Position numbers and translations under genes: made by a program
Assembly (NCBI GenBank): GCA_017430675.1
Contig: JAFRMM010000195.1
Span: 27,519 to 91,518, forward strand
Reading direction: 5' to 3'
Length of the DNA: 64,000 bases
Source: Prevotella sp.
Lineage (GTDB): Bacteria > Bacteroidota > Bacteroidia > Bacteroidales > Bacteroidaceae
Shown: one piece after another, positions 1 to 64,000 of the stretch
Layout of the letters: the number at the start of each line of letters is the position of its first letter
Position numbering within the stretch: the first letter of the stretch is position 1
The notes under the pieces: generated by a model
Told to the model about the DNA's origin: nothing
The model's input: the letters and a program-made list of their open reading frames with translations, nothing else
The model's database searches: none

Positions 1-1115
1 ATCTTGCAGGTGGGATGGAGAGAGTATTAACCCTCAAGGCGAATTATTTCGCTGATCATTTTGACTATGATATCACAATTGTCATTACCGATGGTGATGG
101 GAAGAAAACGTTCTATCCTCTTTCAGAGAAAGTGAAAGTCATAAATCTTGATATCAATTTTGAGGAATTGTGGAATCAGCCATTCATAAAAAAGATTATA
201 CTTTATATAAAGAAGCAACGTCAATATAAGAGGAAACTTACGGCCTGTCTAAAGCAATTACATCCCGATATAACAATCAGTATGCTGCGAAGGGAGATAA
301 ACTTCATTACCTCCATCAATGACGGCAGCAAGAAAATCGGTGAAATACATATTAATAAGGCCCATTTCCGCACATTTGAAGAACATGAGAAGAGTATTGT
401 GAAAGATATCTTCTCAAAATATTGGATGCACACACTTATTGGGAATCTTAAGAAACTTGACCGATTTGTGGTGCTTACGGATCAGGATAAATCTTCATGG
501 CATGAACTGAAGAACGTTGAAGTAATACCGAACCCACTTTCATTCACATCGACAAATCATAGTAACTATACGAACAAACGTATTATTGCCGTTGGAAGGT
601 ATTGCCATGAGAAAGGATACGACCATCTGCTACAGGCATGGGCTTCCATTCAAGACCAGTGCCCGGAATGGCGTTTGGACGTGTATGGTGATGGGGACCG
701 AAGCAACTATCTCGAACTCCTTGACAGGTTAGGTATAGACAGCAACAGATGTGCGCTGAACCCTGCCACTCCAGAAATCCAGAAAGAATTTGAAGGCAGT
801 TCAATGGCTGTATGTAGTTCACGCTTTGAAGGATTCGGACTGGTTATCATTGAGGCTATGGCTTGTGGAGTGCCTGTGGTATCATTCGATTGTCCTTGGG
901 GACCGCGTTCTATCATTCAGGATGGTATAGACGGTTTACTTGTTGAGAATGGAAATGTGGATAAGTTAGCAAAAGCCATCATAAAATTAGTATTTGATGA
1001 TGATCAGAGAACAAAGATGGGAATAAATGCAAGCGTGAACGTTCAACGTTTTTCTATAGAAGCCATCGCTAACAGGTGGAAAGCATTGTTTGAGGAAGTT
1101 GTAGAAGATAAATAA
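1..1115 (+). CDS. GT4 family glycosyltransferase, 5' end outside window
   Basis: Retaining glycosyltransferase of the GT-B fold (GT4), expected to add a sugar from a nucleotide-sugar donor to a lipid-linked glycan at the cytoplasmic face of the inner membrane. The reading frame is open to the left edge, and the residues just before the first ATG (position 15) read LAGG, giving LAGGMERVL. This is the usual N-terminal glycine-rich acceptor loop of GT4 enzymes, so the true start lies left of the window and the ATG at 15 is internal. The C-terminal domain has VGRYCHEKGYDHLL and the E-x7-E donor motif in FEGFGLVIIEAMACG. It closely resembles the GT4 encoded at 3119-4252. Its stop codon abuts the stop of the convergent gene at 1116 with no spacer. 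Donor and acceptor sugars cannot be read from sequence. Confidence 0.9.
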   Translation, partial: LAGGMERVLTLKANYFADHFDYDITIVITDGDGKKTFYPLSEKVKVINLDINFEELWNQPFIKKIILYIKKQRQYKRKLTACLKQLHPDITISMLRREINFITSINDGSKKIGEIHINKAHFRTFEEHEKSIVKDIFSKYWMHTLIGNLKKLDRFVVLTDQDKSSWHELKNVEVIPNPLSFTSTNHSNYTNKRIIAVGRYCHEKGYDHLLQAWASIQDQCPEWRLDVYGDGDRSNYLELLDRLGIDSNRCALNPATPEIQKEFEGSSMAVCSSRFEGFGLVIIEAMACGVPVVSFDCPWGPRSIIQDGIDGLLVENGNVDKLAKAIIKLVFDDDQRTKMGINASVNVQRFSIEAIANRWKALFEEVVEDK

Positions 1116-2117
1116 CTAATAATTACTCTTCAATGTAAGAACCTTTATTGCCCTACGAAAATCATAATACAACACTGGGGACAACTTATATAGGAATGTG
1201 GTTATTCTCTGTTTGATGCCATGAGAGAATGAAAGGTCTGGTGCAAGATCTCTCAAACAGCAGAAAATCTCATGGCGTTCCGTACTACTTTTCACTCCCC
1301 TAAGCATCACATAGAATATCAGGCTAAATGTAACAAAAACATTGTCTTTCAGTCTAAGTCTCATCTCTTCTGACAAACCTTCGACATTACGCAGTTTCCA
1401 AGTAGCAGCAACTGCAACACAGATGTCCAGGCACTTCTTCTTGTTGAAAAAAGATGTTGCAGACATTTGCCTTCTTCTGTAGATGTTGAGCAGAGTATTT
1501 ATCTTCAGGCTTTTGGTTGATCTTATATAACACTCATTTGTAAAAGGAACATCCTGACAGGTAATTCCTGGCACAAAAGAGATGTTATTCTCTTCAAGGA
1601 AAGAACGTTTGTAAAGAGTATGCCAAACATGACACTCACCAGGATCGAGGTCTTGTAGAAAAAGTTCATCACCCTTTCTTTCCTTTATAGTCAATGGCGG
1701 TTGTACAATAGTAGTCAATTTATCTATTTCCTCATTTGTCATTTCCAAAAAATCAGCAACGACAAGATCGGCCTTGGACTCTATTGCTTTCTCAAGTAAT
1801 AAGGACAAACTATCATCAATCAGCAAATCGTCTGAGTCCGGCATAAGAATATATTCTCCCTTGGCTTTTGCGATACCATTATTACGTGCTACTGAAAGAC
1901 TCAGGTTTTCCTGATTGATAACAGTAATGTTGGAATGTTCATTGATAATATCCTGTATTACCTCCATACTGCGATCTTCTGTCCCGTCATTAACAATAAT
2001 CACTTCAAATACATTCTCATCCATATTCTGCCGGAAAATACTTTCCATACATGAACGAATGTATTTCTCCACATTGTAAACAGGTACAACGATACTCAAT
2101 AAACAATCTGCATCCAT
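1116..2117 (-). CDS. GT2 family glycosyltransferase
   Basis: GT-A fold inverting glycosyltransferase, about 333 residues. The N-terminal catalytic half shows SIVVPVYNVEKYI, IIVNDGTEDRS and a DSDD metal/nucleotide-sugar motif (MPDSDDLL). The C-terminal third is less conserved, as usual for enzymes of capsule and O-antigen loci. A TTG lies two codons upstream, but the ATG at 2117 is the better start. A TAACTTTG -7 box at 2140-2147 (minus) would leave only about 15 bases of leader. It is convergent with the GT4 to its left and divergent from the GT2 at 2270. Sugar specificity is unknown. Confidence 0.88.
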   Translation of the reverse strand: MDADCLLSIVVPVYNVEKYIRSCMESIFRQNMDENVFEVIIVNDGTEDRSMEVIQDIINEHSNITVINQENLSLSVARNNGIAKAKGEYILMPDSDDLLIDDSLSLLLEKAIESKADLVVADFLEMTNEEIDKLTTIVQPPLTIKERKGDELFLQDLDPGECHVWHTLYKRSFLEENNISFVPGITCQDVPFTNECYIRSTKSLKINTLLNIYRRRQMSATSFFNKKKCLDICVAVAATWKLRNVEGLSEEMRLRLKDNVFVTFSLIFYVMLRGVKSSTERHEIFCCLRDLAPDLSFSHGIKQRITTFLYKLSPVLYYDFRRAIKVLTLKSNY

Positions 2118-2139
2118 TAACAATAGCCTTAGTTGGTGA

Positions 2140-2147
2140 CAAAGTTA
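2140..2147 (-). promoter_or_regulatory. -7 promoter element for the GT2 at 1116-2117
   Basis: CAAAGTTA on the plus strand reads TAACTTTG on the minus strand, matching TAnnTTTG. No clear TTTG lies at the -33 distance. The predicted transcript start is about 15 bases before the ATG. Confidence 0.45.
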
Positions 2148-2242
2148 CGGAAAAAAAAAGGAAAAAGACACCTGTTTTATACAATAATAACAAAATATCG
2201 ACTTTTTTCCCCATTTTTCTTTTTCATTTCAGGCAAAATTCG

Positions 2243-2250
2243 TATATTTG
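2243..2250 (+). promoter_or_regulatory. -7 promoter element for the GT2 at 2270
   Basis: TATATTTG, followed by CA, 20 bases before the ATG at 2270. It matches the Bacteroidetes TAnnTTTG consensus. The upstream T-rich stretch has no exact TTTG at -33. Confidence 0.6.
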
Positions 2251-2269
2251 CAAATAAAATGATTTAATT

Positions 2270-3112
2270 ATGGATTGGTACGAGAAATATCTTAGTATTT
2301 ACGAAAAACCATTCAGTGAGGTCCCTCAGGACATCATTGACAAAACGCATGACCAACTTACGGCTCTTCAAAGTGATGAACCATTAATCTCTATCATTAT
2401 TGTCGCATATAATGAGGAAAAGCACTTGCAAGCATGCCTATGGTCTTTGAGTGAGATAAAATGCAAATATCCCGTAGAGTTCATCGGAGTGGATAATGAA
2501 TCCAAAGACAGAACTGCCGAGATCTATCAAAAAGCAGGCATTCCTTATTATACCGAACATCAACATACGTGCGGCTATGCACGACAATGTGGCCTGAATC
2601 AGGCGAAGGGGCGCTATGCCATGTGTATAGATTCAGACACCATATATCCCCCATATTATTTTGAGATTATGGTCGAACAACTGATGAAGCCAGGTATCTC
2701 TGCAGTTGCAGCCATGTGGAGTTTCTACCCCAATGAGAAGCATTCCAAACTTCAACTGAAGATATATGAGTTCTTCCGCGATTTATATATTCGTGTTCAG
2801 ATTATTAACCGTCCAGAACTCAGTGTCAGGGGATTAGCCTTTGGCTATGAAACCGCTAATGCTAAAAAAGAAGGATATAGAGTTGAATTACTTCGTGGCG
2901 AAGATGGGTCAATGGCATTAGCCATGAAAAAATATGGAAAGATCAAATTCGTGTTTGACCGCCGGTGTCGCGTAATCACTGGATATGGCTCATTAAAAGA
3001 AGATTCGCTGCTGGTTGCATTGTGGAACCGTTTAAAATTCTATGGAGTATCTAAACTATTTTACAAGACAGATCATTATAAAGACGCTGAAGACAACTTC
3101 CTGAAATCATAA
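2270..3112 (+). CDS. GT2 family glycosyltransferase
   Basis: GT-A fold enzyme of 280 residues. A roughly 35-residue N-terminal extension (MDWYEKYLSIYEKP...) precedes the catalytic start ISIIIVAYNEEKHL. Then come GVDNESKDRT and the metal-binding CIDSDT motif near residue 124. The YNEE form is shared with dolichol-phosphate-mannose-synthase-like GT2 enzymes, unlike the PVYN form of its neighbours, so it may act on a different acceptor. No membrane segment is evident. It is transcribed alone from its own promoter between minus-strand genes. Confidence 0.87.
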   Translation: MDWYEKYLSIYEKPFSEVPQDIIDKTHDQLTALQSDEPLISIIIVAYNEEKHLQACLWSLSEIKCKYPVEFIGVDNESKDRTAEIYQKAGIPYYTEHQHTCGYARQCGLNQAKGRYAMCIDSDTIYPPYYFEIMVEQLMKPGISAVAAMWSFYPNEKHSKLQLKIYEFFRDLYIRVQIINRPELSVRGLAFGYETANAKKEGYRVELLRGEDGSMALAMKKYGKIKFVFDRRCRVITGYGSLKEDSLLVALWNRLKFYGVSKLFYKTDHYKDAEDNFLKS

Positions 3113-3118
3113 AAAGAA

Positions 3119-4252
3119 CTATTGTATTACACTTAAATACGCTTGTTCCCATTGAGGCATTACGATCTCTTTCCTGTATCTGGCAACTGCCTTATGGGCT
3201 TCTTTCCCCATGGTCTTCCGTTCCACATCATGAGTAATCATCCATTCCATTTTACGGGCTAAGTCCATAGTATCCATTTTTGCCAATAAACCAGTCACAC
3301 CATCTTCAATAATTTCCGATGGTCCAAAAGGACAATCTGTGGCAATGACAGGAGTTCCACATGCCATAGCCTCAACAATCACCAAGCCAAATCCCTCAAA
3401 ATCAGAACACAACACGAAAAACTGGCTTTTGATATACTCTGTGTAAATGTCATGAGTTGGTGGCTTTATAACAATACGATCTACCATGCCTCTTTCTACA
3501 ATCTGGCGTTTTAGTGTCTCCTTATCTTCACCTTCGCCCAGAATAACCACATGCCATGCAGGATATCTCTCTGCAATCATGGAAAAAGCATCAATCAGAC
3601 GATCAAAACGTTTCTGTGGTGTTAAACGACCTGCACAGAGAATACGTCCTTCTACTTTTTCACAATTATTGAGAAACGGTTCGTAATGAGTTACTGGGTT
3701 AGGAATTACCTCAATATTCTTAATACCTTTTTGAGACCAACTTGTAGCATCACCCTTTGTCAAAGCAACTAACAGACTGGACCTCCTAATTGCCCTTAAT
3801 GGTTTATAAAAAAGATATAGCCACTTTTCGGTTATTCCACGTTTTATGACCTGACATCCCTGTGCCAAATGTGATTCTACAACAATAGGAATATTACCAG
3901 AAACACGCGCCACGTCACAAATAAAATTCTCGGTATTGGGAACTGCGATGACAATGACATCAGGACTGAACTGTGACACGACCTTTTTAAACCGCCGACG
4001 AAAAAGTCTTTTAAGTTGTAACGCTTTCCATACACGCATAACAACCGGGTATCGGTAAAGAGTAAAGAAATGACAATGTAGATCCACATGCTTCACTTTC
4101 TCATACAGTTTATAAGCAAGCGGTCCTTCATGTTCATAGGTTACAAACATGACATCATGTCCCCGACTGGTTAAATAAGCAGCCTTGTCTGTCAACGTGC
4201 GTTCCTGCCCACCTACAGTTGACAATAACGGAATGAAATAAATAAGTTTCAT
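3119..4252 (-). CDS. GT4 family glycosyltransferase
   Basis: GT-B fold glycosyltransferase of 377 residues. The N-terminal loop is TVGGQERT and the donor-site E-x7-E motif sits in FEGFGLVIVEAMACG, followed by DCPFGPSEII. It is a paralogue of the truncated GT4 at the left edge; both share the FEGFGLVI-x-EAMACG block. The start ATG overlaps the TGA of the upstream GT2 by four bases (ATGA), which indicates translational coupling. It ends the minus-strand block that begins at 7427. Sugar specificity is not predictable. Confidence 0.9.
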   Translation of the reverse strand: MKLIYFIPLLSTVGGQERTLTDKAAYLTSRGHDVMFVTYEHEGPLAYKLYEKVKHVDLHCHFFTLYRYPVVMRVWKALQLKRLFRRRFKKVVSQFSPDVIVIAVPNTENFICDVARVSGNIPIVVESHLAQGCQVIKRGITEKWLYLFYKPLRAIRRSSLLVALTKGDATSWSQKGIKNIEVIPNPVTHYEPFLNNCEKVEGRILCAGRLTPQKRFDRLIDAFSMIAERYPAWHVVILGEGEDKETLKRQIVERGMVDRIVIKPPTHDIYTEYIKSQFFVLCSDFEGFGLVIVEAMACGTPVIATDCPFGPSEIIEDGVTGLLAKMDTMDLARKMEWMITHDVERKTMGKEAHKAVARYRKEIVMPQWEQAYLSVIQ

Positions 4253-5316
4253 ATCGTCTCCTTCCTATGCAGGAAATCAGTTAGATGAGCAATAATATTA
4301 ACTACCGACTCCATATTGTAATAATGGCGGCGGAAGAAGCGCAACTTCTGTAAATAACACAATGGCGAGAATAAAACCAGCAAGAAGCAAGATAATAATA
4401 ATCGTCCATAACGCAATGAACGTAACAACAATTTCAGTCTGACTGCATAAAAAGCCTTCCCTGTTAGTGTAGTCATTGGGAAACGAGATAAGACATCCAC
4501 ACCATTCATTAGGTAATTACCCATAAATAGCAAATAATCTACCACCATATTCCTTTTATATCTAACAGGATTTGGAGGATTATCCAATAATATAAGAGTA
4601 CTTTTGGTATAACTCCTAATCACCTTATAAGCATTGTCTTCTGTGAATGTCGTATTAATAATAGATGAGGGATTATTCTCATATACGTATGTAACTTCGG
4701 GCATAAGAAGAACAGATGACAGATGAGAAAACAAGAGATATGACCAACTCTGATCCTCATAAAGAATACCCTTCTCAAAAAGGATCCGATGTTCTATCAA
4801 CAAGTCGCGTCTTATCATTTTATTCCACGCATAGAGATATATCTGGTGATGGAGCATGCGAGAGAAAAAAACGTTACAATCATCTATTAAGCATGGTTTT
4901 TGGATATCACGAATGAGAGTATCGCCTTCTGTACATTTTTCGACATTCCCAATTACCATATCAATGCCTGGGTGTCTTTTTAAATTATCACAGAAATAAT
5001 GAAAAGAGTCTGGTTTCAGATAATCATCAGAATCAATAAAAAAAACATAGTCACCCACAGCATTCTGCAAACCTGTATTTCGTACGGCGGACAAACCCAT
5101 ATTTTTATCATGTTCAATAATTCTAAAATTGATTTCCCCATGATAATCGGCAATCATACGACGAACAATATCCATACTCTTATCTGGTGAACAATCATCT
5201 ATAATGATACATTCAATAGATGCATCTATATAATCCTGAGCCATTACAGACTCCAGACATCTCTGAACATATTGTTCAACATTATATATAGGTATGATAA
5301 CTGATATTGAGATCAT
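4249..5316 (-). CDS. GT2 family glycosyltransferase
   Basis: Inverting GT-A fold enzyme of 355 residues. It shows SVIIPIYNVEQYVQ, IIDDCSPDKS and the FIDSDDYL metal motif near residue 95. The C-terminal portion has a hydrophobic, basic stretch around residues 285-320 (LLLRSLRYGRLLLSCFLLVLF), which may attach it to the membrane. It overlaps the downstream GT4 by four bases and follows the 5344-6378 gene by 27 bases in the same operon. Confidence 0.88.
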   Translation of the reverse strand: MISISVIIPIYNVEQYVQRCLESVMAQDYIDASIECIIIDDCSPDKSMDIVRRMIADYHGEINFRIIEHDKNMGLSAVRNTGLQNAVGDYVFFIDSDDYLKPDSFHYFCDNLKRHPGIDMVIGNVEKCTEGDTLIRDIQKPCLIDDCNVFFSRMLHHQIYLYAWNKMIRRDLLIEHRILFEKGILYEDQSWSYLLFSHLSSVLLMPEVTYVYENNPSSIINTTFTEDNAYKVIRSYTKSTLILLDNPPNPVRYKRNMVVDYLLFMGNYLMNGVDVLSRFPMTTLTGKAFYAVRLKLLLRSLRYGRLLLSCFLLVLFSPLCYLQKLRFFRRHYYNMESVVNIIAHLTDFLHRKETI

Positions 5317-5343
5317 AGAAAAATATCAATATATTCCTTCGTT

Positions 5344-6378
5344 TTAGATGAGTTTTCTTATCTTTGCAACTAATTTCATAAGCGCAACAGAAAGCGGTGC
5401 GGGTAAAATCCAAAACACATATAAGATCATATTCAAAAGTCGAGCCTGACGGAACTGTATAATATCCCCAAAACTCAATGGCGTACGCATCAATTCATGT
5501 AATTCCTGATTTGTAAAAACAGGTGATATAATGTCTTTATTCTTTAATATTTCACACACAACATAGAAATCTGTTACCATCAATTTGTACATACGACGAG
5601 GGAAATAGGATTTATTCCTAATACGATCGCTTTGCCACTTTAACTTATCTAAGCCTCTGGCAGTTCTCATGATTTCCTCTTTATCTATATGATTTCTTTT
5701 CTGGTAGTTAGAGAGAGAACCTTCGCGACAATAATAATAATATGTAATATCAGGTAATAATGCAACACGAGAAACATAAGTCGGCAGATCCATCGTGAAT
5801 AAATAATCTTCCCAGAAATTCACTGGCTGATGGCGCAAACCGTTCTTACGATATACATCTATGTCTATTAAGAAATTCCATGTCATAGCCTGAATACCAT
5901 TATATTTCCTATATGCCCAACATGCGAATTCATCTTTATTGAAAAATTGCTTAGCAGGATAACACCATGAAACCTTTGTAATAACATTATCAATATCATT
6001 AATCCGTTCATGAGAGCCATAAACCATCTCAGCCTTGTATTCCTGGGCTGCCATATACAATAACTCTATTGTGTTAGGAGCAATTGCATCATCGGCATCT
6101 AAATGATATAAATACTTACTCCTTGTCTCCTCTATAATACGATTACGAGCATTCCCTAACCCCATGTTCCTTGGCTGATGAACAATGCGAATATCCTTTC
6201 CACGGGGATGAGAACTTTGAAAATCTTCAACTATGGAAATCGACGAATCTTGACTACCATCATCACAGACCAAGAACTCAACACTTGGAAATGTCTGAGC
6301 CAGCGCAGATTCCATAGCCCGACGAATATACTTTTCCACATTATATACTGGAATTCCTATCGTTACTTCGTATTTCAT
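5344..6378 (-). CDS. GT2 family glycosyltransferase, tandem paralogue A
   Basis: GT-A fold enzyme of 344 residues. It opens with YEVTIGIPVYNVEKYI, then VCDDGSQDSS, the shared HPRGKDIRI segment and a metal motif HLDADD where the usual DSDD has Ala for Ser. It matches the neighbouring 6393-7427 product in length (344) and along its whole sequence, which points to tandem duplication. The C-terminus ends in a hydrophobic stretch (MILYVFWILPAPLSVALM) that may bind the membrane. Confidence 0.88.
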   Translation of the reverse strand: MKYEVTIGIPVYNVEKYIRRAMESALAQTFPSVEFLVCDDGSQDSSISIVEDFQSSHPRGKDIRIVHQPRNMGLGNARNRIIEETRSKYLYHLDADDAIAPNTIELLYMAAQEYKAEMVYGSHERINDIDNVITKVSWCYPAKQFFNKDEFACWAYRKYNGIQAMTWNFLIDIDVYRKNGLRHQPVNFWEDYLFTMDLPTYVSRVALLPDITYYYYCREGSLSNYQKRNHIDKEEIMRTARGLDKLKWQSDRIRNKSYFPRRMYKLMVTDFYVVCEILKNKDIISPVFTNQELHELMRTPLSFGDIIQFRQARLLNMILYVFWILPAPLSVALMKLVAKIRKLI

Positions 6379-6392
6379 TTCCCCATTTCTAT

Positions 6393-7427
6393 TTAATCAA
6401 ATTGCCCTTTGTACTTTCCTATCAGCCATATCGTAGGCTTAAAACAAAAGACAGGCAAGTGCCCCAATAACTTCAGGATCATATTTGGAATCATCAAATC
6501 ATGGAATTTCAAAATATCATAAAATGACATGGGGTGACACATAATACGTTTCATTTCATAATCAGAAAAATGTGGCACTATGCGTTGGAAGTATTTCAAT
6601 ATATGGCATACTATATAAAAACTATTCATCTCCAAATTCTTACAAAGATATGGTAAATAGTTCCTATCCCTCAAATCAATGCATTTTTCTTTTAAATAGT
6701 CTATCGTAGAAATATTCTTCATGATCTCCTCTTTACTTAGTTGTTCCCTATCTTGATAATGAGAGAGAGAACCAGGACGGCAAAGATAATGATAAGTTAT
6801 CTTAGAAATAAGAACAGCACGGCTCACTTTTGTGACCATCTGGTATGTAAAAGCCAGATCTTCCCAAAACTGTGTGTCAACAAATTGCATCTGGTGAGTA
6901 CGAAGGAAATCCATATTCATCAGACAATTACAGACTGATATTTGAAAAGTATTATAATGTTTAAATGCGTAGGAAGCCATCTCATCCTCAGACAAAAGAC
7001 AAACATCTGGTAACACATAAGATTGGTTTGGCGACTCATTTACCTTGTCAATCCTTTCCAATGAGCCATAAACGACATCCGTTTGGTACGCCTTCACCTT
7101 ATCCATCATTATTTGAATCGTATCAGGCTCTATCAAATCATCTGAATCCAGAAAAAACAAATAATTTCCTCGAGCCTCATCTATGATACGATTGCGCGTC
7201 AGGCCAACACCTTTGTTCTGGTTATTGTACAAGATGCGTATATCTTTGCCTCTTGGGTGGTTTGCTTGGAGATGTTCCACCACATGAATAGAACCATCTT
7301 CACCACAATCATCTATTATCAGATATTCAATATTGGGAAATGTCTGATTCAGAGCCGACTCCATCGTATGTTCAATGTAGCCCGCAGCCTTATAAACAGG
7401 AATACCTATGGTTACTTCATACCTCAT
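6393..7427 (-). CDS. GT2 family glycosyltransferase, tandem paralogue B
   Basis: GT-A fold enzyme of 344 residues with YEVTIGIPVYKAAGYI, IIDDCGEDGS, HPRGKDIRI and canonical FLDSDDLI. It is a tandem paralogue of 5344-6378 and the first gene of the four-gene minus-strand block 7427-3119. A TATCTTTG box lies upstream at 7506-7513. Acceptor specificity has probably diverged because the C-terminal halves differ more than the N-terminal halves. Confidence 0.88.
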   Translation of the reverse strand: MRYEVTIGIPVYKAAGYIEHTMESALNQTFPNIEYLIIDDCGEDGSIHVVEHLQANHPRGKDIRILYNNQNKGVGLTRNRIIDEARGNYLFFLDSDDLIEPDTIQIMMDKVKAYQTDVVYGSLERIDKVNESPNQSYVLPDVCLLSEDEMASYAFKHYNTFQISVCNCLMNMDFLRTHQMQFVDTQFWEDLAFTYQMVTKVSRAVLISKITYHYLCRPGSLSHYQDREQLSKEEIMKNISTIDYLKEKCIDLRDRNYLPYLCKNLEMNSFYIVCHILKYFQRIVPHFSDYEMKRIMCHPMSFYDILKFHDLMIPNMILKLLGHLPVFCFKPTIWLIGKYKGQFD

Positions 7428-7505
7428 CCTTCACATACCATCAAACTATACAAGAACGATGTACAACGCACAATTATATATTTTAGGTTATTTGTTATCA
7501 TGATG

Positions 7506-7513
7506 CAAAGATA
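7506..7513 (-). promoter_or_regulatory. -7 promoter element for the 7427-3119 operon
   Basis: CAAAGATA on the plus strand gives TATCTTTG on the minus strand. It lies 79 bases before the ATG at 7427 and no TTTG is seen at the -33 distance. Confidence 0.5.
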
Positions 7514-7532
7514 CAAAAAAAACTATTACTAC

Positions 7533-7563
7533 TTTGTTTTTTAACAGAAAAAATGTACTTTTG
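7533..7563 (+). promoter_or_regulatory. Promoter for the GT2 at 7581
   Basis: TTTG at 7533-7536, 19 bases, then TACTTTTG at 7556-7563. This is a full match to the Bacteroidetes consensus, 18 bases before the ATG at 7581. Confidence 0.75.
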
Positions 7564-7580
7564 CAACAAATTATACCAAG

Positions 7581-8489
7581 ATGATTAAAATTAGCATCAT
7601 ATTACCCATATATAATGTTGCTCCTTATTTAGAAGAAACATTTAATTCACTTATCAACCAATCATTAAAGGAGATTGAGATCATTGCTGTAAATGACGGA
7701 TCGACAGACGGGAGTGGAGAAATAATAAGAAAGTATAAAGAACGGGATTCCAGGATTATCTCTTTTTCCCAAATTAATCAAGGTCAGTCTGTTGCCAGGA
7801 ACTTAGCCCTTCAATACGCAACAGGAAAATATATCTATATGATGGATTCTGATGATGTACTGGATAACCCAGATGCTTTACGGATCTGTTATGAGTATGC
7901 TGAAAAGAATCAGGCAGATTTTATATTCTTCGATGGTGAATCATTCTCAGAAGATAATGCCAACCGCACTTCATGGAACACCAAGCGAACCCATCTCGTT
8001 GATGAAAACGAAAAACATGACGGGCATTATCTTCTCAATCTGATGCTTGATAAAAGAGTACATAATTGTGTGGTATGGCTATTATTGATCAACCGAGACT
8101 ACATGAATAATATTGGACTCAGATTCTATCCCGGCATCATCCATGAAGACGAATTGTTCACAACAATTCTCACATTAAACAGTGATAATATTTATTGTCT
8201 AAAACAGTCCTTGATCAAACACCGTATCAGATCAGCATCGACAATGGGATTACGATATACTAAAAGAAATATGGATTGTTATCTCACTGTCATTGACGAA
8301 CTGTTCAAATTTCAGGATTCCGCCATTATCCGGAAATTCGCAAAATATACTTTGAGCAAAGTGTTTTATACTGGCCACCAAATACCTTTCAATGAAAAAT
8401 TTAAGGTCTATTGGAAAGCCACTAAATCTGGATATCTCAAATATATAGGTTTCAAGTCTTCTGTCGTATTCTGGCTAAAACAGTTTTAA
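7581..8489 (+). CDS. GT2 family glycosyltransferase
   Basis: GT-A fold enzyme of 302 residues with ISIILPIYNVAPYL, AVNDGSTDGSGEI and the metal motif MMDSDDVL near residue 94. The C-terminal part is rich in aromatic and basic residues, typical of capsule GT2 enzymes. It is monocistronic with a consensus promoter, flanked by minus-strand genes on both sides. It overlaps the convergent gene at 8486 by four bases at the 3' ends. Sugar specificity is unknown. Confidence 0.88.
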   Translation: MIKISIILPIYNVAPYLEETFNSLINQSLKEIEIIAVNDGSTDGSGEIIRKYKERDSRIISFSQINQGQSVARNLALQYATGKYIYMMDSDDVLDNPDALRICYEYAEKNQADFIFFDGESFSEDNANRTSWNTKRTHLVDENEKHDGHYLLNLMLDKRVHNCVVWLLLINRDYMNNIGLRFYPGIIHEDELFTTILTLNSDNIYCLKQSLIKHRIRSASTMGLRYTKRNMDCYLTVIDELFKFQDSAIIRKFAKYTLSKVFYTGHQIPFNEKFKVYWKATKSGYLKYIGFKSSVVFWLKQF

Positions 8490-9625
8490 CTTTCATCGAC
8501 AACCCGTTTCATCTGAATTTTCCACGAAAGATGCTCTACTGTCTTGCGAATTTCCGCAGACTGGAAATGGTGCTTGTCAATGAAATCAAGAATCTGCTGA
8601 ACATCTATGGGTGATTCGTCTGGAGAGGCTTTCAGGATATAAGGTTGTTGATCAAAATCGCTATCCTGTTCACTATATATAAAAGGTATGCCACGAGTAG
8701 CATATTCGCGATTTTTCAATGTTTTAATCACCGTAATTCCACTGCGGTGACGAGCCAGACTACCAATGGCAAAACAGCATTGGTTGAAAACCTTATCCAA
8801 TTCTTCACCAAATAGTTGGCCATGGAAAATAATATAATCCTGAATACCATACTTATCAATGATTGCTTGCATACCAGGATGAAAAGCATTTGCCTTATAC
8901 CGTTCATGGGGGTGCACACCACCGACTATATGGAAATATACTTGACGAGGACTTGGCGTACGTCTATAATATTCACCAATACCAGCAATCAGACGGTCAT
9001 AACCATGCCAGATATGTACTTCTGCGACACCAATCAAATGAATGGAGTCATCTGAAGGTTTCTGATAATGATGAATAGGGGTGCTATCGAAATCCACTCC
9101 ATTACTGATACGAATTGTCCGCTGGCCAAAAATGACCTCTTCGTCTGAAAAAGTGACAATGGCAGACATTTCCTTTGCTAACCTATTACGAAACAGTTTA
9201 TCTATCTTCAACTGGAATCGTTGTCTCCAATGAAAATTCGCAAACTCCTGGTCATACGGATAGGTCGGAACCTCTGTCACCAACTTAATTCCGAGTTTGC
9301 GTAATCTCTTGAAGAATCTAATCAGGAACGGGTTCGCATTCTGGAAGCAACGGGCATAGACAAACTGAATACCATTGATTTTGCAATAATCATATATACA
9401 ATTATAATCGATGCGTTGACAAAGTCCTGCCAGAAAACCTGTTCCATAATCTTTAATCATATCATCATCCACATAACGACACCGATGACCATTATCATCA
9501 AAGCCATAATAGCACAAATGAACTTCATAACCATTTTCACGGAGACCTTTCACTTGATAGTGTATCTTTTTGCTAATGCCACTGACTTCAGAAAAGCCGT
9601 GATAGACGAGGAACAATATCTTCAT
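8486..9625 (-). CDS. GT4-like glycosyltransferase
   Basis: GT-B fold protein of 379 residues. MKILFLVYHGFSEVSGISKK is a GT4-type N-terminus with a small-residue loop. The C-terminal domain has LIGVAEVHIWHGYDRL and, where GT4 enzymes carry the donor-binding helix, GSLARHRSGITVIKTLKNRE instead of the usual E-x7-E. It belongs to a divergent subgroup and its catalytic residues cannot be confirmed from the sequence. The frame could extend to a TTG at 9643, but that would place the start inside the -7 box at 9641-9648, so the ATG at 9625 is preferred. Confidence 0.8.
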   Translation of the reverse strand: MKILFLVYHGFSEVSGISKKIHYQVKGLRENGYEVHLCYYGFDDNGHRCRYVDDDMIKDYGTGFLAGLCQRIDYNCIYDYCKINGIQFVYARCFQNANPFLIRFFKRLRKLGIKLVTEVPTYPYDQEFANFHWRQRFQLKIDKLFRNRLAKEMSAIVTFSDEEVIFGQRTIRISNGVDFDSTPIHHYQKPSDDSIHLIGVAEVHIWHGYDRLIAGIGEYYRRTPSPRQVYFHIVGGVHPHERYKANAFHPGMQAIIDKYGIQDYIIFHGQLFGEELDKVFNQCCFAIGSLARHRSGITVIKTLKNREYATRGIPFIYSEQDSDFDQQPYILKASPDESPIDVQQILDFIDKHHFQSAEIRKTVEHLSWKIQMKRVVDES

Positions 9626-9640
9626 TTCAACTTTTTTCTG

Positions 9641-9688
9641 CAAAAATAGGCAAAAATTTGGACTTATACAAAATTATTTGTATTTTTG
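9641..9688. promoter_or_regulatory. Overlapping divergent promoters
   Basis: Plus strand: TTTG 9657-9660, 20 bases, TATTTTTG 9681-9688, driving the acetyltransferase. Minus strand: TTTG (plus CAAA 9669-9672), 20 bases, TATTTTTG (plus CAAAAATA 9641-9648), driving the gene at 9625. The -33 box of each promoter lies inside the other promoter, so polymerase should occupy only one at a time. Confidence 0.75.
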
Positions 9689-9710
9689 TGCACTGTAAAT
9701 AGAAAATGTG

Positions 9711-10301
9711 ATGAACAGCGAGGGAATAAGGGATAAGTTCAAAAGCAATCCCAAGTTGAAGAGATTGGTGGATTGGCTGATCATGAACCAGGTGGAGACA
9801 CGTCCACGCTGGTACATCAGGCTACTTGCGCCACTCTATCAGCATCGGGGAAAGCATTCTGTCGTCCATCGTTCTGCAAGGATGGACACACCACCCTATC
9901 GCAAGTTCAGCCTTGGGGATTACTCGGTAGTTGAATCGTTTGCTTGTATCAATAATGCCGTAGGCGACGTGGTGATTGGCAATCATACCAGAATCGGACT
10001 GCATAACACAGTCATTGGCCCTGTGACCATCGGTAACCATGTCAATCTTGCCCAAGGGATTACAGTAACCGCCCTCAACCACAACTTCGAAAACCCAGAT
10101 AAGCGTATCGACGAGCAGGGAGTCAGTACCAATCCCGTTACCATTGGTGATGATATATGGATCGGCGCCAATGCCGTCATTCTCCCAGGTGTTTCCATCG
10201 GCAACCATTCCGTCGTGGCTGCAGGTGCAGTGGTCACTAAGGACGTACCTCCCCACTCCCTCGTTGCAGGTGTTCCAGCAAAAATCATCAAGCAGATATG
10301 A
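9711..10301 (+). CDS. Hexapeptide-repeat acyltransferase (sugar O-acetyltransferase type)
   Basis: Left-handed beta-helix acyltransferase of about 196 residues, expected to move an acetyl group from acetyl-CoA to a sugar hydroxyl in the glycan made by this cluster. From about residue 85 there are repeated hexapeptide turns ([55 protein letters not shown]). The TALNHNF loop carries a His in the usual catalytic position and the end [10 protein letters not shown] is typical of the WcaF/Maa/NodL group. GTG 9708 directly precedes ATG 9711; the ATG is preferred. It overlaps the next gene by four bases. Confidence 0.9.
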
Positions 10302-11401
10302 TAAAAGTACTAGAAGTAATTCGCCAGGGGCAAATAGGTGGTGGAGAATCCCATTTGCTTGATTTGATCTATTTCCTTGATAAATCCAAGATTACACCTA
10401 TATGTCTTTCCTTTACTGATGGGGAGATGATTCATCGATTAACTCAGATGGGCATTGCCTGTTATGTTATTGATACCCAAAAACCATTCGACATAGGCAT
10501 TCAAAAACAAATCATCAAGTTAATAAAAGACGAAGGAATACAACTCATCCATGCCCATGGTAGTAGGGCTGCCTCAAACATTTTATGTACTGCCCGAATA
10601 TTACATCTACCTTTTATTTATACTGTTCATGGATGGAGTTTTCACGATGATCAGCCGTTTTGGATTAAGAAACTTAGAGGTTGGAGCGAAAAACTGATTT
10701 GTCATTATGCAAAGAAGGTGATTTGTGTTTCTCAGAGCAATAAAGATACAGGAAAGGAAGTATTTGGATTGAAAGAAGCCATGGTTATAGAGAATGGTAT
10801 CAACCTGAACAGATTCAATCCAGATTCATCGTATGTAAATCTGAGAAAAACATTTGGTTTTTCTGAATCAGACTGCATTGTTGGGTTTATAGCCAGATGT
10901 ACCAAACAGAAAAATCCTATCATATATCTTGAAGCATTGGAAAAGGCTCATGCGAACAATCCTTCCTTGAAAGGCATATTTATTGGAGAAGGTGATTTGG
11001 ATGCGGAAGTTGATGCCTTTATTGAAGAGCACTGTATGAAGGGTTATCTGTATCGATCACCTTTCCGTACAGATGTACCAGATTTACTACAATGTATCGA
11101 TATATATTGCCTTCCAAGTCTATGGGAAGGGTTATCAATAGCCTTGCTCGAGGCCATGGCTATGAGAAAAGCCATTATCGCCACACCAACAGATGGCACT
11201 TGTGAATTGATACATAATGATGAGAATGGAATAGTTGTACCATTTAATGACATCCAGTCTCTCGCAAATGCCATGAATACATTAGCGATTTCAGAAGAAA
11301 AACGCAAGCGATATGGAATATCTGCTCGCTCACTCATTGAAAAAAGATTTAATGCAGAACGTGTAGCCGAGATGGTTACTCAGATCTACAATCAGATATA
11401 A
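10298..11401 (+). CDS. GT4 family glycosyltransferase
   Basis: GT-B fold enzyme of 367 residues with N-terminal loop [20 protein letters not shown] acceptor-domain residues ([12 protein letters not shown]) and the donor motif [18 protein letters not shown]. Translation is coupled to the acetyltransferase through an ATGA overlap, so the two probably modify the same glycan. It is the last gene of the first glycan cluster; the next gene is convergent. No terminator is visible in the 14-base gap. Confidence 0.9.
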
Positions 11402-11415
11402 ATGATTGTCTATCT

Positions 11416-11754
11416 TCAGCAAAACAGATCCAGAGACAGATCCTTCTGAGGTCTCTCTTCTTTCTCTTCGTCTGGTGATTGATTCTTAAACTCCAGCATC
11501 AATTGCTGGGCATCGGCATTATTCTGGGTGTTCAGACGATAGAAGCCCCGTCGCTCCATGCTTTCGATCAATGAGGAAGATGACTTTGAGTTCTTCAGCA
11601 GATATTGTTGGACATACGTCCGAATCTCTGCCAGATCCGGTGAAAAGAACAGCGTGGAGTTCTGGTTATAGACATGCTTGGCCAGCAGTTGCACACTGAT
11701 GCCCCTGTCCCCCACATCGGTGAGAATCCTGAGTATCTGGCGGTCGTATGTCAT
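11416..11754 (-). CDS. Conserved small Bacteroidales protein, function unknown
   Basis: A 112-residue soluble protein that I believe is conserved in Bacteroidales but cannot name. Residues 1-75 (YDRQILRILTDVGDRGISVQ, then LAKHVYN and YVQQYLLKNSKS) look like a helical, winged-helix-like fold; the charged tail ends DLSLDLFC. The start ATG lies ten bases after the hairpin that terminates the winged-helix gene upstream and no promoter is visible between them. Expression therefore probably depends on readthrough. Its own downstream end faces the GT4 at 11401. Confidence 0.6.
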   Translation of the reverse strand: MTYDRQILRILTDVGDRGISVQLLAKHVYNQNSTLFFSPDLAEIRTYVQQYLLKNSKSSSSLIESMERRGFYRLNTQNNADAQQLMLEFKNQSPDEEKEERPQKDLSLDLFC

Positions 11755-11760
11755 CTGATT

Positions 11761-11795
11761 AAAAAAGGCCGGTAAGATACTTACCGACCTTTTTC
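11761..11795 (-). terminator. Intrinsic terminator after the winged-helix gene
   Basis: On the minus strand GGTCGGTAAG and CTTACCGGCC form a 10-bp stem with one mismatch around a short TAT loop, followed by a run of six T (plus-strand A run 11761-11766). Confidence 0.8.
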
Positions 11796-11813
11796 TATTG
11801 TACGTTAAATGGA

Positions 11814-12125
11814 TTAAGCCAATGTAACTTTCTCACCATCGTTAGCGAGTTTGCCCTCCTTGAAGAGCCAACCCAGACCGAGAAGAGTTGCCTCCTCAGA
11901 GATCTTTGCAGCCTTGGCAATCTCCTTCACGGTGAGAGCCTTACCTGCTGCTGCCAGTGCCTGATAAACATCTCCTGCCTTGAAACCTGCATTCTCAGCA
12001 TTCACTGCGAGAACAGACTTTGCGGCTGCCTTGGGAGCAGCGGCCTTCTTAACGGTTGCGGTTTTCTTCTCAGCGGCTGCCTTTGTCTCAGTAGCCTTCT
12101 TTGCTGTTGCTTTCTTTTCTGCCAT
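11814..12125 (-). CDS. Winged-helix protein with Lys/Ala-rich tail (DUF2582 family)
   Basis: A 103-residue basic protein. Residues 1-38 are a low-complexity tail of K, A, E and T (EKKATAKKATETKAAAEKK), like the tails of histone H1 and some HU proteins. Residues 45-103 form a compact winged-helix domain (NAGFKAGDVYQALAAAGKA, VKEIAKAAKISEEATLLGLGWL) that I assign to the DUF2582 winged-helix family. Binding to nucleic acid is inferred from charge and fold, not shown. It has its own -7 box upstream (12179-12186) and a strong terminator, so it is probably an abundant monocistronic transcript. Confidence 0.75.
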   Translation of the reverse strand: MAEKKATAKKATETKAAAEKKTATVKKAAAPKAAAKSVLAVNAENAGFKAGDVYQALAAAGKALTVKEIAKAAKISEEATLLGLGWLFKEGKLANDGEKVTLA

Positions 12126-12178
12126 AGTTCTTAATAATTAATACACTTACTGAAGTTTGTACTTCTTTTTTGATGGTG

Positions 12179-12186
12179 CAAAAGTA
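12179..12186 (-). promoter_or_regulatory. -7 promoter element for the winged-helix gene
   Basis: CAAAAGTA on the plus strand reads TACTTTTG on the minus strand, 54 bases before the ATG at 12125. A CAAG (CTTG) lies 16 bases further out, shorter than the usual spacing. Confidence 0.6.
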
Positions 12187-12241
12187 CGACTATTCTTTCA
12201 GACAAGTTATTGATATTTAAGCATTTTTGGCGAAAAACAAA

Positions 12242-14002
12242 CTATTCTTGACGAATATCAATTTGTAACTGCAATTCTTCCAACTGTTTGGGATCCAATT
12301 CTCCAGGGGCATCCAACATGACATCGCGACCAGAATTATTCTTCGGGAAGGCGATACAGTCACGGATGCTGTCAAGACCTGCCATCAACGACACGAAGCG
12401 ATCAAGACCGAAGGCGAGACCTGCATGGGGAGGTGCTCCGTACTTGAAGGCATTAATGAGGAAGCCGAACTGAGCCATCGCACGCTCGGGGGTGAAGCCA
12501 AGAATCTGGAACATCTTCTCCTGCAACTTTCCATCGTGGATACGGAGAGAGCCGCCACCAACCTCGACACCATTGCAGACGAAGTCGTAGGCCACGGCAC
12601 GCACCTTGGCCGGATCAGTATCAAGCAGGGGAATATCATCAGGGTTCGGCATCGTGAACGGGTGGTGGGTAGCCATCAGGCGCTGCTCCTCATCGCTCCA
12701 CTCAAAGAGCGGGAAATCAACAATCCACAGGCAAACGAAGTTGTTCTTGTCACGCAGCCCGAGACGATCGCCCATCTCCAAACGGAGCGTGCAGAGTTGG
12801 ACGCGCGTCTTGTTGGCATTGTCGCCAGAGAGGATCAGCACGAGGTCGCCGTCCTTGGCGCCCATGGCCTCCTTGACCTTTACCCATACCTCAGGCTCAT
12901 AGAACTTATCGATACTTGACTTCACAGTTCCATCCTCATTGAACTTCACATAGACAAGCCCCTTGGCACCCACCTGCGGACGCTTCACGAAGTCTGTCAG
13001 TTCGTCGAGTTGCTTACGGGAATAGTTGGAACAACCAGGCACGCAGATACCACCGATATAGTTGGCATCATTGAAGACGGGGAAGGTACCCGTGCCCTTC
13101 AACTGATCCATCAGTTCCACAAACTCCATACCAAAACGGAGGTCAGGCTTATCTGAGCCAAAGCGACGCATAGCCTCATGCCAGGTCATACGCTGTAGGG
13201 GGGGGAGTTCCACGCCACGTACCTCTTTAAACAGATGGCGGGCCATGTCCTCGAAGAGTTGGAGCACATCCTCCTGCTCCACAAACGACATCTCACAGTC
13301 GATCTGCGTAAACTCGGGCTGACGGTCTGCACGCAGGTCCTCATCGCGGAAGCACTTGGCTATCTGGAAGTAACGGTCGAAACCACTGACCATCAGCAAC
13401 TGCTTCAAAGTCTGCGGCGACTGCGGCAGTGCATAGAACTGTCCTGGATTCATACGGCTGGGCACCACGAAGTCGCGGGCACCCTCAGGCGTAGAACCAA
13501 TCAGGATCGGTGTTTCTACCTCAATGAAGTCCTTAGCATCCAGGAAGTTACGAATCAGGATCGTCATACGATGGCGCAGTTCAAGGTTCTTACGGACAGC
13601 CGCACGACGGAGGTCGAGATAACGGTACTTCATACGGATATCATCGCCACCATCGGTATTGTCCTCGATGGTAAACGGCGGTGTCTGGCTCTCACTGAGG
13701 ATATTCAGTTCCTTGACTAGAATCTCAATGTCGCCCGTAGGCATCTTGGGATTCTTACTCTGACGCTCACTGACTACACCCTTCGCCTGGATACAGAACT
13801 CACGGCCCAGTTTATTGGCCTGTTCACAGAGTGCTGCATCATCGGCCTCGTTGAACACCAACTGCGTCAAACCATATCGATCGCGAAGATCAACGAAAGT
13901 CATACCACCCATCTTACGGCTGCGCTGAACCCATCCTGCCAGCGTCACCTCTCTGCCTGCATCGGAAAGCCGAAGTTCTCCACAAGTATTACTTCTATAC
14001 AT
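12242..14002 (-). CDS. aspS: Aspartate--tRNA ligase
   Basis: Class IIb aminoacyl-tRNA synthetase that charges tRNA-Asp. The 586 residues match the bacterial form. In order: an OB-fold anticodon-binding domain ([18 protein letters not shown]...), a catalytic core with motif 2 ([20 protein letters not shown]), the bacterial insertion domain, and motif 3 near the C-terminus ([16 protein letters not shown]). It is monocistronic, driven by the left-facing -7 box of the divergent promoter repeat at 14033-14092. The Asn/Asp discrimination state cannot be told from the sequence alone. Confidence 0.97.
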
Positions 14003-14032
14003 AATTTATATTACTTTTATTCTTTTGAGGTG

Positions 14033-14092
14033 CAAAATTATAAAAAAAATATGAATTATGCATGATTAATTATGAATTATTTCGTATCTTTG
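14033..14092. promoter_or_regulatory. Divergent promoter repeat, copy A
   Basis: CAAAATTA (14033-14040; TAATTTTG on minus, for aspS), a 44-base AT-rich core containing AATTATGAATTATTT, then TATCTTTG (14085-14092, for the DUF1573 gene). The outer parts are near inverted repeats of each other. The same 60-bp layout recurs at 32074-32133 and 39536-39595. Confidence 0.75.
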
Positions 14093-14121
14093 CCCCAAAA
14101 TTAATTCAAAACGATTCGAAA

Positions 14122-14511
14122 ATGAAAAAACTATTTGTAATAGCCATGATGCTGACGTGCGGATTCGCCGCAGCATTTGCACAGAAACCTGCAGAGATCA
14201 AGTTCGACAAACTGACACACGATTTCGGGACATTCTCTGAGTCAAGCCCTGTTGTAACTTGTGTCTTCACATATACCAATGTGGGTGAACAACCTCTTGT
14301 CATCAATCAGGCGATGGCCTCCTGTGGCTGCACCGTCCCTGAATATACCAAGACACCCGTCCAGCCTGGTGAAAAGGGAGAAATCAAAGTCACCTACAAC
14401 GGCACTGGCAAGTTCCCCGGACATTTCAAGAAGTCCATCACCGTCCGAACCAATGGAGCCGTGGAAATGACGAGGCTCTATATTGAGGGAGACATGACAG
14501 AAGCGAAATAA
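14122..14511 (+). CDS. DUF1573 domain secreted protein
   Basis: A 129-residue exported protein. MKKLFVIAMMLTCGFAAAFAQ is a signal peptide cut after AFA. The rest is an immunoglobulin-like DUF1573 domain: FDFG-type start (KLTHDFGTFSE), FTYTNVGEQPLVI, the conserved SCGCT motif, PVQPGEKGEIKVTY and SITVRTNG. Function is unknown in the family. The frame is open upstream to 14062, but the -7 box at 14085-14092 lies inside that extension, which supports the start at 14122. A strong hairpin follows the stop. Confidence 0.9.
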   Translation: MKKLFVIAMMLTCGFAAAFAQKPAEIKFDKLTHDFGTFSESSPVVTCVFTYTNVGEQPLVINQAMASCGCTVPEYTKTPVQPGEKGEIKVTYNGTGKFPGHFKKSITVRTNGAVEMTRLYIEGDMTEAK

Positions 14512-14513
14512 AT

Positions 14514-14547
14514 AAGAAATCACCAGCCGATTGGCTGGTGATTTCTT
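14514..14547. terminator. Bidirectional intrinsic terminator
   Basis: Perfect 15-bp inverted repeat AAGAAATCACCAGCC / GGCTGGTGATTTCTT with a GATT loop, A-rich on the left and T-rich on the right. It lies between two convergent genes and can serve both. Confidence 0.85.
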
Positions 14548-14550
14548 ATT

Positions 14551-15729
14551 TTAGAACGTATAGGCTAAGCCTAAAGAACTATACTCCTTGAACTGCCAGT
14601 AGCCTAAGTCGTCATCATGGAGGTTGGCATCGTCGAAGCGCGGGAAAAGGAAGAGATTGGCTGTGATATACTTGGACACACGGAGTTCAAAGGTGTTCTC
14701 CCACTCTATCTCTACACGCTTGAAGGACGTAAAGGCAGAGAGGCGGGTCTTCCATGTCACCACGTCATTGAACTTCCACTCCAGATCAGCCGTCATATTA
14801 GGTCCAAACTCCCAAATATGGCGTTTGCCAGGATCCAGACCGTAACTGGGACCTAAGGCCAGTCTGCCCACATAGCGGTAGTTGACAGAAATCGGAGAAA
14901 GGTTGATGGTTCCTGTCAGTTTCTTGTCCTTGGTCTCTACTTTGTAATCCATACCAAGACCAAGGTTCAGGTTGAAGGGAGAGAAGAAGTCTGAATACAC
15001 CACAGGATCATTGGCCTTATAACCCTTCGTGAACTGTGTATAGGCCTGAAGTTGAAGGGTGTAGTACCAGTTCTTGGCTGCCTCAAGACCTAACTTACTC
15101 GTCAGACGGATCAGGTCTTCATTGGATATGAAATTATGGAGTGAGTCGGTACGGGAATTTAAGAATCCGAGTTTCAACTCTAACTTATTATCCCACTTCC
15201 ACTTGTTCTTGTTGTCGTAGTTGGCCTCCAGTGTCAGGGCACCCACCATCGAGTAGTTGCTCTCACCTCCCTTGTACCAGTTGCCTGACACATAGTTCTG
15301 CATGAACTGCAGGAAGCCGTCACCCTTATACGTCCAGAACTTCGGCTTCTGAACCATCAGCGTGTCAGGGATAATCTCAGGCTCATCGAAGACAGGCACA
15401 TCCACCTCCTCGACAAATGCCACCTGGTTCTCAAGGGGCTTATCAACATCTTCACGGATGGAGCCTGTCTCCTGCAATTCTGACTCTGTGGCACAGACCA
15501 GGTCTGGGCGGTTCAGATAGACATTCAGCAGGGCAGCATCCACCTCGTCGGAAACAACATCCTTCCCTGCTGATTCAGAATTCATGGCCAACGTCTTGTC
15601 GGCTACATTGTGATAAAACGTCAAGGGTGCAAACAGACGATAATAACGTCCATCCACACTGTCGTTTGGCTGCGCGGCCTTCGTGCTGAGCACAGAAACT
15701 GCCGCAAAAAATATCATCAGTTTTCTCAT
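14551..15729 (-). CDS. DUF3078 domain outer-membrane-type protein
   Basis: A 392-residue exported protein. MRKLMIFFAAVSVLSTKAAQ is a signal peptide. After a variable region up to about residue 125 comes the DUF3078 region: WTYKGDGFLQFMQNYVSGNWYKGGESNYS, then alternating amphipathic strands (LEANYDNKNKWKWDNKLELK, YYTLQLQAYTQF) to a C-terminal aromatic residue (GLAYTF), consistent with an outer-membrane beta-barrel. The frame is open far upstream to 15975 across yidC sequence, so the ATG at 15729 is chosen. TATCTTTG lies only ten bases before it. Function is unknown. Confidence 0.88.
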   Translation of the reverse strand: MRKLMIFFAAVSVLSTKAAQPNDSVDGRYYRLFAPLTFYHNVADKTLAMNSESAGKDVVSDEVDAALLNVYLNRPDLVCATESELQETGSIREDVDKPLENQVAFVEEVDVPVFDEPEIIPDTLMVQKPKFWTYKGDGFLQFMQNYVSGNWYKGGESNYSMVGALTLEANYDNKNKWKWDNKLELKLGFLNSRTDSLHNFISNEDLIRLTSKLGLEAAKNWYYTLQLQAYTQFTKGYKANDPVVYSDFFSPFNLNLGLGMDYKVETKDKKLTGTINLSPISVNYRYVGRLALGPSYGLDPGKRHIWEFGPNMTADLEWKFNDVVTWKTRLSAFTSFKRVEIEWENTFELRVSKYITANLFLFPRFDDANLHDDDLGYWQFKEYSSLGLAYTF

Positions 15730-15738
15730 AACTGAGTG

Positions 15739-15746
15739 CAAAGATA
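15739..15746 (-). promoter_or_regulatory. -7 promoter element for the DUF3078 gene
   Basis: CAAAGATA on plus, TATCTTTG on minus, ending ten bases before the ATG at 15729. This predicts a transcript with almost no leader. Confidence 0.5.
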
Positions 15747-15789
15747 AGAAAAAATTCTTTCTTTGTGCAGTTATGCCGAAAAAAAGTTG

Positions 15790-15797
15790 TAATTTTG
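15790..15797 (+). promoter_or_regulatory. -7 promoter element for yidC
   Basis: TAATTTTG followed by CA, 48 bases before the yidC ATG. A TTTG at 15762-15765 is 24 bases away, slightly too far for the usual -33 position. Confidence 0.55.
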
Positions 15798-15844
15798 CAC
15801 CTTGATTTATTGTGAACATTAATAAATAAGCAAAATAAACAGAA

Positions 15845-17737
15845 ATGAACAAAGACACAATCATCGGATTCGTCCTCATCGCACTGGTCCTCATCGGATT
15901 CAGTTGGTACAACCAGCCCTCTGCGGAGGAGGTCGAAGCCGCTCGCAAGCAAGACAGCATCGCCGCAGCCATCAAGGATCATGCTGACAAACAGCAGAAA
16001 GCCGAGGAGGCTGCCCGCAAGGCCAAGGCGGAGGCTGCTGCCAAGGGAGACTCGACAGCCTTGTTCTTCTCGGCCCTCAACGGCACTAACGAGACCATCG
16101 TGCTGAAGAACGGGAAGGTGGAACTGTCCTTCAATACGAAGGGCGGCACCATCACCAAGGCCATCATCAAGGACTTTGAGAATGTAGATAACTCCAAGAA
16201 CGAAGTGATGCTCTTCAACGAGAAGACCCAGCAGATGAACTTCATGCTCGCTGCCAAGTCGGAGAACATCATCACCAAAGACCTGTTCTTCACGCCCTCT
16301 AACGTCACTGACTCCACCGTCACCATGACGGCCCAGGCCGGCAACGGGGGAAGTATCGTGTTCAACTACTGGTTAGGCCCCGACTATCTGCTCCATTTCA
16401 CCATGCAGGCCAACGGTCTGAACGGTATGTTTGCCCCCAGTTACAAGGAGATGGACATCGAGTGGACGGACCTTGCCATCCAGCAGGAACGCGGTTTTAC
16501 GTTTGAGAACCGCTACACCTCTGTGACCTATAAGGAAAAAGACAGCGGAACGGACTATCTGAGTGAGACCTCCGAGAAGATCGACGAGAAGATTGAGAAG
16601 CCCCTCGACTGGGTGGCCTTCAAGAATCAGTTCTTCTCTGCAGCCCTGATCTCCAAGGATGACTTCTCTGCCAACGCACTGTTGACGAGCATCCCCCAGC
16701 AGAAGGGCTCTGGTTATCTGAAGCAGTTTAATGCCAAACTCAAGACGGCCTTCGACCCCACAGGTGTCAGGCCTTCAGAGTTTGAGATGTATATCGGTCC
16801 CAACGACTTCCGTCTGATCAAGGACGTGGAGGAGCAGAGCACCTTCGGCAAGGACCTCGACCTGGAGCAACTCGTCTATCTCGGCTGGTGGCTCGTGCGC
16901 TGGATCAACCGTTGGTTCACCATCTACGTCTTCGACTGGCTCACCTCCTGGGGCTTCGGCATGGGTATCGTGCTGATCCTGATCACCCTGTTGCTGAAGG
17001 TCCTTACTTTCCCGATGGTGAAGAAGAGTTATATGTCATCGGCCAAGATGCGCGTGCTGAAGCCGAAACTCGACGAGGCCACCAAACAGTACGACAAGCC
17101 CGAGGACGCGATGAAGAAGCAGCAGGAGATGATGAATCTCTACTCCAAGTACGGCGTGTCACCCCTTGGCGGCTGTCTGCCGATGCTCATCCAGTTCCCC
17201 ATCTGGATGGCCATGTTCTTCTTCGTGCCTAACGCTATCCAGTTGCGCCGCGAGTCGTTCCTCTGGATCGACGACCTCTCGACCTATGATCCCATCATCG
17301 AATGGGGCACGAACATCTGGGGTATTGGCGATCACCTGTCACTGACCTGTATCCTCTTCTGTGTGGCCAACGTGCTCTACTCGTATATGACCATGCGCCA
17401 GCAGAAGGACCAGATGGTGGGTCAGCAGGCTGAACAGATGAAGATGATGCAGTGGATGATGTACCTGATGCCCATCATGTTCTTCTTCATGTTCAACGAC
17501 TACAGTTCAGGTCTGAACTTCTACTACTTCATCTCCCTCTTCTTCTCAGCAGCCATCATGTGGACGCTCCGCAAGACGACCAACGATGCTAAACTCCTCG
17601 CTATCCTTGAGGCGAAGTATCAGGAGAACAAGAATAACCCGACGAAAAAGACCTCTGGTCTCGCTGCCCGTCTCGAAGCCCTGCAGAAGCAGGCTGAGGA
17701 GCAGAAACGCCAGCGCATGAACCAACAAAAGCGATAA
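15845..17737 (+). CDS. yidC: Membrane protein insertase YidC
   Basis: Oxa1/YidC insertase of 630 residues, which inserts membrane proteins with or without SecYEG. An N-terminal membrane anchor (TIIGFVLIALVLIGFSW) is followed by a charged linker, the large periplasmic beta domain (about residues 75-350, VELSFNTKGGTITKAIIKDF and similar), and the conserved five-helix core from about residue 365: GMGIVLILITLLLKVLTFP with KKSYMSSAKM, SPLGGCLPMLIQFPIWMAMF and MYLMPIMFFFMF. The tail is basic and glutamine-rich (KQAEEQKRQRMNQQKR). It heads a run of five genes; the next starts four bases after its stop. Confidence 0.97.
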   Translation: MNKDTIIGFVLIALVLIGFSWYNQPSAEEVEAARKQDSIAAAIKDHADKQQKAEEAARKAKAEAAAKGDSTALFFSALNGTNETIVLKNGKVELSFNTKGGTITKAIIKDFENVDNSKNEVMLFNEKTQQMNFMLAAKSENIITKDLFFTPSNVTDSTVTMTAQAGNGGSIVFNYWLGPDYLLHFTMQANGLNGMFAPSYKEMDIEWTDLAIQQERGFTFENRYTSVTYKEKDSGTDYLSETSEKIDEKIEKPLDWVAFKNQFFSAALISKDDFSANALLTSIPQQKGSGYLKQFNAKLKTAFDPTGVRPSEFEMYIGPNDFRLIKDVEEQSTFGKDLDLEQLVYLGWWLVRWINRWFTIYVFDWLTSWGFGMGIVLILITLLLKVLTFPMVKKSYMSSAKMRVLKPKLDEATKQYDKPEDAMKKQQEMMNLYSKYGVSPLGGCLPMLIQFPIWMAMFFFVPNAIQLRRESFLWIDDLSTYDPIIEWGTNIWGIGDHLSLTCILFCVANVLYSYMTMRQQKDQMVGQQAEQMKMMQWMMYLMPIMFFFMFNDYSSGLNFYYFISLFFSAAIMWTLRKTTNDAKLLAILEAKYQENKNNPTKKTSGLAARLEALQKQAEEQKRQRMNQQKR

Positions 17738-17741
17738 AGAT

Positions 17742-19922
17742 ATGAAAAGAAACAGAATTGTAGTTATCATAGTTGGCCTAGTTCTCCTAGGTTCTCCTAT
17801 CAAAGCCCAAGACGACGTGAAAATAGGCAAGCAGAATATCAAATTGAATAGTGAGTTGATGACCCCAGAGGCGCTCTGGGCGATGGGGCGTATCGGCGCT
17901 GCCGAGGCCAATGCCGATGGCACGCAGATTGTCTATCAGGTGGGCTACTATAGTGTGAAAGCCAACAAGAGCCAGCAGAAGATTGCCGTCATCAATGCCG
18001 ACGGCACCGGCAATACGACTCTGACCACTGGCACGAAGAGCGAGACCGATCCCACCTGGTACAATGGCAAGATCGCCTTCCTCTCTGGCGGACAGATCTG
18101 GACGATGAATGCCGACGGCTCTGACCGTCAGCAGATCTCGAAGACCTCAAAGGATATCGAGGGCTTTAAGTTCTCGCCCGACGGTAAGAAGGTCATCCTC
18201 CTCCACTCCATCGACTTCCACGAAATCATCCAGAAGAATCCCGATGATCTGCCCAAGGCTACTGGCCGTCTGGTGACAGATCTGATGTACCGCCACTGGG
18301 ACCACTATGTGGAGTCGATCCAACACCCCTTCGTGGCAACAATAACCAATAACCAATATCCAATAACCGATGGTATTGACATCCTCGAGGGTGAGCCCTA
18401 CGAGTGTCCGATGGAGCCATTCGGTGGCATGGAGCAGTTAGCCTGGAGTCCTGACTCGAAGACCATCGCCTATACCTGTCGCAAGAAGACGGGCGTGGCC
18501 TATGCCATCTCCACCGATTCCGACATCTATTTATATAATATAGGTACGCGCGAGACGAAGAATCTCTGCAAGCCCGAGGGCTATCAGGAGCCGGAGATCG
18601 ATCCGACCAAGACGATGAAGTACCAAAAGATCAACGCTGCGGAGAACCTGAAGAACAACGTGGGCTACGACCAGAACCCCAAGTTCTCGCCAGACGGTAA
18701 GTATGTCGCCTGGCTCTCGATGGAGCGCAACGGCTATGAGGCCGACCGTAACCGCCTGTGCTGCTACGACTTAGCCACTGGCGAGAAGAAATACCTCACG
18801 GAGTCGTTCGACTCGAATGTTGATGACTTCGTATGGAGCGACTCAAAGGATGCCATGATCTACTTCATCGGTGTCTGGCACGCCACGGAGAATCTCTATG
18901 CCGTGAATTGGAAGGGAGAACTCAAACAACTCACGGAGACGTGGGACGACTTCGGATCGATCCATCTGATGAACAACGGCAAGCAGTTGCTGATGGAGCG
19001 TCACAACTACCTCTCACCGGCTGACCTCTATATCGTCACACCGAACTTCAAGAAACCAGAGAAGACGGCCATCACGCAGTTGACCTTCGAGAACAAACAT
19101 ATCCTCGACCAACTCGCCAAGCCCACCATCCAACAGCGTTGGGTGAAGACCAGCGACGGCAAGGACATGCTCACCTGGATCATCCTGCCGCCGAACTTCG
19201 ACGAAAGCAAGAAATACCCCACCCTACTCTTCTGCGAGGGTGGTCCGCAGAGTCCTGTCAGCCAGTTCTGGAGTTACCGTTGGAACTTCATGATCATGGC
19301 ATCGAACGGCTATGTCATCGTAGCCCCCAACCGTCGTGGTCTGCCCGGTTTCGGACAGGAATGGCTCGAAGAAATCTCCGGCGACTGGACGGGACAGTGC
19401 ATGAAGGACTATCTGGCTGCCATCGACGATGCTGCCAATAACCTGCCCTATGTCGATAAGGACAAACTCGGTGCCGTGGGTGCCAGTTTTGGTGGTTTCT
19501 CCGTCTATTACCTCGCCGGGCATCACGACAAGCGTTTCAAGGCGTTCATCGCCCACGACGGTGCCTTCAATCTCGAGTCGATGTACACGGATACGGAAGA
19601 AGTGTTCTTCTCAAACTGGGAATACGATGACGCCTACTGGAACAAAGACCAGACGGCCAACGCCACCCGTACCTACGAGTATTCGCCGCATAAGTTCGTG
19701 GATCAGTGGGACACCCCGATCCTCTGCATCCACGGCGAGAAGGACTACCGCATCGTGTATAACCAGGGCATGGGTGCCTTCAATGCCGCCCGTCTGCGCG
19801 GCATCCCCGCCGAACTGCTCATCTTCCCTGATGAGAACCACTGGGTATTGAAGCCCCAGAACGGCATCCTCTGGCAGCGCACGTTCTTCAACTGGCTCGA
19901 CCGCTGGCTGAAGACCAATTAA
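17742..19922 (+). CDS. S9 family serine peptidase (prolyl oligopeptidase type)
   Basis: Exported peptidase of 726 residues. A signal peptide (NRIVVIIVGLVLLGSPIKAQ) is followed by a beta-propeller domain (about residues 40-450) with TolB/WD40-like NADGSDR and FSPDGK repeats, then an alpha/beta-hydrolase domain. The catalytic Ser is 582 in GASFGGFS, with Asp668 (HGEKD) and His700 (ENHW). It probably releases di- or tripeptides in the periplasm. An AT-rich repeat at 18341-18370 is translated in frame as ITNNQYPIT near residue 204, in a propeller loop. The gene lies four bases after yidC and 30 before an MFS transporter. Confidence 0.93.
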   Translation: MKRNRIVVIIVGLVLLGSPIKAQDDVKIGKQNIKLNSELMTPEALWAMGRIGAAEANADGTQIVYQVGYYSVKANKSQQKIAVINADGTGNTTLTTGTKSETDPTWYNGKIAFLSGGQIWTMNADGSDRQQISKTSKDIEGFKFSPDGKKVILLHSIDFHEIIQKNPDDLPKATGRLVTDLMYRHWDHYVESIQHPFVATITNNQYPITDGIDILEGEPYECPMEPFGGMEQLAWSPDSKTIAYTCRKKTGVAYAISTDSDIYLYNIGTRETKNLCKPEGYQEPEIDPTKTMKYQKINAAENLKNNVGYDQNPKFSPDGKYVAWLSMERNGYEADRNRLCCYDLATGEKKYLTESFDSNVDDFVWSDSKDAMIYFIGVWHATENLYAVNWKGELKQLTETWDDFGSIHLMNNGKQLLMERHNYLSPADLYIVTPNFKKPEKTAITQLTFENKHILDQLAKPTIQQRWVKTSDGKDMLTWIILPPNFDESKKYPTLLFCEGGPQSPVSQFWSYRWNFMIMASNGYVIVAPNRRGLPGFGQEWLEEISGDWTGQCMKDYLAAIDDAANNLPYVDKDKLGAVGASFGGFSVYYLAGHHDKRFKAFIAHDGAFNLESMYTDTEEVFFSNWEYDDAYWNKDQTANATRTYEYSPHKFVDQWDTPILCIHGEKDYRIVYNQGMGAFNAARLRGIPAELLIFPDENHWVLKPQNGILWQRTFFNWLDRWLKTN
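18341..18370. repeat. AT-rich AATAACC repeat inside the S9 peptidase gene
   Basis: Tandem units of CAATAACC / CAATATCC ending in AACCGAT. The same units occur in opposite orientation at 36254-36291, where they encode the end of guanine deaminase. Both are read as ITNN in the protein. Confidence 0.6.
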
Positions 19923-19949
19923 TAATTGATAATTGAAAATTGATAATCA
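19920..19949. repeat. AATTGATAATTGAAAATTGATAAT intergenic repeat (short AT repeat)
   Basis: Three imperfect units of AATTGA/TAATTGA fill the 30-base gap between the S9 peptidase stop and the MFS start. It resembles the short AT repeats found elsewhere in this window between genes. Confidence 0.45.
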
Positions 19950-19952
19950 GAT

Positions 19953-21575
19953 ATGACACAGACTATTCAAAAGACCCTTCGCGACTCCGCCGGTATGCGG
20001 TGGACCGCATTGCTGCTGCTCGCCTTGGCGATGTTCTGCAGTTACATCTTCATGGATATCCTCTCGCCCATCAAGGACCTGATGCAGGAGACCCGCGGCT
20101 GGGACTCCACCGCCTTCGGTACGATGCAGGGCTCAGAGGTGTTCCTCAACGTGTTCGTGTTCTTCCTCATCTTTGCAGGTATCATCCTCGACAAGATGGG
20201 CGTGCGTTTCACCGCCGTGCTCTCTGCAGCCGTGATGCTCGTCGGTGCCTGTGTGAAATGGTATGCCGTCAGTGAAAGTTTCATGGGAAGCGGACTCGAG
20301 ACATGGTTCACCAATAACCTGAACTATATCCCCATCTTCGATGAACTGGGCGTGTCGCCTTTCTACGAGGGTATGCCCGCATCGGCTAAGTTCGCCGCCT
20401 GTGGCTTCATGATCTTCGGCTGTGGCTGTGAGATGTGTGGTATCACCGTATCAAGAGGTATCGTGAAATGGTTCAAGGGTCGTGAGATGGCCTTGGCCAT
20501 GGGGTCCGAGATGGCACTGGCCCGTCTGGGTGTCGCCACCTGTATGATCTTCTCACCGTTCTTCGCCCGTCTGGGTGGTGAGATCTCCGTCACCCGCAGC
20601 GTCGCCTTCGGTGTGGTACTGATGTGCATCGCCCTCATCATGACCATCGTGTATTTCTTCATGGATCAGAAACTCGACTCGCAGACTGGTGAGGCAGAGG
20701 AGAAAGACGATCCCTTCAAGATCAGCGATATCGGTACGATCCTCAGCGACAGCGGTTTCTGGATTGTCGCCCTGCTCTGTGTGCTCTACTACTCGGCCAT
20801 CTTCCCCTTCCAGAAGTATGCCGTGAACATGCTGCAGTGCAACCTCACGCTGACGGCTCCCGATGCTGATTCGTTCTGGGCCTCATCGAGCGTCACCATC
20901 GTACAGTATATCATCATGCTCATCGTGGCTGCTGCCGGTTTCGCCAGTAACTTCCAGAAGAAGGCCAACCTGAAATACGGTCTGTTAGGGCTCTCCATCG
21001 TCGCACTGATCACCTATTGTTATATGGGTTACATGCGCCAGTCGGCAGAGTCGATCTTCGCCGTGTTCCCATTGCTGGCCGTGCTCATCACCCCGATCCT
21101 CGGCAGTTACCTCGACCATCACGGTAAGGCTGCCTCGATGCTGGTATTAGGTTCACTGTTGCTCATCGGCTGTCACCTGACCTTCGCCTTCGTACTGCCC
21201 GCCTTCAAGGATAGTCCTGTTGGTGGTATCATCATCGCTTACACCACCATCTTAGTGCTCGGTGCCTCGTTCTCACTGGTGCCAGCCTCACTCTGGCCTT
21301 CCGTTCCCAAACTCGTAGATGCCAAGGTGATCGGTTCGGCCTACGCCCTGATCTTCTGGATCCAGAACATCGGCCTGTGGCTGTTCCCGTTGCTCATCGG
21401 TAAGGTGCTCGACGCCACGAACCCCGGTGTGACCGATCCCACGAAGTTCGACTATACGGCTCCGCTGGTGATGCTCGCCTGTCTCGGTGTGGCAGCCCTC
21501 ATCCTCGGTTTCGTACTGAAAGTCGTGGATCGCAAGAAAGGCATTGGCCTTGAACTCCCCAACATCACAGAATAA
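19953..21575 (+). CDS. Major facilitator superfamily transporter (larger paralogue)
   Basis: Inner-membrane transporter of 540 residues with about 12 membrane helices. The first is WTALLLLALAMFCSYIFMD. The A-type MFS motif between helices 2 and 3 is GIILDKMGVRF. A cytoplasmic loop (MDQKLDSQTGEAEEKDDPFK) separates the halves. It is clearly paralogous to the transporter at 23065: same motifs and order, with GCGCEMCGITVSRGIVKWFKGREMALAMG mirrored there. Co-transcription with a peptidase makes peptide or amino-acid transport plausible (some similarity to MFSD1-like carriers), but this is inference. Confidence 0.9.
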   Translation: MTQTIQKTLRDSAGMRWTALLLLALAMFCSYIFMDILSPIKDLMQETRGWDSTAFGTMQGSEVFLNVFVFFLIFAGIILDKMGVRFTAVLSAAVMLVGACVKWYAVSESFMGSGLETWFTNNLNYIPIFDELGVSPFYEGMPASAKFAACGFMIFGCGCEMCGITVSRGIVKWFKGREMALAMGSEMALARLGVATCMIFSPFFARLGGEISVTRSVAFGVVLMCIALIMTIVYFFMDQKLDSQTGEAEEKDDPFKISDIGTILSDSGFWIVALLCVLYYSAIFPFQKYAVNMLQCNLTLTAPDADSFWASSSVTIVQYIIMLIVAAAGFASNFQKKANLKYGLLGLSIVALITYCYMGYMRQSAESIFAVFPLLAVLITPILGSYLDHHGKAASMLVLGSLLLIGCHLTFAFVLPAFKDSPVGGIIIAYTTILVLGASFSLVPASLWPSVPKLVDAKVIGSAYALIFWIQNIGLWLFPLLIGKVLDATNPGVTDPTKFDYTAPLVMLACLGVAALILGFVLKVVDRKKGIGLELPNITE

Positions 21576-21587
21576 TACAAACACAAT

Positions 21588-23051
21588 ATGAAAATAGGAT
21601 TCGACAACGAGAAATACCTCAAGATCCAGTCTGAGCATATCAAGGAGCGTATTGCCCAGTTCGACGGCAAACTGTATATGGAGTTGGGTGGCAAACTCTT
21701 CGATGACCACCATGCCTCTCGCGTGCTGCCCGGTTTCAAGCCCGACTCCAAACTCCGTATGCTGGCCCAGTTGCGCGACTCCATCGAGATCGTCATCGTG
21801 GTCAGTGCGGAGGATATTGAGCGAAACAAGGTGCGCGCCGACCTCGGCATCACCTACGACGAGGATGTGCTCCGTCTGCGCGACGAGTTCATGAGCCGTA
21901 ACTTCTACGTGGGCTCTGTCGTCATCACCCACTACAACGGCCAGAGTGCCGCAGACCAGTTCCGTCATCGTCTGGAGCGTATGGATATCAAGAGTTACAT
22001 CCACTACCCCATTGACGGCTATCCCACTAACGTCGAACTGATTGCCAGCGACGAGGGCTTCGGCAAGAACGACTACGTGGAGACCTCGCGCGAACTGGTC
22101 ATCGTCACGGCTCCTGGTCCCGGCAGCGGTAAGATGGCCACCTGTCTGTCGCAACTCTACAACGAGAACAAGCGTGGCATCCGTGCGGGCTATGCCAAGT
22201 TCGAGACATTCCCTGTATGGAACCTGCCTTTGAAGCACCCCGTGAATATCGCCTACGAGGCTGCCACTGCCGACCTCAACGATGTGAATATGATCGACCC
22301 CTTCCATTTGGAGGCCTACGGCAAGACGGCCATCAACTACAACCGCGACATCGAGATCTTCCCCGTGCTGAATGCGCTCTTCGAGGGCATCTACGGCGAG
22401 AATCCCTATAAGTCGCCGACGGACATGGGTGTCAATATGATCGGTTTCTGCATCAGTGACGACGAGGTGTGCTGCAAGGCCTCGAAGGACGAGATCATCC
22501 GCCGCTTCTACGCCGCCACTAACAAACTGGCCGACGGTGCCGACAACGAAAACGAGGTCAGCAAGATCCGTCTGCTGTTCAACCAGGCGAAGATCACCAC
22601 GGCCTTCCGTCCCGTGACCACTGCCGCCTACGAAAAGAAACTGGAGAGCGGTCATACGGCTGCCGCCATCGAACTGGAGGACGGCACGATCATCACGTCA
22701 AAGTCATCACCCCTGCTCGGCTGCAGCGCTGCCCTGCTGCTCAATGCCACCAAGTATCTGGCTGGCATCGACCACGAGGCCAAACTGATCCCCGAGAGTC
22801 TGATAGAGCCCGTACAGAAGACCAAAACCGAATATCTCGGTGCCAAGAATCCCCGTCTGCATACCGACGAGGTGCTCGTGGCACTCAGCGTCTATTCTAC
22901 GAACGACGATAACTGCCGCAAGGCACTGGAGCAGTTGCCTAAGTTGCGCGACTGTCAGGTACATTCCACAGTGATGCTCTCCGAGGTGGATCGTAAGATA
23001 TTCAAGAAACTCGGCTGCGGCCTCACCTGCGACCCTGTCAGGAAAAAGTAA
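21588..23051 (+). CDS. DUF1846 domain-containing protein
   Basis: Cytoplasmic protein of 487 residues matching the DUF1846 family over its full length: MKIGFDNEKYLKIQSEHI, DGKLYMELGGKLFDDHHASR, VLPGFKPDSKLRML, TAPGPGSGKMATCLSQLYNE (a P-loop-like glycine-rich segment near residue 180) and YKSPTDMGVNMIG. Structural work on the family points to a nucleotide-binding fold, but the reaction is not established as far as I know. It sits between two paralogous MFS genes with gaps of 12 and 13 bases, so it may act on the transported compound. Confidence 0.93.
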   Translation: MKIGFDNEKYLKIQSEHIKERIAQFDGKLYMELGGKLFDDHHASRVLPGFKPDSKLRMLAQLRDSIEIVIVVSAEDIERNKVRADLGITYDEDVLRLRDEFMSRNFYVGSVVITHYNGQSAADQFRHRLERMDIKSYIHYPIDGYPTNVELIASDEGFGKNDYVETSRELVIVTAPGPGSGKMATCLSQLYNENKRGIRAGYAKFETFPVWNLPLKHPVNIAYEAATADLNDVNMIDPFHLEAYGKTAINYNRDIEIFPVLNALFEGIYGENPYKSPTDMGVNMIGFCISDDEVCCKASKDEIIRRFYAATNKLADGADNENEVSKIRLLFNQAKITTAFRPVTTAAYEKKLESGHTAAAIELEDGTIITSKSSPLLGCSAALLLNATKYLAGIDHEAKLIPESLIEPVQKTKTEYLGAKNPRLHTDEVLVALSVYSTNDDNCRKALEQLPKLRDCQVHSTVMLSEVDRKIFKKLGCGLTCDPVRKK

Positions 23052-23064
23052 AAAGGTAAAGCAC

Positions 23065-24465
23065 GTGGCCGAAGCAATCAGACAACGGCTCAACGACTCC
23101 CCCGTCGCCCGATGGACAGTGCTCTTCATCGTAGCCACGGCTATGATGATGGGTTACTTCGTCAACGACGTGATGTCGCCATTGGAGACGCTGCTGGAAA
23201 TGCCCCGCAGCGAGGGCGGTCTCGCTTGGACACCATCCGACTACGGATTCTTCTCAGGCGCTGGCAGTTTCATCAACGTCTTCCTGCTGATGCTTTTCTT
23301 CTCGGGCCTGATCCTCGACAAGATGGGCATCCGCTTCACGGGCGTGCTGGCCTGCAGCCTGATGGTGATAGGTACGCTGCTCAAACTCTATGGCGTGACC
23401 GCTGACTTCGGCACGGAAGAAATCAATATCTTCGGATTCCAACTGCCGATGTCCGTGGCTGTCGCCTCACTCGGCTTCTCCATCTTCGGCGTAGGCTATG
23501 AGATGACGGGCATCACGGTCTCGAAGGCCATGGTGCGCTGGTTCACAGGCCACGAACTGGCCTTGGCGATGGGTATCCAGTTGGCGATGGCCCGCCTCGG
23601 CACGGCTGCCGCCCTCAGCGTCTCTGCTCCGATAGCCCGCCACTTCACGCTCTCCACACCCCTGCTCGTCGCGCTCTCCTTCCTCATCATCGGCCTCCTG
23701 GCATTCCTCGTCTTCTGCGTGATGGACCGCCGCTTAGATGAATCAAGGGGACAGGTCCATGATTCGGCTGCAAGCCTGAATCACGCGACCTGTCCCCCTG
23801 ATTCATCGGACTCATCCGAGGAATTCCGCCTCGCCGACATCGGCGTGACCCTCCGCAATCCAGGTTTCTGGCTGATCACGCTCTTCTGCGTGCTCTTCTA
23901 CTCGGCCGTCTCGCCGTTTCTGAAGTTCTCCACAAAGTTGATGGTGATGAAATACGGCGTCGATGCCGACATCGCGGGCATCTTCTCCTCCATCGCGCCC
24001 TTCGGCACCATCCTCATGACACCCCTCTTCGGACTGTTCTATGACCGCTATGGCAAGGGAGTGACGCTGGTGATTACGGGTGCCCTAATGCTGACGGCCG
24101 TACATTTCGGTTTCTCCCTGCCGATGCATTCCGCTACCGTTGCCATCGCCTTGATGGTCACACTCAGCATCGGCTACTCTTTAGCCCCCGCCGCCCTCTG
24201 GCCCTGCGTGCCAAAGATCATCCCTCTGAAGTGCCTCGGCACCGCCTACTCGATGATCTTCTTCATCCAAAACTTCGGGCGCGCCATCATCCCCATGTTC
24301 GTGGGCCGCGCCAACGAGACCGATCCCACCTACACCACCTCCATGCTCATCTTCGGCTTCACCGCCCTCGGTGCCGCCCTCACCGCCATAGCCATGCTTT
24401 ATGTGGATAGAAAAAGGCACTACGGTCTCCAACTGCCAAACATTCACCTTTCAGCCAAGGCGTAA
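23065..24465 (+). CDS. Major facilitator superfamily transporter (smaller paralogue)
   Basis: Transporter of 466 residues with about 12 helices, paralogous to the 19953-21575 product (GLILDKMGIRF, GVGYEMTGITVSKAMVRWF). No ATG fits, so the GTG at 23065, 13 bases after the DUF1846 stop, is taken as start. The central cytoplasmic loop, about residues 225-248, is encoded by a 71-bp palindrome (23737-23807) not present in the paralogue. The last residues (HLSAKA) and stop are encoded by the first unit of the repeat cluster at 24445. It ends the yidC operon. Confidence 0.9.
   Translation: MAEAIRQRLNDSPVARWTVLFIVATAMMMGYFVNDVMSPLETLLEMPRSEGGLAWTPSDYGFFSGAGSFINVFLLMLFFSGLILDKMGIRFTGVLACSLMVIGTLLKLYGVTADFGTEEINIFGFQLPMSVAVASLGFSIFGVGYEMTGITVSKAMVRWFTGHELALAMGIQLAMARLGTAAALSVSAPIARHFTLSTPLLVALSFLIIGLLAFLVFCVMDRRLDESRGQVHDSAASLNHATCPPDSSDSSEEFRLADIGVTLRNPGFWLITLFCVLFYSAVSPFLKFSTKLMVMKYGVDADIAGIFSSIAPFGTILMTPLFGLFYDRYGKGVTLVITGALMLTAVHFGFSLPMHSATVAIALMVTLSIGYSLAPAALWPCVPKIIPLKCLGTAYSMIFFIQNFGRAIIPMFVGRANETDPTYTTSMLIFGFTALGAALTAIAMLYVDRKRHYGLQLPNIHLSAKA
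23737..23807. repeat. REP-like palindrome inside the MFS gene
   Basis: Arms 23737-23757 and 23787-23807 are 21 bp each with one mismatch. They contain GGGGACAGGTC and GATGAATCA. Between them TGATTCGGC and GCCTGAATCA form a second stem with one bulge. It is read in frame as part of a cytoplasmic loop. The core resembles the palindrome in mutS2 at 61573-61644. Confidence 0.8.
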
Positions 24466-24776
24466 TACACTGATACGCAAGAAGTTCGGCTGAAGGGTAA
24501 ATATTGGTGTACTCCGATGGCCTGAGGGAACTGCTTTGGGAGTCTAAAGCATTGACTTTTGCTCCAATTCTCGAGAGAATTCATCCATAAAGAGCCACTT
24601 ATTTTTCCTAAAGAGGCTCCAAATAATTGTCCCAAGCTTTGGGACAAACCCCAAAAAACATACAGCACAAACTTTCCGATACGCAAAAGCCTCAAGAGAG
24701 CCTCAGAAAGACACCCAGGAAAACACCTTTCAGCCGAAGTGCCTGACAATCAGCCGACAAGCTTCTGGCTGAAAGG
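24445..24776. repeat. Intergenic cluster of palindromic units
   Basis: CACCTTTCAGCC occurs at 24445-24456 and 24724-24735. The reverse unit occurs as GGCTGAAGG at 24488-24496 and GGCTGAAAGG at 24767-24776. GATACGCAA occurs twice (near 24472 and 24678). There is also an AATTCTC-GA-GAGAATT hairpin (24566-24581) and TTGTCCCAA-GCT-TTGGGACAA (near 24618-24638). I see no supportable gene here. The region from 24777 to 24992 holds only AT-rich sequence leading into the next promoter. Confidence 0.6.
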
Positions 24777-24992
24777 AAAAAGAAATAAAGATTTCCCTTG
24801 CATATTATGCAAACGTACGACATGATGATCAGCTTTTCGATTTTTCATCAGCATCACATTTATGGTGAACAAAGAACTAATTCGCCTGCAATAATAATCA
24901 AAAGATCACGAACCGCCAAAGAAATTAAGAAATAATTGAAATGGAACAGAAAGATTTTTGTCTCTTTTCGTGGTAAATCTGAAAAGATTTTG

Positions 24993-25000
24993 TATATTTG
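24993..25000 (+). promoter_or_regulatory. -7 promoter element for the candidate RNA
   Basis: TATATTTG followed by CA. It precedes a structured, non-coding stretch that ends in a terminator. The -33 position holds TTTCG rather than TTTG. Confidence 0.6.
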
Positions 25001-25006
25001 CATCGT

Positions 25007-25186
25007 GTTTCGTAAGAGACATAACATTTTGGTTGCTCAATCGCTTCTCGAACTTGCACCTCGGTATAGCAAAAAGAGCAAACACCCAATATCCGGAGAG
25101 CTCACGTTTTAGGCGTGGGTGATCCCATAGGATATTGGAGGCTGTGCAAGGCCTGAGAAGCGTATGGTGAGAGCCTACGCTTTTTG
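25007..25186 (+). ncRNA. Candidate structured non-coding RNA (6S-like or riboswitch-like leader)
   Basis: About 180 bases between a promoter and an intrinsic terminator, with no coding frame. Pairings visible: a GTTTC-GTAA-GAGAC hairpin (25007-25020); GGTT-GCTCA 25031-25039 with TGAGAGCC 25168-25175; GCTTCTC 25043-25049 with GAGAAGC 25155-25161; CTTGCAC 25053-25059 with GTGCAAG 25144-25150; CCAATATCC 25086-25094 with GGATATTGG 25130-25138; CTCACG 25101-25106 with CGTGGG 25114-25119. This is one long hairpin with a large asymmetric internal loop (25060-25085), a shape seen in 6S RNA. Alternatively it is a cis-acting leader of the broken lipoprotein gene downstream, because the outer stem and the terminator stem cannot form together. 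I could not assign it to a known family. Confidence 0.6.
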
Positions 25187-25188
25187 TG
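25159..25188 (+). terminator. Intrinsic terminator of the candidate RNA
   Basis: AGCGTATGG (25159-25167) pairs with CCTACGCT (25174-25181) with one bulge, followed by TTTTTGTG. Its 5' arm overlaps the GAGAAGC strand of the main stem. Confidence 0.7.
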
Positions 25189-25208
25189 TAATTACTAATA
25201 ATGTGAGT

Positions 25209-25470
25209 ATGAAAAAAATGATTATGCTATTATGGTGTATCGCTTTTTGTCATCCTGTTCTTCTACTTTAGAAGACAGGGCAAGGAAACAGATGCATAAA
25301 ACTTTAGCTACAGAGTTTAAATATGCCGATGACTTTGAGATTACAAACGAAAATGTCATTTACAGATCTGACTCTGTTTTTATTATGCTGTTCCATATGA
25401 AGGGGAAAAGGGATAATGGAGAAAGTGCTGAAGGGAATATGGAATATGCATATGAAGAACGATCTATGTG
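25209..25470 (+). pseudogene. Frameshifted, truncated lipoprotein gene
   Basis: The ATG at 25209 starts KKMIMLLWCIAF, the hydrophobic part of a signal peptide, but the frame stops at 25271. The other frame continues FLSSCSSTLEDRARKQ, with a lipobox (LSSC) and a mature lipoprotein start. Adding one T to the T5 run near 25240 joins them into one lipoprotein. Homology-like sequence (KYADDFEITNENVIYRSDSV...) ends around 25465, where the reading runs into antisense sequence of a DUF6169-like gene, so the 3' end is also lost. The original function is unknown. A sequencing error could explain the T-run but not the missing 3' end. Confidence 0.65.
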
Positions 25471-25690
25471 TGACAGTCTGTTTGACCTTAGTGTCGCGCT
25501 CAGCACGGACGTGGCGTACATTGTTGATATAAAACTGGTAGGTATCGCAGCCGCCGATAGGTGAGTCTTCTTCCAATTCTATCTTGTAGAGCACGTCGTG
25601 TTCGGTCTCAAACAGGTAAATGCCGTTTGCAATCTCTTCTATGGTGTATGGACTGGCGGCCTGGATGCGAGAGAAGTCGAGTTGTTTCAT
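25471..25690 (-). pseudogene. 5' fragment of a DUF6169-like gene
   Basis: From the ATG at 25690 the first 73 residues look like a real protein: KQLDFSRIQAASPYTIEEI, GIYLFETEHDVLYKIELEED, YQFYINNV and DTKVKQTV, which I match tentatively to DUF6169. After V73 (about 25472) the frame runs on into the antisense of the broken lipoprotein gene. Full-length relatives are longer, so the 3' half appears to be deleted at a junction with the lipoprotein remnant. The frame stays open to 25304, so a chimeric 128-residue product is possible. Confidence 0.5.
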
Positions 25691-25708
25691 AGTATCTTGT
25701 GATGGTTA

Positions 25709-25840
25709 TCATCCGACGGCGACGGTTGTACCGTGGCGCTCAGCATAGATACGTGATAATTCCTCGTCGCTCTTTTCGAGCCAGGCCTTCTTCTTTGCAA
25801 TGGATTGGCGGAGTCTCGCCAGAGCTTCTGTCTTTTTCAT
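25709..25840 (-). CDS. Small 43-residue basic protein
   Basis: ATG at 25840 to TGA at 25709, a 43-residue charged helical peptide: MKKTEALARLRQSIAKKKAW then LEKSDEELSRIYAERHG. It has a good promoter (TATCTTTG at 25872-25879 with CTTG 20 bases further out) and lies 19 bases before the DUF6169-like ATG, so the two form a small operon. No family is recognised. A two-gene arrangement of small proteins could be a toxin-antitoxin pair, but nothing in either sequence shows this. Confidence 0.6.
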   Translation of the reverse strand: MKKTEALARLRQSIAKKKAWLEKSDEELSRIYAERHGTTVAVG

Positions 25841-25871
25841 ATTGTTATTCCTTTTACTTTAATTTCGTCTG

Positions 25872-25903
25872 CAAAGATAAGAACAAATCTTGAAATTTGC
25901 AAG
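25872..25903 (-). promoter_or_regulatory. Promoter for the 43-residue gene
   Basis: Minus strand: CTTG (plus CAAG 25900-25903), 20 bases, TATCTTTG (plus CAAAGATA 25872-25879). Confidence 0.65.
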
Positions 25904-25944
25904 TTTTTCTTTGTTTTTTTGAATGCAGAAGCGGGCGACGAGTG

Positions 25945-26919
25945 CTACTCTGTCAGGCGGAAGCGGGCGACGAGCGGCAGGTGGTCGCTGTAGCCCTTGC
26001 GGTACTTCATGCCGTAATACGTGCGACGGGGCAGGTAACCGCCGTAGGTCTCATCCTCTTCGAGCAGAAAACGGGGGGAATGCACGAAGACAGTATCTAC
26101 CTTATTATATATATAAGGCGACACGAGGATATGGTCGAGGCTGTTCCACTCACCCTTGTAGCGATAGGTGCCCTTCACCCCGTAGAGGCCAACGGCACCA
26201 CGGCTGATATTCGTGAGCCCCGCCTCGCTGATGTGCACCAAGGCCGGAGAGTCGTAATAGTCGTTGAAGTCGCCCGTGATGAGGATGGCGGCATCGGGCG
26301 AAAGGGCGCGGACGCTATCCACTGACTGCAAGAGACGGCCCGCAGCCTGAAGGCGAAATGGACGACTGGCCTTTTCACCACCATGACGACTTGGTGCATG
26401 GACGACGAAGACATGGAGCGTGTCGCCCGACTGCAGTTCGCCACAGGCATAGAGGATGTCACGCGTGGGGCGCATGCCCTTGATCGTCTCGATACGCAAG
26501 CCGTAGGAGCGTATCAGTCGGAAGGAAAAGGGCGAATACATCAGCGCCACATCGATGCCACGGGCATCGGGCGACTGTGTCATCACATACTCGTAGCCCG
26601 CATTCCTCAGGAGAGAGCGCTTTGTCAGGTCAGTGAGCGCCACATCGTTCTCCACCTCACAGAGCGCAATCATATCGGGGATGCCGTCATCGCAGGTGGA
26701 GAGAATTGACTTGGCGAGACTGTTCTGCTTCTTCCAATAGCGCTTCTTCGTCCAACGGCGCGTGGCGTCGGGCAGGTACTCCGCATCATCCTTTTCCTCA
26801 TCATCAAAGTAGTCGAACAGGTTCTCCACATTATACTCCACGAACGTGAACGGCTTCTGGGCCGACAGTGTGCCTAACGAGAGGCAACAGATGGTCAGCG
26901 TAAGAATTCTTTTAGTCAT
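25945..26919 (-). CDS. Endonuclease/exonuclease/phosphatase family protein
   Basis: Exported member of the EEP fold, 324 residues. A signal peptide (KRILTLTICCLSLGTLSAQ) precedes TFVEYNVENLFDYFDD, whose Asn starts the EEP motif. Then come ALCEVEN (catalytic Glu), HAPSRHGGEKASRP, LITGDFNDYYDS (Asp/Asn) and the C-terminal DH motif YSDHLPLVARF. Substrate may be nucleic acid, phosphoinositide or sugar phosphate. The ATG at 26919 overlaps the upstream NhaC stop by eight bases, which supports it over an upstream in-frame codon. It is the last gene of the 32046-25945 operon. Confidence 0.9.
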   Translation of the reverse strand: MTKRILTLTICCLSLGTLSAQKPFTFVEYNVENLFDYFDDEEKDDAEYLPDATRRWTKKRYWKKQNSLAKSILSTCDDGIPDMIALCEVENDVALTDLTKRSLLRNAGYEYVMTQSPDARGIDVALMYSPFSFRLIRSYGLRIETIKGMRPTRDILYACGELQSGDTLHVFVVHAPSRHGGEKASRPFRLQAAGRLLQSVDSVRALSPDAAILITGDFNDYYDSPALVHISEAGLTNISRGAVGLYGVKGTYRYKGEWNSLDHILVSPYIYNKVDTVFVHSPRFLLEEDETYGGYLPRRTYYGMKYRKGYSDHLPLVARFRLTE

Positions 26920-28327
26920 CTTGTTTTGTTCTTTTGATTTTCCAACCTGTGGCGGCAATGATGATACTCGTCAGGGGCGAGAGATAGTTGAAGAAGCAAT
27001 AGGGCAGATAGGTCAGCGTGGCCACACCAAGCACGGTACTCTGCGTCAGACCACAGGTATTCCAGGGTACCAGCACGGAAGTGACCGTCGCACTGTCCTC
27101 ACACGATCGGCTCAGCAGTCGCGACTCGTAGCCCCGTTCGCGATAAGTGTCCTTGAACATCGAACTGGCGAGCATAATGGACAGATACTGGTCGGCGAGG
27201 GCGATGTTACAGAAGAGCGACGTGCCGACGGTGGATGCCACCAGCGAGGCCGTACCCTTGACAAAGCGGAGCACCAGGCGCATCAGATCGTGCAACTGTC
27301 CTGTCGCTGTCAGTGCGCCACCAAAGGTCTGCGCACAGATGATCAGCCAGATAGTGGGCATCATACCGCCCATGCCGCTGGTCTGTACCAGTTCGTTGAG
27401 CATGGGTACACCCGTCTCGATGTTCGTCGAGCCATAGCACACCTGCATCATGCCCTTATACGAAGCCAGCAGTCCCCCACCCTCGGAGCCGGAGATAGCA
27501 TGCACGAGCGAGGTCTGCACCAACAGCCCCACGACCGCCGCCAAGAGGATAGCCAGAAACAGCACCACCATCGACGGCCACCGACGGGCAATCATCACGC
27601 CCGTCAGGACGGGTACGATCAGGAGCCAGGGAGATATCACGAATGTCCGTTGCAGCCCTTCCATAAACTCCGCCACATTACCATGTCCAGAGACATTCAT
27701 CGTGAATCCCGCAATCAGGAAGACGGTGAGCGAGACGAGGAACGTGGGAATCGTGGTGAACATCATATAGCGGATATGCGTGAAGAGTGGCGTTCCAGAA
27801 ACACTGGATGCCAGAACGGTCGTATCAGACAGCGGTGAGAGTTTATCGCCGAAATAGGCACCCGTGATGATCGAGCCCGCAATCCAGCCATCGTCGAAGC
27901 CATGTGCCTTACCGATACCCATCAGGGCGAGACCAATCGTAGCCACCGTGGTCCACGACGAGCCGATCATCAGACTCACCAAGGCACAGAGGATGCTACT
28001 GCTGACAAGGAACACCTCGGGACGGATGATCTGCATGCCGTAATAGATCATCGTCGGCACGATGCCCGACACCATCCACGTACCACCGATGGCACCGATC
28101 AATAACAGGATGACAATGGCGGGCGTGCAACTGGCGATCTTCGCCGTAATTTCCTTCTCTAAGTTCTCCCATTCCAGCCGTTTCTGAAAATGGCCGATGA
28201 GCACGCTGACAGCCGAGGCCGCCAACAATGACACCTGACTGGCACCATCCAATGTTGCGTTACCGAAGACGGCAACGCAACACGTAATCAGTACGATCAG
28301 TACCAGAAATGGGATGAACGACAGCAT
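26912..28327 (-). CDS. NhaC family Na+/H+ antiporter
   Basis: Polytopic inner-membrane protein of 471 residues. NhaC-family features: IGSSWTTVATIGLALMGIG, GAYFGDKLSPLSDTTVLASS (conserved Asp-rich segment in the ion path), and CEDSATVTSVLVPWNTCG. It exchanges Na+ for H+, or in some relatives another cation or a dicarboxylate. It starts directly after the POT transporter gene with no gap, so sodium and proton gradients used for peptide uptake may be linked. Substrate is inferred from family only. Confidence 0.9.
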   Translation of the reverse strand: MLSFIPFLVLIVLITCCVAVFGNATLDGASQVSLLAASAVSVLIGHFQKRLEWENLEKEITAKIASCTPAIVILLLIGAIGGTWMVSGIVPTMIYYGMQIIRPEVFLVSSSILCALVSLMIGSSWTTVATIGLALMGIGKAHGFDDGWIAGSIITGAYFGDKLSPLSDTTVLASSVSGTPLFTHIRYMMFTTIPTFLVSLTVFLIAGFTMNVSGHGNVAEFMEGLQRTFVISPWLLIVPVLTGVMIARRWPSMVVLFLAILLAAVVGLLVQTSLVHAISGSEGGGLLASYKGMMQVCYGSTNIETGVPMLNELVQTSGMGGMMPTIWLIICAQTFGGALTATGQLHDLMRLVLRFVKGTASLVASTVGTSLFCNIALADQYLSIMLASSMFKDTYRERGYESRLLSRSCEDSATVTSVLVPWNTCGLTQSTVLGVATLTYLPYCFFNYLSPLTSIIIAATGWKIKRTKQDD

Positions 28328-29863
28328 TTAGCAGACTTTCTCGAGTCGCTTCATCATGGCGAACATGAAGATCGCTGCCAAGAGACAGACGCCGAGGAAG
28401 ACGCTCCAGCAGACCCAGAGAGGCACGGTGCCCCACAGCAAACCGCCAATCACGACAAGTTGGTTACCGATGGCCGTGGCCACGAACCAGCCACCCATCA
28501 TCATACCCTTGTACTTCGGGGGAGCCACCTTCGATACGAACGAGATACCCATCGGAGAGAGCAACAACTCACCAAAGGTCAAAACCAGATAAACCATAAT
28601 GAGCAGGTTAGGCGTAACGTCGGCCACATGCTTTCCAACGGGGTTGCCGTCGGCATCCATCACCGTCTCAGGCGTAGGAAGACCAAACGAGCCGAAGGCC
28701 ATCAGGGCGTAGGCGATGGCTGCCACGATCATACCATAGGCAATCTTTCGCGGAGCAGAGGGCTCCTTGCCCTTGGCAGCCAGCGCGCCGAAGATCGCCA
28801 TCGACACAGGTGTCAGCGCCACCACGTAGAACGGATTGAACTGCTGGAAGATAGGAGCAGAGACAGAGACACTGCCAGCATCGTCGTACTGGAGGAACAA
28901 GAAGCAGAGGGCCATGCCAATGACAACGGCAGAGATGGCCTTGCCCTTGCCAGTCTTTGACTGGAACAGCGAGAACAAGGCATAGACAATGAAGATGACG
29001 GCCACGAGGTTCCATACATCGAAGCACATGGCCTGCAAGCCATCGGCAGACTGTGCCGTGAACTCATCGGCAAAGTAAGTCAGCGACAGACCGTTCTGGT
29101 GGAAAGCCATCCAGAAGAAGATCACTACCGCATAGACGAGACAGAGCGCCACGATACGCTGCGAGGTCTCCTCCTTCGTCAGTTCGGGCTCCGTGCTGGC
29201 GGCTTCAGCCTTGACGGCATCCTTCTTCGCACCTCCCTCCGTATGGCGGAAAGTAGAACGGAAAATATAATAAATGGCGATGGAAAGAATCAGCGATGCA
29301 CAGGCTACGGCAAACGAGAAGTGATAGGCATCGTTCGACGAATAGCCCAGAGCGGTCTCAGCGTACTCCTTGATCTTAATGGCTGCCGTCGGAGCAAACA
29401 GGGCACCGATATTGATGGCCATATAGAAGATAGAGAAACCGGCATCGCGCTTGTCCTTATACTGCGGATCGTTGTAGAGATCGCCTACCATCACCTGGAG
29501 GTTTCCCTTGAAGAGGCCAGTGCCAAGACCGATGAGCAACAGGGCTGCCAACATCACGATGAGGGCAAAGGAGTCACCACCCAGAGGTACCGACAACAAC
29601 AGATAACCGCCAAACATGATGATGATACCTGTGGTCACCATACGGCCAAAGCCGAACTTGTCGGCCATGATACCACCAATGAGCGGGAGGAAATACACCA
29701 GCATGAGGAATGAACTGTAGATTGTACCAGCCATGGCAGGTGACAATCCGTAATTAGCCCTTAAGAACAGGGCGAAAACTGCGAGCATCGTGTAGTAACC
29801 GAATCGCTCACCCGTGTTGGCCAGTGCCAACGCAAATAATCCTTTAGGTTGTCCTTCGAACAT
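28328..29863 (-). CDS. POT family proton-dependent peptide transporter
   Basis: Proton-coupled oligopeptide symporter of 511 residues with about 14 helices. The N-terminal helix has the ExxER-like proton motif in degenerate form (NTGERFGYYTM). The signature GGIMADKFGFGRMV and the family segment FSIFYMAINIGALFAP follow. A long cytoplasmic linker around residues 210-235 (KDAVKAEAASTEPELTKEE) separates the halves. Two bases separate it from the upstream barrel gene. It imports di- and tripeptides, in line with a proteolytic or ammonia-using lifestyle. Confidence 0.93.
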   Translation of the reverse strand: MFEGQPKGLFALALANTGERFGYYTMLAVFALFLRANYGLSPAMAGTIYSSFLMLVYFLPLIGGIMADKFGFGRMVTTGIIIMFGGYLLLSVPLGGDSFALIVMLAALLLIGLGTGLFKGNLQVMVGDLYNDPQYKDKRDAGFSIFYMAINIGALFAPTAAIKIKEYAETALGYSSNDAYHFSFAVACASLILSIAIYYIFRSTFRHTEGGAKKDAVKAEAASTEPELTKEETSQRIVALCLVYAVVIFFWMAFHQNGLSLTYFADEFTAQSADGLQAMCFDVWNLVAVIFIVYALFSLFQSKTGKGKAISAVVIGMALCFLFLQYDDAGSVSVSAPIFQQFNPFYVVALTPVSMAIFGALAAKGKEPSAPRKIAYGMIVAAIAYALMAFGSFGLPTPETVMDADGNPVGKHVADVTPNLLIMVYLVLTFGELLLSPMGISFVSKVAPPKYKGMMMGGWFVATAIGNQLVVIGGLLWGTVPLWVCWSVFLGVCLLAAIFMFAMMKRLEKVC

Positions 29864-29865
29864 AG

Positions 29866-30648
29866 TTATTTAATATTTGAGTTTTTAGTCCTGATAATAT
29901 CAAAGAGGTATGTGAACTTAATGACGATATTGCCGAAGTTGGAACGACCGAAGTAGTCGCGCTTCGTCGAACCATACATATTCCCCAAGCCGTAGTAGTA
30001 GCGGGCATCGACGAGGAAATGTCCCACATGGCGGTTGCTGTATTCAAGACCTGCGCCCACTGCAATACCATAGTCAAACTTATTCTCCACAGCCATCGTG
30101 TCCTGTGCCATCACATGCGATGCCCGTTTACCGCTGTATTGGTATTCTATCGACATGGGATCAAAGGCAGGCTGATGAGCATCAAAGTTTGAGTCTATCT
30201 TATCACTCAGAAAAAAACCGAACTGAGGTCCTATCTGAAAGAATGCCTGGAAGCCGTTGCGCTCGCGGCCCCATCCCAGACGAGCAAAGACAGGCATCTG
30301 CACATAGTTCATCTGCCTGGAATAGCGAAGCGTCTGAGAAGGATCAGTATGCAACGGTACTGGCTGGTCCTGCATATCGAGAATATCCTCCTTCCAGCCG
30401 ATCTGCGCATAGTTGACCTCAGCCACCACGGCACAGATGCTCTTGAAGTATTTCTCACAGGTATAGCGGACTGTCACACCTCCCGTCATGCCCCCTTGGA
30501 ATCCCTGTGGCACCTTGGGCATAAAGGACACGTTACTCATAACGTATCCCCCATTGACACCAATGGCAAGATCCTTTCTGAACTCACCCACCTGGGCGGA
30601 TGCAGATAAAGGTAAAAGGGTAAACAGTATGAAGAGTAGGCGGCGCAT
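29866..30648 (-). CDS. PorT family outer-membrane beta-barrel protein
   Basis: A 260-residue exported barrel. The signal peptide is RRLLFILFTLLPLSASAQ. Alternating strands follow: LAIGVNGGYVMSNVSFMP, GMTGGVTVRYTCEKYF, ICAVVAEVNYAQIGW, YVQMPVFARLGWG and GFQAFFQIGPQFGFFLSD, a pattern typical of PorT (outer-membrane factor of type IX secretion) and related porin-family proteins. True PorT function is not certain. It lies three bases after the LysM gene in the same operon. Confidence 0.78.
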   Translation of the reverse strand: MRRLLFILFTLLPLSASAQVGEFRKDLAIGVNGGYVMSNVSFMPKVPQGFQGGMTGGVTVRYTCEKYFKSICAVVAEVNYAQIGWKEDILDMQDQPVPLHTDPSQTLRYSRQMNYVQMPVFARLGWGRERNGFQAFFQIGPQFGFFLSDKIDSNFDAHQPAFDPMSIEYQYSGKRASHVMAQDTMAVENKFDYGIAVGAGLEYSNRHVGHFLVDARYYYGLGNMYGSTKRDYFGRSNFGNIVIKFTYLFDIIRTKNSNIK

Positions 30649-30651
30649 AGG

Positions 30652-32046
30652 TTAAAACTTGATGGTTTCCACCAGATGTTCCGGCTTGTAATGTACGAAA
30701 AGCAGTGTATTATTCCTCAGGCCACCATTGCCATAGCGCTCAAACTGCAAGGGCGTCTGTACAGGCGGATAGCCAAACATACCCGCTGCCCCGTTGAAGG
30801 ATTTGCCGTACTTATGCAAGCCCTTCAGGAAGAAATAGGCATGGTCGAAGCCCGTGATGGCAAAGCGCGGCAGAACTGTCTGCATGTCCGCATGGAAGTT
30901 CCAGCGGTACTTCTGCTGCAGACGCTGTGTGGCTGGTGACACGGGATTATAATAGAATACCGACGGGATATAAGTATTAAACTTATAATAGTTCTCCAGA
31001 TGAGCGCGGGTGTACATCAGCCAGTCCGTATAGCCGAACATCGTGATCTCCAACTCCGGACTACTCGTCTTCAGACCGTTGATCTTTGAGAAGGCCACAC
31101 CCAACTCCTGCGAGCGGCCTGTATTCAAGATCACTATATTCTGTTTCTTACGACTGAAAGCCTTCGAGAAATTATCCTCGCCCGACTTCAGATTAGTCAC
31201 GGCATACTCTATACCCTGTTGTTCCAACTCACGGCGCAGTCCAGAAGTAAAGTTGCCTTTCTTACTCGTAGAGTCATTGCAGTCGATGAAAACGGGATGA
31301 TAGTCCTTGAAACGTTCCATGAAATGGGTAATGGTCTGCTCATTGATGGACGTGGGCGACTGCCATATCTGGAAAATATTACGATTGGTCGTCAGTTGCG
31401 GCGCATTGATGGAGAATGGGATCACCAGACGGATATCGTAATGTTTTACAAATTCAGACAGTACATCCATCTGCTTGGAGTAAAGCGGACCAATGATCAG
31501 GTCACATTTCGTGGCGGCATCATCGAGAAGCACAGGACGTATATCCCCGTCCTCTGGCGTGTTCCAGGCATGGATATCCACAGAGATACCCTCTTTCTTC
31601 AGACTGTCACAGGCCATCAGCACCCCACGGTAATACTCCACCATTCGACGGCCATCGCCATTGATATCATGCAAGGGCAACATCACCCCCAGGCGGATAG
31701 CACGATTACGCACATCGTCATCGGAAGAGGTGCCAGTAGGGCTAGAATTGCTAAAATTACTAGGATTGTCAGGATTACTAGGATTGCTAGGACTACTATT
31801 CTTACTAGAGAAAGGAATCCTCAGGATATCACCCTTCTTTAGTTCATAGTCAGGATTCTTCATCTCAGGGTTTGCCTCGATCAGTTCGTCAATGGTGATC
31901 TCATACATCCTGGAGATACCGAAGATCGTCTCCTTCCGCTTCACCTTATGCAAACCACGAATGGATCCATCCTCCTGGGCAGAGATGACTCCTACGGCTA
32001 CAAAAAGCACCGCTATCAGCAAAAAATATCTTAAAACTCGGGTCAT
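30652..32046 (-). CDS. LysM domain protein with periplasmic-binding-like domain
   Basis: Exported protein of about 464 residues. After the signal peptide (VLRYFLLIAVLFVAVGVISA) there is one LysM domain (HKVKRKETIFGISRMYEITI to LKKGDILRIPF, about residues 30-80), a low-complexity linker of Ser/Asn/Pro repeats (about 85-105), then a type I periplasmic-binding-like fold (IRLGVMLPLHDINGDGRRMVEYYRG onward). Binding to peptidoglycan is expected. The ATG at 32046 is preferred to an upstream TTG. It is first in a five-gene operon driven by promoter repeat copy B. Confidence 0.87.
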   Translation of the reverse strand: MTRVLRYFLLIAVLFVAVGVISAQEDGSIRGLHKVKRKETIFGISRMYEITIDELIEANPEMKNPDYELKKGDILRIPFSSKNSSPSNPSNPDNPSNFSNSSPTGTSSDDDVRNRAIRLGVMLPLHDINGDGRRMVEYYRGVLMACDSLKKEGISVDIHAWNTPEDGDIRPVLLDDAATKCDLIIGPLYSKQMDVLSEFVKHYDIRLVIPFSINAPQLTTNRNIFQIWQSPTSINEQTITHFMERFKDYHPVFIDCNDSTSKKGNFTSGLRRELEQQGIEYAVTNLKSGEDNFSKAFSRKKQNIVILNTGRSQELGVAFSKINGLKTSSPELEITMFGYTDWLMYTRAHLENYYKFNTYIPSVFYYNPVSPATQRLQQKYRWNFHADMQTVLPRFAITGFDHAYFFLKGLHKYGKSFNGAAGMFGYPPVQTPLQFERYGNGGLRNNTLLFVHYKPEHLVETIKF

Positions 32047-32073
32047 AATCTCAAAATTTAGCAATTTCGCCTA

Positions 32074-32133
32074 CAAAAGTACAAAATAATTGTGAATTGT
32101 GAATTATGAATTATGAATTATTTACTATCTTTG
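32074..32133. promoter_or_regulatory. Divergent promoter repeat, copy B
   Basis: CAAAAGTA (32074-32081; TACTTTTG on minus, for the LysM operon), a 44-base core with three GAATT(G/A)TGAATT units, then TATCTTTG (32126-32133, for the T9SS cargo gene). Same 52-base offset between -7 boxes as copies A and C. Confidence 0.78.
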
Positions 32134-32152
32134 CACATTAAAGCGAACAAAA

Positions 32153-32842
32153 ATGGAAATAAACAGGTTTTTTCTGACTGCGTTGACAGTATTTCTGTCT
32201 GTTTGGTGTGTGGCACAGGACAACTACCCTTACGTTTCTCCCACAGCCACCTATCTGAATGACGAGGGTGAGGAAACGGTGAGTACTGACAACATTGCAG
32301 GACAGGCTCCACTGACAGTCACCTTCCGCGCCAACCCCCACGACATTGATGGCCATTCGCCATCCTACGAATGGCATTTCCGCATGGAGGGAGAAAGCAA
32401 GGAAATGGCAGTACGCTACGAGGAAGACACGGAATATACCTTCACCATGGCAGGAACAACCCGCGTGACTCTTTTTTTCAGACCCGATGCAGGCGAGGAG
32501 GCCATCGACTCTACCGTGTTCATGGTAACGGTCAGTGAGAGTAAACTGGTCTTCCCCAATGCCTTCTCACCCAATGGTGACCAGATTAACGACGTGTTCA
32601 AGGCCAAGGAATACCAGAGCATTGTCGAGTTTCATGCATATATCTTCAACCGCTGGGGACAGAAAATTTATGACTGGACGGATCCTACTGGAGGTTGGGA
32701 CGGTACCTACAGTGGCAAGGACGTGAAGGAAGGAGTCTATTTCCTGCTCTGTAAGGCCAAGGGAGCAGATGGCAGAGAATACAACATCAAGAAAGACGTA
32801 AACCTATTAAGAGGTTACATAGAGACCACGTCAGACAACTAA
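32153..32842 (+). CDS. Secreted protein with PKD-like and CHU_C (type IX secretion) domains
   Basis: A 229-residue exported protein. The signal peptide ([20 protein letters not shown]) is followed by an Ig/PKD-like domain (about residues 45-135: [27 protein letters not shown]). The C-terminal gliding-motility domain is a match to type B T9SS sorting domains: [57 protein letters not shown]. It should cross the outer membrane through the type IX system. It shares its promoter region with the PorT/LysM operon and lies two bases before uvrA, so uvrA is probably co-transcribed. Confidence 0.88.
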
Positions 32843-32844
32843 GC

Positions 32845-35664
32845 ATGAAGACAGACGACAAGATCAATGTTTTTGGTGCGCGCGTACATAATCTTAAAAA
32901 TATAGACGTCGAGATACCACGCCACTCTCTGACGGTCATCACTGGCCTCAGTGGAAGTGGCAAGTCATCATTGGCCTTCGATACCATCTTTGCCGAAGGA
33001 CAGCGCCGCTATATCGAAACCTTCTCTGCTTACGCCCGTAATTTCCTCGGTGGCATGGAGCGGCCAGATGTGGATAAGATCACAGGTCTCTCCCCTGTTA
33101 TCAGCATCGAACAAAAGACCACTAATAAGAACCCACGTTCCACCGTTGGCACCACGACGGAAGTCTATGACTATATGCGTCTGCTCTTTGCCCGTGCAGG
33201 ACGTGCCTACAGTTATGCCACAGGCGAGGAAATGGTGAAATATACGGAGGAGAAGGTGCTCGACATGATCCTCCACGACTATGCGGACAAAAAAATCTTC
33301 ATCCTCGCCCCACTCGTCCGAAGCCGCAAGGGTCACTACCGCGAACTCTTCGAGTCGATGCGCCGGAAGGGCTACCTGAATATCCGTGTCGATGGTCAGT
33401 TGATGGAGATCACCCGTGGCATGAAGGTAGATCGTTACAAGAACCACGACATTGAGGTGGTCATCGACAAATTGGCTGTCAGCGATAAGGACACAGACCG
33501 TCTGAAGAAGTCGGTCTCCATCGCCATGAAGCAGGGCGATGGCCTCATCATGATTCTGGATAAGGACTCTGGCGACATCAAACATTTCTCCAAGCGACTG
33601 ATGTGTCCTACGACGGGCATCAGTTACTCAGACCCTGCGCCCAACAACTTCTCCTTCAACTCTCCCCAGGGGGCCTGTCCCCATTGCAAGGGATTAGGTG
33701 TCATCAACCAGATAGACCTCACGAAAGTCATCCCAGACCGCAAGCAGAATATCCACGACGGCGGTATCGTGCCTCTCGGCAAGTACAAGAACCAGATGAT
33801 CTTCTGGCAGATTGATGCCATCCTCAAGAAATACGAGTGCGACGTGAATACGCCCATCGAGGAGATCCCTGAGGAAGCGCTCCGCGAGGTACTCTACGGC
33901 TCGCTGGAGAATGTGCGCATCGACAAGGAACTCGTGCATACCTCCAGCGACTATTTCATCGCCTTCGACGGTATCATCAAATACCTGCGCAACGTGATGG
34001 ACAACGACGACTCCGCCGCGGGCCAGAAATGGGCAGACCAGTTCCTGGCAGAGCGCGAGTGTCCCGAGTGTCACGGTCAGCGACTGAACCGCGAGGCCCT
34101 CTCGTATAAGATATGGGACAAGAACATCGCCGAACTCGCCTCGATGGATATCTCCGAACTGCGCGAATGGCTCGATGAGGTGGAAGAACACCTTGACCAC
34201 CAGCAACAGCAGATCGCCCACGAGATCCTGAAGGAGATCCGTACTCGTCTGGACTTCCTGCTCGAAGTGGGACTGGACTATCTCGCCCTCAACCGTCAGT
34301 CTGCCTCGCTCTCAGGCGGTGAGAGCCAGCGCATCCGCCTCGCCACACAGATAGGCTCGCAACTCGTCAATGTGCTCTATATCCTCGATGAGCCCAGCAT
34401 CGGTCTCCACCAGCGCGACAATGAACGCCTCATCCATTCCCTGAAGGCCCTGCGAGACCTGGGCAACACCGTCATCGTTGTGGAGCATGACCAGGATATG
34501 ATGCTCAATGCCGACTATATCGTCGATATTGGTCCCCGTGCAGGACGGAAAGGCGGCGAAGTGGTCTTCCAGGGCACACCCGAGGAGATGCTCAAGACGG
34601 AGACTATCACCGCCCAGTACCTCAACGGCCAACAGCAGATCGCCATTCCAGAAAAGCGTCGTAAGGGAAATGGCCAGAGCCTCATCTTGAAAGGTTGCAC
34701 GGGCAACAACCTCAAGCATGTCGATGTGGAGTTTCCCCTCGGCAAACTCATCCTCGTCACGGGTGTCAGCGGCTCAGGCAAATCAACGCTCATCAACGAG
34801 ACCCTGCAGCCCATCCTCTCCCGGCATTTCTACCGTTCCCTGAAAATTCCCATGCCCTACGACAGTATCGAGGGTCTGGAATATATAGATAAGGTGGTCG
34901 ATGTGGATCAGAGCCCCATTGGTCGTACGCCACGCTCTAATCCTGCCACCTATACAGGCGTCTTCTCCGATATCCGCAGTCTGTTCGTGAATCTCCCTGA
35001 GGCCAAGATCCGCGGCTATAAGCCCGGGCGCTTCTCCTTTAACGTGAAGGGTGGCCGCTGTGAGGCCTGTGGCGGCAATGGCTACAAGACCATCGAGATG
35101 AACTTCCTGCCTGATATCCAAGTGCCCTGTGAGGAGTGTCACGGCAAGCGCTATAACCGTGAGACGCTCGAAGTACGTTATAAGGGTAAGTCGATTGCCG
35201 ATGTGCTCGACATGACCATCAATCAGGCCGTGGAGTTCTTCGAGAACGTGCCCGATATCCTCCGTAAGATCAAGACCATCCAGGACGTGGGTCTGGGCTA
35301 TATCAAATTGGGGCAGCCCTCCACTACCCTGTCAGGCGGTGAGAGCCAGCGCGTGAAACTCGCCACCGAACTCTCAAAGAAAGACACGGGCAAGACACTC
35401 TATATCCTCGACGAGCCCACGACGGGTCTGCACTTCGAAGATATCCGCATCCTGATGGACGTGCTCCAGAAACTCGTGGACAGAGGCAATACCGTCATCA
35501 TTATCGAGCACAACCTCGACGTCGTCAAACTGGCCGACTGGATCATTGACATGGGACCCGAGGGAGGTCGCAAGGGCGGACAAGTTCTCTCTACTGGCAC
35601 CCCCGAACAAATTGCCAAGTCCAAGAAGGGCTATACGCCCCAGTTTATTCGGAAGTTTTTCTGA
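32845..35664 (+). CDS. uvrA: UvrABC system protein A
   Basis: DNA damage recognition ATPase of nucleotide excision repair, 939 residues, full length. It has two ABC modules. The first Walker A is [12 protein letters not shown] near residue 31; the second is [12 protein letters not shown] near residue 640. Signatures [12 protein letters not shown] and [12 protein letters not shown] and two ILDEP Walker B motifs are present. Zinc-finger cysteines appear in [16 protein letters not shown] and CEACGGNG...CEECHGKR. Its start is two bases after the stop of the secreted protein and it converges with xpt, nine bases away. Confidence 0.97.
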
Positions 35665-35673
35665 AACAGCAAA

Positions 35674-36252
35674 CTACTCTTTCAGTTTGATCTCGTTATT
35701 CTCCAGCGACTCGATGATGGCGAGCGACTCAATGCGCCTGACACCCTCAGCCATCAGCACCTCGCGCCCGTGCTGGAATGCCTTCTCGATGATGAAGCCC
35801 ATGCCCTCGATGGTGGCTCCTGCCTGACGGCACAGGTCAAGGATCCCCATGCCCGCATTGCCGAAGGCGAGGAAATCATCCACGAAGAGCACATGATCCT
35901 CAGCCGTCAGGTATTCCTTACTGATCACCATCGTATAGTCACGGTGCTTGGTAAACGAGGTGACGGTCGAGACGTACATATCGTCCATCGTCGAAGGCTT
36001 TTTCTTCTTGGCAAACACCACGGGCAGTTCCATCAGATAGCCCAGCATGATGGCGGGGGCAATACCCGAGGCCTCGACCGTCAGGATCTTGTTGATAGGT
36101 ACATCGGCAAAGCGGCGGATCAGTTCGATGGCCACCTGCTTCATCAGGTAAGGATCCATCTGGTGGTTGATGAAGCGATCCACCTTGAGGATACCCCCTT
36201 CGTAGCATCGTCCGTCCTTCAGAATACGGTCACGTAAAGGTTTCAGTGTCAT
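35674..36252 (-). CDS. xpt: Xanthine phosphoribosyltransferase
   Basis: Type I phosphoribosyltransferase of 192 residues that makes XMP from xanthine and PRPP in the cytoplasm. The start [20 protein letters not shown] and the segments [19 protein letters not shown] and FAKKKKPST are characteristic of Xpt. The PRPP-binding motif is [13 protein letters not shown] near residue 128. It follows guanine deaminase by 16 bases in the same operon, so the pair would convert guanine to xanthine and then XMP. Confidence 0.93.
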
Positions 36253-36253
36253 A

Positions 36254-36291
36254 ACTATCGTTTATTGTTTATCGGTTATTGGTTATTGGTT
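36254..36291. repeat. AT-rich GGTTATT repeat at the end of guanine deaminase
   Basis: Tandem units of TTATTGGTTATTGG with TTTATTG/TTTATCG. On the minus strand the units encode the last residues of GuaD (EPITNNR-stop) and fill the gap before xpt. Related to 18341-18370. Confidence 0.55.
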
Positions 36292-37549
36292 CACTGATCT
36301 CTTCTCCTCTGCAGAAGCGGTGCACGATCTGACGGTCGTCGCCTAAATAGATGAATCGCTCCAGACGGTGCAGCAGCGAGTAGTCCGAGTGATTCAGGTC
36401 ACGGTCGTCAATGACCAACGCGTCGAATTCATAGCCTGGTTCGAAACTGCCCACCTTGCCGAAGAAACTGCCCGCCGACTTCGTAGCCAGCCAAAAGACC
36501 TCCGACAGTGTCAGGAACGGTTTGTCGTGGTTCTGCTGGTAGTGCATCTTGCTCACCTGGATGGCGAACACCATCATGCGGAAGATGTTCAGGTCGTGTC
36601 CTCCGCTGATGTCACTGCCCAGTCCCACGGGGATGCCCTCTTCGAGAAAGGTGCGGATGGGCGCCAAGCCAGAGGCTAAGTTCAGGTTCGACGTGGGACA
36701 GTGGGCCACCATCACGCCATTGCGTTTCATCAGTTCCAGTTCCTCCCCGGCCGTCCACACACAGTGGGCCATGATCGTGGGTGTCTGTCCGAAGAGTCCA
36801 TAGCGGTTATAGGCATCGCCATAACTGGTGCTCTCCTGTTCCAGATTCCTCACCCATTCTATCTCAGAGACATTCTCCGAGAGGTGCGACTGCACGGGCA
36901 ACTGGTACTTAGCCGCCAGATCGCCACAGGCCTGCAGCATCTCTGGCGTACACGACGGCACGAATCGCGGGGTGATAATCGGGCGTACCAAGGCATCAGG
37001 CTCATTGAACTCAGCAATCAGCGCCTCGTTGCCTTTCATCATCTCCTCCACTGTCTCCGAGAGTTCGGGAGGACAGTTGCGGTCCATGGCCACCTTACCC
37101 ACCATCGCACCCATGCCAGCCTTCTGGAAGAGTTGCATCAGTCGTCGCGTGCTGTCGGTATGGATGGTCGCGAACACACAGGCACGCATCGTGCCGAAGC
37201 GCCACAGGTCGCGGACAAACAGGCGGTACATCCGCTCGGCGTAGGCCGTATCCGCATATTTCTTCTCTTCAGGGAAGGTGTAGTTCTGCAACCACGGCAG
37301 CAGTTCCAGATCCATCGCGATACCCTGGTTACGGTACTGGGGAGCGTGGACGTGCATATCATTCATGGCGGGGATCAGCAGACGGTCGCCGAAATCCACA
37401 ATCTCATCCCCCTCGCAGCCCAACGACTGAAGGTCCGCAGCAACACCCGCCACGCAACCATCCTCCACGGCGATATAGCCGTTCTCCAACACCTCGAAGC
37501 CCGTCCGCTCCTTGGTATAAAGAATATGTGCCTTATAGACTTTTTTCAT
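36269..37549 (-). CDS. guaD: Guanine deaminase
   Basis: Amidohydrolase-superfamily enzyme of 426 residues that deaminates guanine to xanthine and ammonia. Metal ligands are visible in MHVHAPQYRNQG (HxH), the QSHLSENVSEI segment (His), MAHCVWTAGEEL (His) and GSDISGGHDL (Asp). The N-terminal domain starts KKVYKAHILYTKERTGFEVL. The frame is open upstream to 37690 through repeat sequence; the ATG at 37549, 27 bases after the -7 box, is chosen. The last few codons come from an AT-rich repeat. It is first of two genes with xpt. Confidence 0.93.
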   Translation of the reverse strand: MKKVYKAHILYTKERTGFEVLENGYIAVEDGCVAGVAADLQSLGCEGDEIVDFGDRLLIPAMNDMHVHAPQYRNQGIAMDLELLPWLQNYTFPEEKKYADTAYAERMYRLFVRDLWRFGTMRACVFATIHTDSTRRLMQLFQKAGMGAMVGKVAMDRNCPPELSETVEEMMKGNEALIAEFNEPDALVRPIITPRFVPSCTPEMLQACGDLAAKYQLPVQSHLSENVSEIEWVRNLEQESTSYGDAYNRYGLFGQTPTIMAHCVWTAGEELELMKRNGVMVAHCPTSNLNLASGLAPIRTFLEEGIPVGLGSDISGGHDLNIFRMMVFAIQVSKMHYQQNHDKPFLTLSEVFWLATKSAGSFFGKVGSFEPGYEFDALVIDDRDLNHSDYSLLHRLERFIYLGDDRQIVHRFCRGEEISEPITNNR

Positions 37550-37575
37550 CTTTCTCCGCTTATCTGTTCTGACTG

Positions 37576-37606
37576 CAAAGATAGTTTTTTTTTCAAATCT
37601 TACAAA
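37576..37606 (-). promoter_or_regulatory. Promoter for guaD-xpt
   Basis: Minus strand: TTTG (plus CAAA 37603-37606), 19 bases, TATCTTTG (plus CAAAGATA 37576-37583). No guanine/xanthine riboswitch is visible in the short leader. Confidence 0.75.
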
Positions 37607-37645
37607 GTTTTTCTCTGTCTTTTTGTTGGTATTTGTTCTCTTCCC

Positions 37646-37708
37646 CAACACAGGGTGACACAACACAGGGTGACAGGCACGTTGCAACACAGGGTGACAG
37701 GCACGTTG
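37646..37708. repeat. Tandem 24-bp repeat
   Basis: Two exact 24-bp copies (37661-37684, 37685-37708) and a preceding 15-bp partial copy (37646-37660). Each unit begins CAACACAGGGTGACA and ends GGCACGTTG, so CAAC and GTTG form inverted ends. The unit looks like a REP-type sequence. It lies upstream of the guaD promoter. Confidence 0.75.
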
Positions 37709-37795
37709 TGAGGTGCGCTAAAGAATCAAAACGGCAGAGAGATCTTAGTCGAAAAACAGGAAGTTTTCATGTTGTGGGCATAAAATAATAATGCA

Positions 37796-38175
37796 AAACT
37801 GCGCCGTCATAGCCGTTATTTGTATAACTTGCTGATTTTCAATAAGTAAACGACGGCTATGTAGGTCTGAAACCGCGCCGCAACCCCGCCGATACCCCGC
37901 CGTCATAATTAATAGGAACAGGAGGGACTATCCCCTTCCGCTGAGGTGCCACTATCCTTCGCTATAGTGCCACTGCTTGGATGAATTCTCGAGAGAATTT
38001 AACCGTAGGGTGGCACCGTAGCATCGTAAGGCACTACTTATTTCAGCAAAATAAGTAGTATTGACGGGCGGCGAGGTTGCGGCTATGTTGCGGCGCGGTT
38101 TTAGGCCTACATAGCCGTCGTTTACTTATTGAAAATCAGCAAGTTATACAAATAACGGCTAGGACGGCGCGGTTT
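37796..38175. mobile_element. 380-bp element with 89-bp inverted repeats (MITE-like)
   Basis: Left arm 37796-37884 and right arm 38087-38175 are each 89 bp and match as inverted copies with about four mismatches. Both include ACTTGCTGATTTTCAATAAG and end in GCGCCGCAAC / GTTGCGGCGC. The 202-bp centre has more palindromes: an AATTCTC-GA-GAGAATT hairpin at 37984-37999 and ACTACTTATTT...AAATAAGTAGT near 38033-38059. It carries no gene. The right arm runs past the stop codon of the ABC permease. No target-site duplication was recognised. Confidence 0.65.
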
Positions 38176-38923
38176 CATTTAATTTTGTAAAATTTCTGTC
38201 TGCCAGAAAGAGCGTAACAGCCAAGGACAGGACGGAGGCTGAGACGCAGCCTACCACCATGCCCAGCATCAGGAGGAAGGCATGGAGGGGAGAAATGCCC
38301 CCAAGGAGGATACCCACGAGCAACAGGGGCATCGACGTAAGACCCAAGACAGAGAGATTAGCCACGGTGGGGGAAATGACGGCCAACAGACTGCGACGGA
38401 GGAAAGGCAGGAGGGCCTTGAAATGAGCCAGACCATTGCCACGCAGGAACTCATACTGCTGTTCGTCAGCCTTCAGGGCAGAGAGATAGGTGCTCAGACC
38501 ACGGATCATCATCGCTGTGGCATGGCCCATGAGCAGGGCCGTCACAGGCACGAACCAATGGGCATCGAAGATACGCACAGGGAATACGAGTGCCATGAGC
38601 CAGAAACTGACCAGCGACACGCCTATGAACAACCCTGCACTGGCAGACAGCATCATCTTCTTGACATCCAGTTTACAGCGCTTCACCACGAGCCAACCTG
38701 AGTAGGCGGCGATCGCCACAAGCCACAGGAGCAGGAGCCAAGGGCTATCGACACGGATCAGTGCCCACACCACGAGACAGAGCAGAGCCAACTGCACTAT
38801 CGCGCGCCCTACGGCGATGCCAAACGTCCTGAGCATGGGGCGCTCCAACCAATACAGCAGTCCTGCGGGTATCACCAGCAGGAGCAATCCTAATAAGGTA
38901 TGTAATATCAGTCCTGTGTTCAT
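38159..38923 (-). CDS. FetB/UPF0014 family ABC transporter permease
   Basis: Inner-membrane permease of 254 residues with about seven helices (ILHTLLGLLLLVIPAGLLYW, AIVQLALLCLVVWALI and others). Family segments are AVGRAIVQLALL, ALLMGHATAMMIRGLSTYLS and PLLLVGILLGGISPLHAFLL. E. coli FetB is part of an iron-efflux ABC transporter; here function is inferred. The last five codons and stop (ETAPS-TAG) lie inside the right arm of the 380-bp repeat, so the natural C-terminus may have been altered. It overlaps the ATPase gene by four bases. Confidence 0.85.
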   Translation of the reverse strand: MNTGLILHTLLGLLLLVIPAGLLYWLERPMLRTFGIAVGRAIVQLALLCLVVWALIRVDSPWLLLLWLVAIAAYSGWLVVKRCKLDVKKMMLSASAGLFIGVSLVSFWLMALVFPVRIFDAHWFVPVTALLMGHATAMMIRGLSTYLSALKADEQQYEFLRGNGLAHFKALLPFLRRSLLAVISPTVANLSVLGLTSMPLLLVGILLGGISPLHAFLLMLGMVVGCVSASVLSLAVTLFLADRNFTKLNETAPS

Positions 38924-39522
38924 TGTCTGAATGTGTCTAAGTTCAATACCAGGTCAGCACGCCCCAGCAACTGGGGCTTACGGGTGGCGATCAGGACGGT
39001 CTTGCCTGTCTCCTTCTGCTGGCGCAGCAGATCATACATCCGTTCCGTCAGTTCCGGGGTCAGATAGGCGGCAGGTTCGTCTGCAATCACGATGGGTTTG
39101 TCAGGAGCCTCACGGATGGTCTTCTCAGCCAGTTGCAGGATGGCCTCAGGTGCAAGGGGCTCAGGCTGCTGTTCTGCTACGGCAGAGGGAAGCGTGGCAT
39201 TCCACACGCCATACTCATCGGCCTCACAGACAGGGGCCTCAGGGGCCTTCAGTTGATGGGCTAACATCTGTATCTCCTGGGGCAGATAGACCATCAGACG
39301 ACGGAAGGCATGGGCGGAATCGATCGTCAGCAGTTCGCCATCGACGCTCACGAACCCTGCCTCCACTGGCAAGAGCCCCATCAGCGTGCGCAGAAAGGTC
39401 GTCTTCCCAGAGCCTTCCGACCCTGTGATACAGGTTATCTGCCCGTCTTTCGCGATGAGCGAAAGTCCCTTGACGAGCGTTTTCCCTCCGATGGAGATGG
39501 TGGCATCCTTGACCTCTAACAT
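38920..39522 (-). CDS. ABC transporter ATP-binding protein (FetA-like), atypical signature
   Basis: ATPase partner of the permease, 200 residues. Walker A is GSEGSGKTTF near residue 34, a Q-loop appears as YLPQEIQ, Walker B is IVIADEPAAY. The ABC signature (LSGGQ) expected between them is absent; that stretch reads AVAEQQPEPLAPEAILQLAE. The switch histidine after Walker B is also missing (LIATRKPQ instead of a T-H-D type motif). Either the pair works by a modified cycle, or ATP hydrolysis is weak. Promoter is the left half of repeat copy C. Confidence 0.8.
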   Translation of the reverse strand: MLEVKDATISIGGKTLVKGLSLIAKDGQITCITGSEGSGKTTFLRTLMGLLPVEAGFVSVDGELLTIDSAHAFRRLMVYLPQEIQMLAHQLKAPEAPVCEADEYGVWNATLPSAVAEQQPEPLAPEAILQLAEKTIREAPDKPIVIADEPAAYLTPELTERMYDLLRQQKETGKTVLIATRKPQLLGRADLVLNLDTFRQ

Positions 39523-39535
39523 CTACTTTTTGCCG

Positions 39536-39595
39536 CAAAGTTAGAAAATAATTATGAATTGTGAATTATGAATTATGAATTATTTTGTACCTTTG
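39536..39595. promoter_or_regulatory. Divergent promoter repeat, copy C
   Basis: CAAAGTTA (39536-39543; TAACTTTG on minus, for the ABC exporter), 44-base core of GAATT(G/A)TGAATT units, then TACCTTTG (39588-39595, for the agmatine operon). Nearly identical in sequence to copy B. Confidence 0.78.
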
Positions 39596-39611
39596 CAGCA
39601 AATTTTTGAAT

Positions 39612-40580
39612 TTGGGCAGTAAAAAGGATACTCGTGGATGGCGATTACCCGCAGAATGGGAGCCACAGGAATGCGTGCAACTGACATGGCCGCACGCCAG
39701 GACAGACTGGGCACCTATGTTGGCTGAGATCACGGCCACCTACGAGGAGATGGCGCGCGAGATCGCCAAGCGCGAGGAAGTCATCATTGTGGGAGAGCCA
39801 TCCAACGACACTTGGGCGCGTGATCACGGCTTCATCTCACTGGTGGATGACCAGGGAGGGCGACGACTGCTCGACTTCCGTTTCAACGGCTGGGGCGAGA
39901 AGTTCCCTGCGGACCTCGACAACGCCATCAACCGCAGGCTCTATGACGAGGGGAAGTTGAAAGGCGAGTATATCGACTGTCTGGACTTCGTGCTGGAAGG
40001 GGGCTCGATAGAGAGCGACGGGAAGGGAACGGTATTCACGACGTCCTGCTGTCTGCTGGCACCCCATCGCAACCAGCCCATGACCCAAGAGCAGATCGAG
40101 GAGCGTCTGAAGGAAACACTCTGCGCAGAAAGGATCGTATGGATCGACCATGGTCATCTGACAGGCGACGATACGGACGGGCATATCGACACCCTGGTGC
40201 GCGTCTGTCCTGACGACACCTTATTATATGTAGGCTGCGACGACCCAGAAGACGAGCAGTATATAGACCTGAGACTAATGGAAGAGCAACTGAAGACTCT
40301 CAGGACACTGGATGGCAAGCCCTACAAACTCGTGAGACTGCCCATGCCGCGTCCCATCTATGACGGCGAAGACAGGCTTCCTGCCACCTACGCCAACTTC
40401 CTCGTGGTCAACGGGGCCGTGCTCTGTCCTACCTACGGCCAGCCCGACCTCGACGCAGAGGCCCTGCACCTGATAGGCGAGGCTTTCCCTGACAGGGAGA
40501 TCGTGGGCATCGACTGTAGAAGTATCATCAAGCAACATGGGTCGCTCCACTGTTGTACCATGCAATATCCAAAGATATGA
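39612..40580 (+). CDS. aguA: Agmatine deiminase
   Basis: Converts agmatine to N-carbamoylputrescine and ammonia. The sequence carries LPAEWEPQECVQLTWPHARTDW at the N-terminus, NDTWARDHGF, EGGSIESDGKGTV, the catalytic His region HGHLTGDDTDGHIDT and the nucleophile Cys near the C-terminus in HGSLHCCTMQYP. No ATG lies before the conserved start; TTG at 39606 or 39612 is the likely initiator, downstream of the TACCTTTG box. At about 322 residues it is at the short end of the family. It overlaps aguB by four bases (ATGA). Confidence 0.92.
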   Translation: MGSKKDTRGWRLPAEWEPQECVQLTWPHARTDWAPMLAEITATYEEMAREIAKREEVIIVGEPSNDTWARDHGFISLVDDQGGRRLLDFRFNGWGEKFPADLDNAINRRLYDEGKLKGEYIDCLDFVLEGGSIESDGKGTVFTTSCCLLAPHRNQPMTQEQIEERLKETLCAERIVWIDHGHLTGDDTDGHIDTLVRVCPDDTLLYVGCDDPEDEQYIDLRLMEEQLKTLRTLDGKPYKLVRLPMPRPIYDGEDRLPATYANFLVVNGAVLCPTYGQPDLDAEALHLIGEAFPDREIVGIDCRSIIKQHGSLHCCTMQYPKI

Positions 40581-41464
40581 GAGAACTGAAGATAGGATTC
40601 CTGCAGCAGCACAACACTGCTGACACACGCGACAACCTGCTGCGGTTGGCAGAGGGCATCAGAGACCTCGCCAAACGGGGCGCAGAACTCATTGTGCTTC
40701 AGGAACTGCACAACTCGCTCTACTTCTGTCAGACAGAAGATGTCAATAACTTCGACCTGGCAGAGACCATCCCCGGGCCTTCAACACAGTTCTACGGGGA
40801 ACTGGCCCAGCAGTTCGGTGTGGTAATCGTCACCTCCCTGTTCGAGAAGCGCGCCCCAGGACTCTACCACAATACGGCCGTCGTGCTGGAGAAGGACGGC
40901 ACCATCGCAGGTGTCTATCGGAAGATGCACATCCCCGATGATCCTGCGTATTACGAGAAGTTCTATTTCACCCCTGGCGACTTGGGCTTCCACCCCATCC
41001 AGACCTCCGTAGGCTGTCTGGGCGTGATGGTGTGCTGGGATCAGTGGTATCCCGAGGCCGCCCGTCTGATGGCCCTGCAGGGCGCAGAGATCCTCATCTA
41101 CCCCACTGCCATCGGCTATGAGTCAAGTGACACGCCAGAGGAACAGGAGCGGCAGCGCAGGGCCTGGCAGACCGTGATGAGAGGACATGCCGTGGCCAAC
41201 GGACTGCCTGTCATCGCCGTCAACCGTGTGGGTCATGAAACTGACCCCAGCGGACAGACTGGTGGCATCCAGTTCTGGGGTACCTCCTTCGTGGCTGGTC
41301 CCCAGGGTGAGATCATCTATGAGGCCTGTAACGACGATGAGGAGAGCATCATCGTAGAGATGGACATGGACCACTCAGAACAGGTGCGACGCTGGTGGCC
41401 CTTCCTCCGCGACCGTCGCATCGACAGTTATACGGACATCTTAAAAAGGTATATTGACAAATGA
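40577..41464 (+). CDS. aguB: N-carbamoylputrescine amidase
   Basis: Nitrilase-superfamily amidohydrolase of 295 residues that hydrolyses N-carbamoylputrescine to putrescine, CO2 and ammonia. The Glu-Lys-Cys triad is visible in LIVLQELHNSLYF (Glu), YRKMHIPDDP (Lys) and VMVCWDQWYPEAARL (Cys, about residue 156). ATG at 40577 overlaps the aguA stop, and its own stop overlaps the start of the barrel gene (ATGA), so the three are translationally coupled. Confidence 0.95.
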   Translation: MRELKIGFLQQHNTADTRDNLLRLAEGIRDLAKRGAELIVLQELHNSLYFCQTEDVNNFDLAETIPGPSTQFYGELAQQFGVVIVTSLFEKRAPGLYHNTAVVLEKDGTIAGVYRKMHIPDDPAYYEKFYFTPGDLGFHPIQTSVGCLGVMVCWDQWYPEAARLMALQGAEILIYPTAIGYESSDTPEEQERQRRAWQTVMRGHAVANGLPVIAVNRVGHETDPSGQTGGIQFWGTSFVAGPQGEIIYEACNDDEESIIVEMDMDHSEQVRRWWPFLRDRRIDSYTDILKRYIDK

Positions 41465-42213
41465 AAAGACTGTTATCATATCTGATTGCCATCCTCCCCG
41501 TGACGGCCATGGCACAAGACAAGCCCAAGGCCTACTTCGACGCCAGTCTCGTGAGCCATTACATGTGGCGCGGGCAGGACCTGGCCAATGTCTGTTTCCA
41601 ACCCGAGGTGGGCATCTCATGGAAAGGCCTCACCTTCTCCCTGGAAGGCAATACGGGCTTCGCCAAGGATGATTACGAGGAGATCGACGTCAATCTGAAG
41701 TATGTCTATAAGGGTTTCAAACTGGGGATTACCGATATGTGGACGGAGGATGCCCTTGACAACCGCTATTTCTACTACGGCAAGGACAGCAGCCATCAGT
41801 TTGAGGGATTCATCGGCTATAAGTGTGACTACGGCTCGCTCACGTGGCATACCATCTTTGCGGGCAACGACTATACACTTAACGGCAAACGGGCTTACTC
41901 CTCATATATCGAACTGGCTGTGCCCTTCAAGTTCTCCGGCCTTGACTGGGACTTCGGCCTTGGCATCTGTCCATACAAGAGCGCTGCCAATTTATATGAG
42001 ATAACGGTGGCAGAGCCTGATGGCACAGAGACCGTCTGTCAGAATATAGAATATTTCTATGCCAAGGGGTTTGGCGTCAACATGCTGTCGCTGAGAGTCA
42101 CGAAGACTTTCGACCTCAAGAAACTCCACCTGCCCGTGTTCGTCGAGGTGCATACCAACCCTTCGGCCCAGCGGGCACGTGTCTTCTTCGGCATATCAAT
42201 CACCAATATATAA
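41461..42213 (+). CDS. Outer-membrane beta-barrel protein
   Basis: Exported protein of 250 residues. The signal peptide KRLLSYLIAILPVTAMA-Q is followed by ASLVSHYMWRGQDLANVCFQ, a start common to a family of Bacteroidetes and proteobacterial barrels of unknown function (TIGR02001/Gcw_chp-like). Alternating strands continue (ISWKGLTFSLEGNTGF, LKYVYKGFKLGITDMW, GSLTWHTIFAGNDYTL) to a final strand ending FFGISITNI. Coupling to aguB suggests a pore for an amine or other nitrogen compound, but that is inference from position only. Confidence 0.8.
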   Translation: MKRLLSYLIAILPVTAMAQDKPKAYFDASLVSHYMWRGQDLANVCFQPEVGISWKGLTFSLEGNTGFAKDDYEEIDVNLKYVYKGFKLGITDMWTEDALDNRYFYYGKDSSHQFEGFIGYKCDYGSLTWHTIFAGNDYTLNGKRAYSSYIELAVPFKFSGLDWDFGLGICPYKSAANLYEITVAEPDGTETVCQNIEYFYAKGFGVNMLSLRVTKTFDLKKLHLPVFVEVHTNPSAQRARVFFGISITNI

Positions 42214-42241
42214 GTCGCAAACTTCAAACAACCAAAGGAAT

Positions 42242-44443
42242 ATGTCAAACCTGCTTAGATTCCAAGTCGTAGAGGAAGCCTTCAAGAAAAAGGCTGTAGA
42301 GGTGAAAGCCCCCTCCGAGCGGCCCTCCGAGTATTTCGGCAAGTATGTCTTCAACCGTGAGAAGATGTATAAGTACCTGCCCGCCGATGTCTATAATCAG
42401 ATGATCGACGTGATGGACCATGGTGCTCGTCTAGACCGCAGCATCGCTGATGCCGTGGCCAAGGGTATGAAACAGTGGGCCTTGGAGATGGGTGCCACCC
42501 ACTATACCCACTGGTTCCAGCCACTGACGGAGGGTACTGCCGAGAAGCACGATGCCTTCGTGGAGCACGATGGCAAGGGAGGCATGGTGGAGAACTTCAG
42601 CGGCAAACTGCTCGTCCAGCAGGAGCCCGACGCCTCTTCGTTCCCCAATGGAGGTATCCGCAACACCTTCGAGGCCCGCGGCTATTCGGCTTGGGATCCC
42701 ACGTCGCCCGTGTTCATCATCGACGACACCCTTTGTATCCCCACCATCTTCATCGCCTATACAGGTGAGGCCCTCGACTATAAGGCTCCCCTGTTGCGCT
42801 CCCTCCATGCTGTCAACAAGGCGGCTCAGGAGGTGTGCTCGCTGTTCTACAACGATGTGAAGAAGGTGCAGGTGAACTTAGGTTGGGAACAGGAGTATTT
42901 CCTCGTGGATGAGGGACTCTACTCTGCCCGTCCTGACCTGTTGATGACTGGTCGTACGCTGATGGGTCATGAGAGTGCGAAGAACCAGCAGATTGACGAC
43001 CACTACTTCGGTACCATCCCTGACCGTGTGCAAGCCTTCATGAAGGATCTGGAGATCCAGGCCCTGGAACTCGCCATCCCCTGTAAGACACGTCATAATG
43101 AGGTAGCACCCAACCAGTTTGAGTTGGCTCCTATCTTCGAGGAGTGTAACCTCGCCGTCGATCATAACATGCTGCTCATGTCGCTCATGAAGCGCGTGGC
43201 CCGTAACCATGGGTTCCGCGTGCTCCTGCATGAAAAACCCTTCGACGGCATCAACGGGTCAGGTAAGCATAACAACTGGAGTCTGACGGCGGAGCATGAG
43301 GGCAAGACCACCCTACTCCACGCCCCTGGTAAGACACCTGAGGAAAACCTGCGTTTCGTGACCTTCATCGTGGAGACCCTGATGGCTGTGTATCGTCATA
43401 ACGGTCTGTTGAAGGCCTCCATCATGAGTGCCACCAACGCCCACCGACTGGGAGGCAATGAGGCGCCGCCAGCCATCATCAGTTCGTTCCTGGGCAAGCA
43501 ACTCACGGAACTGCTCGACCATATCGAACTGTCAGACAAGGACGATCTCTTCGTGCTCAAGGGCAAACAGGGTATGGAGATCGATATCCCCCAGATCCCA
43601 GACCTGATCATCGACAATACGGACAGGAACAGGACGTCGCCCTTTGCCTTCACAGGTAACAGGTTTGAGTTCCGTGCCCCTGGTTCGTCAGCCAACTGCG
43701 CCTCGGCCATGATCGCCCTGAACTCTGCCATGGCTGAAGCCCTGCAGGAGTTCAAGAGCAGGGTAGATGCCAAGACCGCAGACGGAGACAATAAGGTATC
43801 TGCCATCCTCGACGTGTTGCGTGAGGATATCAAGACCTGTAAGCCTGTCCGTTTCGACGGTAATGGCTACAGTGAGGAATGGGTCAAGGAAGCCGCAAGA
43901 AGGGGGCTGGATGTGGAGAAGTCGTGTCCGAAGATCTTCGAGCATTACCTCGATGAATCGAGTGTCAGGATGTTCGAAGCCACCAAGGTGATGAACCGCA
44001 AGGAACTCATGGCCCGTAATGAGGTAAAATGGGAAACCTACGTGAAGACCGTTCAGATTGAGGCCCGTGTGATGGGAGACCTGTCAATGAACCATATCAT
44101 CCCTGTCTCCACCCATTACCAGAGTCAGTTGATTAAGAACGTTCAAGGCATGAAGGACGTGTTCAATAAGGAACGGGCGGAACGCCTCTCCTCACGTAAC
44201 ATGAAACTGATTGAGGAAATTGCAGAGCGGACGGAACGTATCGAGCAATTGGTGGAGGAACTCACCAACGCCCGCCGTATCGCCAACAGGATCCCCAGTA
44301 TCCAACAGCGCGCCATCGCCTACCATGATACCGTCTGTCCGAAGATGGATGCCATCCGCAATGAGACAGACCATCTGGAGATGATCGTGGAGGACGGGCT
44401 CTGGTCACTGCCTAAGTACAGGGAACTGCTGTTCATCCGATAA
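42242..44443 (+). CDS. glnN: Glutamine synthetase type III
   Basis: GSIII enzyme that makes glutamine from glutamate, ammonia and ATP. It is 733 residues, the standard length of this class. Features: the N-terminal FQVVEEAFKKKAVEV and PSEYFGKYVFN, WFQPLTEGTAEKHD, VNLGWEQEYFLVDE, KTRHNEVAPNQFELAP (Glu ligands), INGSGKHNNWSL, GGNEAPPAIISSFLG and FRAPGSSANCASA. It closes the agmatine operon, 28 bases after the barrel gene, and is followed by a strong terminator. Its role here may be to capture ammonia released by the two upstream enzymes. Confidence 0.96.
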   Translation: MSNLLRFQVVEEAFKKKAVEVKAPSERPSEYFGKYVFNREKMYKYLPADVYNQMIDVMDHGARLDRSIADAVAKGMKQWALEMGATHYTHWFQPLTEGTAEKHDAFVEHDGKGGMVENFSGKLLVQQEPDASSFPNGGIRNTFEARGYSAWDPTSPVFIIDDTLCIPTIFIAYTGEALDYKAPLLRSLHAVNKAAQEVCSLFYNDVKKVQVNLGWEQEYFLVDEGLYSARPDLLMTGRTLMGHESAKNQQIDDHYFGTIPDRVQAFMKDLEIQALELAIPCKTRHNEVAPNQFELAPIFEECNLAVDHNMLLMSLMKRVARNHGFRVLLHEKPFDGINGSGKHNNWSLTAEHEGKTTLLHAPGKTPEENLRFVTFIVETLMAVYRHNGLLKASIMSATNAHRLGGNEAPPAIISSFLGKQLTELLDHIELSDKDDLFVLKGKQGMEIDIPQIPDLIIDNTDRNRTSPFAFTGNRFEFRAPGSSANCASAMIALNSAMAEALQEFKSRVDAKTADGDNKVSAILDVLREDIKTCKPVRFDGNGYSEEWVKEAARRGLDVEKSCPKIFEHYLDESSVRMFEATKVMNRKELMARNEVKWETYVKTVQIEARVMGDLSMNHIIPVSTHYQSQLIKNVQGMKDVFNKERAERLSSRNMKLIEEIAERTERIEQLVEELTNARRIANRIPSIQQRAIAYHDTVCPKMDAIRNETDHLEMIVEDGLWSLPKYRELLFIR

Positions 44444-44486
44444 AAAAAGGAAATCCCGCTAAGTGCTTAGCGGGATTTCCTTTTTT
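44444..44486. terminator. Bidirectional intrinsic terminator
   Basis: Stem GGAAATCCCGCTAAG / CTTAGCGGGATTTCC with the loop TG, flanked by A6-7 on the left and T6 on the right. Long, near-perfect and symmetric, so it can end both glnN and the exopolysaccharide operon. Confidence 0.9.
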
Positions 44487-44501
44487 CACCTTATTATATT
44501 A

Positions 44502-45617
44502 TTACTCATAGCGCTGGCGATGGTTCTTGTAAATGAAGTAATTGACCAAGTAGTCGAACGCGAGCCATACTCCCAGAACGATGAAGAATATCCACGTGGT
44601 TCCTATCTGGGCACGGATACACCACATGGTGACCAGCACAAAGACCAGAGACATGAACACCAGAATCATCATGACCCATCTCGAGCCAATACCTGTACGC
44701 AACAATTTGTGATGGATATGGTTCTTGTCGGGCAGGAAGGGATTGCGGTGGTTACGGATACGCGCCATGACTACACGGACGATGTCGAACATCGGCACAA
44801 CCATGGTAGAGAGACCTATCAGCAACATCTCACGGGGGAAGGACCTGCCAGCGCCACTCGCCATATAGATCAGCAGGAAACTGACCAGATAGCCTAACGT
44901 TAGACTGCCCGTATCGCCCATGAATATCTTATTGCCTCGCTCAATGTTTCCGAAGACATTATAACTCCAGAAGGGAAGCAGGATGCCCAACATACCGAAT
45001 GCGACCACCATGAAGAGATGCTGGTCCTTGACGGAAGCCGCCAAGCCCAGCGTGAAGAGGGCCACGAAACAGATGCCTGCCGCCAGACCATCGACACCAT
45101 CGATCAGATTAATGGCATTGGTGACATAGACCACCACGAATACGGTCAGCGGAATACCTGCCCAGACAGGAATCTCGTTGATCCAGAACAGTCCCGAGAG
45201 ATCATGGATCCACAATCCTGACAGTGGGAAAAGCACTGCACAGGCTATCTGCACCATGAACTTCGCCTGATAGGAGACACCTATCAGGTCATCGACAACC
45301 CCCACGAGGTAGAGCATCATCATACCCACGAAGAGCAGGACAAAGCGAATGATGATCGTATCCAGTCCCACTATCTGGAAAGGCAACTCCTTCGTCATCC
45401 AGATACCCAGTACCAGACAGACGCACATCAGAAGGATGGGCAGGAAGGTGATGCCCCCGAGGCGGGGTACGGGCATATCGTGGGTCTTACGCTCATCAGG
45501 CATATCAAATAGCCGCTTACGATGACTCAGAATCAGCACCCTCGGAATGAACAGCCATCCCAACAATGCCGACAGCAGAAACGGCAGGAATACCGAATAT
45601 GAAATCACTTCATCCAT
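44502..45617 (-). CDS. MraY/WecA family phosphoglycosyl transferase, canonical copy
   Basis: Polytopic membrane enzyme of 371 residues, about 11 helices. It transfers a sugar-1-phosphate (often GlcNAc-1-P) from UDP-sugar to undecaprenyl phosphate, the first step of glycan assembly. Catalytic Asp residues are in VGVVDDLIGV and in the canonical NAINLIDGVDGLAAG. MGDTGSLTLGY and the WecA-type cytoplasmic motif HIHHKLLRTGIGS follow. It is the last gene of the operon and overlaps its paralogue by eight bases. Confidence 0.92.
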   Translation of the reverse strand: MDEVISYSVFLPFLLSALLGWLFIPRVLILSHRKRLFDMPDERKTHDMPVPRLGGITFLPILLMCVCLVLGIWMTKELPFQIVGLDTIIIRFVLLFVGMMMLYLVGVVDDLIGVSYQAKFMVQIACAVLFPLSGLWIHDLSGLFWINEIPVWAGIPLTVFVVVYVTNAINLIDGVDGLAAGICFVALFTLGLAASVKDQHLFMVVAFGMLGILLPFWSYNVFGNIERGNKIFMGDTGSLTLGYLVSFLLIYMASGAGRSFPREMLLIGLSTMVVPMFDIVRVVMARIRNHRNPFLPDKNHIHHKLLRTGIGSRWVMMILVFMSLVFVLVTMWCIRAQIGTTWIFFIVLGVWLAFDYLVNYFIYKNHRQRYE

Positions 45618-46722
45618 AGACTAGTTTGTCTCTGTTCTTGTTCTTGAAATAACTGATGACTACCTGTATGACACTCCACACAATGACATCACCCACCAAC
45701 AACAGGGAGAGGTTCCACTCCGACCATACGCCAATCACATTGAAGGCAACAAAGAAAGACGATATGATCAAGATGGTCACCAGTACCGTCATAGGACGCA
45801 TGCCGCCCTGGATCAGTCGATGATGGATATGGTTATTATCACGCTGGAAGACATTGCGGTGGTTGATCATACGGGTAACAGCCACGCGCAGCACATCGAA
45901 CATCGGAATGATCAGCGTGCCAAAACATGCCATGATGGCACCTTCAGGCAGTTCACTGCCACCCAGTCTGCTCAAGACGATCACGACAAAACTCAGCACA
46001 TAGCCGATAGTAAGACCGCCCGTATCGCCCAGATAGATATTACGCCAGCCTATGCGTCTGACCATCACATTACGATAGAAGAACGGCATGAGCATACCCG
46101 CCATGGCCGCACAGACGATCATCAGCAACGGCTCTCCCGCCTGATAGGACACGCCACCCAACACGGCAAAGGCTATGATGGCCAGTCCGGATGCCAGACC
46201 ATCGACATCATCCAGCATCGGTATCGCATTAGTAATATATAGCACCACCAGCACCGTCATCGGCACACCTATCAACTCGGGTATTTCGAAGATTCCAAGC
46301 AGCCCGTGGAGATCGTTCAGCCACAATCCCGACAAAGGGATCAGGAATGCAGCCAACAGTTCTATCAGAAGTTTAGAGGTGATGGACACGCCCAAGAGAT
46401 CATCCATAACCCCAAGGAGGTACATGGTGGTCAGTCCGGCCAAACCAAACATATACTGTACAAAGGTGGTCTTATCCTCCTTTTCCAACAATGACAGGGA
46501 GAACAGGGTGATGAGGAGCACGAGGGTGGTCCCCACACTAATGATGAGAATGGGGAACAAGGACACGCCTCCCAGACGAGGCACGCGCAAGCGACCCTTG
46601 CCCTTCGTCTCGGAGGGGATCACCAGATCCTTCTTCACGCTCACCACCAGGATACGCGGAATGATATACGTGGCAAGCACGATGGTGAGCAACAGCGGAA
46701 CAATAAGCGAGATATACAGCAT
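45610..46722 (-). CDS. MraY/WecA family phosphoglycosyl transferase, divergent copy
   Basis: Paralogue of the neighbouring 44502-45617 product, 370 residues, same topology. LGVMDDLLGVS, LGDTGGLTIGY and HIHHRLIQGGMRP are conserved. The central motif reads NAIPMLDDVDGLASG: the second Asn of the family motif N-x2-N-x2-DG is Pro and the first Gly is Asp. This may change substrate or reduce activity. The start ATG directly follows the GT2 stop region (46723). Confidence 0.88.
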   Translation of the reverse strand: MLYISLIVPLLLTIVLATYIIPRILVVSVKKDLVIPSETKGKGRLRVPRLGGVSLFPILIISVGTTLVLLITLFSLSLLEKEDKTTFVQYMFGLAGLTTMYLLGVMDDLLGVSITSKLLIELLAAFLIPLSGLWLNDLHGLLGIFEIPELIGVPMTVLVVLYITNAIPMLDDVDGLASGLAIIAFAVLGGVSYQAGEPLLMIVCAAMAGMLMPFFYRNVMVRRIGWRNIYLGDTGGLTIGYVLSFVVIVLSRLGGSELPEGAIMACFGTLIIPMFDVLRVAVTRMINHRNVFQRDNNHIHHRLIQGGMRPMTVLVTILIISSFFVAFNVIGVWSEWNLSLLLVGDVIVWSVIQVVISYFKNKNRDKLVYG

Positions 46723-47475
46723 TTACAGGAATTCAAAGAGTTTATAGAAATAGCGGAGGCTCAGCAGGAAACGGTTGGAGACCACCCCGTACTTTTTCAT
46801 GATCTGCAGGTGCTCCTTCATGATGAGCGACCAACTGCCATAGCCTGTGGTGGATGCTCCTCCCATGCGCATGGTCACGAAATCCTTACTGATATAACGG
46901 GTACGGATGCGATGGATGAACAACAAGCGCACGAGGATATCAAAGTCGGCTGCGATACGATAGGTGGTGTCAAACGAGCCATACTGGTCATAGACAGCCT
47001 TCCTGCAATAGAAGGAAGGATGGGCGGGCATCATGCCAAAGCGCATCATCCAGCGGCGGAAGATGCCTGAAGAATAGTAGCGTACACTCTTGGTGACATC
47101 CTCATAATTGACATAATGGATGTCCGCATAGACGGCATCCACATATTCCCCGCCAAAGCCATCGACAACACTCTGCAGCACATCGTCGGAGGTGTAGAAA
47201 TCATCAGAATTGAGAATACCGATGATATCGCCCGTGGCCATGGCAAAGCCCTTGTTCATCGCATCATAGATGCCTTTGTCGGGCTCACTCAGATAACGCA
47301 TCCTGCCACCAAAACGCGGCTCATACTCACGGATAAGATCCAGCGTCCCATCCTTCGAAGCGCCGTCGATGATGATATATTCATAATCCTGCCAGGTCTG
47401 ACGCAGAATACTCTCCATCGTATCCTTGAGCGTCCGTTCGCTGTAATAGGTAGCCGTGATGATAGATATTTTCAT
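46723..47475 (-). CDS. GT2 family glycosyltransferase (WcaA-like)
   Basis: GT-A fold enzyme of 250 residues. SIITATYYSERTLKDTMESI, IIDGASKDGTLDLI and EPDKGIYDAMNKGFAMATGD with ILNSDDFY as the metal motif place it in the short GT2 subgroup with the EpsE/WcaA-type KGIYDAMNKG signature. It adds a sugar to the lipid-linked intermediate. It is part of the single minus-strand operon; the next upstream gene ends seven bases away. Confidence 0.9.
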   Translation of the reverse strand: MKISIITATYYSERTLKDTMESILRQTWQDYEYIIIDGASKDGTLDLIREYEPRFGGRMRYLSEPDKGIYDAMNKGFAMATGDIIGILNSDDFYTSDDVLQSVVDGFGGEYVDAVYADIHYVNYEDVTKSVRYYSSGIFRRWMMRFGMMPAHPSFYCRKAVYDQYGSFDTTYRIAADFDILVRLLFIHRIRTRYISKDFVTMRMGGASTTGYGSWSLIMKEHLQIMKKYGVVSNRFLLSLRYFYKLFEFL

Positions 47476-47482
47476 ACGTGCA

Positions 47483-48688
47483 TTACTTTTTCATTAAAGA
47501 TGTGTAGAGATCGAAATACTCCTGATACCTATCCTGACGAGAGAACAAATGTACAGCCCGTTCTCGGCACAGGCGGCGCGTCTTATCACGCTGGGGGTTC
47601 TCACACCATTTCCTGACGGACTCCACCAAGGCATTGACATCATCCAAGGGTACGACATCGCCCGTCTCCTCATCCACCAACTCAGGACAAGCCGTCGTAT
47701 CATAGACGACAGCAGGTGTGCCACAAGCCAGAGACTCGGCTGTCGTCATACCGAAGGACTCGGCATGGGAAGGATTGACAAAGACATCCGCATTTGCATA
47801 AAGTTCCACTAGTTTCTGGATATTGTCCGTGCGATTGATGCTAGATATACCATACGGCAACTGTCGAGCCTGCTGGTCTGTCAGACCCACCAATGTGATA
47901 TCATAATTCTCAGGCAGGAGACGACGCAACTGACGGAAGGCTTTCAGTCCCTTCCGTTTCTCCCATACACTTGCCACACCCAGAACCTGATAGTGTCTGG
48001 AGCGCGAGAACTGGTAGTTGTATGGATGAAAAACGTCGATATCGACACCATTGTAGATACAACGGGTATCTATGTCCTTAAGAAAAGACTGGCGCACCTG
48101 TCCCTCTAAGTATTTTGACACTGTGACGATATGCAGGTTATGAACGGTATTGAACCAGTATTTCTTCTCCTGGAAATTCTTTTGCGTACGCGCCCTTCCA
48201 TAACATCTGGGGTACTCCTTCCTGGTGAGCGGACAATTCACGCACTCCCGCTGCCACTGAGTACAATCCGCCAGTGCCGGAAAGGCACAATGGCCCGTCA
48301 TGGCCCATGCATCATGCAAGGTCCACACCACTGGGATGTCCAAACTGGACAGATATTCGAACAGTAACGGATAATTCAGGTAGTAACCGTGAATATTATG
48401 AAGTTGGACAATGTCTGGCTGGATAAAATCGATATCACGTATCAAACTCCATGTAGCACCCTTGGAGGCCAGACCATGACGATCGAGCAACAAGGACTGA
48501 GCCCCATGAAGATACGTATCATAGGAACTGCCAACCTTCAACAATTGAGACTTGCTCGGATTAGCATACCGTCCATAGGCGATGTAACTATCCCAGTCGT
48601 GAGCCTGGACAATCTCTCCGATGCCTTCCGCAATGCGGCCGTGGGACCCCCAGTTGGCCGCTACATTAATCTGAAATAATACTGGCAT
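47483..48688 (-). CDS. GT4 family glycosyltransferase
   Basis: GT-B fold enzyme of 401 residues. MPVLFQINVAANWGSHGRIA is the acceptor-side start (glycine loop NWGSHGRI), WTLHDAWAMTGHC and CTQWQRECVNCPL carry a cysteine-containing motif typical of WcaL/colanic-type GT4s, and the donor motif is HAESFGMTTAESLACGTPAV. The ATG at 48688, seven bases after the Wzy stop, fits better than an upstream codon inside wzy. Confidence 0.9.
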   Translation of the reverse strand: MPVLFQINVAANWGSHGRIAEGIGEIVQAHDWDSYIAYGRYANPSKSQLLKVGSSYDTYLHGAQSLLLDRHGLASKGATWSLIRDIDFIQPDIVQLHNIHGYYLNYPLLFEYLSSLDIPVVWTLHDAWAMTGHCAFPALADCTQWQRECVNCPLTRKEYPRCYGRARTQKNFQEKKYWFNTVHNLHIVTVSKYLEGQVRQSFLKDIDTRCIYNGVDIDVFHPYNYQFSRSRHYQVLGVASVWEKRKGLKAFRQLRRLLPENYDITLVGLTDQQARQLPYGISSINRTDNIQKLVELYANADVFVNPSHAESFGMTTAESLACGTPAVVYDTTACPELVDEETGDVVPLDDVNALVESVRKWCENPQRDKTRRLCRERAVHLFSRQDRYQEYFDLYTSLMKK

Positions 48689-48695
48689 AATCGAA

Positions 48696-50084
48696 TTATG
48701 AAGTCTTATCACTCACCACTTCTTCCTCGTCCTTAACATTCACGTGAATACGCATCAGCCAGTCGAAGATGACAAAGAACACGAAGAAGGTGAGCCAACT
48801 GAGGATATCCGCACGAACCAAGAATACGCAATTGGCAAAAAGTGACATATAGAGAAAAAACTGATATTTAGACTTGGGAAACTCAACCAACGTCAACAAG
48901 AGGCCTAATAAGAACATCATGACAAAAACCCCTACAAGAGTGAAGTTCAGATAGAGATCGCCAACCATATTCGTTCCTAAGCCATAGGTAGAACCTACGA
49001 AATGCGACAAGATGTATCCAGAGGTGAGGTCTTCAATGGGTAGTCCCGTCATCAACTTCGTAAAGATAGAACCACCCATGGGAAGAAAAACAAACAAATA
49101 CTGGATATAGGACAGACCATAGAGATAGCCATGTATCTGGGAATAGTCGATCGCTTCATAGAGCGTCTTGGCATTGACGACAAAGTCTGTCAGCAATAGC
49201 CATAATATATTCGGCGATTCTATGATGGTCTTGACACCATAAGTGACGGAATCGACCAGCGACACATCGAGCAGACTGTGCTGTGACACACGGGTAATCA
49301 TCAATATACCCATCAGAATCATTCCTACAATGACTAACGGCACCAACACCTTGAACTTCACATTCATATAGTAAGTATTGACCACCAGCAAAATCATGAA
49401 TAACAGGAGGAGAACCTCACTGCGACCACCAATATACAACTGGCTGACGGCAAATAGGGAAGTGGCCAGGATATTAAGTTTGTTTCTCCTCAACAATGCA
49501 CGTAATCCACGTTCCCCTTCCTCAAGTAGTTGGGCCTGATAATACCATGAAAGGCCTATCAATGACATAATCATAGCCATCAGACGGGGATAGATATGTG
49601 TAAAGCCCTGGACGCGATTCGTCAGGAACACAAAGGCAAAGACTCCCAAGCCCGCCAATACAGACACGTATGCCGTACGATTGACAGCCATTTGGGGGAT
49701 CCAAATCTTCTGATCCCTCTTCACCGTACCAGTTTTCTCGAATAAGACGCTGGCCAGCATATACATCGATATACCCAACTGTGCCACGGCAAGTGCACGG
49801 GGGATGACCTCTGATCGGGTAGCATACGCAAATGCTGGCAGGAACTGGTCATTTGGATAAATAAATACCGCATGGACATAGTTGATGAGCAGGTAGGTGG
49901 GAATGAAGAACGTATCGAAACAGATCAGTCCATTCCGCCTGATCTTATGTCTGAGGAACATGCCACCAAAAATCAGGAACAGCACCATCTCCAACGCACA
50001 GAATGGTCTGCTGAACAAGTCTGGAGAGAAGGCTATTCCTAAGAGGGAAAGCAGGGTGAATAGGAAAGACAAATAGACGATCAT
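48696..50084 (-). CDS. O-antigen/EPS polymerase (Wzy-like)
   Basis: Polytopic protein of 462 residues with about 12 hydrophobic segments (MIVYLSFLFTLLSLLGIAFS, VLVPLVIVGMILMGILMI and others) and a large loop between residues 300 and 370 (YEAIDYSQIHGYLYGLSYI, MGGSIFTKLMTGLPIEDLTS). Polymerases are too variable to recognise by motif, so the call rests on topology, the periplasmic loop and its place between glycosyltransferases and the flippase. It would join repeat units at the periplasmic face. Confidence 0.8.
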   Translation of the reverse strand: MIVYLSFLFTLLSLLGIAFSPDLFSRPFCALEMVLFLIFGGMFLRHKIRRNGLICFDTFFIPTYLLINYVHAVFIYPNDQFLPAFAYATRSEVIPRALAVAQLGISMYMLASVLFEKTGTVKRDQKIWIPQMAVNRTAYVSVLAGLGVFAFVFLTNRVQGFTHIYPRLMAMIMSLIGLSWYYQAQLLEEGERGLRALLRRNKLNILATSLFAVSQLYIGGRSEVLLLLFMILLVVNTYYMNVKFKVLVPLVIVGMILMGILMITRVSQHSLLDVSLVDSVTYGVKTIIESPNILWLLLTDFVVNAKTLYEAIDYSQIHGYLYGLSYIQYLFVFLPMGGSIFTKLMTGLPIEDLTSGYILSHFVGSTYGLGTNMVGDLYLNFTLVGVFVMMFLLGLLLTLVEFPKSKYQFFLYMSLFANCVFLVRADILSWLTFFVFFVIFDWLMRIHVNVKDEEEVVSDKTS

Positions 50085-50085
50085 G

Positions 50086-51048
50086 TCACTTCTTGAAATA
50101 ACTGATGGTGTGGAACACAATGGTATCCAAACCCCATGAAGCCAGGGTCAACAGGATCTTCTTTTTCAGTCCCAGAGATGAGTGCCACACGCTGACCTCC
50201 GGATATAAAGGTCGGATAAAACCGTAGTCCTTCTTGGCGGCTATACCATAGAGTGTTACCTTATTATGGAGTTTCGCCATCGTCAACGTCTCTGCATAGT
50301 CTGCTGAATCAGGAATCTTCGTAAAAAAATCCTCAAGGATCTCCATCGCCTGGGCAGTGGTTTCCAAACCTCTGAGTTTCACGCCCTTCGAACCCGCACC
50401 TTCATTATACCTTACATAATTGAGCAAGCAGGCATCCACCTTCGCTACCCGTTTTGCCAGATACACCATCCGAGGGATCAGTACAAAGTCCTCACTCATA
50501 TCCAGTCCCTCTGGTGCGAAGAGTTGATGCTCCGTCACAAACGACCGTCGGAAGAGACGTCCCCATATCTCAATAGAGGTCTTACGCGTCAGAAGCATCT
50601 TCACATACTCTTGCTTGTCATCAGGCACGACATCATAATGAGGAATCACGCCATCACTCATCACGAAATTATGATCAGCCATCACGATGTCTGCTCCTGT
50701 CTCAATGGCACAGGACACATACTGACTGATAGCAACTTTCTCCAGATAGTCATCCTCGTCGATATAAAGGAAATAGTCGCCAGTAGCGTTTTCCACACCA
50801 GTACGTCGGGATGCTGCCAAACCGCGATTTCTATCATGGTTCACGATCTTCACAGCGTCTTTTCGTTCCGGATAGTCCTCTGCCACTTGCAGTACCACTT
50901 CGATACTCTTGTCTTTGGTACAATCATTCACAAAGACATATTCCATATTCTCGTAGGTCTGTTCAAAGAGAGAGCGGGCACATTGTGCGATATATTTCTC
51001 TCCTCCATAGACTGGAACACATATAGAAACCTTGATATCTTGCATCAT
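50086..51048 (-). CDS. GT2 family glycosyltransferase
   Basis: GT-A fold enzyme of 320 residues: VSICVPVYGGEKYIAQCARS, FVNDCTKDKS, RNRGLAASRRTGVENATGDY and the metal motif YIDEDDYL, in which the usual Ser of DSDD is Glu. The ATG at 51048 shares one base with the upstream stop (TGATG). Third of four GT2 genes in this operon. Confidence 0.88.
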   Translation of the reverse strand: MMQDIKVSICVPVYGGEKYIAQCARSLFEQTYENMEYVFVNDCTKDKSIEVVLQVAEDYPERKDAVKIVNHDRNRGLAASRRTGVENATGDYFLYIDEDDYLEKVAISQYVSCAIETGADIVMADHNFVMSDGVIPHYDVVPDDKQEYVKMLLTRKTSIEIWGRLFRRSFVTEHQLFAPEGLDMSEDFVLIPRMVYLAKRVAKVDACLLNYVRYNEGAGSKGVKLRGLETTAQAMEILEDFFTKIPDSADYAETLTMAKLHNKVTLYGIAAKKDYGFIRPLYPEVSVWHSSLGLKKKILLTLASWGLDTIVFHTISYFKK

Positions 51049-52043
51049 CAATTCTTCATTTTTCGGGCCTTCTCATACATCGAGCCCACGATCAACAAGA
51101 GGAAGAACTGCCTTCGCCTGATAAGAGAAGTGATCACACGGGATGAAAAGCCCTGAGGACGGAACCACTTCCCGAACTGACAATAATAGTCTGCTGGTAT
51201 CCCTTGCAGCAGTTGTATCTTCTCCCTGAAACTATAGTTCTGGTTGCCTGCATAGAGACATTTGGGACAACGGATAAAGGCATCTGCTATTTTGTTGCTC
51301 CATACCAAACGTTTCTGCTCTTCTGGGGACACATCCAGTCTGCCCACAAAATGTGTCATCTGCTCAAGGCATTTCTGGAAACAGGCATGTTCTGATTCGA
51401 AAGAGTAATAGCCTCTCGTCAGGGAGTCGATACGCATACGAACGATATAGTTAATGTCCTTCCGTATGGCAACATCCTCTATCACATTCAGATATGTGAA
51501 AAGATATACCATATCTTCCCCATAGTGGATACCCTCTGGAAAACAAATACCGTGCTTTATAAGCAGTTCGCGATTAAATAGTTTTGCTACGGGACCGGAA
51601 AGGAAGAGTGCAGAAGTATCAAGCAGATAACGCACCATCTCCTTGCCATGCTTGACGGTATTCTCACGAAGATTGCCACACATCCGCCCATCAGAAATGT
51701 TACCCATCACCATACAGCGGTCAGAGCAGATGGCTTCCACCATTTCCTTCAGGTAATCAGGCTTTACCTCGTCATCACTATCTACATAGCATATCCATTC
51801 TCCTTGAGCCTGTTGTACACCGAAATTACGGGCGGCACTCACTCCACCATTCTGCTGGTGAAACACCCGCACCCGGCTATCTCTTTCCTGATACGAATCA
51901 CACAAGGCTCCACTCCCGTCAGTACTCCCATCATCCACCAGCAACAGTTCATAATCGTAGAATGTCTGCCTGAGGATGCTATTAATACAACAAGTAAGAT
52001 AATCCTCCGTATTATACACTGGAACAACGATACTAACCTTCAT
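51048..52043 (-). CDS. GT2 family glycosyltransferase
   Basis: GT-A fold enzyme of 331 residues: VSIVVPVYNTEDYLTCCINS, LVDDGSTDGSGALCD, NGGVSAARNFGVQQAQGEW and metal motif YVDSDDEV. This is the most typical capsule GT2 of the operon. It lies three bases after the preceding GT2 gene. Specificity unknown. Confidence 0.9.
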   Translation of the reverse strand: MKVSIVVPVYNTEDYLTCCINSILRQTFYDYELLLVDDGSTDGSGALCDSYQERDSRVRVFHQQNGGVSAARNFGVQQAQGEWICYVDSDDEVKPDYLKEMVEAICSDRCMVMGNISDGRMCGNLRENTVKHGKEMVRYLLDTSALFLSGPVAKLFNRELLIKHGICFPEGIHYGEDMVYLFTYLNVIEDVAIRKDINYIVRMRIDSLTRGYYSFESEHACFQKCLEQMTHFVGRLDVSPEEQKRLVWSNKIADAFIRCPKCLYAGNQNYSFREKIQLLQGIPADYYCQFGKWFRPQGFSSRVITSLIRRRQFFLLLIVGSMYEKARKMKN

Positions 52044-52046
52044 CGG

Positions 52047-53042
52047 CTAAGACTGTTTGTCATAATAACGCAACATCAGACGGAGATAGGGCTCTGCCAA
52101 TGGCAGAGGCAGCAATATGTGGAAGTCACGAACCTGTTTCTTCAGGTCGCTACCATTGATACGGCAACAGTCGAGCCAGGAGGTCGTCATCATACTGCGC
52201 TGGTCACGATAATAGTCATGGAACATCGTTGGAGCACCATTCATCACCTTGTTCAGGCAATCGATGCGGAAGTTCTGGATGATATTGTGTACATCCTTAT
52301 TCTTATTGATGCCGTGCTGTTGGGAAAAAAGACACATCTCTTTCAGAATGACATTCAGGGACTCTGCCCGTTTTTGGGAAAAATTCCTGACCGTGATACT
52401 GCCCTCGCGGAGTTTGTAAATATAGGTTTCCTTCCTGACGGCTGCCATCGACTTCGCCAGACATGCGATCTGGAAACTCCAGAGTTCATCTTCATGAATG
52501 ATACCTTCACGAAAGCGCAGGTTATTCTGTTTGAGGAAACCCACCCGATAGAGTTTGTTGACGGACATCATATACCAGTCTTTCTGGCGATAGGCATGTA
52601 CGATCTCACCATCTCTCAGTATTTGCTGATCCGACAAGGCCAGCGGGATTTGGGGCATTCCAGTACCGATGACACGATAATCTGCAACCGTCATGTCAAG
52701 GTGCTCTTGTTTCAAGGGCTTGGCTAAAGTCTCTATACAATCTTCGGTGATCTCATCATCACTGTCGAGAAAATAGACGTAATCGCCTGTGGCAGCCTCA
52801 ACGCCTGTATTACGAGCAGCAGACAGCCCTCTGTTCCGCTCATGGCTGAGCAGTTTGAAATCAATACTGTCATGATCATCCTGAATCATGCGACGTACCA
52901 CTTCCATGCTGTCATCCTTACCACAGTCATCAACGAAGATACACTCCAGCCCTTCCTGCCAAGTCTGACGCATTACACTACGGATACAATCACCGATAAA
53001 GGGCGCCACATTATATACAGGAATGACAATCGTGATCTTCAT
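52047..53042 (-). CDS. GT2 family glycosyltransferase
   Basis: GT-A fold enzyme of 331 residues: ITIVIPVYNVAPFIGDCIRS, FVDDCGKDDS, RNRGLSAARNTGVEAATGDY and metal motif FLDSDDEI. The frame is open upstream to 53108 inside the flippase gene, but the ATG at 53042 begins the conserved domain and lies eight bases after the flippase stop. It resembles the GT2 at 4249-5316 in the first cluster, so the two glycan clusters may share related sugars. Confidence 0.89.
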   Translation of the reverse strand: MKITIVIPVYNVAPFIGDCIRSVMRQTWQEGLECIFVDDCGKDDSMEVVRRMIQDDHDSIDFKLLSHERNRGLSAARNTGVEAATGDYVYFLDSDDEITEDCIETLAKPLKQEHLDMTVADYRVIGTGMPQIPLALSDQQILRDGEIVHAYRQKDWYMMSVNKLYRVGFLKQNNLRFREGIIHEDELWSFQIACLAKSMAAVRKETYIYKLREGSITVRNFSQKRAESLNVILKEMCLFSQQHGINKNKDVHNIIQNFRIDCLNKVMNGAPTMFHDYYRDQRSMMTTSWLDCCRINGSDLKKQVRDFHILLPLPLAEPYLRLMLRYYDKQS

Positions 53043-53049
53043 ATTGACT

Positions 53050-54468
53050 TCACACAAGTTCGCTGAACTTTTCATGACGATAGAAAAGCCAGAGCAATGA
53101 CACGGCAACCAATGTCATGAGCACCTTCTGCCAGATGGCAATATACATCAGTTCGTTGGCAATCAGAAGGTCTGCAAGAATCACCAAAAGAATCACCATG
53201 ATCTTCCAACGGCTTCCTAACCATTCGCTGACAGTTTTCCGATAGTAACCCACAAAGAAAGGTATTATCAGTTGACTCCAGTAAGAGACGATTGTGGAAT
53301 AGATGGCTGCCCTATAGCCAAAGATGGGGATCAATGTATAGCAGAGCAGGAAGTTCAGGATGCCAGGCACGAACACCAGCCAGAGCAAGTGCATTGTATT
53401 CTTCTCAATGAATGCCGGCGCACTCATGAATACATAGAAAGAGAACACCACATTGGCGAAACAGAGCATACAGGCAATGTCACACGACTGGGCCAGACGG
53501 GCATTACGGATCAGTAGTGCATATATCTCAGGCATCCAGATGCAGATCATGAAGGAAGTGGCCACGGCAACAGCCTGACAGAGGAAATACAGTTTTCTAT
53601 ACGACAAAAAGTCTGAACTCCGGAAAGAACGCTGAATCTGTGGCGTGAGTGCCATAGCCAACGCTGAGGTGACCACTACAGCATAGTCACCCATTGTGCT
53701 GCCATGACTGAACAGGCCGATCTCGTCGTAGGATACATGATACTGGCTCATCACGATACGAGCAGAACTGGTCAATAATACGAAGCCCAAGGTATGAGGT
53801 ACAAGCGGCATGGCTATTTTCAGCATCTTCAGCACCCTTTTCCTGTTATGGTCCCAGATGGGCTTGATGTGATAATCACCCCATACGAACTTAACAAATA
53901 CCGTGAAGACAAAGATGGTTGACACAAAGCCGGAAGATGCTAGTCCCCAGTATCCTAACTTGAAGAAGTAGATCAGCACGAATGATACCAGCATTCCCAA
54001 TACCGATCCCGTCAGGTTCGTGAACACCAGCGACTTTGGACGCTCCACCAACGGGAAGAGATGCTGCGCCAGCAGACCGTTTGCCAACAGGAAGATGGGA
54101 ACAGAGCCCATAAGACACAGGACCAGTCCCTTCAGGGATATGCCCAATGGAAGCGTGAACAGCAGGATACCCACGTTCAGCATGCCGAAAAGGAATGATG
54201 ACAGAAGAATCATCATCAACACCCTACCCCACACCAGATTATAGTGACGGGGCATCTCGAAATAACTATTAGTCAGATGGACATGCAGTCCTAAAGGTGC
54301 GATGGAAACGAACAGACTGGTATAAGAGGTCATCACGCCATAAATACCATAGTCGAATGTGGTCAGGAAGGGGGTTGTCAACGGCAAAATGACGATGCTC
54401 AACAGCATGGTCAATTTGGGAACGACTCCGTAATAAAACGTGTTTGTAACAATCTTCCTTGTGGACAT
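53050..54468 (-). CDS. Polysaccharide flippase (Wzx/MOP superfamily)
   Basis: Polytopic transporter of 472 residues with about 12-14 helices: VVPKLTMLLSIVILPLTTPF at the N-terminus, TFDYGIYGVMTSYTSLF and the repeat structure of MOP-superfamily flippases. It moves undecaprenyl-linked repeat units across the inner membrane. It sits between the chain-length regulator and the first GT2, as in Wzx/Wzy-dependent loci. Confidence 0.9.
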   Translation of the reverse strand: MSTRKIVTNTFYYGVVPKLTMLLSIVILPLTTPFLTTFDYGIYGVMTSYTSLFVSIAPLGLHVHLTNSYFEMPRHYNLVWGRVLMMILLSSFLFGMLNVGILLFTLPLGISLKGLVLCLMGSVPIFLLANGLLAQHLFPLVERPKSLVFTNLTGSVLGMLVSFVLIYFFKLGYWGLASSGFVSTIFVFTVFVKFVWGDYHIKPIWDHNRKRVLKMLKIAMPLVPHTLGFVLLTSSARIVMSQYHVSYDEIGLFSHGSTMGDYAVVVTSALAMALTPQIQRSFRSSDFLSYRKLYFLCQAVAVATSFMICIWMPEIYALLIRNARLAQSCDIACMLCFANVVFSFYVFMSAPAFIEKNTMHLLWLVFVPGILNFLLCYTLIPIFGYRAAIYSTIVSYWSQLIIPFFVGYYRKTVSEWLGSRWKIMVILLVILADLLIANELMYIAIWQKVLMTLVAVSLLWLFYRHEKFSELV

Positions 54469-54498
54469 CCCTCAGACTTTTCTGCTTATTTTACTCGT

Positions 54499-55584
54499 TC
54501 AATTTAGACCTTTGAACAAGGGTTTGAAAAGCCCTTCCCTGTACATTATCCAAATAGTAAGAAATACAAATGCCAGGAATGTAAACACCACTACGATGAG
54601 TGCGCGATTAGGACCCGCCTTCCCCATGGGAACTGTCGCACGCTCCAACGTCGTAAAGGCTGGTGTCTTTTCCTGAACCTTGGCAACGGCAGCCAACAGT
54701 TGGGCACTCAACGCATTATAGTTGTTATACCGCAACTGCATTTCGTTCTCCATTCTGTTCTGTTTCTGGCGCACACTCTCCAACACGACATCGCGGTTGG
54801 AGTCCATAAATTCAGCATAGAGGTCGCATGCCCTTTCATAACTCTGCTTAGTTTCCTTGTGCAATTTCTGGACATATGCAAGGTCGTATCGGGCCTTACT
54901 GGTCCGATACTCTGTCAGGCTTTTCTGAAGAAAACTTCTCACGGAATCAGCCACTATCGCAGCCACCACAGGATCCTGGTCCTTGACATCAATGGAGATG
55001 ATATTCGTCTTTTGATCCACCAAGCATACCACCTTCGACACAATCTGCCCCATAACGCTCCTCTGCTCAGGGGTCAGGCGGAACAGATCCAGTTCTTCCA
55101 TCTTCTTCTTGTCATCATCTGAAGAGAACAGATCAAAGAAGCCTTTCCGGGCTTCCTCCCACAGTGGTAGCCTCTGATGATCTCGCAGATACTCATAATA
55201 AGTCATTACCTGACGGTCGCTGTCGCGTTTTACTTTAATGTCAAACAATGACGTTACGAAATCCGTGGATTTCATTAAGTCAGGATAAAGGTCAGGTGTG
55301 ATAGCATCAGCAGTCTTTCCACCACTGTTCCCCACGCTTACGCCAAACGTACTTGCCAATGAGAGCAAGGAGCCCATGCTATTACTTCCTGAACTCGACT
55401 CAGGCACCAACGTCACCTTACACTTGTAATAGTTAGGATAGCACAGCGTAAGGATCCACACTATCACCAAAGTCAGTGGAACCACTGTGTAATACAGTTT
55501 CTTGTTCTTTTTCATGGCAAGCCATAACTTGCCGAATTCAAACGTCGGTGTCTCTTTAGACTGACCTTTCTTCTCTTCTTCCAT
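54499..55584 (-). CDS. Chain-length determinant protein (Wzz/PCP family)
   Basis: Polysaccharide co-polymerase of 361 residues. One N-terminal membrane helix (YYTVVPLTLVIVWILTL) is followed by a large periplasmic domain with a coiled-coil region (about residues 200-300) and a second C-terminal helix (ALIVVVFTFLAFVFLTIW) preceded by the Pro/Gly segment ATVPMGKAGPN. It has no cytoplasmic tyrosine-kinase domain. The ATG at 55584 is preferred to a TTG at 55611. It sets glycan length together with Wzy. Confidence 0.9.
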   Translation of the reverse strand: MEEEKKGQSKETPTFEFGKLWLAMKKNKKLYYTVVPLTLVIVWILTLCYPNYYKCKVTLVPESSSGSNSMGSLLSLASTFGVSVGNSGGKTADAITPDLYPDLMKSTDFVTSLFDIKVKRDSDRQVMTYYEYLRDHQRLPLWEEARKGFFDLFSSDDDKKKMEELDLFRLTPEQRSVMGQIVSKVVCLVDQKTNIISIDVKDQDPVVAAIVADSVRSFLQKSLTEYRTSKARYDLAYVQKLHKETKQSYERACDLYAEFMDSNRDVVLESVRQKQNRMENEMQLRYNNYNALSAQLLAAVAKVQEKTPAFTTLERATVPMGKAGPNRALIVVVFTFLAFVFLTIWIMYREGLFKPLFKGLN

Positions 55585-55611
55585 GTCTATCTTTTCTAAA
55601 ATGATTCCCAA

Positions 55612-56169
55612 TTACAGCGTCACCAGAAATGCAGAGGGAATAAATGCAATAGCCACTGCGGCCACATGTTCTATTTGCACCACCACACATTTATTCTTCT
55701 TTACTCTTTTGATGACCCCTTCAACTCCGGCGAAATCCCCTTCAACGACTTTCACCCGTTGACCAGCCTTCCCCGCAAATTCCAGATTCTCAATATAAAA
55801 CACACGACCGTCTGTCACAGAAGCGACGCGCATGAAGTTTTCCATCTGCCCGTCAGGCACAGTTAAAATGTCATGCCCAACAATATTGTTCTTCTCATCA
55901 TACCGCGGATGCATGATATAGCGTATAGCCGACATCTCCCGTCTCGTCATCTTCAGTTCCGTAATGTTTCCACGGGTGGAGTGCAGGAAAATCAGATTGC
56001 GTACGGCAGGCTTCAGCACCTGATGACGTGGATGCCTACCCTCCACCGGTTCATAATGCAGGGGAATAAAGTTTTCCACCCCTTGCTCATCAAGGAACGT
56101 CTTTACCATCATCTCACGCGAATAAGTGACACGCATCGGAAACCAGTGTAGTTCGTCTCTATCCAGCAT
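55612..56169 (-). CDS. UpxY family transcription antiterminator (NusG-like)
   Basis: NusG paralogue of 185 residues that in Bacteroides capsule loci lets RNA polymerase read through the long glycan operon. N-terminal NGN domain (HWFPMRVTYSREMMVKTFLD, VENFIPLHYEP, LIFLHSTRG), then a C-terminal KOW domain (GQRVKVVEGDFAGVEGVIKR). It is the first gene of the 11-gene operon, behind a 170-base leader with hairpins. A UpxZ partner, usual in B. fragilis loci, is not next to it. Confidence 0.92.
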   Translation of the reverse strand: MLDRDELHWFPMRVTYSREMMVKTFLDEQGVENFIPLHYEPVEGRHPRHQVLKPAVRNLIFLHSTRGNITELKMTRREMSAIRYIMHPRYDEKNNIVGHDILTVPDGQMENFMRVASVTDGRVFYIENLEFAGKAGQRVKVVEGDFAGVEGVIKRVKKNKCVVVQIEHVAAVAIAFIPSAFLVTL

Positions 56170-56203
56170 TTCCTCTGTTATTACAAAGGTTAAAAGAGGG
56201 GGA

Positions 56204-56325
56204 CACCGTACCTGAGGCTACGGTGCATAACTCATTCATTCCGTCTGTTACAGTATCCATATTGCACTGACATTCAGCGACATCACAGATCCGTTTCCAC
56301 TCCATACCACCATCCTTAAGGATGG
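56204..56325 (-). promoter_or_regulatory. Structured leader of the exopolysaccharide operon
   Basis: The untranslated leader upstream of upxY holds two clear hairpins: CACCGTA / TACGGTG with an eight-base loop (56204-56225) and a CCATCC-TTAA-GGATGG palindrome (56310-56325). Leaders of UpxY-controlled operons are where antitermination is set up, so these are candidate sites. No U-run follows either hairpin closely. Confidence 0.5.
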
Positions 56326-56344
56326 ACTGAGCGGATATTCGGCA

Positions 56345-56352
56345 CAAAGGTA
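56345..56352 (-). promoter_or_regulatory. -7 promoter element of the exopolysaccharide operon
   Basis: CAAAGGTA on plus reads TACCTTTG on minus. The leader is about 170 bases to the upxY ATG. The nearest TTTG lies 14 bases away, closer than usual. No flanking inverted repeats of an invertible promoter were seen. Confidence 0.6.
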
Positions 56353-56412
56353 CAAAGAATTATCGACAAAAGGGAGAAAAAAATAATAAAATTACGGGAT
56401 TTTCGCGATTTG

Positions 56413-57108
56413 TCAGAAAAGTGATATAATCAGATACCAGATCACAGGCACCAACAGGGCTGGAAGCAGGTTAAGAGTCTTACAATCTTTCAGGTTCAGA
56501 AGTCCAAGGCCACTGCCTGTAATCATCAGACCACCAACGATTAGCAGTTCAGCCATCAGACCATCACTGATAGCCGTACTCGAGATATGAGCAACAAGAT
56601 AAAACATGCCCTGCCAACAGAACAGCACAGGTGCTGCCAGCACCATACCAATGCCATAGGTAGAAGCGAAAACCATCGACGACACAAAATCCCGCGTCGC
56701 GTTCGTAAACAGGAATGTATGGTCACCTTTCAAGGCGAAGATCACAGGTCCCAACATGGACAAAGGCCCGATGCAATACAGCAAAATAGCAGTCGCAAGC
56801 CCGTCAGCCAGGCGGTTGTCACTTTTCGATCCATCCTTTTTCAACTTATCTACCATCCTTTTAAACCGTCCATCGATGTCAAGCGCCGTACCCACCACTC
56901 CACCAATGGCCAAGGCCACAATGAACAACACAGGATACTCATTCTGTCCGAAATAAGAGATTGTCGCATTCAGGCCAATAGCCAGTGATGCCAGTCCCAG
57001 CCCCGTATAGAGCATCTCTTTATAAGAATCCTTCACACCACGGTGGAGAAAAGTTCCGATGACTGTTCCCACAATGATGGTACATGTATTGACTATTGTT
57101 CCAACCAT
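56413..57108 (-). CDS. DUF554 family membrane protein
   Basis: Inner-membrane protein of 231 residues with about seven helices. GTIVNTCTIIVGTVIGTFLH opens the conserved DUF554 region; then LGLASLAIGLNATI, ILLYCIGPLSMLGP, and GGLMITGSGLGLLNLK near the end. The family (YdfK/YqgA) has no proven function. It is monocistronic with a consensus promoter at 57142-57174. Confidence 0.92.
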   Translation of the reverse strand: MVGTIVNTCTIIVGTVIGTFLHRGVKDSYKEMLYTGLGLASLAIGLNATISYFGQNEYPVLFIVALAIGGVVGTALDIDGRFKRMVDKLKKDGSKSDNRLADGLATAILLYCIGPLSMLGPVIFALKGDHTFLFTNATRDFVSSMVFASTYGIGMVLAAPVLFCWQGMFYLVAHISSTAISDGLMAELLIVGGLMITGSGLGLLNLKDCKTLNLLPALLVPVIWYLIISLF

Positions 57109-57141
57109 CTGATTTCCTGTGCTATGTTAGTTTTTGGAGTA

Positions 57142-57174
57142 CAAAAGTACAACTTTTTCCTCAATTCTGACAAA
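57142..57174 (-). promoter_or_regulatory. Promoter for the DUF554 gene
   Basis: Minus strand: TTTG (plus CAAA 57171-57174), 21 bases, TACTTTTG (plus CAAAAGTA 57142-57149). Confidence 0.7.
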
Positions 57175-57222
57175 TAAATCACAAAAAAATCAACAAATAC
57201 AAGATTATTCAAAAAAAACAGA

Positions 57223-57230
57223 TATCTTTG
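57223..57230 (+). promoter_or_regulatory. -7 promoter element for the metallophosphoesterase
   Basis: TATCTTTG followed by CA, 24 bases before the ATG at 57255. It lies over an in-frame upstream TTG (57228), ruling that out as start. Confidence 0.6.
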
Positions 57231-57254
57231 CAACCCATAAACATACGGAAACAA

Positions 57255-58727
57255 ATGTCAAGGATCAATAGGGCTCCCGGACTATTATGCCTACTATTAT
57301 TTTTCTGCCCATCCATGCAGATAAAAGCCGATAAGAAGATTTATCTCCTATCGGATATCCATGTGATGGCACCAACGCTCTTAGACAGCAGCAACAACGC
57401 AGCATGGCAGAGAGATCTGGCAAACCAAAGAAAAATGCAGGACCTGAGCATACCTATCTTCGATCAACTCATTGAACGGATTATCGCCGATAAGCCAGAC
57501 TTGCTGCTCATCAATGGCGATCTCACGAAGGATGGTGAGTACGAGAGCCATGAATATGTGATAAAGAAGTTGACAGATGTAAAGAATGCAGGCATCCGTG
57601 TCTTCGTCATTCCTGGCAACCATGACCGTGGCTGGATGGAGGAAGCCAGGATCTATGCGAAAGACACTTTCACCATCGCTGAGAGTTACACGGAGAAAAT
57701 GTTCCGTGAAGCATACAGGGATTTTGGATACGGCGAGGGAAGCACTGTCCATGAGCATTCTCTCTCTTATGCCACTGAACTCTTCCCTGGGCTGACGCTC
57801 ATTGGCATCGACACAGGAAATATGGCACAGGTCGGCGAAGAAATCATTAACTGGGCATGTCAGAAAGCCGAGGAGGCGCGTGACAATGGTCAACAGGTAA
57901 TCGTCATGGCGCACCACTCACTGATCCCACATATCTACGGACAAGAGGCAGTAATGATCTATTCTGTCATTGACACCAACGAACAATTGAGAGACGGTCT
58001 GATGGCTGCCGGCGTAAAAGTAGTGCTTACAGGACATTACCATATAACAGACAACACACGTTATAAGAATAGTGAAGGCCAGGAAATTTACGATATCGCT
58101 ACAGGATCACCGATTTCCTACCCCTGCGACTATCGGATCCTGACATTTGACGACCAGTTCAAACTACTAAAAATATCAACAAAATCCATTACAACCCTCG
58201 ACGGATACGACGACTTCCCCAGTTACGCTAAAAGCCGACTGCAGGATGCTTTCCTGTCATGGGCATACAATTGGATGAAGGAACGCACAACCCGTAAAGG
58301 CATCACATCCCTTCTGTCGAGATCCATAGCCGACGTCTTTATCATTCACGCCGAGGGCAACGAACCCAGAAACCCTGCCTCTATGGATGCCAACGCCCTA
58401 TATGATGACATGCTGTTCTTTGCAAAATTCATTGAAGAGGAAGATGTCACAAACCAAGTTACGGAAATCAGTCTGTCAATGAAAAGCGCACTTGGCGACT
58501 ACCCTTCTGCCGAGGAGCAGGATAATGTCGTGGATGACCATGAACTCACCATCATGATGCCCACCCTTCCAACAGGTATCCGCAGTATTCAGGATCAAGA
58601 CGACAAAGACACTCCCTGGTATAACCTTCAGGGACTCCGCCTCAAGGAAAAGCCCTCAAGACCAGGCATCTATATCCACAAGGGGGAAAAGAAATCGCCA
58701 TCACTCAGAACTGCTCCAAAATTCTGA
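57255..58727 (+). CDS. Secreted metallophosphoesterase
   Basis: Calcineurin-like phosphoesterase of 490 residues. An N-terminal signal peptide (INRAPGLLCLLLFFCPSMQI) precedes the metal motifs YLLSDIHVM (DxH), LLINGDLTKDGEYESH (GD), VIPGNHDRGW (GNHD), VIVMAHHSLIP (H) and VVLTGHYHITD (GHxH). The C-terminal tail WYNLQGLRLKEKPSRPGIYI resembles the conserved C-terminal motif of many secreted Prevotella proteins, which points to type IX sorting. The last residues (KKSPSLRTAPKF) depart from that pattern. Its 3' end overlaps the convergent htpX gene by 23 bases. Confidence 0.9.
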   Translation: MSRINRAPGLLCLLLFFCPSMQIKADKKIYLLSDIHVMAPTLLDSSNNAAWQRDLANQRKMQDLSIPIFDQLIERIIADKPDLLLINGDLTKDGEYESHEYVIKKLTDVKNAGIRVFVIPGNHDRGWMEEARIYAKDTFTIAESYTEKMFREAYRDFGYGEGSTVHEHSLSYATELFPGLTLIGIDTGNMAQVGEEIINWACQKAEEARDNGQQVIVMAHHSLIPHIYGQEAVMIYSVIDTNEQLRDGLMAAGVKVVLTGHYHITDNTRYKNSEGQEIYDIATGSPISYPCDYRILTFDDQFKLLKISTKSITTLDGYDDFPSYAKSRLQDAFLSWAYNWMKERTTRKGITSLLSRSIADVFIIHAEGNEPRNPASMDANALYDDMLFFAKFIEEEDVTNQVTEISLSMKSALGDYPSAEEQDNVVDDHELTIMMPTLPTGIRSIQDQDDKDTPWYNLQGLRLKEKPSRPGIYIHKGEKKSPSLRTAPKF

Positions 58728-59706
58728 TTCTCTCTTCCGTGCTGGGGTGGGTGGCGAAGAGGCCGCTGATGAATTCCATCAGGCCATGCGCCATCTGCTT
58801 GGGATGGATGATATACATCTGGGCAATATCCTCGCGCTCTACGTCGCCGAGGCCTGGATTATTCGAGATCTTACGCAAGGCAGAGGCCAGTGCCATGGGG
58901 TCGCCACAGAGTTCTGCACCTCCTGCATCGGCCATGAACTCGCGCTTGCGGGAAATGGCAAAGCGGGTGAGCGAGACGAAGAGGTAGGCGATACCTGCAC
59001 AGAGGGCACCGATGCCCATGATGGCCATCGTGGATAGACCATTGCCGCGATCATTACGGTTGCTGCTGAATCCTCCGAACCAGATGCGGTTATACATCAT
59101 CCTGACCACCAGTGTCAACACGGTGGAGATAATGCCTACGAAGATGACGCTCGTAATCAGCAGACGGGTATCGCGGTTGCGGATATGTGTCAACTCATGG
59201 CCAATGACACCTGCTAATTCGTTGTCGTTCAGACGGTCGAGCAGACCGGTGGTAACAGTGACAGTATAGGAATTCTTGTCGATACCACTGGCGAAGGCGT
59301 TAAGTTGCGGGTCATCAATGACGTTCACTTTTGGCATATCCATGCCACAAGCCATACAGAGGTTCTCCACGATGTTATACACCCTCGGGTTCTCCCGTCG
59401 CATCAGTGGCTGGGCTCCTGTGGCCCGCTGGATCATCTTCGTATTGCTGAAATAGGCGATACAGAACCAGATGGCCACACCACCGATAATGAAGGGCACG
59501 ACCTTCGAGAAGGTCCAGTTCACAGAATCGGCATCGAGTTGGTTCACGAAGTAGCCCGCCTGGTCATAGTAGCCTGTGCTGAAGTAGTTGATGATAGCCA
59601 GGAACACCCAAGTCATCCCCAGCAGAATGAGAGGAAAGGCGATGAGCAACAACGTACTCTTCATGTTGTTGCGCCTGATCTGACTTTGGATTCCGACGTA
59701 TCTCAT
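58705..59706 (-). CDS. htpX: HtpX-like M48 zinc metalloprotease
   Basis: Inner-membrane protease of 333 residues for quality control of membrane proteins. Two N-terminal helices (STLLLIAFPLILLGMTWVFL, VVPFIIGGVAIWFCIAYF), the catalytic HELTH in GVIGHELTHIRNRDTR near residue 160, two further helices and the third zinc ligand in KREFMADAGGAEL. The start RYVGIQSQIRRNN is standard for the Bacteroidetes form. It is six bases downstream of lemA. Confidence 0.93.
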   Translation of the reverse strand: MRYVGIQSQIRRNNMKSTLLLIAFPLILLGMTWVFLAIINYFSTGYYDQAGYFVNQLDADSVNWTFSKVVPFIIGGVAIWFCIAYFSNTKMIQRATGAQPLMRRENPRVYNIVENLCMACGMDMPKVNVIDDPQLNAFASGIDKNSYTVTVTTGLLDRLNDNELAGVIGHELTHIRNRDTRLLITSVIFVGIISTVLTLVVRMMYNRIWFGGFSSNRNDRGNGLSTMAIMGIGALCAGIAYLFVSLTRFAISRKREFMADAGGAELCGDPMALASALRKISNNPGLGDVEREDIAQMYIIHPKQMAHGLMEFISGLFATHPSTEERIRILEQF

Positions 59707-59712
59707 CCCGCC

Positions 59713-60273
59713 TTAGAACTTAATCTCGGGAGCCTTTTCAATGGTGGCACGGTCTTCCTGCGGAATCTCGAACATGGGCTCCTTGTGGAATCCGAACATG
59801 TTGGCGAAGATGTTCGACGGGAAGGTCTGCACGGCGTTGTTCAGTTCACGTGTAGCGGTGTTGAAGTAACGGCGTGTGGCAGCGATCTTGTTCTCGATGT
59901 CGGAGATCTCCTCCTGCAACTGCAGGAAGTTCTGATTGGCCTTCAGGTCGGGATAGGCCTCGACGGATACCTTCAGTCCTGCCAGTGCACTCGACAAGGC
60001 ATTCTCTGCCTGTATCTTGTCGTTGATGCCTGTGGCACTCATGGCAGCAGCACGGGCCTGTGTCACACGTTCCAGCAATTCCTTCTCATGCTGGGCATAG
60101 CCCTTGACAGTAGCCACCAACTGAGGGATCAGATCGTGGCGCTGCTTCAGTTGCACGTCGATGTTGGCGAAAGCATTCTCGCGGTTGTTACGCAGTTTGA
60201 CGAGATTGTTGTAAATACCGATACACGCAATCACTATGATTGCAACGACGACTAAAATAATAATCAGTGTCAT
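59713..60273 (-). CDS. lemA: LemA family protein
   Basis: Membrane-anchored coiled-coil protein of 186 residues. An N-terminal helix (LIIILVVVAIIVIACIGIYN) is followed by the LemA core: NLVKLRNNRENAFANIDVQL, QRHDLIPQLVATVKGYAQHE, ARRYFNTATRELN-type segment (ATRRYFNTATRELNNAVQTF) and PSNIFANMFGF. The role is unknown, but lemA-htpX pairs are common and suggest cooperation at the membrane. The ATG at 60273 is preferred to a TTG at 60279. A consensus promoter lies upstream. Confidence 0.93.
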   Translation of the reverse strand: MTLIIILVVVAIIVIACIGIYNNLVKLRNNRENAFANIDVQLKQRHDLIPQLVATVKGYAQHEKELLERVTQARAAAMSATGINDKIQAENALSSALAGLKVSVEAYPDLKANQNFLQLQEEISDIENKIAATRRYFNTATRELNNAVQTFPSNIFANMFGFHKEPMFEIPQEDRATIEKAPEIKF

Positions 60274-60305
60274 AGTCAATACTTTTTTAGTTTCTTATTC
60301 GTCGG

Positions 60306-60337
60306 CAAAGATAGTGAATGTAATGTAATTGCGCAAA
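60306..60337 (-). promoter_or_regulatory. Promoter for lemA-htpX
   Basis: Minus strand: TTTG (plus CAAA 60334-60337), 20 bases, TATCTTTG (plus CAAAGATA 60306-60313). Confidence 0.78.
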
Positions 60338-60354
60338 TAATTTAGGAATTATTT

Positions 60355-60399
60355 CAAAAAAAGTCCGGTCGTCAAGCCTTGAATCTTGACAACCGGACT
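60355..60399 (-). terminator. Intrinsic terminator after the lytic transglycosylase
   Basis: On the minus strand AGTCCGGTTGTCAAG pairs with CTTGACGACCGGACT (one mismatch), followed by a run of T (plus A run 60355-60361). Confidence 0.85.
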
Positions 60400-60424
60400 G
60401 GTATGAAACTAAAAATAGTTTTCT

Positions 60425-60910
60425 TTACTTCATCTTGGCCATAACCTTCTGGTAGTACCTGTTCGTGGCGCGGACACTGTATTTCGGTCCTCCATTCCAT
60501 GCGCGGATGGCTTTTTCCACGTTGTTCTCCGGGTTATGGTAAGATTGGATCAGGAGAAACATCTCCTTGGATTTCTCGACGCTGTAACGGTCAGCCATTG
60601 TGTAGCGCTTCTTACTGTTCCGCTTTTCGAGGATGATGTTGCAATCCTTGACAAGAATCGGGGTAATCTGCATGGCGCCGATGGAGTTGCCACTCTTAGC
60701 GTTGGGATTCCCTCCACTTTCCACCTGGATGATTGCATCCATGATTGGATTCCAGTCGATACCTGATGTTTTAGTGCTCTTTGGTGTGCTCTTGACGACG
60801 GCTTTGCTTGTGTAAGCATTGCTTTGTGTGGAGCGGCCTCCCGCCGGAACTGTCATGTTGACCAGCATCAGAGCCATCAGGATCACACATGCTTTCTTTA
60901 ACAAACTCAT
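60425..60910 (-). CDS. Lytic transglycosylase (SLT domain)
   Basis: Exported peptidoglycan lyase of 161 residues. After the signal peptide (KKACVILMALMLVNMTVPAG) and a Ser/Thr/Lys linker, the SLT domain starts at about residue 50: IMDAIIQVESGGNPNA (catalytic Glu in VESGG), NSIGAMQITPILV, and AIRAWNGGPKY (AYNGG-type motif). It is smaller than typical MltE/Slt proteins and soluble in the periplasm. Monocistronic with consensus promoter and terminator. Confidence 0.92.
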   Translation of the reverse strand: MSLLKKACVILMALMLVNMTVPAGGRSTQSNAYTSKAVVKSTPKSTKTSGIDWNPIMDAIIQVESGGNPNAKSGNSIGAMQITPILVKDCNIILEKRNSKKRYTMADRYSVEKSKEMFLLIQSYHNPENNVEKAIRAWNGGPKYSVRATNRYYQKVMAKMK

Positions 60911-60975
60911 ATTCTCTATACTTTAGACGGACACTCATCACGAGGGCCGTGTTATCCTTTAGAAGATTTCGGGTG

Positions 60976-61007
60976 CAAAGATACGGAGAATCAATGAGTT
61001 AGCCAAA
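60976..61007 (-). promoter_or_regulatory. Promoter for the lytic transglycosylase
   Basis: Minus strand: TTTG (plus CAAA 61004-61007), 20 bases, TATCTTTG (plus CAAAGATA 60976-60983). The leader is about 60 bases. Confidence 0.78.
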
Positions 61008-61088
61008 TATCTTTGGCATTTTAACAAAAATTGTGTGCGTGCACTGATTTAAATCAAGACTTCGGGAAGGTGGGAAAATAGCCAAAAA

Positions 61089-63656
61089 CTACTCCAAATC
61101 AACCACCGTGATGCCCGCTCCACCGAACTGAACATGTTCATCTCGGAAGTGCGAAACGTTGGGAACAGTGGCCAGATACTGACGGATGATCTGCCTCAGG
61201 ACACCCGATCCGGTACCATGCAGGATCCGCACACGAGACATTCCCACGAGGATGGCATCATCAATGAAATAGGTAACGGCATTGATGGCCTCATCGCCCC
61301 TCATCCCCCTCACGTCAAGATCCTGACGGAAGTTCAATTTGCGCGAGTCAATCACCTCACGGGTGTCACGCGTCACTTGCCCATAAGAACCGGCTATGTT
61401 GCTATTGCGCTCCTCCGTCTTTGTCTGCTGAGACTTAGGCTTCTCGGCATGTTCCAGACGGTCAGCACGCATCTTGGTTCGCATGCCGCCGAAGATGACA
61501 ACAGCCATTTTCCCATCAGTGGACACCACCTCTCCGATGGAGGTAAGACCTTTGATGCGCACTGTGTCACCAGGACTCACAGGGGACGGTTCATGTTGAA
61601 TCCTTGTCATCGAAGACTCAACATGAACCGTCCCCTGTGAGTCCTTATTTGCTTTTTCAGCCTTGCGCTTCTCACGGCGCACCTTACGCTCCTGAATCTG
61701 GCGAATTTTTCGGGCAATAATCTCGTCACTATCCTTCGTGTCAATGTCGGCAACCTCCTCCCTGAAGGTATTCAGTTCCTCACGGATACGACGCGTCTCC
61801 TCTTTCTCCGCCTGGGCCTCCTTGATCTCACGGATAGCATTTTCAATCTTCTTATTGCTCTCGCGCAACAGTTCCTCTGCCTCCTCCTTGGCTTTGCGAA
61901 TAATCTCCTTACGCTGACGCTCTATCTCATTCAGTTCGTCCTCATAAAGCGATATTTTATGCTCCAGGGACTTCTCATGCTGGTGGATGGTCTGGCGTTT
62001 GCCTTCCCAGTACCGCTTATCGCGTACGATATCCTGCAAATACTTATCACTCTGGATATAGTCGGAGCCCACGATATCCGAGGCGTCTTTAATCACCTCC
62101 TCTGGTATGCCTGTCTTCCGAGCGATCTCGATGGCGAACGAAGAGCCGGGTTGTCCGATGGCCAGTTGGAAGAGGGCCTGCATTTCATGACGGTCGTAGA
62201 GCATCGCCCCGTTCACTACGCCTGGATGATCCTCGGCAAAGTGCTTCAGGTTCTGGTAATGGGTGGTTATAACGGCGAATGTCTGTTTCTGCCAGAACTG
62301 CTTCAGCATAGCCTCTGCAATGGCACCTCCAATGGCAGGCTCCGTACCGCTGCCGAACTCGTCGATTAACAACAGGCTCTGGTCGTTGGCCTGGCGCATC
62401 ATCTGCTTCATGTTCACCAGATGACTGGAATAGGTAGATAGGTCGTTCTCTATACTCTGCTCATCGCCGATGTCTATCAGGATGCTCCTGAAGATGCCAC
62501 AGGCAGAACGGTCACCAACAGGTATCGGCAATCCGCATTGGAGCATATACTGCAACAATCCTGTTGTCTTCAGACATACGGACTTACCACCAGCATTGGG
62601 ACCTGAGATGATCAGGATCCGTTTCTCTTGTGTGAGCATGATATCCAGCGGCACCACCTGCTTGCCCTGTTTCTCCAGTGAGAGTTGTAACAACGGGTGG
62701 ATAGCCCGTATCCAGTCGATGTGGGGGCGGTTCTCCACTTGCGGCTCAAAGGCCCCCGTCAGTCTCGCCCATTCTGCTTTAGCGTAGATAAGGTCTATCT
62801 GAGCCAGGAACTGATAGGAGGCGAGCAGTTCATTAACATGGGGGCGAACCTCATCGCTGAACACCGTCAGGATACGGATCACCTCACGCCTTTCTTCGGC
62901 CTCCAACTGGCGCACCTTATTATTAGCCTCCACCACCTCGGCGGGTTCTATGAACACCGTCTTTCCTGTGGCACTCTCGTCGTGCACAATGCCGTTAATT
63001 CTTCGCTTCACGGCAGGTGCCACTGGCAGTACCAGCCGACCGTCGCGCATCGTCGGAGCCGCATCCTTATCCACAAGGCCGTCCTTCTGTGCTGCGTGCA
63101 GAATAGTATATAATGTACGCGAGATACCACCCTGTGTCTTTTCCAACTCGTGGCGAATACTCGCCAGTGTCATAGAGGCCGAGTCCTTGATCTTCCCAAA
63201 CTTGTCGAGAATGGAGTCAATACGGCGGATCATGGCGGGAAAGGTCACCACCCCTTCCGTCAATCTGTGCAAGGCTGGATAAGGATAGACTGGTTCCTTG
63301 TCGTCATCACCCGCCTCTTCGCTACGGTTCAGATAACGCACAATATTGACGATGGTCTCCAATGAACGCCTGAGATTCCACACCTCGTCCTCCTCCAGAT
63401 GAGTACCCTCCAGACGAACACGACTGACGGCCTCCCTAATGTCGAAAAAATACTGCATGGGGAAGTCGTCTTTCTCATCCTGAAGCCTACGAAACTCACG
63501 CACCTGATTCAGCCATTCGTTCACTTCATGGCAATCCGTGGAAAAGGTCATCTCATCTACCTTCTCCTTACCCAGAGTACTGAGGCAACGATCCTTCAGG
63601 AGTTTGCGGATCTCATCGAAGCCAAGTTTATGTTCGAAGTTGTTCGGGTAAATCAC
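61089..63656 (-). CDS. mutS2: Endonuclease MutS2
   Basis: MutS2 ATPase of 855 residues; in other bacteria it limits recombination and rescues collided ribosomes. Core domain, then Walker A GPNAGGKSVCLKTTG near residue 360, Walker B LLLIDEFGSGTEP, a long coiled coil (about 530-660), a KOW-like region (GDTVRIKGLTSIGEV) and a C-terminal Smr nuclease domain (LDVRGMRGDEAINAVTYFID, ILHGTGSGVLRQ). Start is a GTG at 63656, directly beside the TAATTTTG box. Residues 671-695 are encoded by a 72-bp perfect palindrome in the linker before the KOW-like part. Confidence 0.95.
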   Translation of the reverse strand: MIYPNNFEHKLGFDEIRKLLKDRCLSTLGKEKVDEMTFSTDCHEVNEWLNQVREFRRLQDEKDDFPMQYFFDIREAVSRVRLEGTHLEEDEVWNLRRSLETIVNIVRYLNRSEEAGDDDKEPVYPYPALHRLTEGVVTFPAMIRRIDSILDKFGKIKDSASMTLASIRHELEKTQGGISRTLYTILHAAQKDGLVDKDAAPTMRDGRLVLPVAPAVKRRINGIVHDESATGKTVFIEPAEVVEANNKVRQLEAEERREVIRILTVFSDEVRPHVNELLASYQFLAQIDLIYAKAEWARLTGAFEPQVENRPHIDWIRAIHPLLQLSLEKQGKQVVPLDIMLTQEKRILIISGPNAGGKSVCLKTTGLLQYMLQCGLPIPVGDRSACGIFRSILIDIGDEQSIENDLSTYSSHLVNMKQMMRQANDQSLLLIDEFGSGTEPAIGGAIAEAMLKQFWQKQTFAVITTHYQNLKHFAEDHPGVVNGAMLYDRHEMQALFQLAIGQPGSSFAIEIARKTGIPEEVIKDASDIVGSDYIQSDKYLQDIVRDKRYWEGKRQTIHQHEKSLEHKISLYEDELNEIERQRKEIIRKAKEEAEELLRESNKKIENAIREIKEAQAEKEETRRIREELNTFREEVADIDTKDSDEIIARKIRQIQERKVRREKRKAEKANKDSQGTVHVESSMTRIQHEPSPVSPGDTVRIKGLTSIGEVVSTDGKMAVVIFGGMRTKMRADRLEHAEKPKSQQTKTEERNSNIAGSYGQVTRDTREVIDSRKLNFRQDLDVRGMRGDEAINAVTYFIDDAILVGMSRVRILHGTGSGVLRQIIRQYLATVPNVSHFRDEHVQFGGAGITVVDLE
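61573..61644. repeat. REP-like perfect palindrome inside mutS2
   Basis: Arms 61573-61599 and 61618-61644 are 27 bp each and exactly complementary, around an 18-bp loop. The left arm includes CACAGGGGACGGTTCATG. It is in frame in mutS2 and shares its core with the MFS palindrome at 23737-23807. Confidence 0.88.
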
Positions 63657-63660
63657 GCTG

Positions 63661-63668
63661 CAAAATTA
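63661..63668 (-). promoter_or_regulatory. -7 promoter element for mutS2
   Basis: CAAAATTA on plus reads TAATTTTG on minus, ending five bases before the GTG start. This predicts a leaderless or nearly leaderless mRNA. Confidence 0.5.
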
Positions 63669-63707
63669 CACAATTTACAAGAAATAGCCGAAAAAGTTTG
63701 CTTAAAA

Positions 63708-63739
63708 TTTGGTTAATTACGAAAAACTACGTACCTTTG
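63708..63739 (+). promoter_or_regulatory. Promoter for tRNA-Ser
   Basis: TTTG 63708-63711, 20 bases, TACCTTTG 63732-63739, 27 bases before the tRNA 5' end. Confidence 0.8.
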
Positions 63740-63765
63740 CACCCGCTTTCAAGCAAATCCCCACT

Positions 63766-63850
63766 GGAGAGATGGTAGAGTGGTCGATTACAGTAGTCTT
63801 GAAAACTACCGTACCGAGAGGTACCGGGGGTTCGAATCCCTCTCTCTCCG
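63766..63850 (+). tRNA. tRNA-Ser (UGA anticodon)
   Basis: 85 bases. Acceptor GGAGAGA pairs with TCTCTCC, discriminator base G as expected for serine. The anticodon stem GTAGT/ACTAC holds the loop CTTGAAA with anticodon TGA. The variable arm is long (GTACCGAGAGGTAC), as in class II tRNAs, and the T arm has GGTTCGAATCC. CCA is not fully encoded (GCA follows), usual for Bacteroidetes. Confidence 0.95.
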
Positions 63851-63897
63851 CAATATCACGTAATTATCAGTGATTTACAAAATTTACACCCAATTTT

Positions 63898-63931
63898 ACA
63901 CCCAAAAATGTAAAGTTGGGTGTTTTCTTTT
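63898..63931 (+). terminator. Terminator downstream of tRNA-Ser
   Basis: ACACCCAA (63898-63905) pairs with TTGGGTGT (63916-63923), followed by TTTCTTTT. Confidence 0.65.
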
Positions 63932-64000
63932 CACTCACCCTTGCCTTCCTGCCATTCAGAGGGTGTAAGGCCTGTCAGCTCCTTGAACTTTTTGTGGAAA
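63931..64000 (-). CDS. AraC family regulator, C-terminal end only
   Basis: The last 22 codons and a TGA (63931-63933) of a minus-strand gene whose body lies beyond the right edge. The tail reads FHKKFKELTGLTPSEWQEGK, the second helix-turn-helix end of AraC/XylS-type transcription factors (F..FK...G.TPSE). Nothing can be said about its ligand or targets. Confidence 0.7.
   Translation of the reverse strand, partial: FHKKFKELTGLTPSEWQEGKGE

Follow-up and report, generated by a model that had tools for sequence, protein, structure and literature searches.

The window, a 64,000-nucleotide stretch of a Prevotella sp. contig [GenBank JAFRMM010000195.1], contains three 60-bp modules that each lie between divergent genes (Table 1). 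Each consists of two outward-facing putative -7 boxes, called by match to the published consensus, and a tandem array of 7-bp units in the spacer between them. The box-to-box distance, measured start to start, is 52 bp in all three, equal to 5.09 helical turns. These modules had been described in a first-pass annotation, and the box coordinates, the distance of 52 and the repeated core of TGAATTA-type units, called by TRF at every site, are as it reported. It had also considered the flanking genes to be unrelated, and Pfam agrees, with aspS and DUF1573 at the first site, a LysM protein and a CHU_C T9SS-signal protein at the second, and an ABC ATPase and PAD_porph (agmatine deiminase type) at the third. 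The inverted ends that it noted, AAATAATT and AATTATTT, are present in two of the three copies; the left one, AAATAATT, is missing from copy 1 (14033), whose sequence is degenerate. Inverted -7 boxes would be shown by any divergent pair.

Table 1. Putative -7 boxes, 7-bp arrays and divergent box pairs in the window.
Feature	Position	Strand	Direction or spacing	Remarks
-7 box TAATTTTG	14033..14040	-	toward aspS	-7 box kept here in L001, L048 and others without an array of this type
Degenerate 7-bp array	14050..14080	+	within divergent spacer	TGAATTA / TGCATGA / TTAATTA units; TRF
-7 box TATCTTTG	14085..14092	+	toward DUF1573 gene	TATCTTTG also in L001 and L048
-7 box TACTTTTG	32074..32081	-	toward LysM operon	same letters in G001, G002, G003, G006 and G007
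7-bp array	32088..32121	+		TGAATTA/TGAATTG units; TRF
-7 box TATCTTTG	32126..32133	+	toward CHU_C (T9SS signal) gene	TATCTTTG also in G002 and array-less G007
-7 box TAACTTTG	39536..39543	-	toward ABC ATPase / UPF0014 genes	
7-bp array	39550..39583	+		TGAATTA/TGAATTG units; TRF
-7 box TACCTTTG	39588..39595	+	toward agmatine deiminase operon	TACCTTTG also in array-less G003 and G004 (spacing 30)
Divergent -7 pair without repeat	7506..7563		50	boxes 7506/7556; core unrelated to modules
Divergent -7 pair without repeat	15739..15797		51	boxes 15739/15790; core unrelated to modules
Divergent -7 pair, comparison	2140..2250		103	10 turns
Divergent -7 pair, comparison	57142..57230		81	8 turns
Divergent -7 pair, comparison	63661..63739		71	7 turns

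The module arrays are A/T rich throughout, with a G or C every 7 bp, and TGAATTATGAATT has 15 matches in the window at ≤2 mismatches, against 2.76 expected, a number reached in none of 100 shuffles. The consensus given for the Bacteroidota sigma-ABfr promoter, as excerpted from PMC7366714, is TAnnTTTG at -7 and TTTG at -33. The -7 pattern occurs 48 times in the window (27.8 expected), including all six putative module promoters, which resemble the sigma-ABfr type as described there in this box and in an A/T-rich spacer. The -33 TTTG/TTG element of that description is absent from them: counted from the TA, none of the six has a TTG starting in the -28 to -4 interval. Among 151 single promoters, 28% have a TTG that begins at position -23 and 13% one that begins at -22.

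Two further divergent pairs in the window, at spacings of 50 and 51, have cores unrelated to those of the modules, and the shared distance of 52 is therefore no signature of copying by itself. Ten of the 11 loosely defined divergent pairs in the window fall within 0.2 turn of an integer.

At all three sites, both -7 boxes are kept in some syntenic Prevotella-type relatives, compared at species level, in which the array is missing or composed of a different unit; TCAATTA, TTCACTT, AAACTCT, GAATTAA and GAACTAT units were found as replacements across the sites. The aspS/DUF1573 orthologs in L001 and L048 carry TTCACTT-type units in place of the TGAATTA type. The lysM/chuC site has TCAATTA units in G001, with a spacing again of exactly 52, a composite of TGAATTA and TTCACTA in G003 (spacing 83), and both boxes but no array in G007 (spacing 21). 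At abc/agu, the relatives have TGAATTA, GTGAAAA, AAACTCT, GAATTAA or GAACTAT units or are array-less, as in G003, G004 and L260, where both boxes are present 30 bp apart.

This distribution bears on the first-pass proposal that the modules are a mobile or amplified 60-bp element importing two outward promoters. A promoter-carrying mobile element or MITE should leave empty sites that miss both -7 boxes, yet the array-less orthologous sites at abc/agu and lysM/chuC retain both, and the candidate was rejected. The letters of the boxes also follow the site more than the array, and the spacing class recurs in unrelated divergent pairs. The identical geometry and related cores beside unrelated genes would fit such an element, as would the 29 distinct TGAATTA modules among fetched relatives, an irregular unit common to several loci and the link between the orientation of the array and the type of right box (see below). 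Of the outcome named in the first pass as refuting, half was observed: the nearest relatives have the same flanking genes, but the copies number far more than three. On balance, movement of the whole unit is very unlikely, and the modules are probably not jumping promoter cassettes; amplification has support for the repeat core, from those 29 modules and from the irregular unit found at several loci, and not for an element that includes the promoters.

Spacings at the 22 two-box abc/agu loci were 30 (three loci), 50 (two), 51 (five), 52 (five), 72 (two), and 54, 71, 83, 113 and 114 (one each). The array-less G003/G004 form (30) and the array-containing G002 form (51) differ by 21 bp. With the three sites pooled, and with period and offset fixed beforehand from an earlier survey of divergent pairs, 42 of 46 distinct spacers ranging from 2 to 16 turns deviate by no more than 0.2 turn from a whole number, the exceptions being 54, 106, 201 and 379; P values calculated for these spacers are too small because the rows have common ancestry. 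Removal of the 5-turn class leaves 27 of 30 within the same limit. Where two candidate boxes occurred at one place, a flanking G or C decided the choice. If the nearest right box is taken regardless of context, the abc/agu in-phase count drops from 20 to 17 of 21, and the alternative boxes at L008 (107), L021 (120) and the G002 lysM site (75) would be off phase. The divergent neighbour was present at 21 aspS/DUF1573 and 22 abc/agu loci, and scanned loci that were too short or had no such neighbour were not counted. The abc/agu set includes G005 and G008, in which the ABC neighbour is only ∼30% identical and synteny is loose. Excluded from the pool were the G006 lysM/chuC site, where ∼900 nt separate the boxes of the two genes, one of the identical G003/G004 pair, and the duplicate aspS locus L209. 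In these sequences, orthologous spacing differs mostly in whole-turn steps.

The same periodicity is seen in divergent pairs that carry no repeat. In the survey these gave R 0.67 and a Rayleigh z of 30.7 at 10.5 bp (n = 68), whereas tandem pairs gave z 0.8 (n = 23) and the 13 convergent pairs z 4.1. With repeat-bearing pairs included, z was 30.6 among the 49 G002 pairs listed of 69, and spacings of 43–48, 54–58 and 63–67 are empty among those 49. A repeat-bearing G002 pair at 44 is off phase. Other genomes of the family gave z 17.2 (75 pairs listed from 7 genomes, with one pair from G243, distance 55, omitted). One listing behind these counts covers 7 of 61 genomes, with 12 of 23 pairs from G010; a second contains the 49 G002 pairs and rows from five other genomes, with 2 of 9 pairs from G257. 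The pair sets are not independent, because the listed G002 pairs overlap those of the survey and the 30 aspS-locus pairs include the aspS site itself. Over spacings of 41–71 the period is poorly resolved, and z at 10.0 (35.0 and 19.4) exceeds that at 10.5. No phase lock was seen among 26 pairs from four more distant Bacteroidota.

Divergent -7 boxes of this clade tend to lie approximately n × 10.5 - 1.4 bp apart, that is, at whole turns, the 5-turn class (50–52) being the commonest; the 21 pairs listed at 50 or 51 have no TGAATTA-type array. The first-pass argument that independent promoters would not share a spacing does not survive this result. The excerpted account of sigma-ABfr promoters in PMC7366714 makes no mention of such phasing between divergent boxes, and searches of an open-access library gave no report of helically phased divergent promoters or upstream A-tracts in Bacteroides. 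Bidirectional promoters of E. coli, for which start sites chiefly 18 bp and also 10 or 23 bp apart are given in the excerpted text of PMC12825309, are likewise back-to-back pairs on common DNA. However, the boxes described here do not overlap and are at least 2 turns apart, mainly 5 and more.

Arrays of period 7 numbered 50 in the window and 400 kb of G002, against 0.7 in block shuffles. Heptanucleotide arrays known from other prokaryotes include TAACTGA in Beggiatoaceae, Cyanobacteria and five Bacteroidetes, GGGAATC in Xanthomonas and GGGGA(T/C)T in Nostoc (PMC4679880 and PMC4692102, in part). The module arrays resemble those described in these extracts in their period, mainly intergenic location, genome-specific units and sporadic occurrence. 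They differ in that in some genomes they abut -7 boxes or fill divergent spacers, where G-rich repeats are under-represented according to the extract of PMC4692102, and in having multiple units per genome that differ among species at one site.

The 29 distinct TGAATTA-type modules in the fetched sequence have spacings of 52 (21 modules), 51 (6) and 50 (2), in a search that admitted 49–54 only. Gain or loss of a unit by slippage would move the promoters 7 bp, or two thirds of a turn, and could act as a phase-variation switch altering expression. Tandem arrays are able to slip, a one-unit change would break helical phase, and the off-phase G002 pair at 44 could be one outcome. A switch of this kind is even less probable than the mobile element, as 29 of 29 modules fall at 50–52 within the range searched and aspS is among the flanking genes.

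An irregular TGCATTA unit occurs in identical register at three G002 loci and one G003 locus, which suggests that repeat cores are sometimes copied from locus to locus. Of the 29 modules, 24 have TATCTTTG or TACCTTTG as the right box, whereas among pairs without repeats these letters make up 27 of 86 boxes, a bias that leans toward copying that includes the right box. Recombination or gene conversion may have spread the core and not the promoters, and the exact 52 would then derive in part from common descent of the core. The narrow spacing of the TGAATTA modules, set against listed pairs at 50 and 51 that carry no such array, and the favourite units, which differ genome by genome among those sampled, are consistent with such copying. 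However, one site can have different units in different species at an equal turn number, and the G001 lysM/chuC site reaches exactly 52 with TCAATTA units. We hold this account tentatively, at rather less than an even chance; common descent as the sole cause of the spacing was rejected, as unrelated cores have the same spacing.

The units might instead be tandem sites at which a nucleoid protein or a regulator binds. Contact with a -7 box is more frequent for arrays than for A/T-matched control places in G002 (23/52 versus 9/52) and G029 (5/11 versus 1/11), and five of six AATTATG arrays in G002 lie between two boxes. This enrichment is absent from G003 (2/16 versus 4/16), G157 (1/30 versus 6/30) and G055 (0/14 versus 2/14), and the unit varies between species at one site, making tandem binding sites unlikely. 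The arrays are not confined to promoters, as 29/52 in G002, 14/16 in G003, 29/30 in G157 and 14/14 in G055 are box-free. Array densities are biased, since the stretches came from contigs named by prior matches (all from G002, G003, G008 and G055, and 6 of the 10 from G157). TTCANNN was considered as a family-wide motif, and a four-unit match was found in 64 of 151 genomes, with 0 to 248 overlapping matches per genome, but the backward control matches several genomes too, and the counts are taken to show patchiness only.

Upstream of the box, single promoters contain A-tracts in 10.5-bp phase over the region between roughly -6 and -100, with GC in antiphase. Phase coherence in three successive upstream windows gave z values of 74, 31 and 7.4, compared with ∼1 at random intergenic points. 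When repeat-bearing promoters were removed, A-tract 4-mers were phased and GC dinucleotides in antiphase, with no phase in TpA steps. Weak partner boxes could be hidden in the single set, because CAAA carries some 10.5-bp power there (8.1, 1.9 and 4.5). Other periods in the close set gave z 20.4 at period 7 (-44 to -2) and 16.9 at period 12 (-86 to -44), signals attributed partly to leakage from short windows and to repeats. Boxes within mechanical ORFs are also phased: the close set gave z 14.0 and 5.1, and L026–L080 gave 6.0 and 8.7, where 8.7 exceeds the 3.0 of single promoters. Phasing of G055 single promoters is weak. Curved DNA frequently accompanies bacterial promoters, with an A-tract period of 10–11 bp (PMC3940949, in part), and the period found here is similar. 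The difference from known phased A-tracts is that the register is tied to the -7 box as far as about -100 and that divergent spacing is locked, with changes mostly by whole turns.

We consider it likely (probability roughly 0.7) that the modules are ancestral divergent promoter pairs of the sigma-ABfr type, in which a heptanucleotide tandem array occupies shared upstream DNA and the spacing is helically phased, a reading built on sequence comparison. The 7-bp arrays would come and go within a helically locked spacer. Phased A/T segments may be read from one face of the helix, possibly by the alpha C-terminal domains of RNA polymerase on a long UP-like track, or alternatively through curvature of the DNA or by a nucleoid protein. 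Back-to-back promoters would use one common track, and after a half-turn error the A/T segments of one promoter would face the wrong way for its partner. With boxes 5 turns apart, either promoter would have its A/T spacer segment at the position of the other's -38 segment. The array interior, with its G or C every 7 bp, is unlikely to keep to the 10.5-bp track. Arrays may be tolerated since a change of three units equals 21 bp, or 2 turns, and keeps phase; most other lengths would be purged by selection.

A bolder generalization, to which we give something like one chance in three, is that the promoter of Prevotella-type Bacteroidaceae extends beyond a site of 35 bp and is instead a one-faced phased A-tract track of ∼100 bp. 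Divergent genes would share this track and be mechanically coupled at whole-turn spacing, and the 7-bp repeats would be gauge blocks that change by threes, so that spacers could lengthen or shorten and stay in phase. Identical geometry in repeated modules need not mean mobile copies. If phasing is as proposed, it would help to locate promoters and divergent units in the clade from sequence only, and spacer-insertion reporters could probe what reads the phased track. Evolution of spacing by whole turns would, if true, mean that in a major clade of the gut selection acts on the geometry of ∼100 bp of upstream DNA.

The three divergent promoter modules described in the first-pass annotation were recovered, with left- and right-facing -7 boxes that start 52 bp apart in each (see table). 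Their cores are 7-bp tandem arrays, and TGAATTATGAATT-like sequence occurs in the window far more often than chance predicts (15 matches, 2.76 expected). The geometry of the three modules is confirmed, but the claim of shared ends holds only in part, since the AAATAATT end is missing from copy 1, which is degenerate. Genes beside the modules were named by Pfam and the -7 boxes after a published consensus, TAnnTTTG at -7 and TTTG near -33 (PMC7366714); the -33 element is absent from all six promoters of the three window modules. The modules are predicted divergent promoters combined with a repeat of a known kind. Heptanucleotide arrays are an established class (PMC4679880), and are also described in PMC4692102, where they are reported as under-represented between divergent genes.

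Coordinates of modules, arrays and related features in the window and in stretches (L numbers) from relatives
Feature	Stretch	Position	Remark
aspS|DUF1573 module	window	14033 (start)	
lysM|chuC module	window	32074 (start)	LysM operon / CHU_C T9SS gene
abc|agu module	window	39536 (start)	ABC exporter / agmatine operon
7-bp array	window	18340-18365	CAATAAC; in or ending an ORF, away from -7 boxes
7-bp array	window	19917-19947	AATTGAT; in or ending an ORF, away from -7 boxes
7-bp array	window	36256-36291	TTATTGG; in or ending an ORF, away from -7 boxes
Tandem CAACACAGGGTGACA / CAACACAGGGTGACAGGCACGTTG copies	window	37646-37708	overlap start of minus-strand ORF 36269-37690
One-sided promoter repeat	L129 (G002)	12935-12964	
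One-sided promoter repeat	L119 (G002)	12557-12588	
One-sided promoter repeat	L113 (G002)	19863-19892	
Divergent spacer, 52 bp	L113 (G002 C1)	17201-17260	near-perfect palindrome around GTCAATCG...CGATTGAC

Eight relatives, G001 to G008, were reached via loci matching aspS. Within the 80 top-ranking of 590 such loci, identity to the window is 96% for L001 and L048, 95% for L002 and 93% for L003, which places the window in a Prevotella-type genome of the rumen. Copies beyond the window were found with TGAATTATGAATTATTT (up to 1 mismatch) in 5 of the 8 relatives (18, 7, 4, 3 and 5 matches) and in none of the other 3, and the backward control of TGAATTATGAATTATTT gave no match in any of the 8. A search limited to spacings of 49-54 identified 29 distinct TGAATTA-type divergent modules in all sequence fetched, at spacings of 52 (21), 51 (6) and 50 (2). 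In the window and 400 kb of G002, there were 50 period-7 arrays versus 0.7 in block shuffles, 24 of them with a -7 box no more than 25 nt from one end. In a wider table for G002, arrays touch a -7 box in 23/52 cases versus 9/52 A/T-matched control places, and 6 arrays lie between two boxes, 5 of the AATTATG class. This enrichment is absent from G003 (2/16, control 4/16), G157 (1/30, control 6/30) and G055 (0/14, control 2/14), and the favourite 7-bp units vary from genome to genome.

G002 also carries, at several loci, a second, one-sided promoter repeat with a GCAGCAAAT-like left end and about four TTCACTN units followed by a -7 box. Arrays of four TTCANNN units are patchy, occurring in 64 of 151 genomes of the family with 0 to 248 overlapping matches, a distribution that might follow that of a gene for making or tolerating such arrays. 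Many 22-bp tandem arrays with unrelated units were seen in L160, L162 and L164 (G008), L207-L208 (G110) and L170-L177 (G157), with the highest density in the stretches of G110 and G008. Within the window, none exceeds the threshold.

Synteny of all three sites is kept in G001, G002 and G003. In G003 and G004 the abc|agu site has both boxes, at a spacing of 30, and no array, versus 51 with TGAATTA units in G002, a difference of 21 bp (22 against the 52 of the window), and G001 has AATTCTT-like units at 50. Over 22 loci the units at this site include TGAATTA, GTGAAAA, AAACTCT, GAATTAA, GAACTAT, or none. The lysM|chuC spacer has TCAATTA units at exactly 52 in G001, is a composite of 83 in G003, and is 21 without an array in G007. 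In L001 and L048 the aspS|DUF1573 spacer measures 103 and contains TTCACTT-type units. Most simply, the boxes would be ancestral, with arrays turning over between them. The abc|agu spacer is identical in L139 (G003 C23) and L140 (G004 C29) though their aspS genes differ (95% and 93% identity to the window), representing either recent transfer or a misplaced contig.

The impression in the first-pass annotation that the modules are related has some basis. The irregular ATTATGCATTATGAATTATGAATTATTTCGTATCTTTG recurs at three G002 loci (C91, C140 and C146) and one G003 locus (C9), which may be the ortholog of one of the three. In addition, 24 of the 29 modules have TATCTTTG or TACCTTTG facing right, versus 27 of 86 among background boxes. 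Both observations are signs of copying. At the window's own sites, however, like boxes occur in relatives that lack the array.

A spacing rule was seen among pairs free of repeats. Strict divergent pairs (GCAAANNTA ... TANNTTTGC) were collected from the window and from stretches belonging to eight genomes. Those lacking 7-bp repeats number 68 and form clusters near 20, 31, 51, 72, 82, 103, 114, 125, 135 and 150; their Rayleigh z is 30.7 for a period of 10.5 bp and 0 to 3.3 for periods of 7, 8, 9 and 12. Values for tandem (n=23) and convergent (n=13) pairs are 0.8 and 4.1, and 30 pairs from aspS loci give 11.6 at 10.5. Among the 49 of 69 G002 pairs listed at spacings of 41-71, repeats included, none falls at 43-48, 54-58 or 63-67. 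In 7 other genomes of the family, z at 10.5 is 17.2 for 75 pairs (individual genomes, P 0.005 to 0.25), with the period poorly resolved in the 41-71 range, where z at 10.0 is 35.0 for G002 and 19.4 for the 7. No phasing was seen in 26 pairs from four more distant members of the phylum, any match being found in 25 of 41 phylum genomes, counting G002. Repeat-bearing pairs in one survey have spacings of 44 (off phase), 52, 62, 81, 95, 103 and 104. Ten of 11 loosely defined window pairs deviate by no more than 0.2 turn from an integer, the exceptional 12-bp pair having a right box common to another pair; the 5-turn class comprises five pairs, two without repeats, and the pair 60976/61008 is not located between divergent ORFs.

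The non-repeat survey supplied the period (10.5) and the offset (-1.4) used to test orthologous spacers; the identical G003 and G004 abc|agu spacers were counted once and, of two candidate boxes, the one flanked by G or C was chosen. Within 0.2 turn of an integer are 42 of 46 distinct spacers (17/20, 5/5 and 20/21 across the three sites), with turn numbers of 2, 3, 5, 7, 8, 9, 10, 11, 12 and 16; the off-phase spacers are 54, 106, 201 and 379. Using the nearest right box gives 17/21 at abc|agu, and alternative boxes at L002 and L015 give 18/20 at aspS, while those at L008, L021 and G002 lysM would be off phase. The binomial value is 4e-13, with independence overstated by the kinship of the species. 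Sites whose spacers differ by several turns are nevertheless still in phase, for which descent alone is not enough.

Single promoters carry the same period. In 163 of them A+T peaks near -6, -15, -28, -38, -48, -58, -69, -79 and -90 from the box TA. Phase coherence at 10.5 bp over -44 to -2, -86 to -44 and -128 to -86 is z 74, 31 and 7.4 in a close set of 134 promoters, with z about 1 at 4160 random intergenic points. Corresponding values are 18.8, 9.1 and 3.5 (L002-L025), 10.6, 7.7 and 3.7 (G029), 5.7, 5.1 and 1.8 (G157), 13.7, 3.0 and 1.2 (L026-L080), and 2.5, 1.1 and 2.4 (G055). Other periods in the close set reach 20.4 at 7 (-44 to -2), and 7.0 at 9 and 16.9 at 12 (-86 to -44), partly leakage from the 42-bp windows. 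Boxes inside mechanical ORFs, many of which may be false, give 14.0 and 5.1 (close set) and 6.0 and 8.7 (L026-L080). When repeat-bearing promoters were dropped (151 left), the signal lay in A-tract 4-mers, AAA and, closer to the box, TTT. GC ran in antiphase and TpA showed no phasing; CAAA reaches 6% at no position and has some 10.5-bp power (8.1, 1.9, 4.5). The upstream composition pattern is one of phased A-tracts.

The alpha C-terminal domains of E. coli are able to bind in helical steps as far out as about -90. The phased track could be read by these domains, by a nucleoid protein, or through curvature itself. The 7-bp arrays would arise in, or be copied into, A/T-rich spacers and would persist mostly at in-phase lengths, three units making two turns. 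The finding behind the modules, a spacing of divergent promoters that is helically locked and goes with tracks of phased A-tracts, was not expected and can be tested directly.
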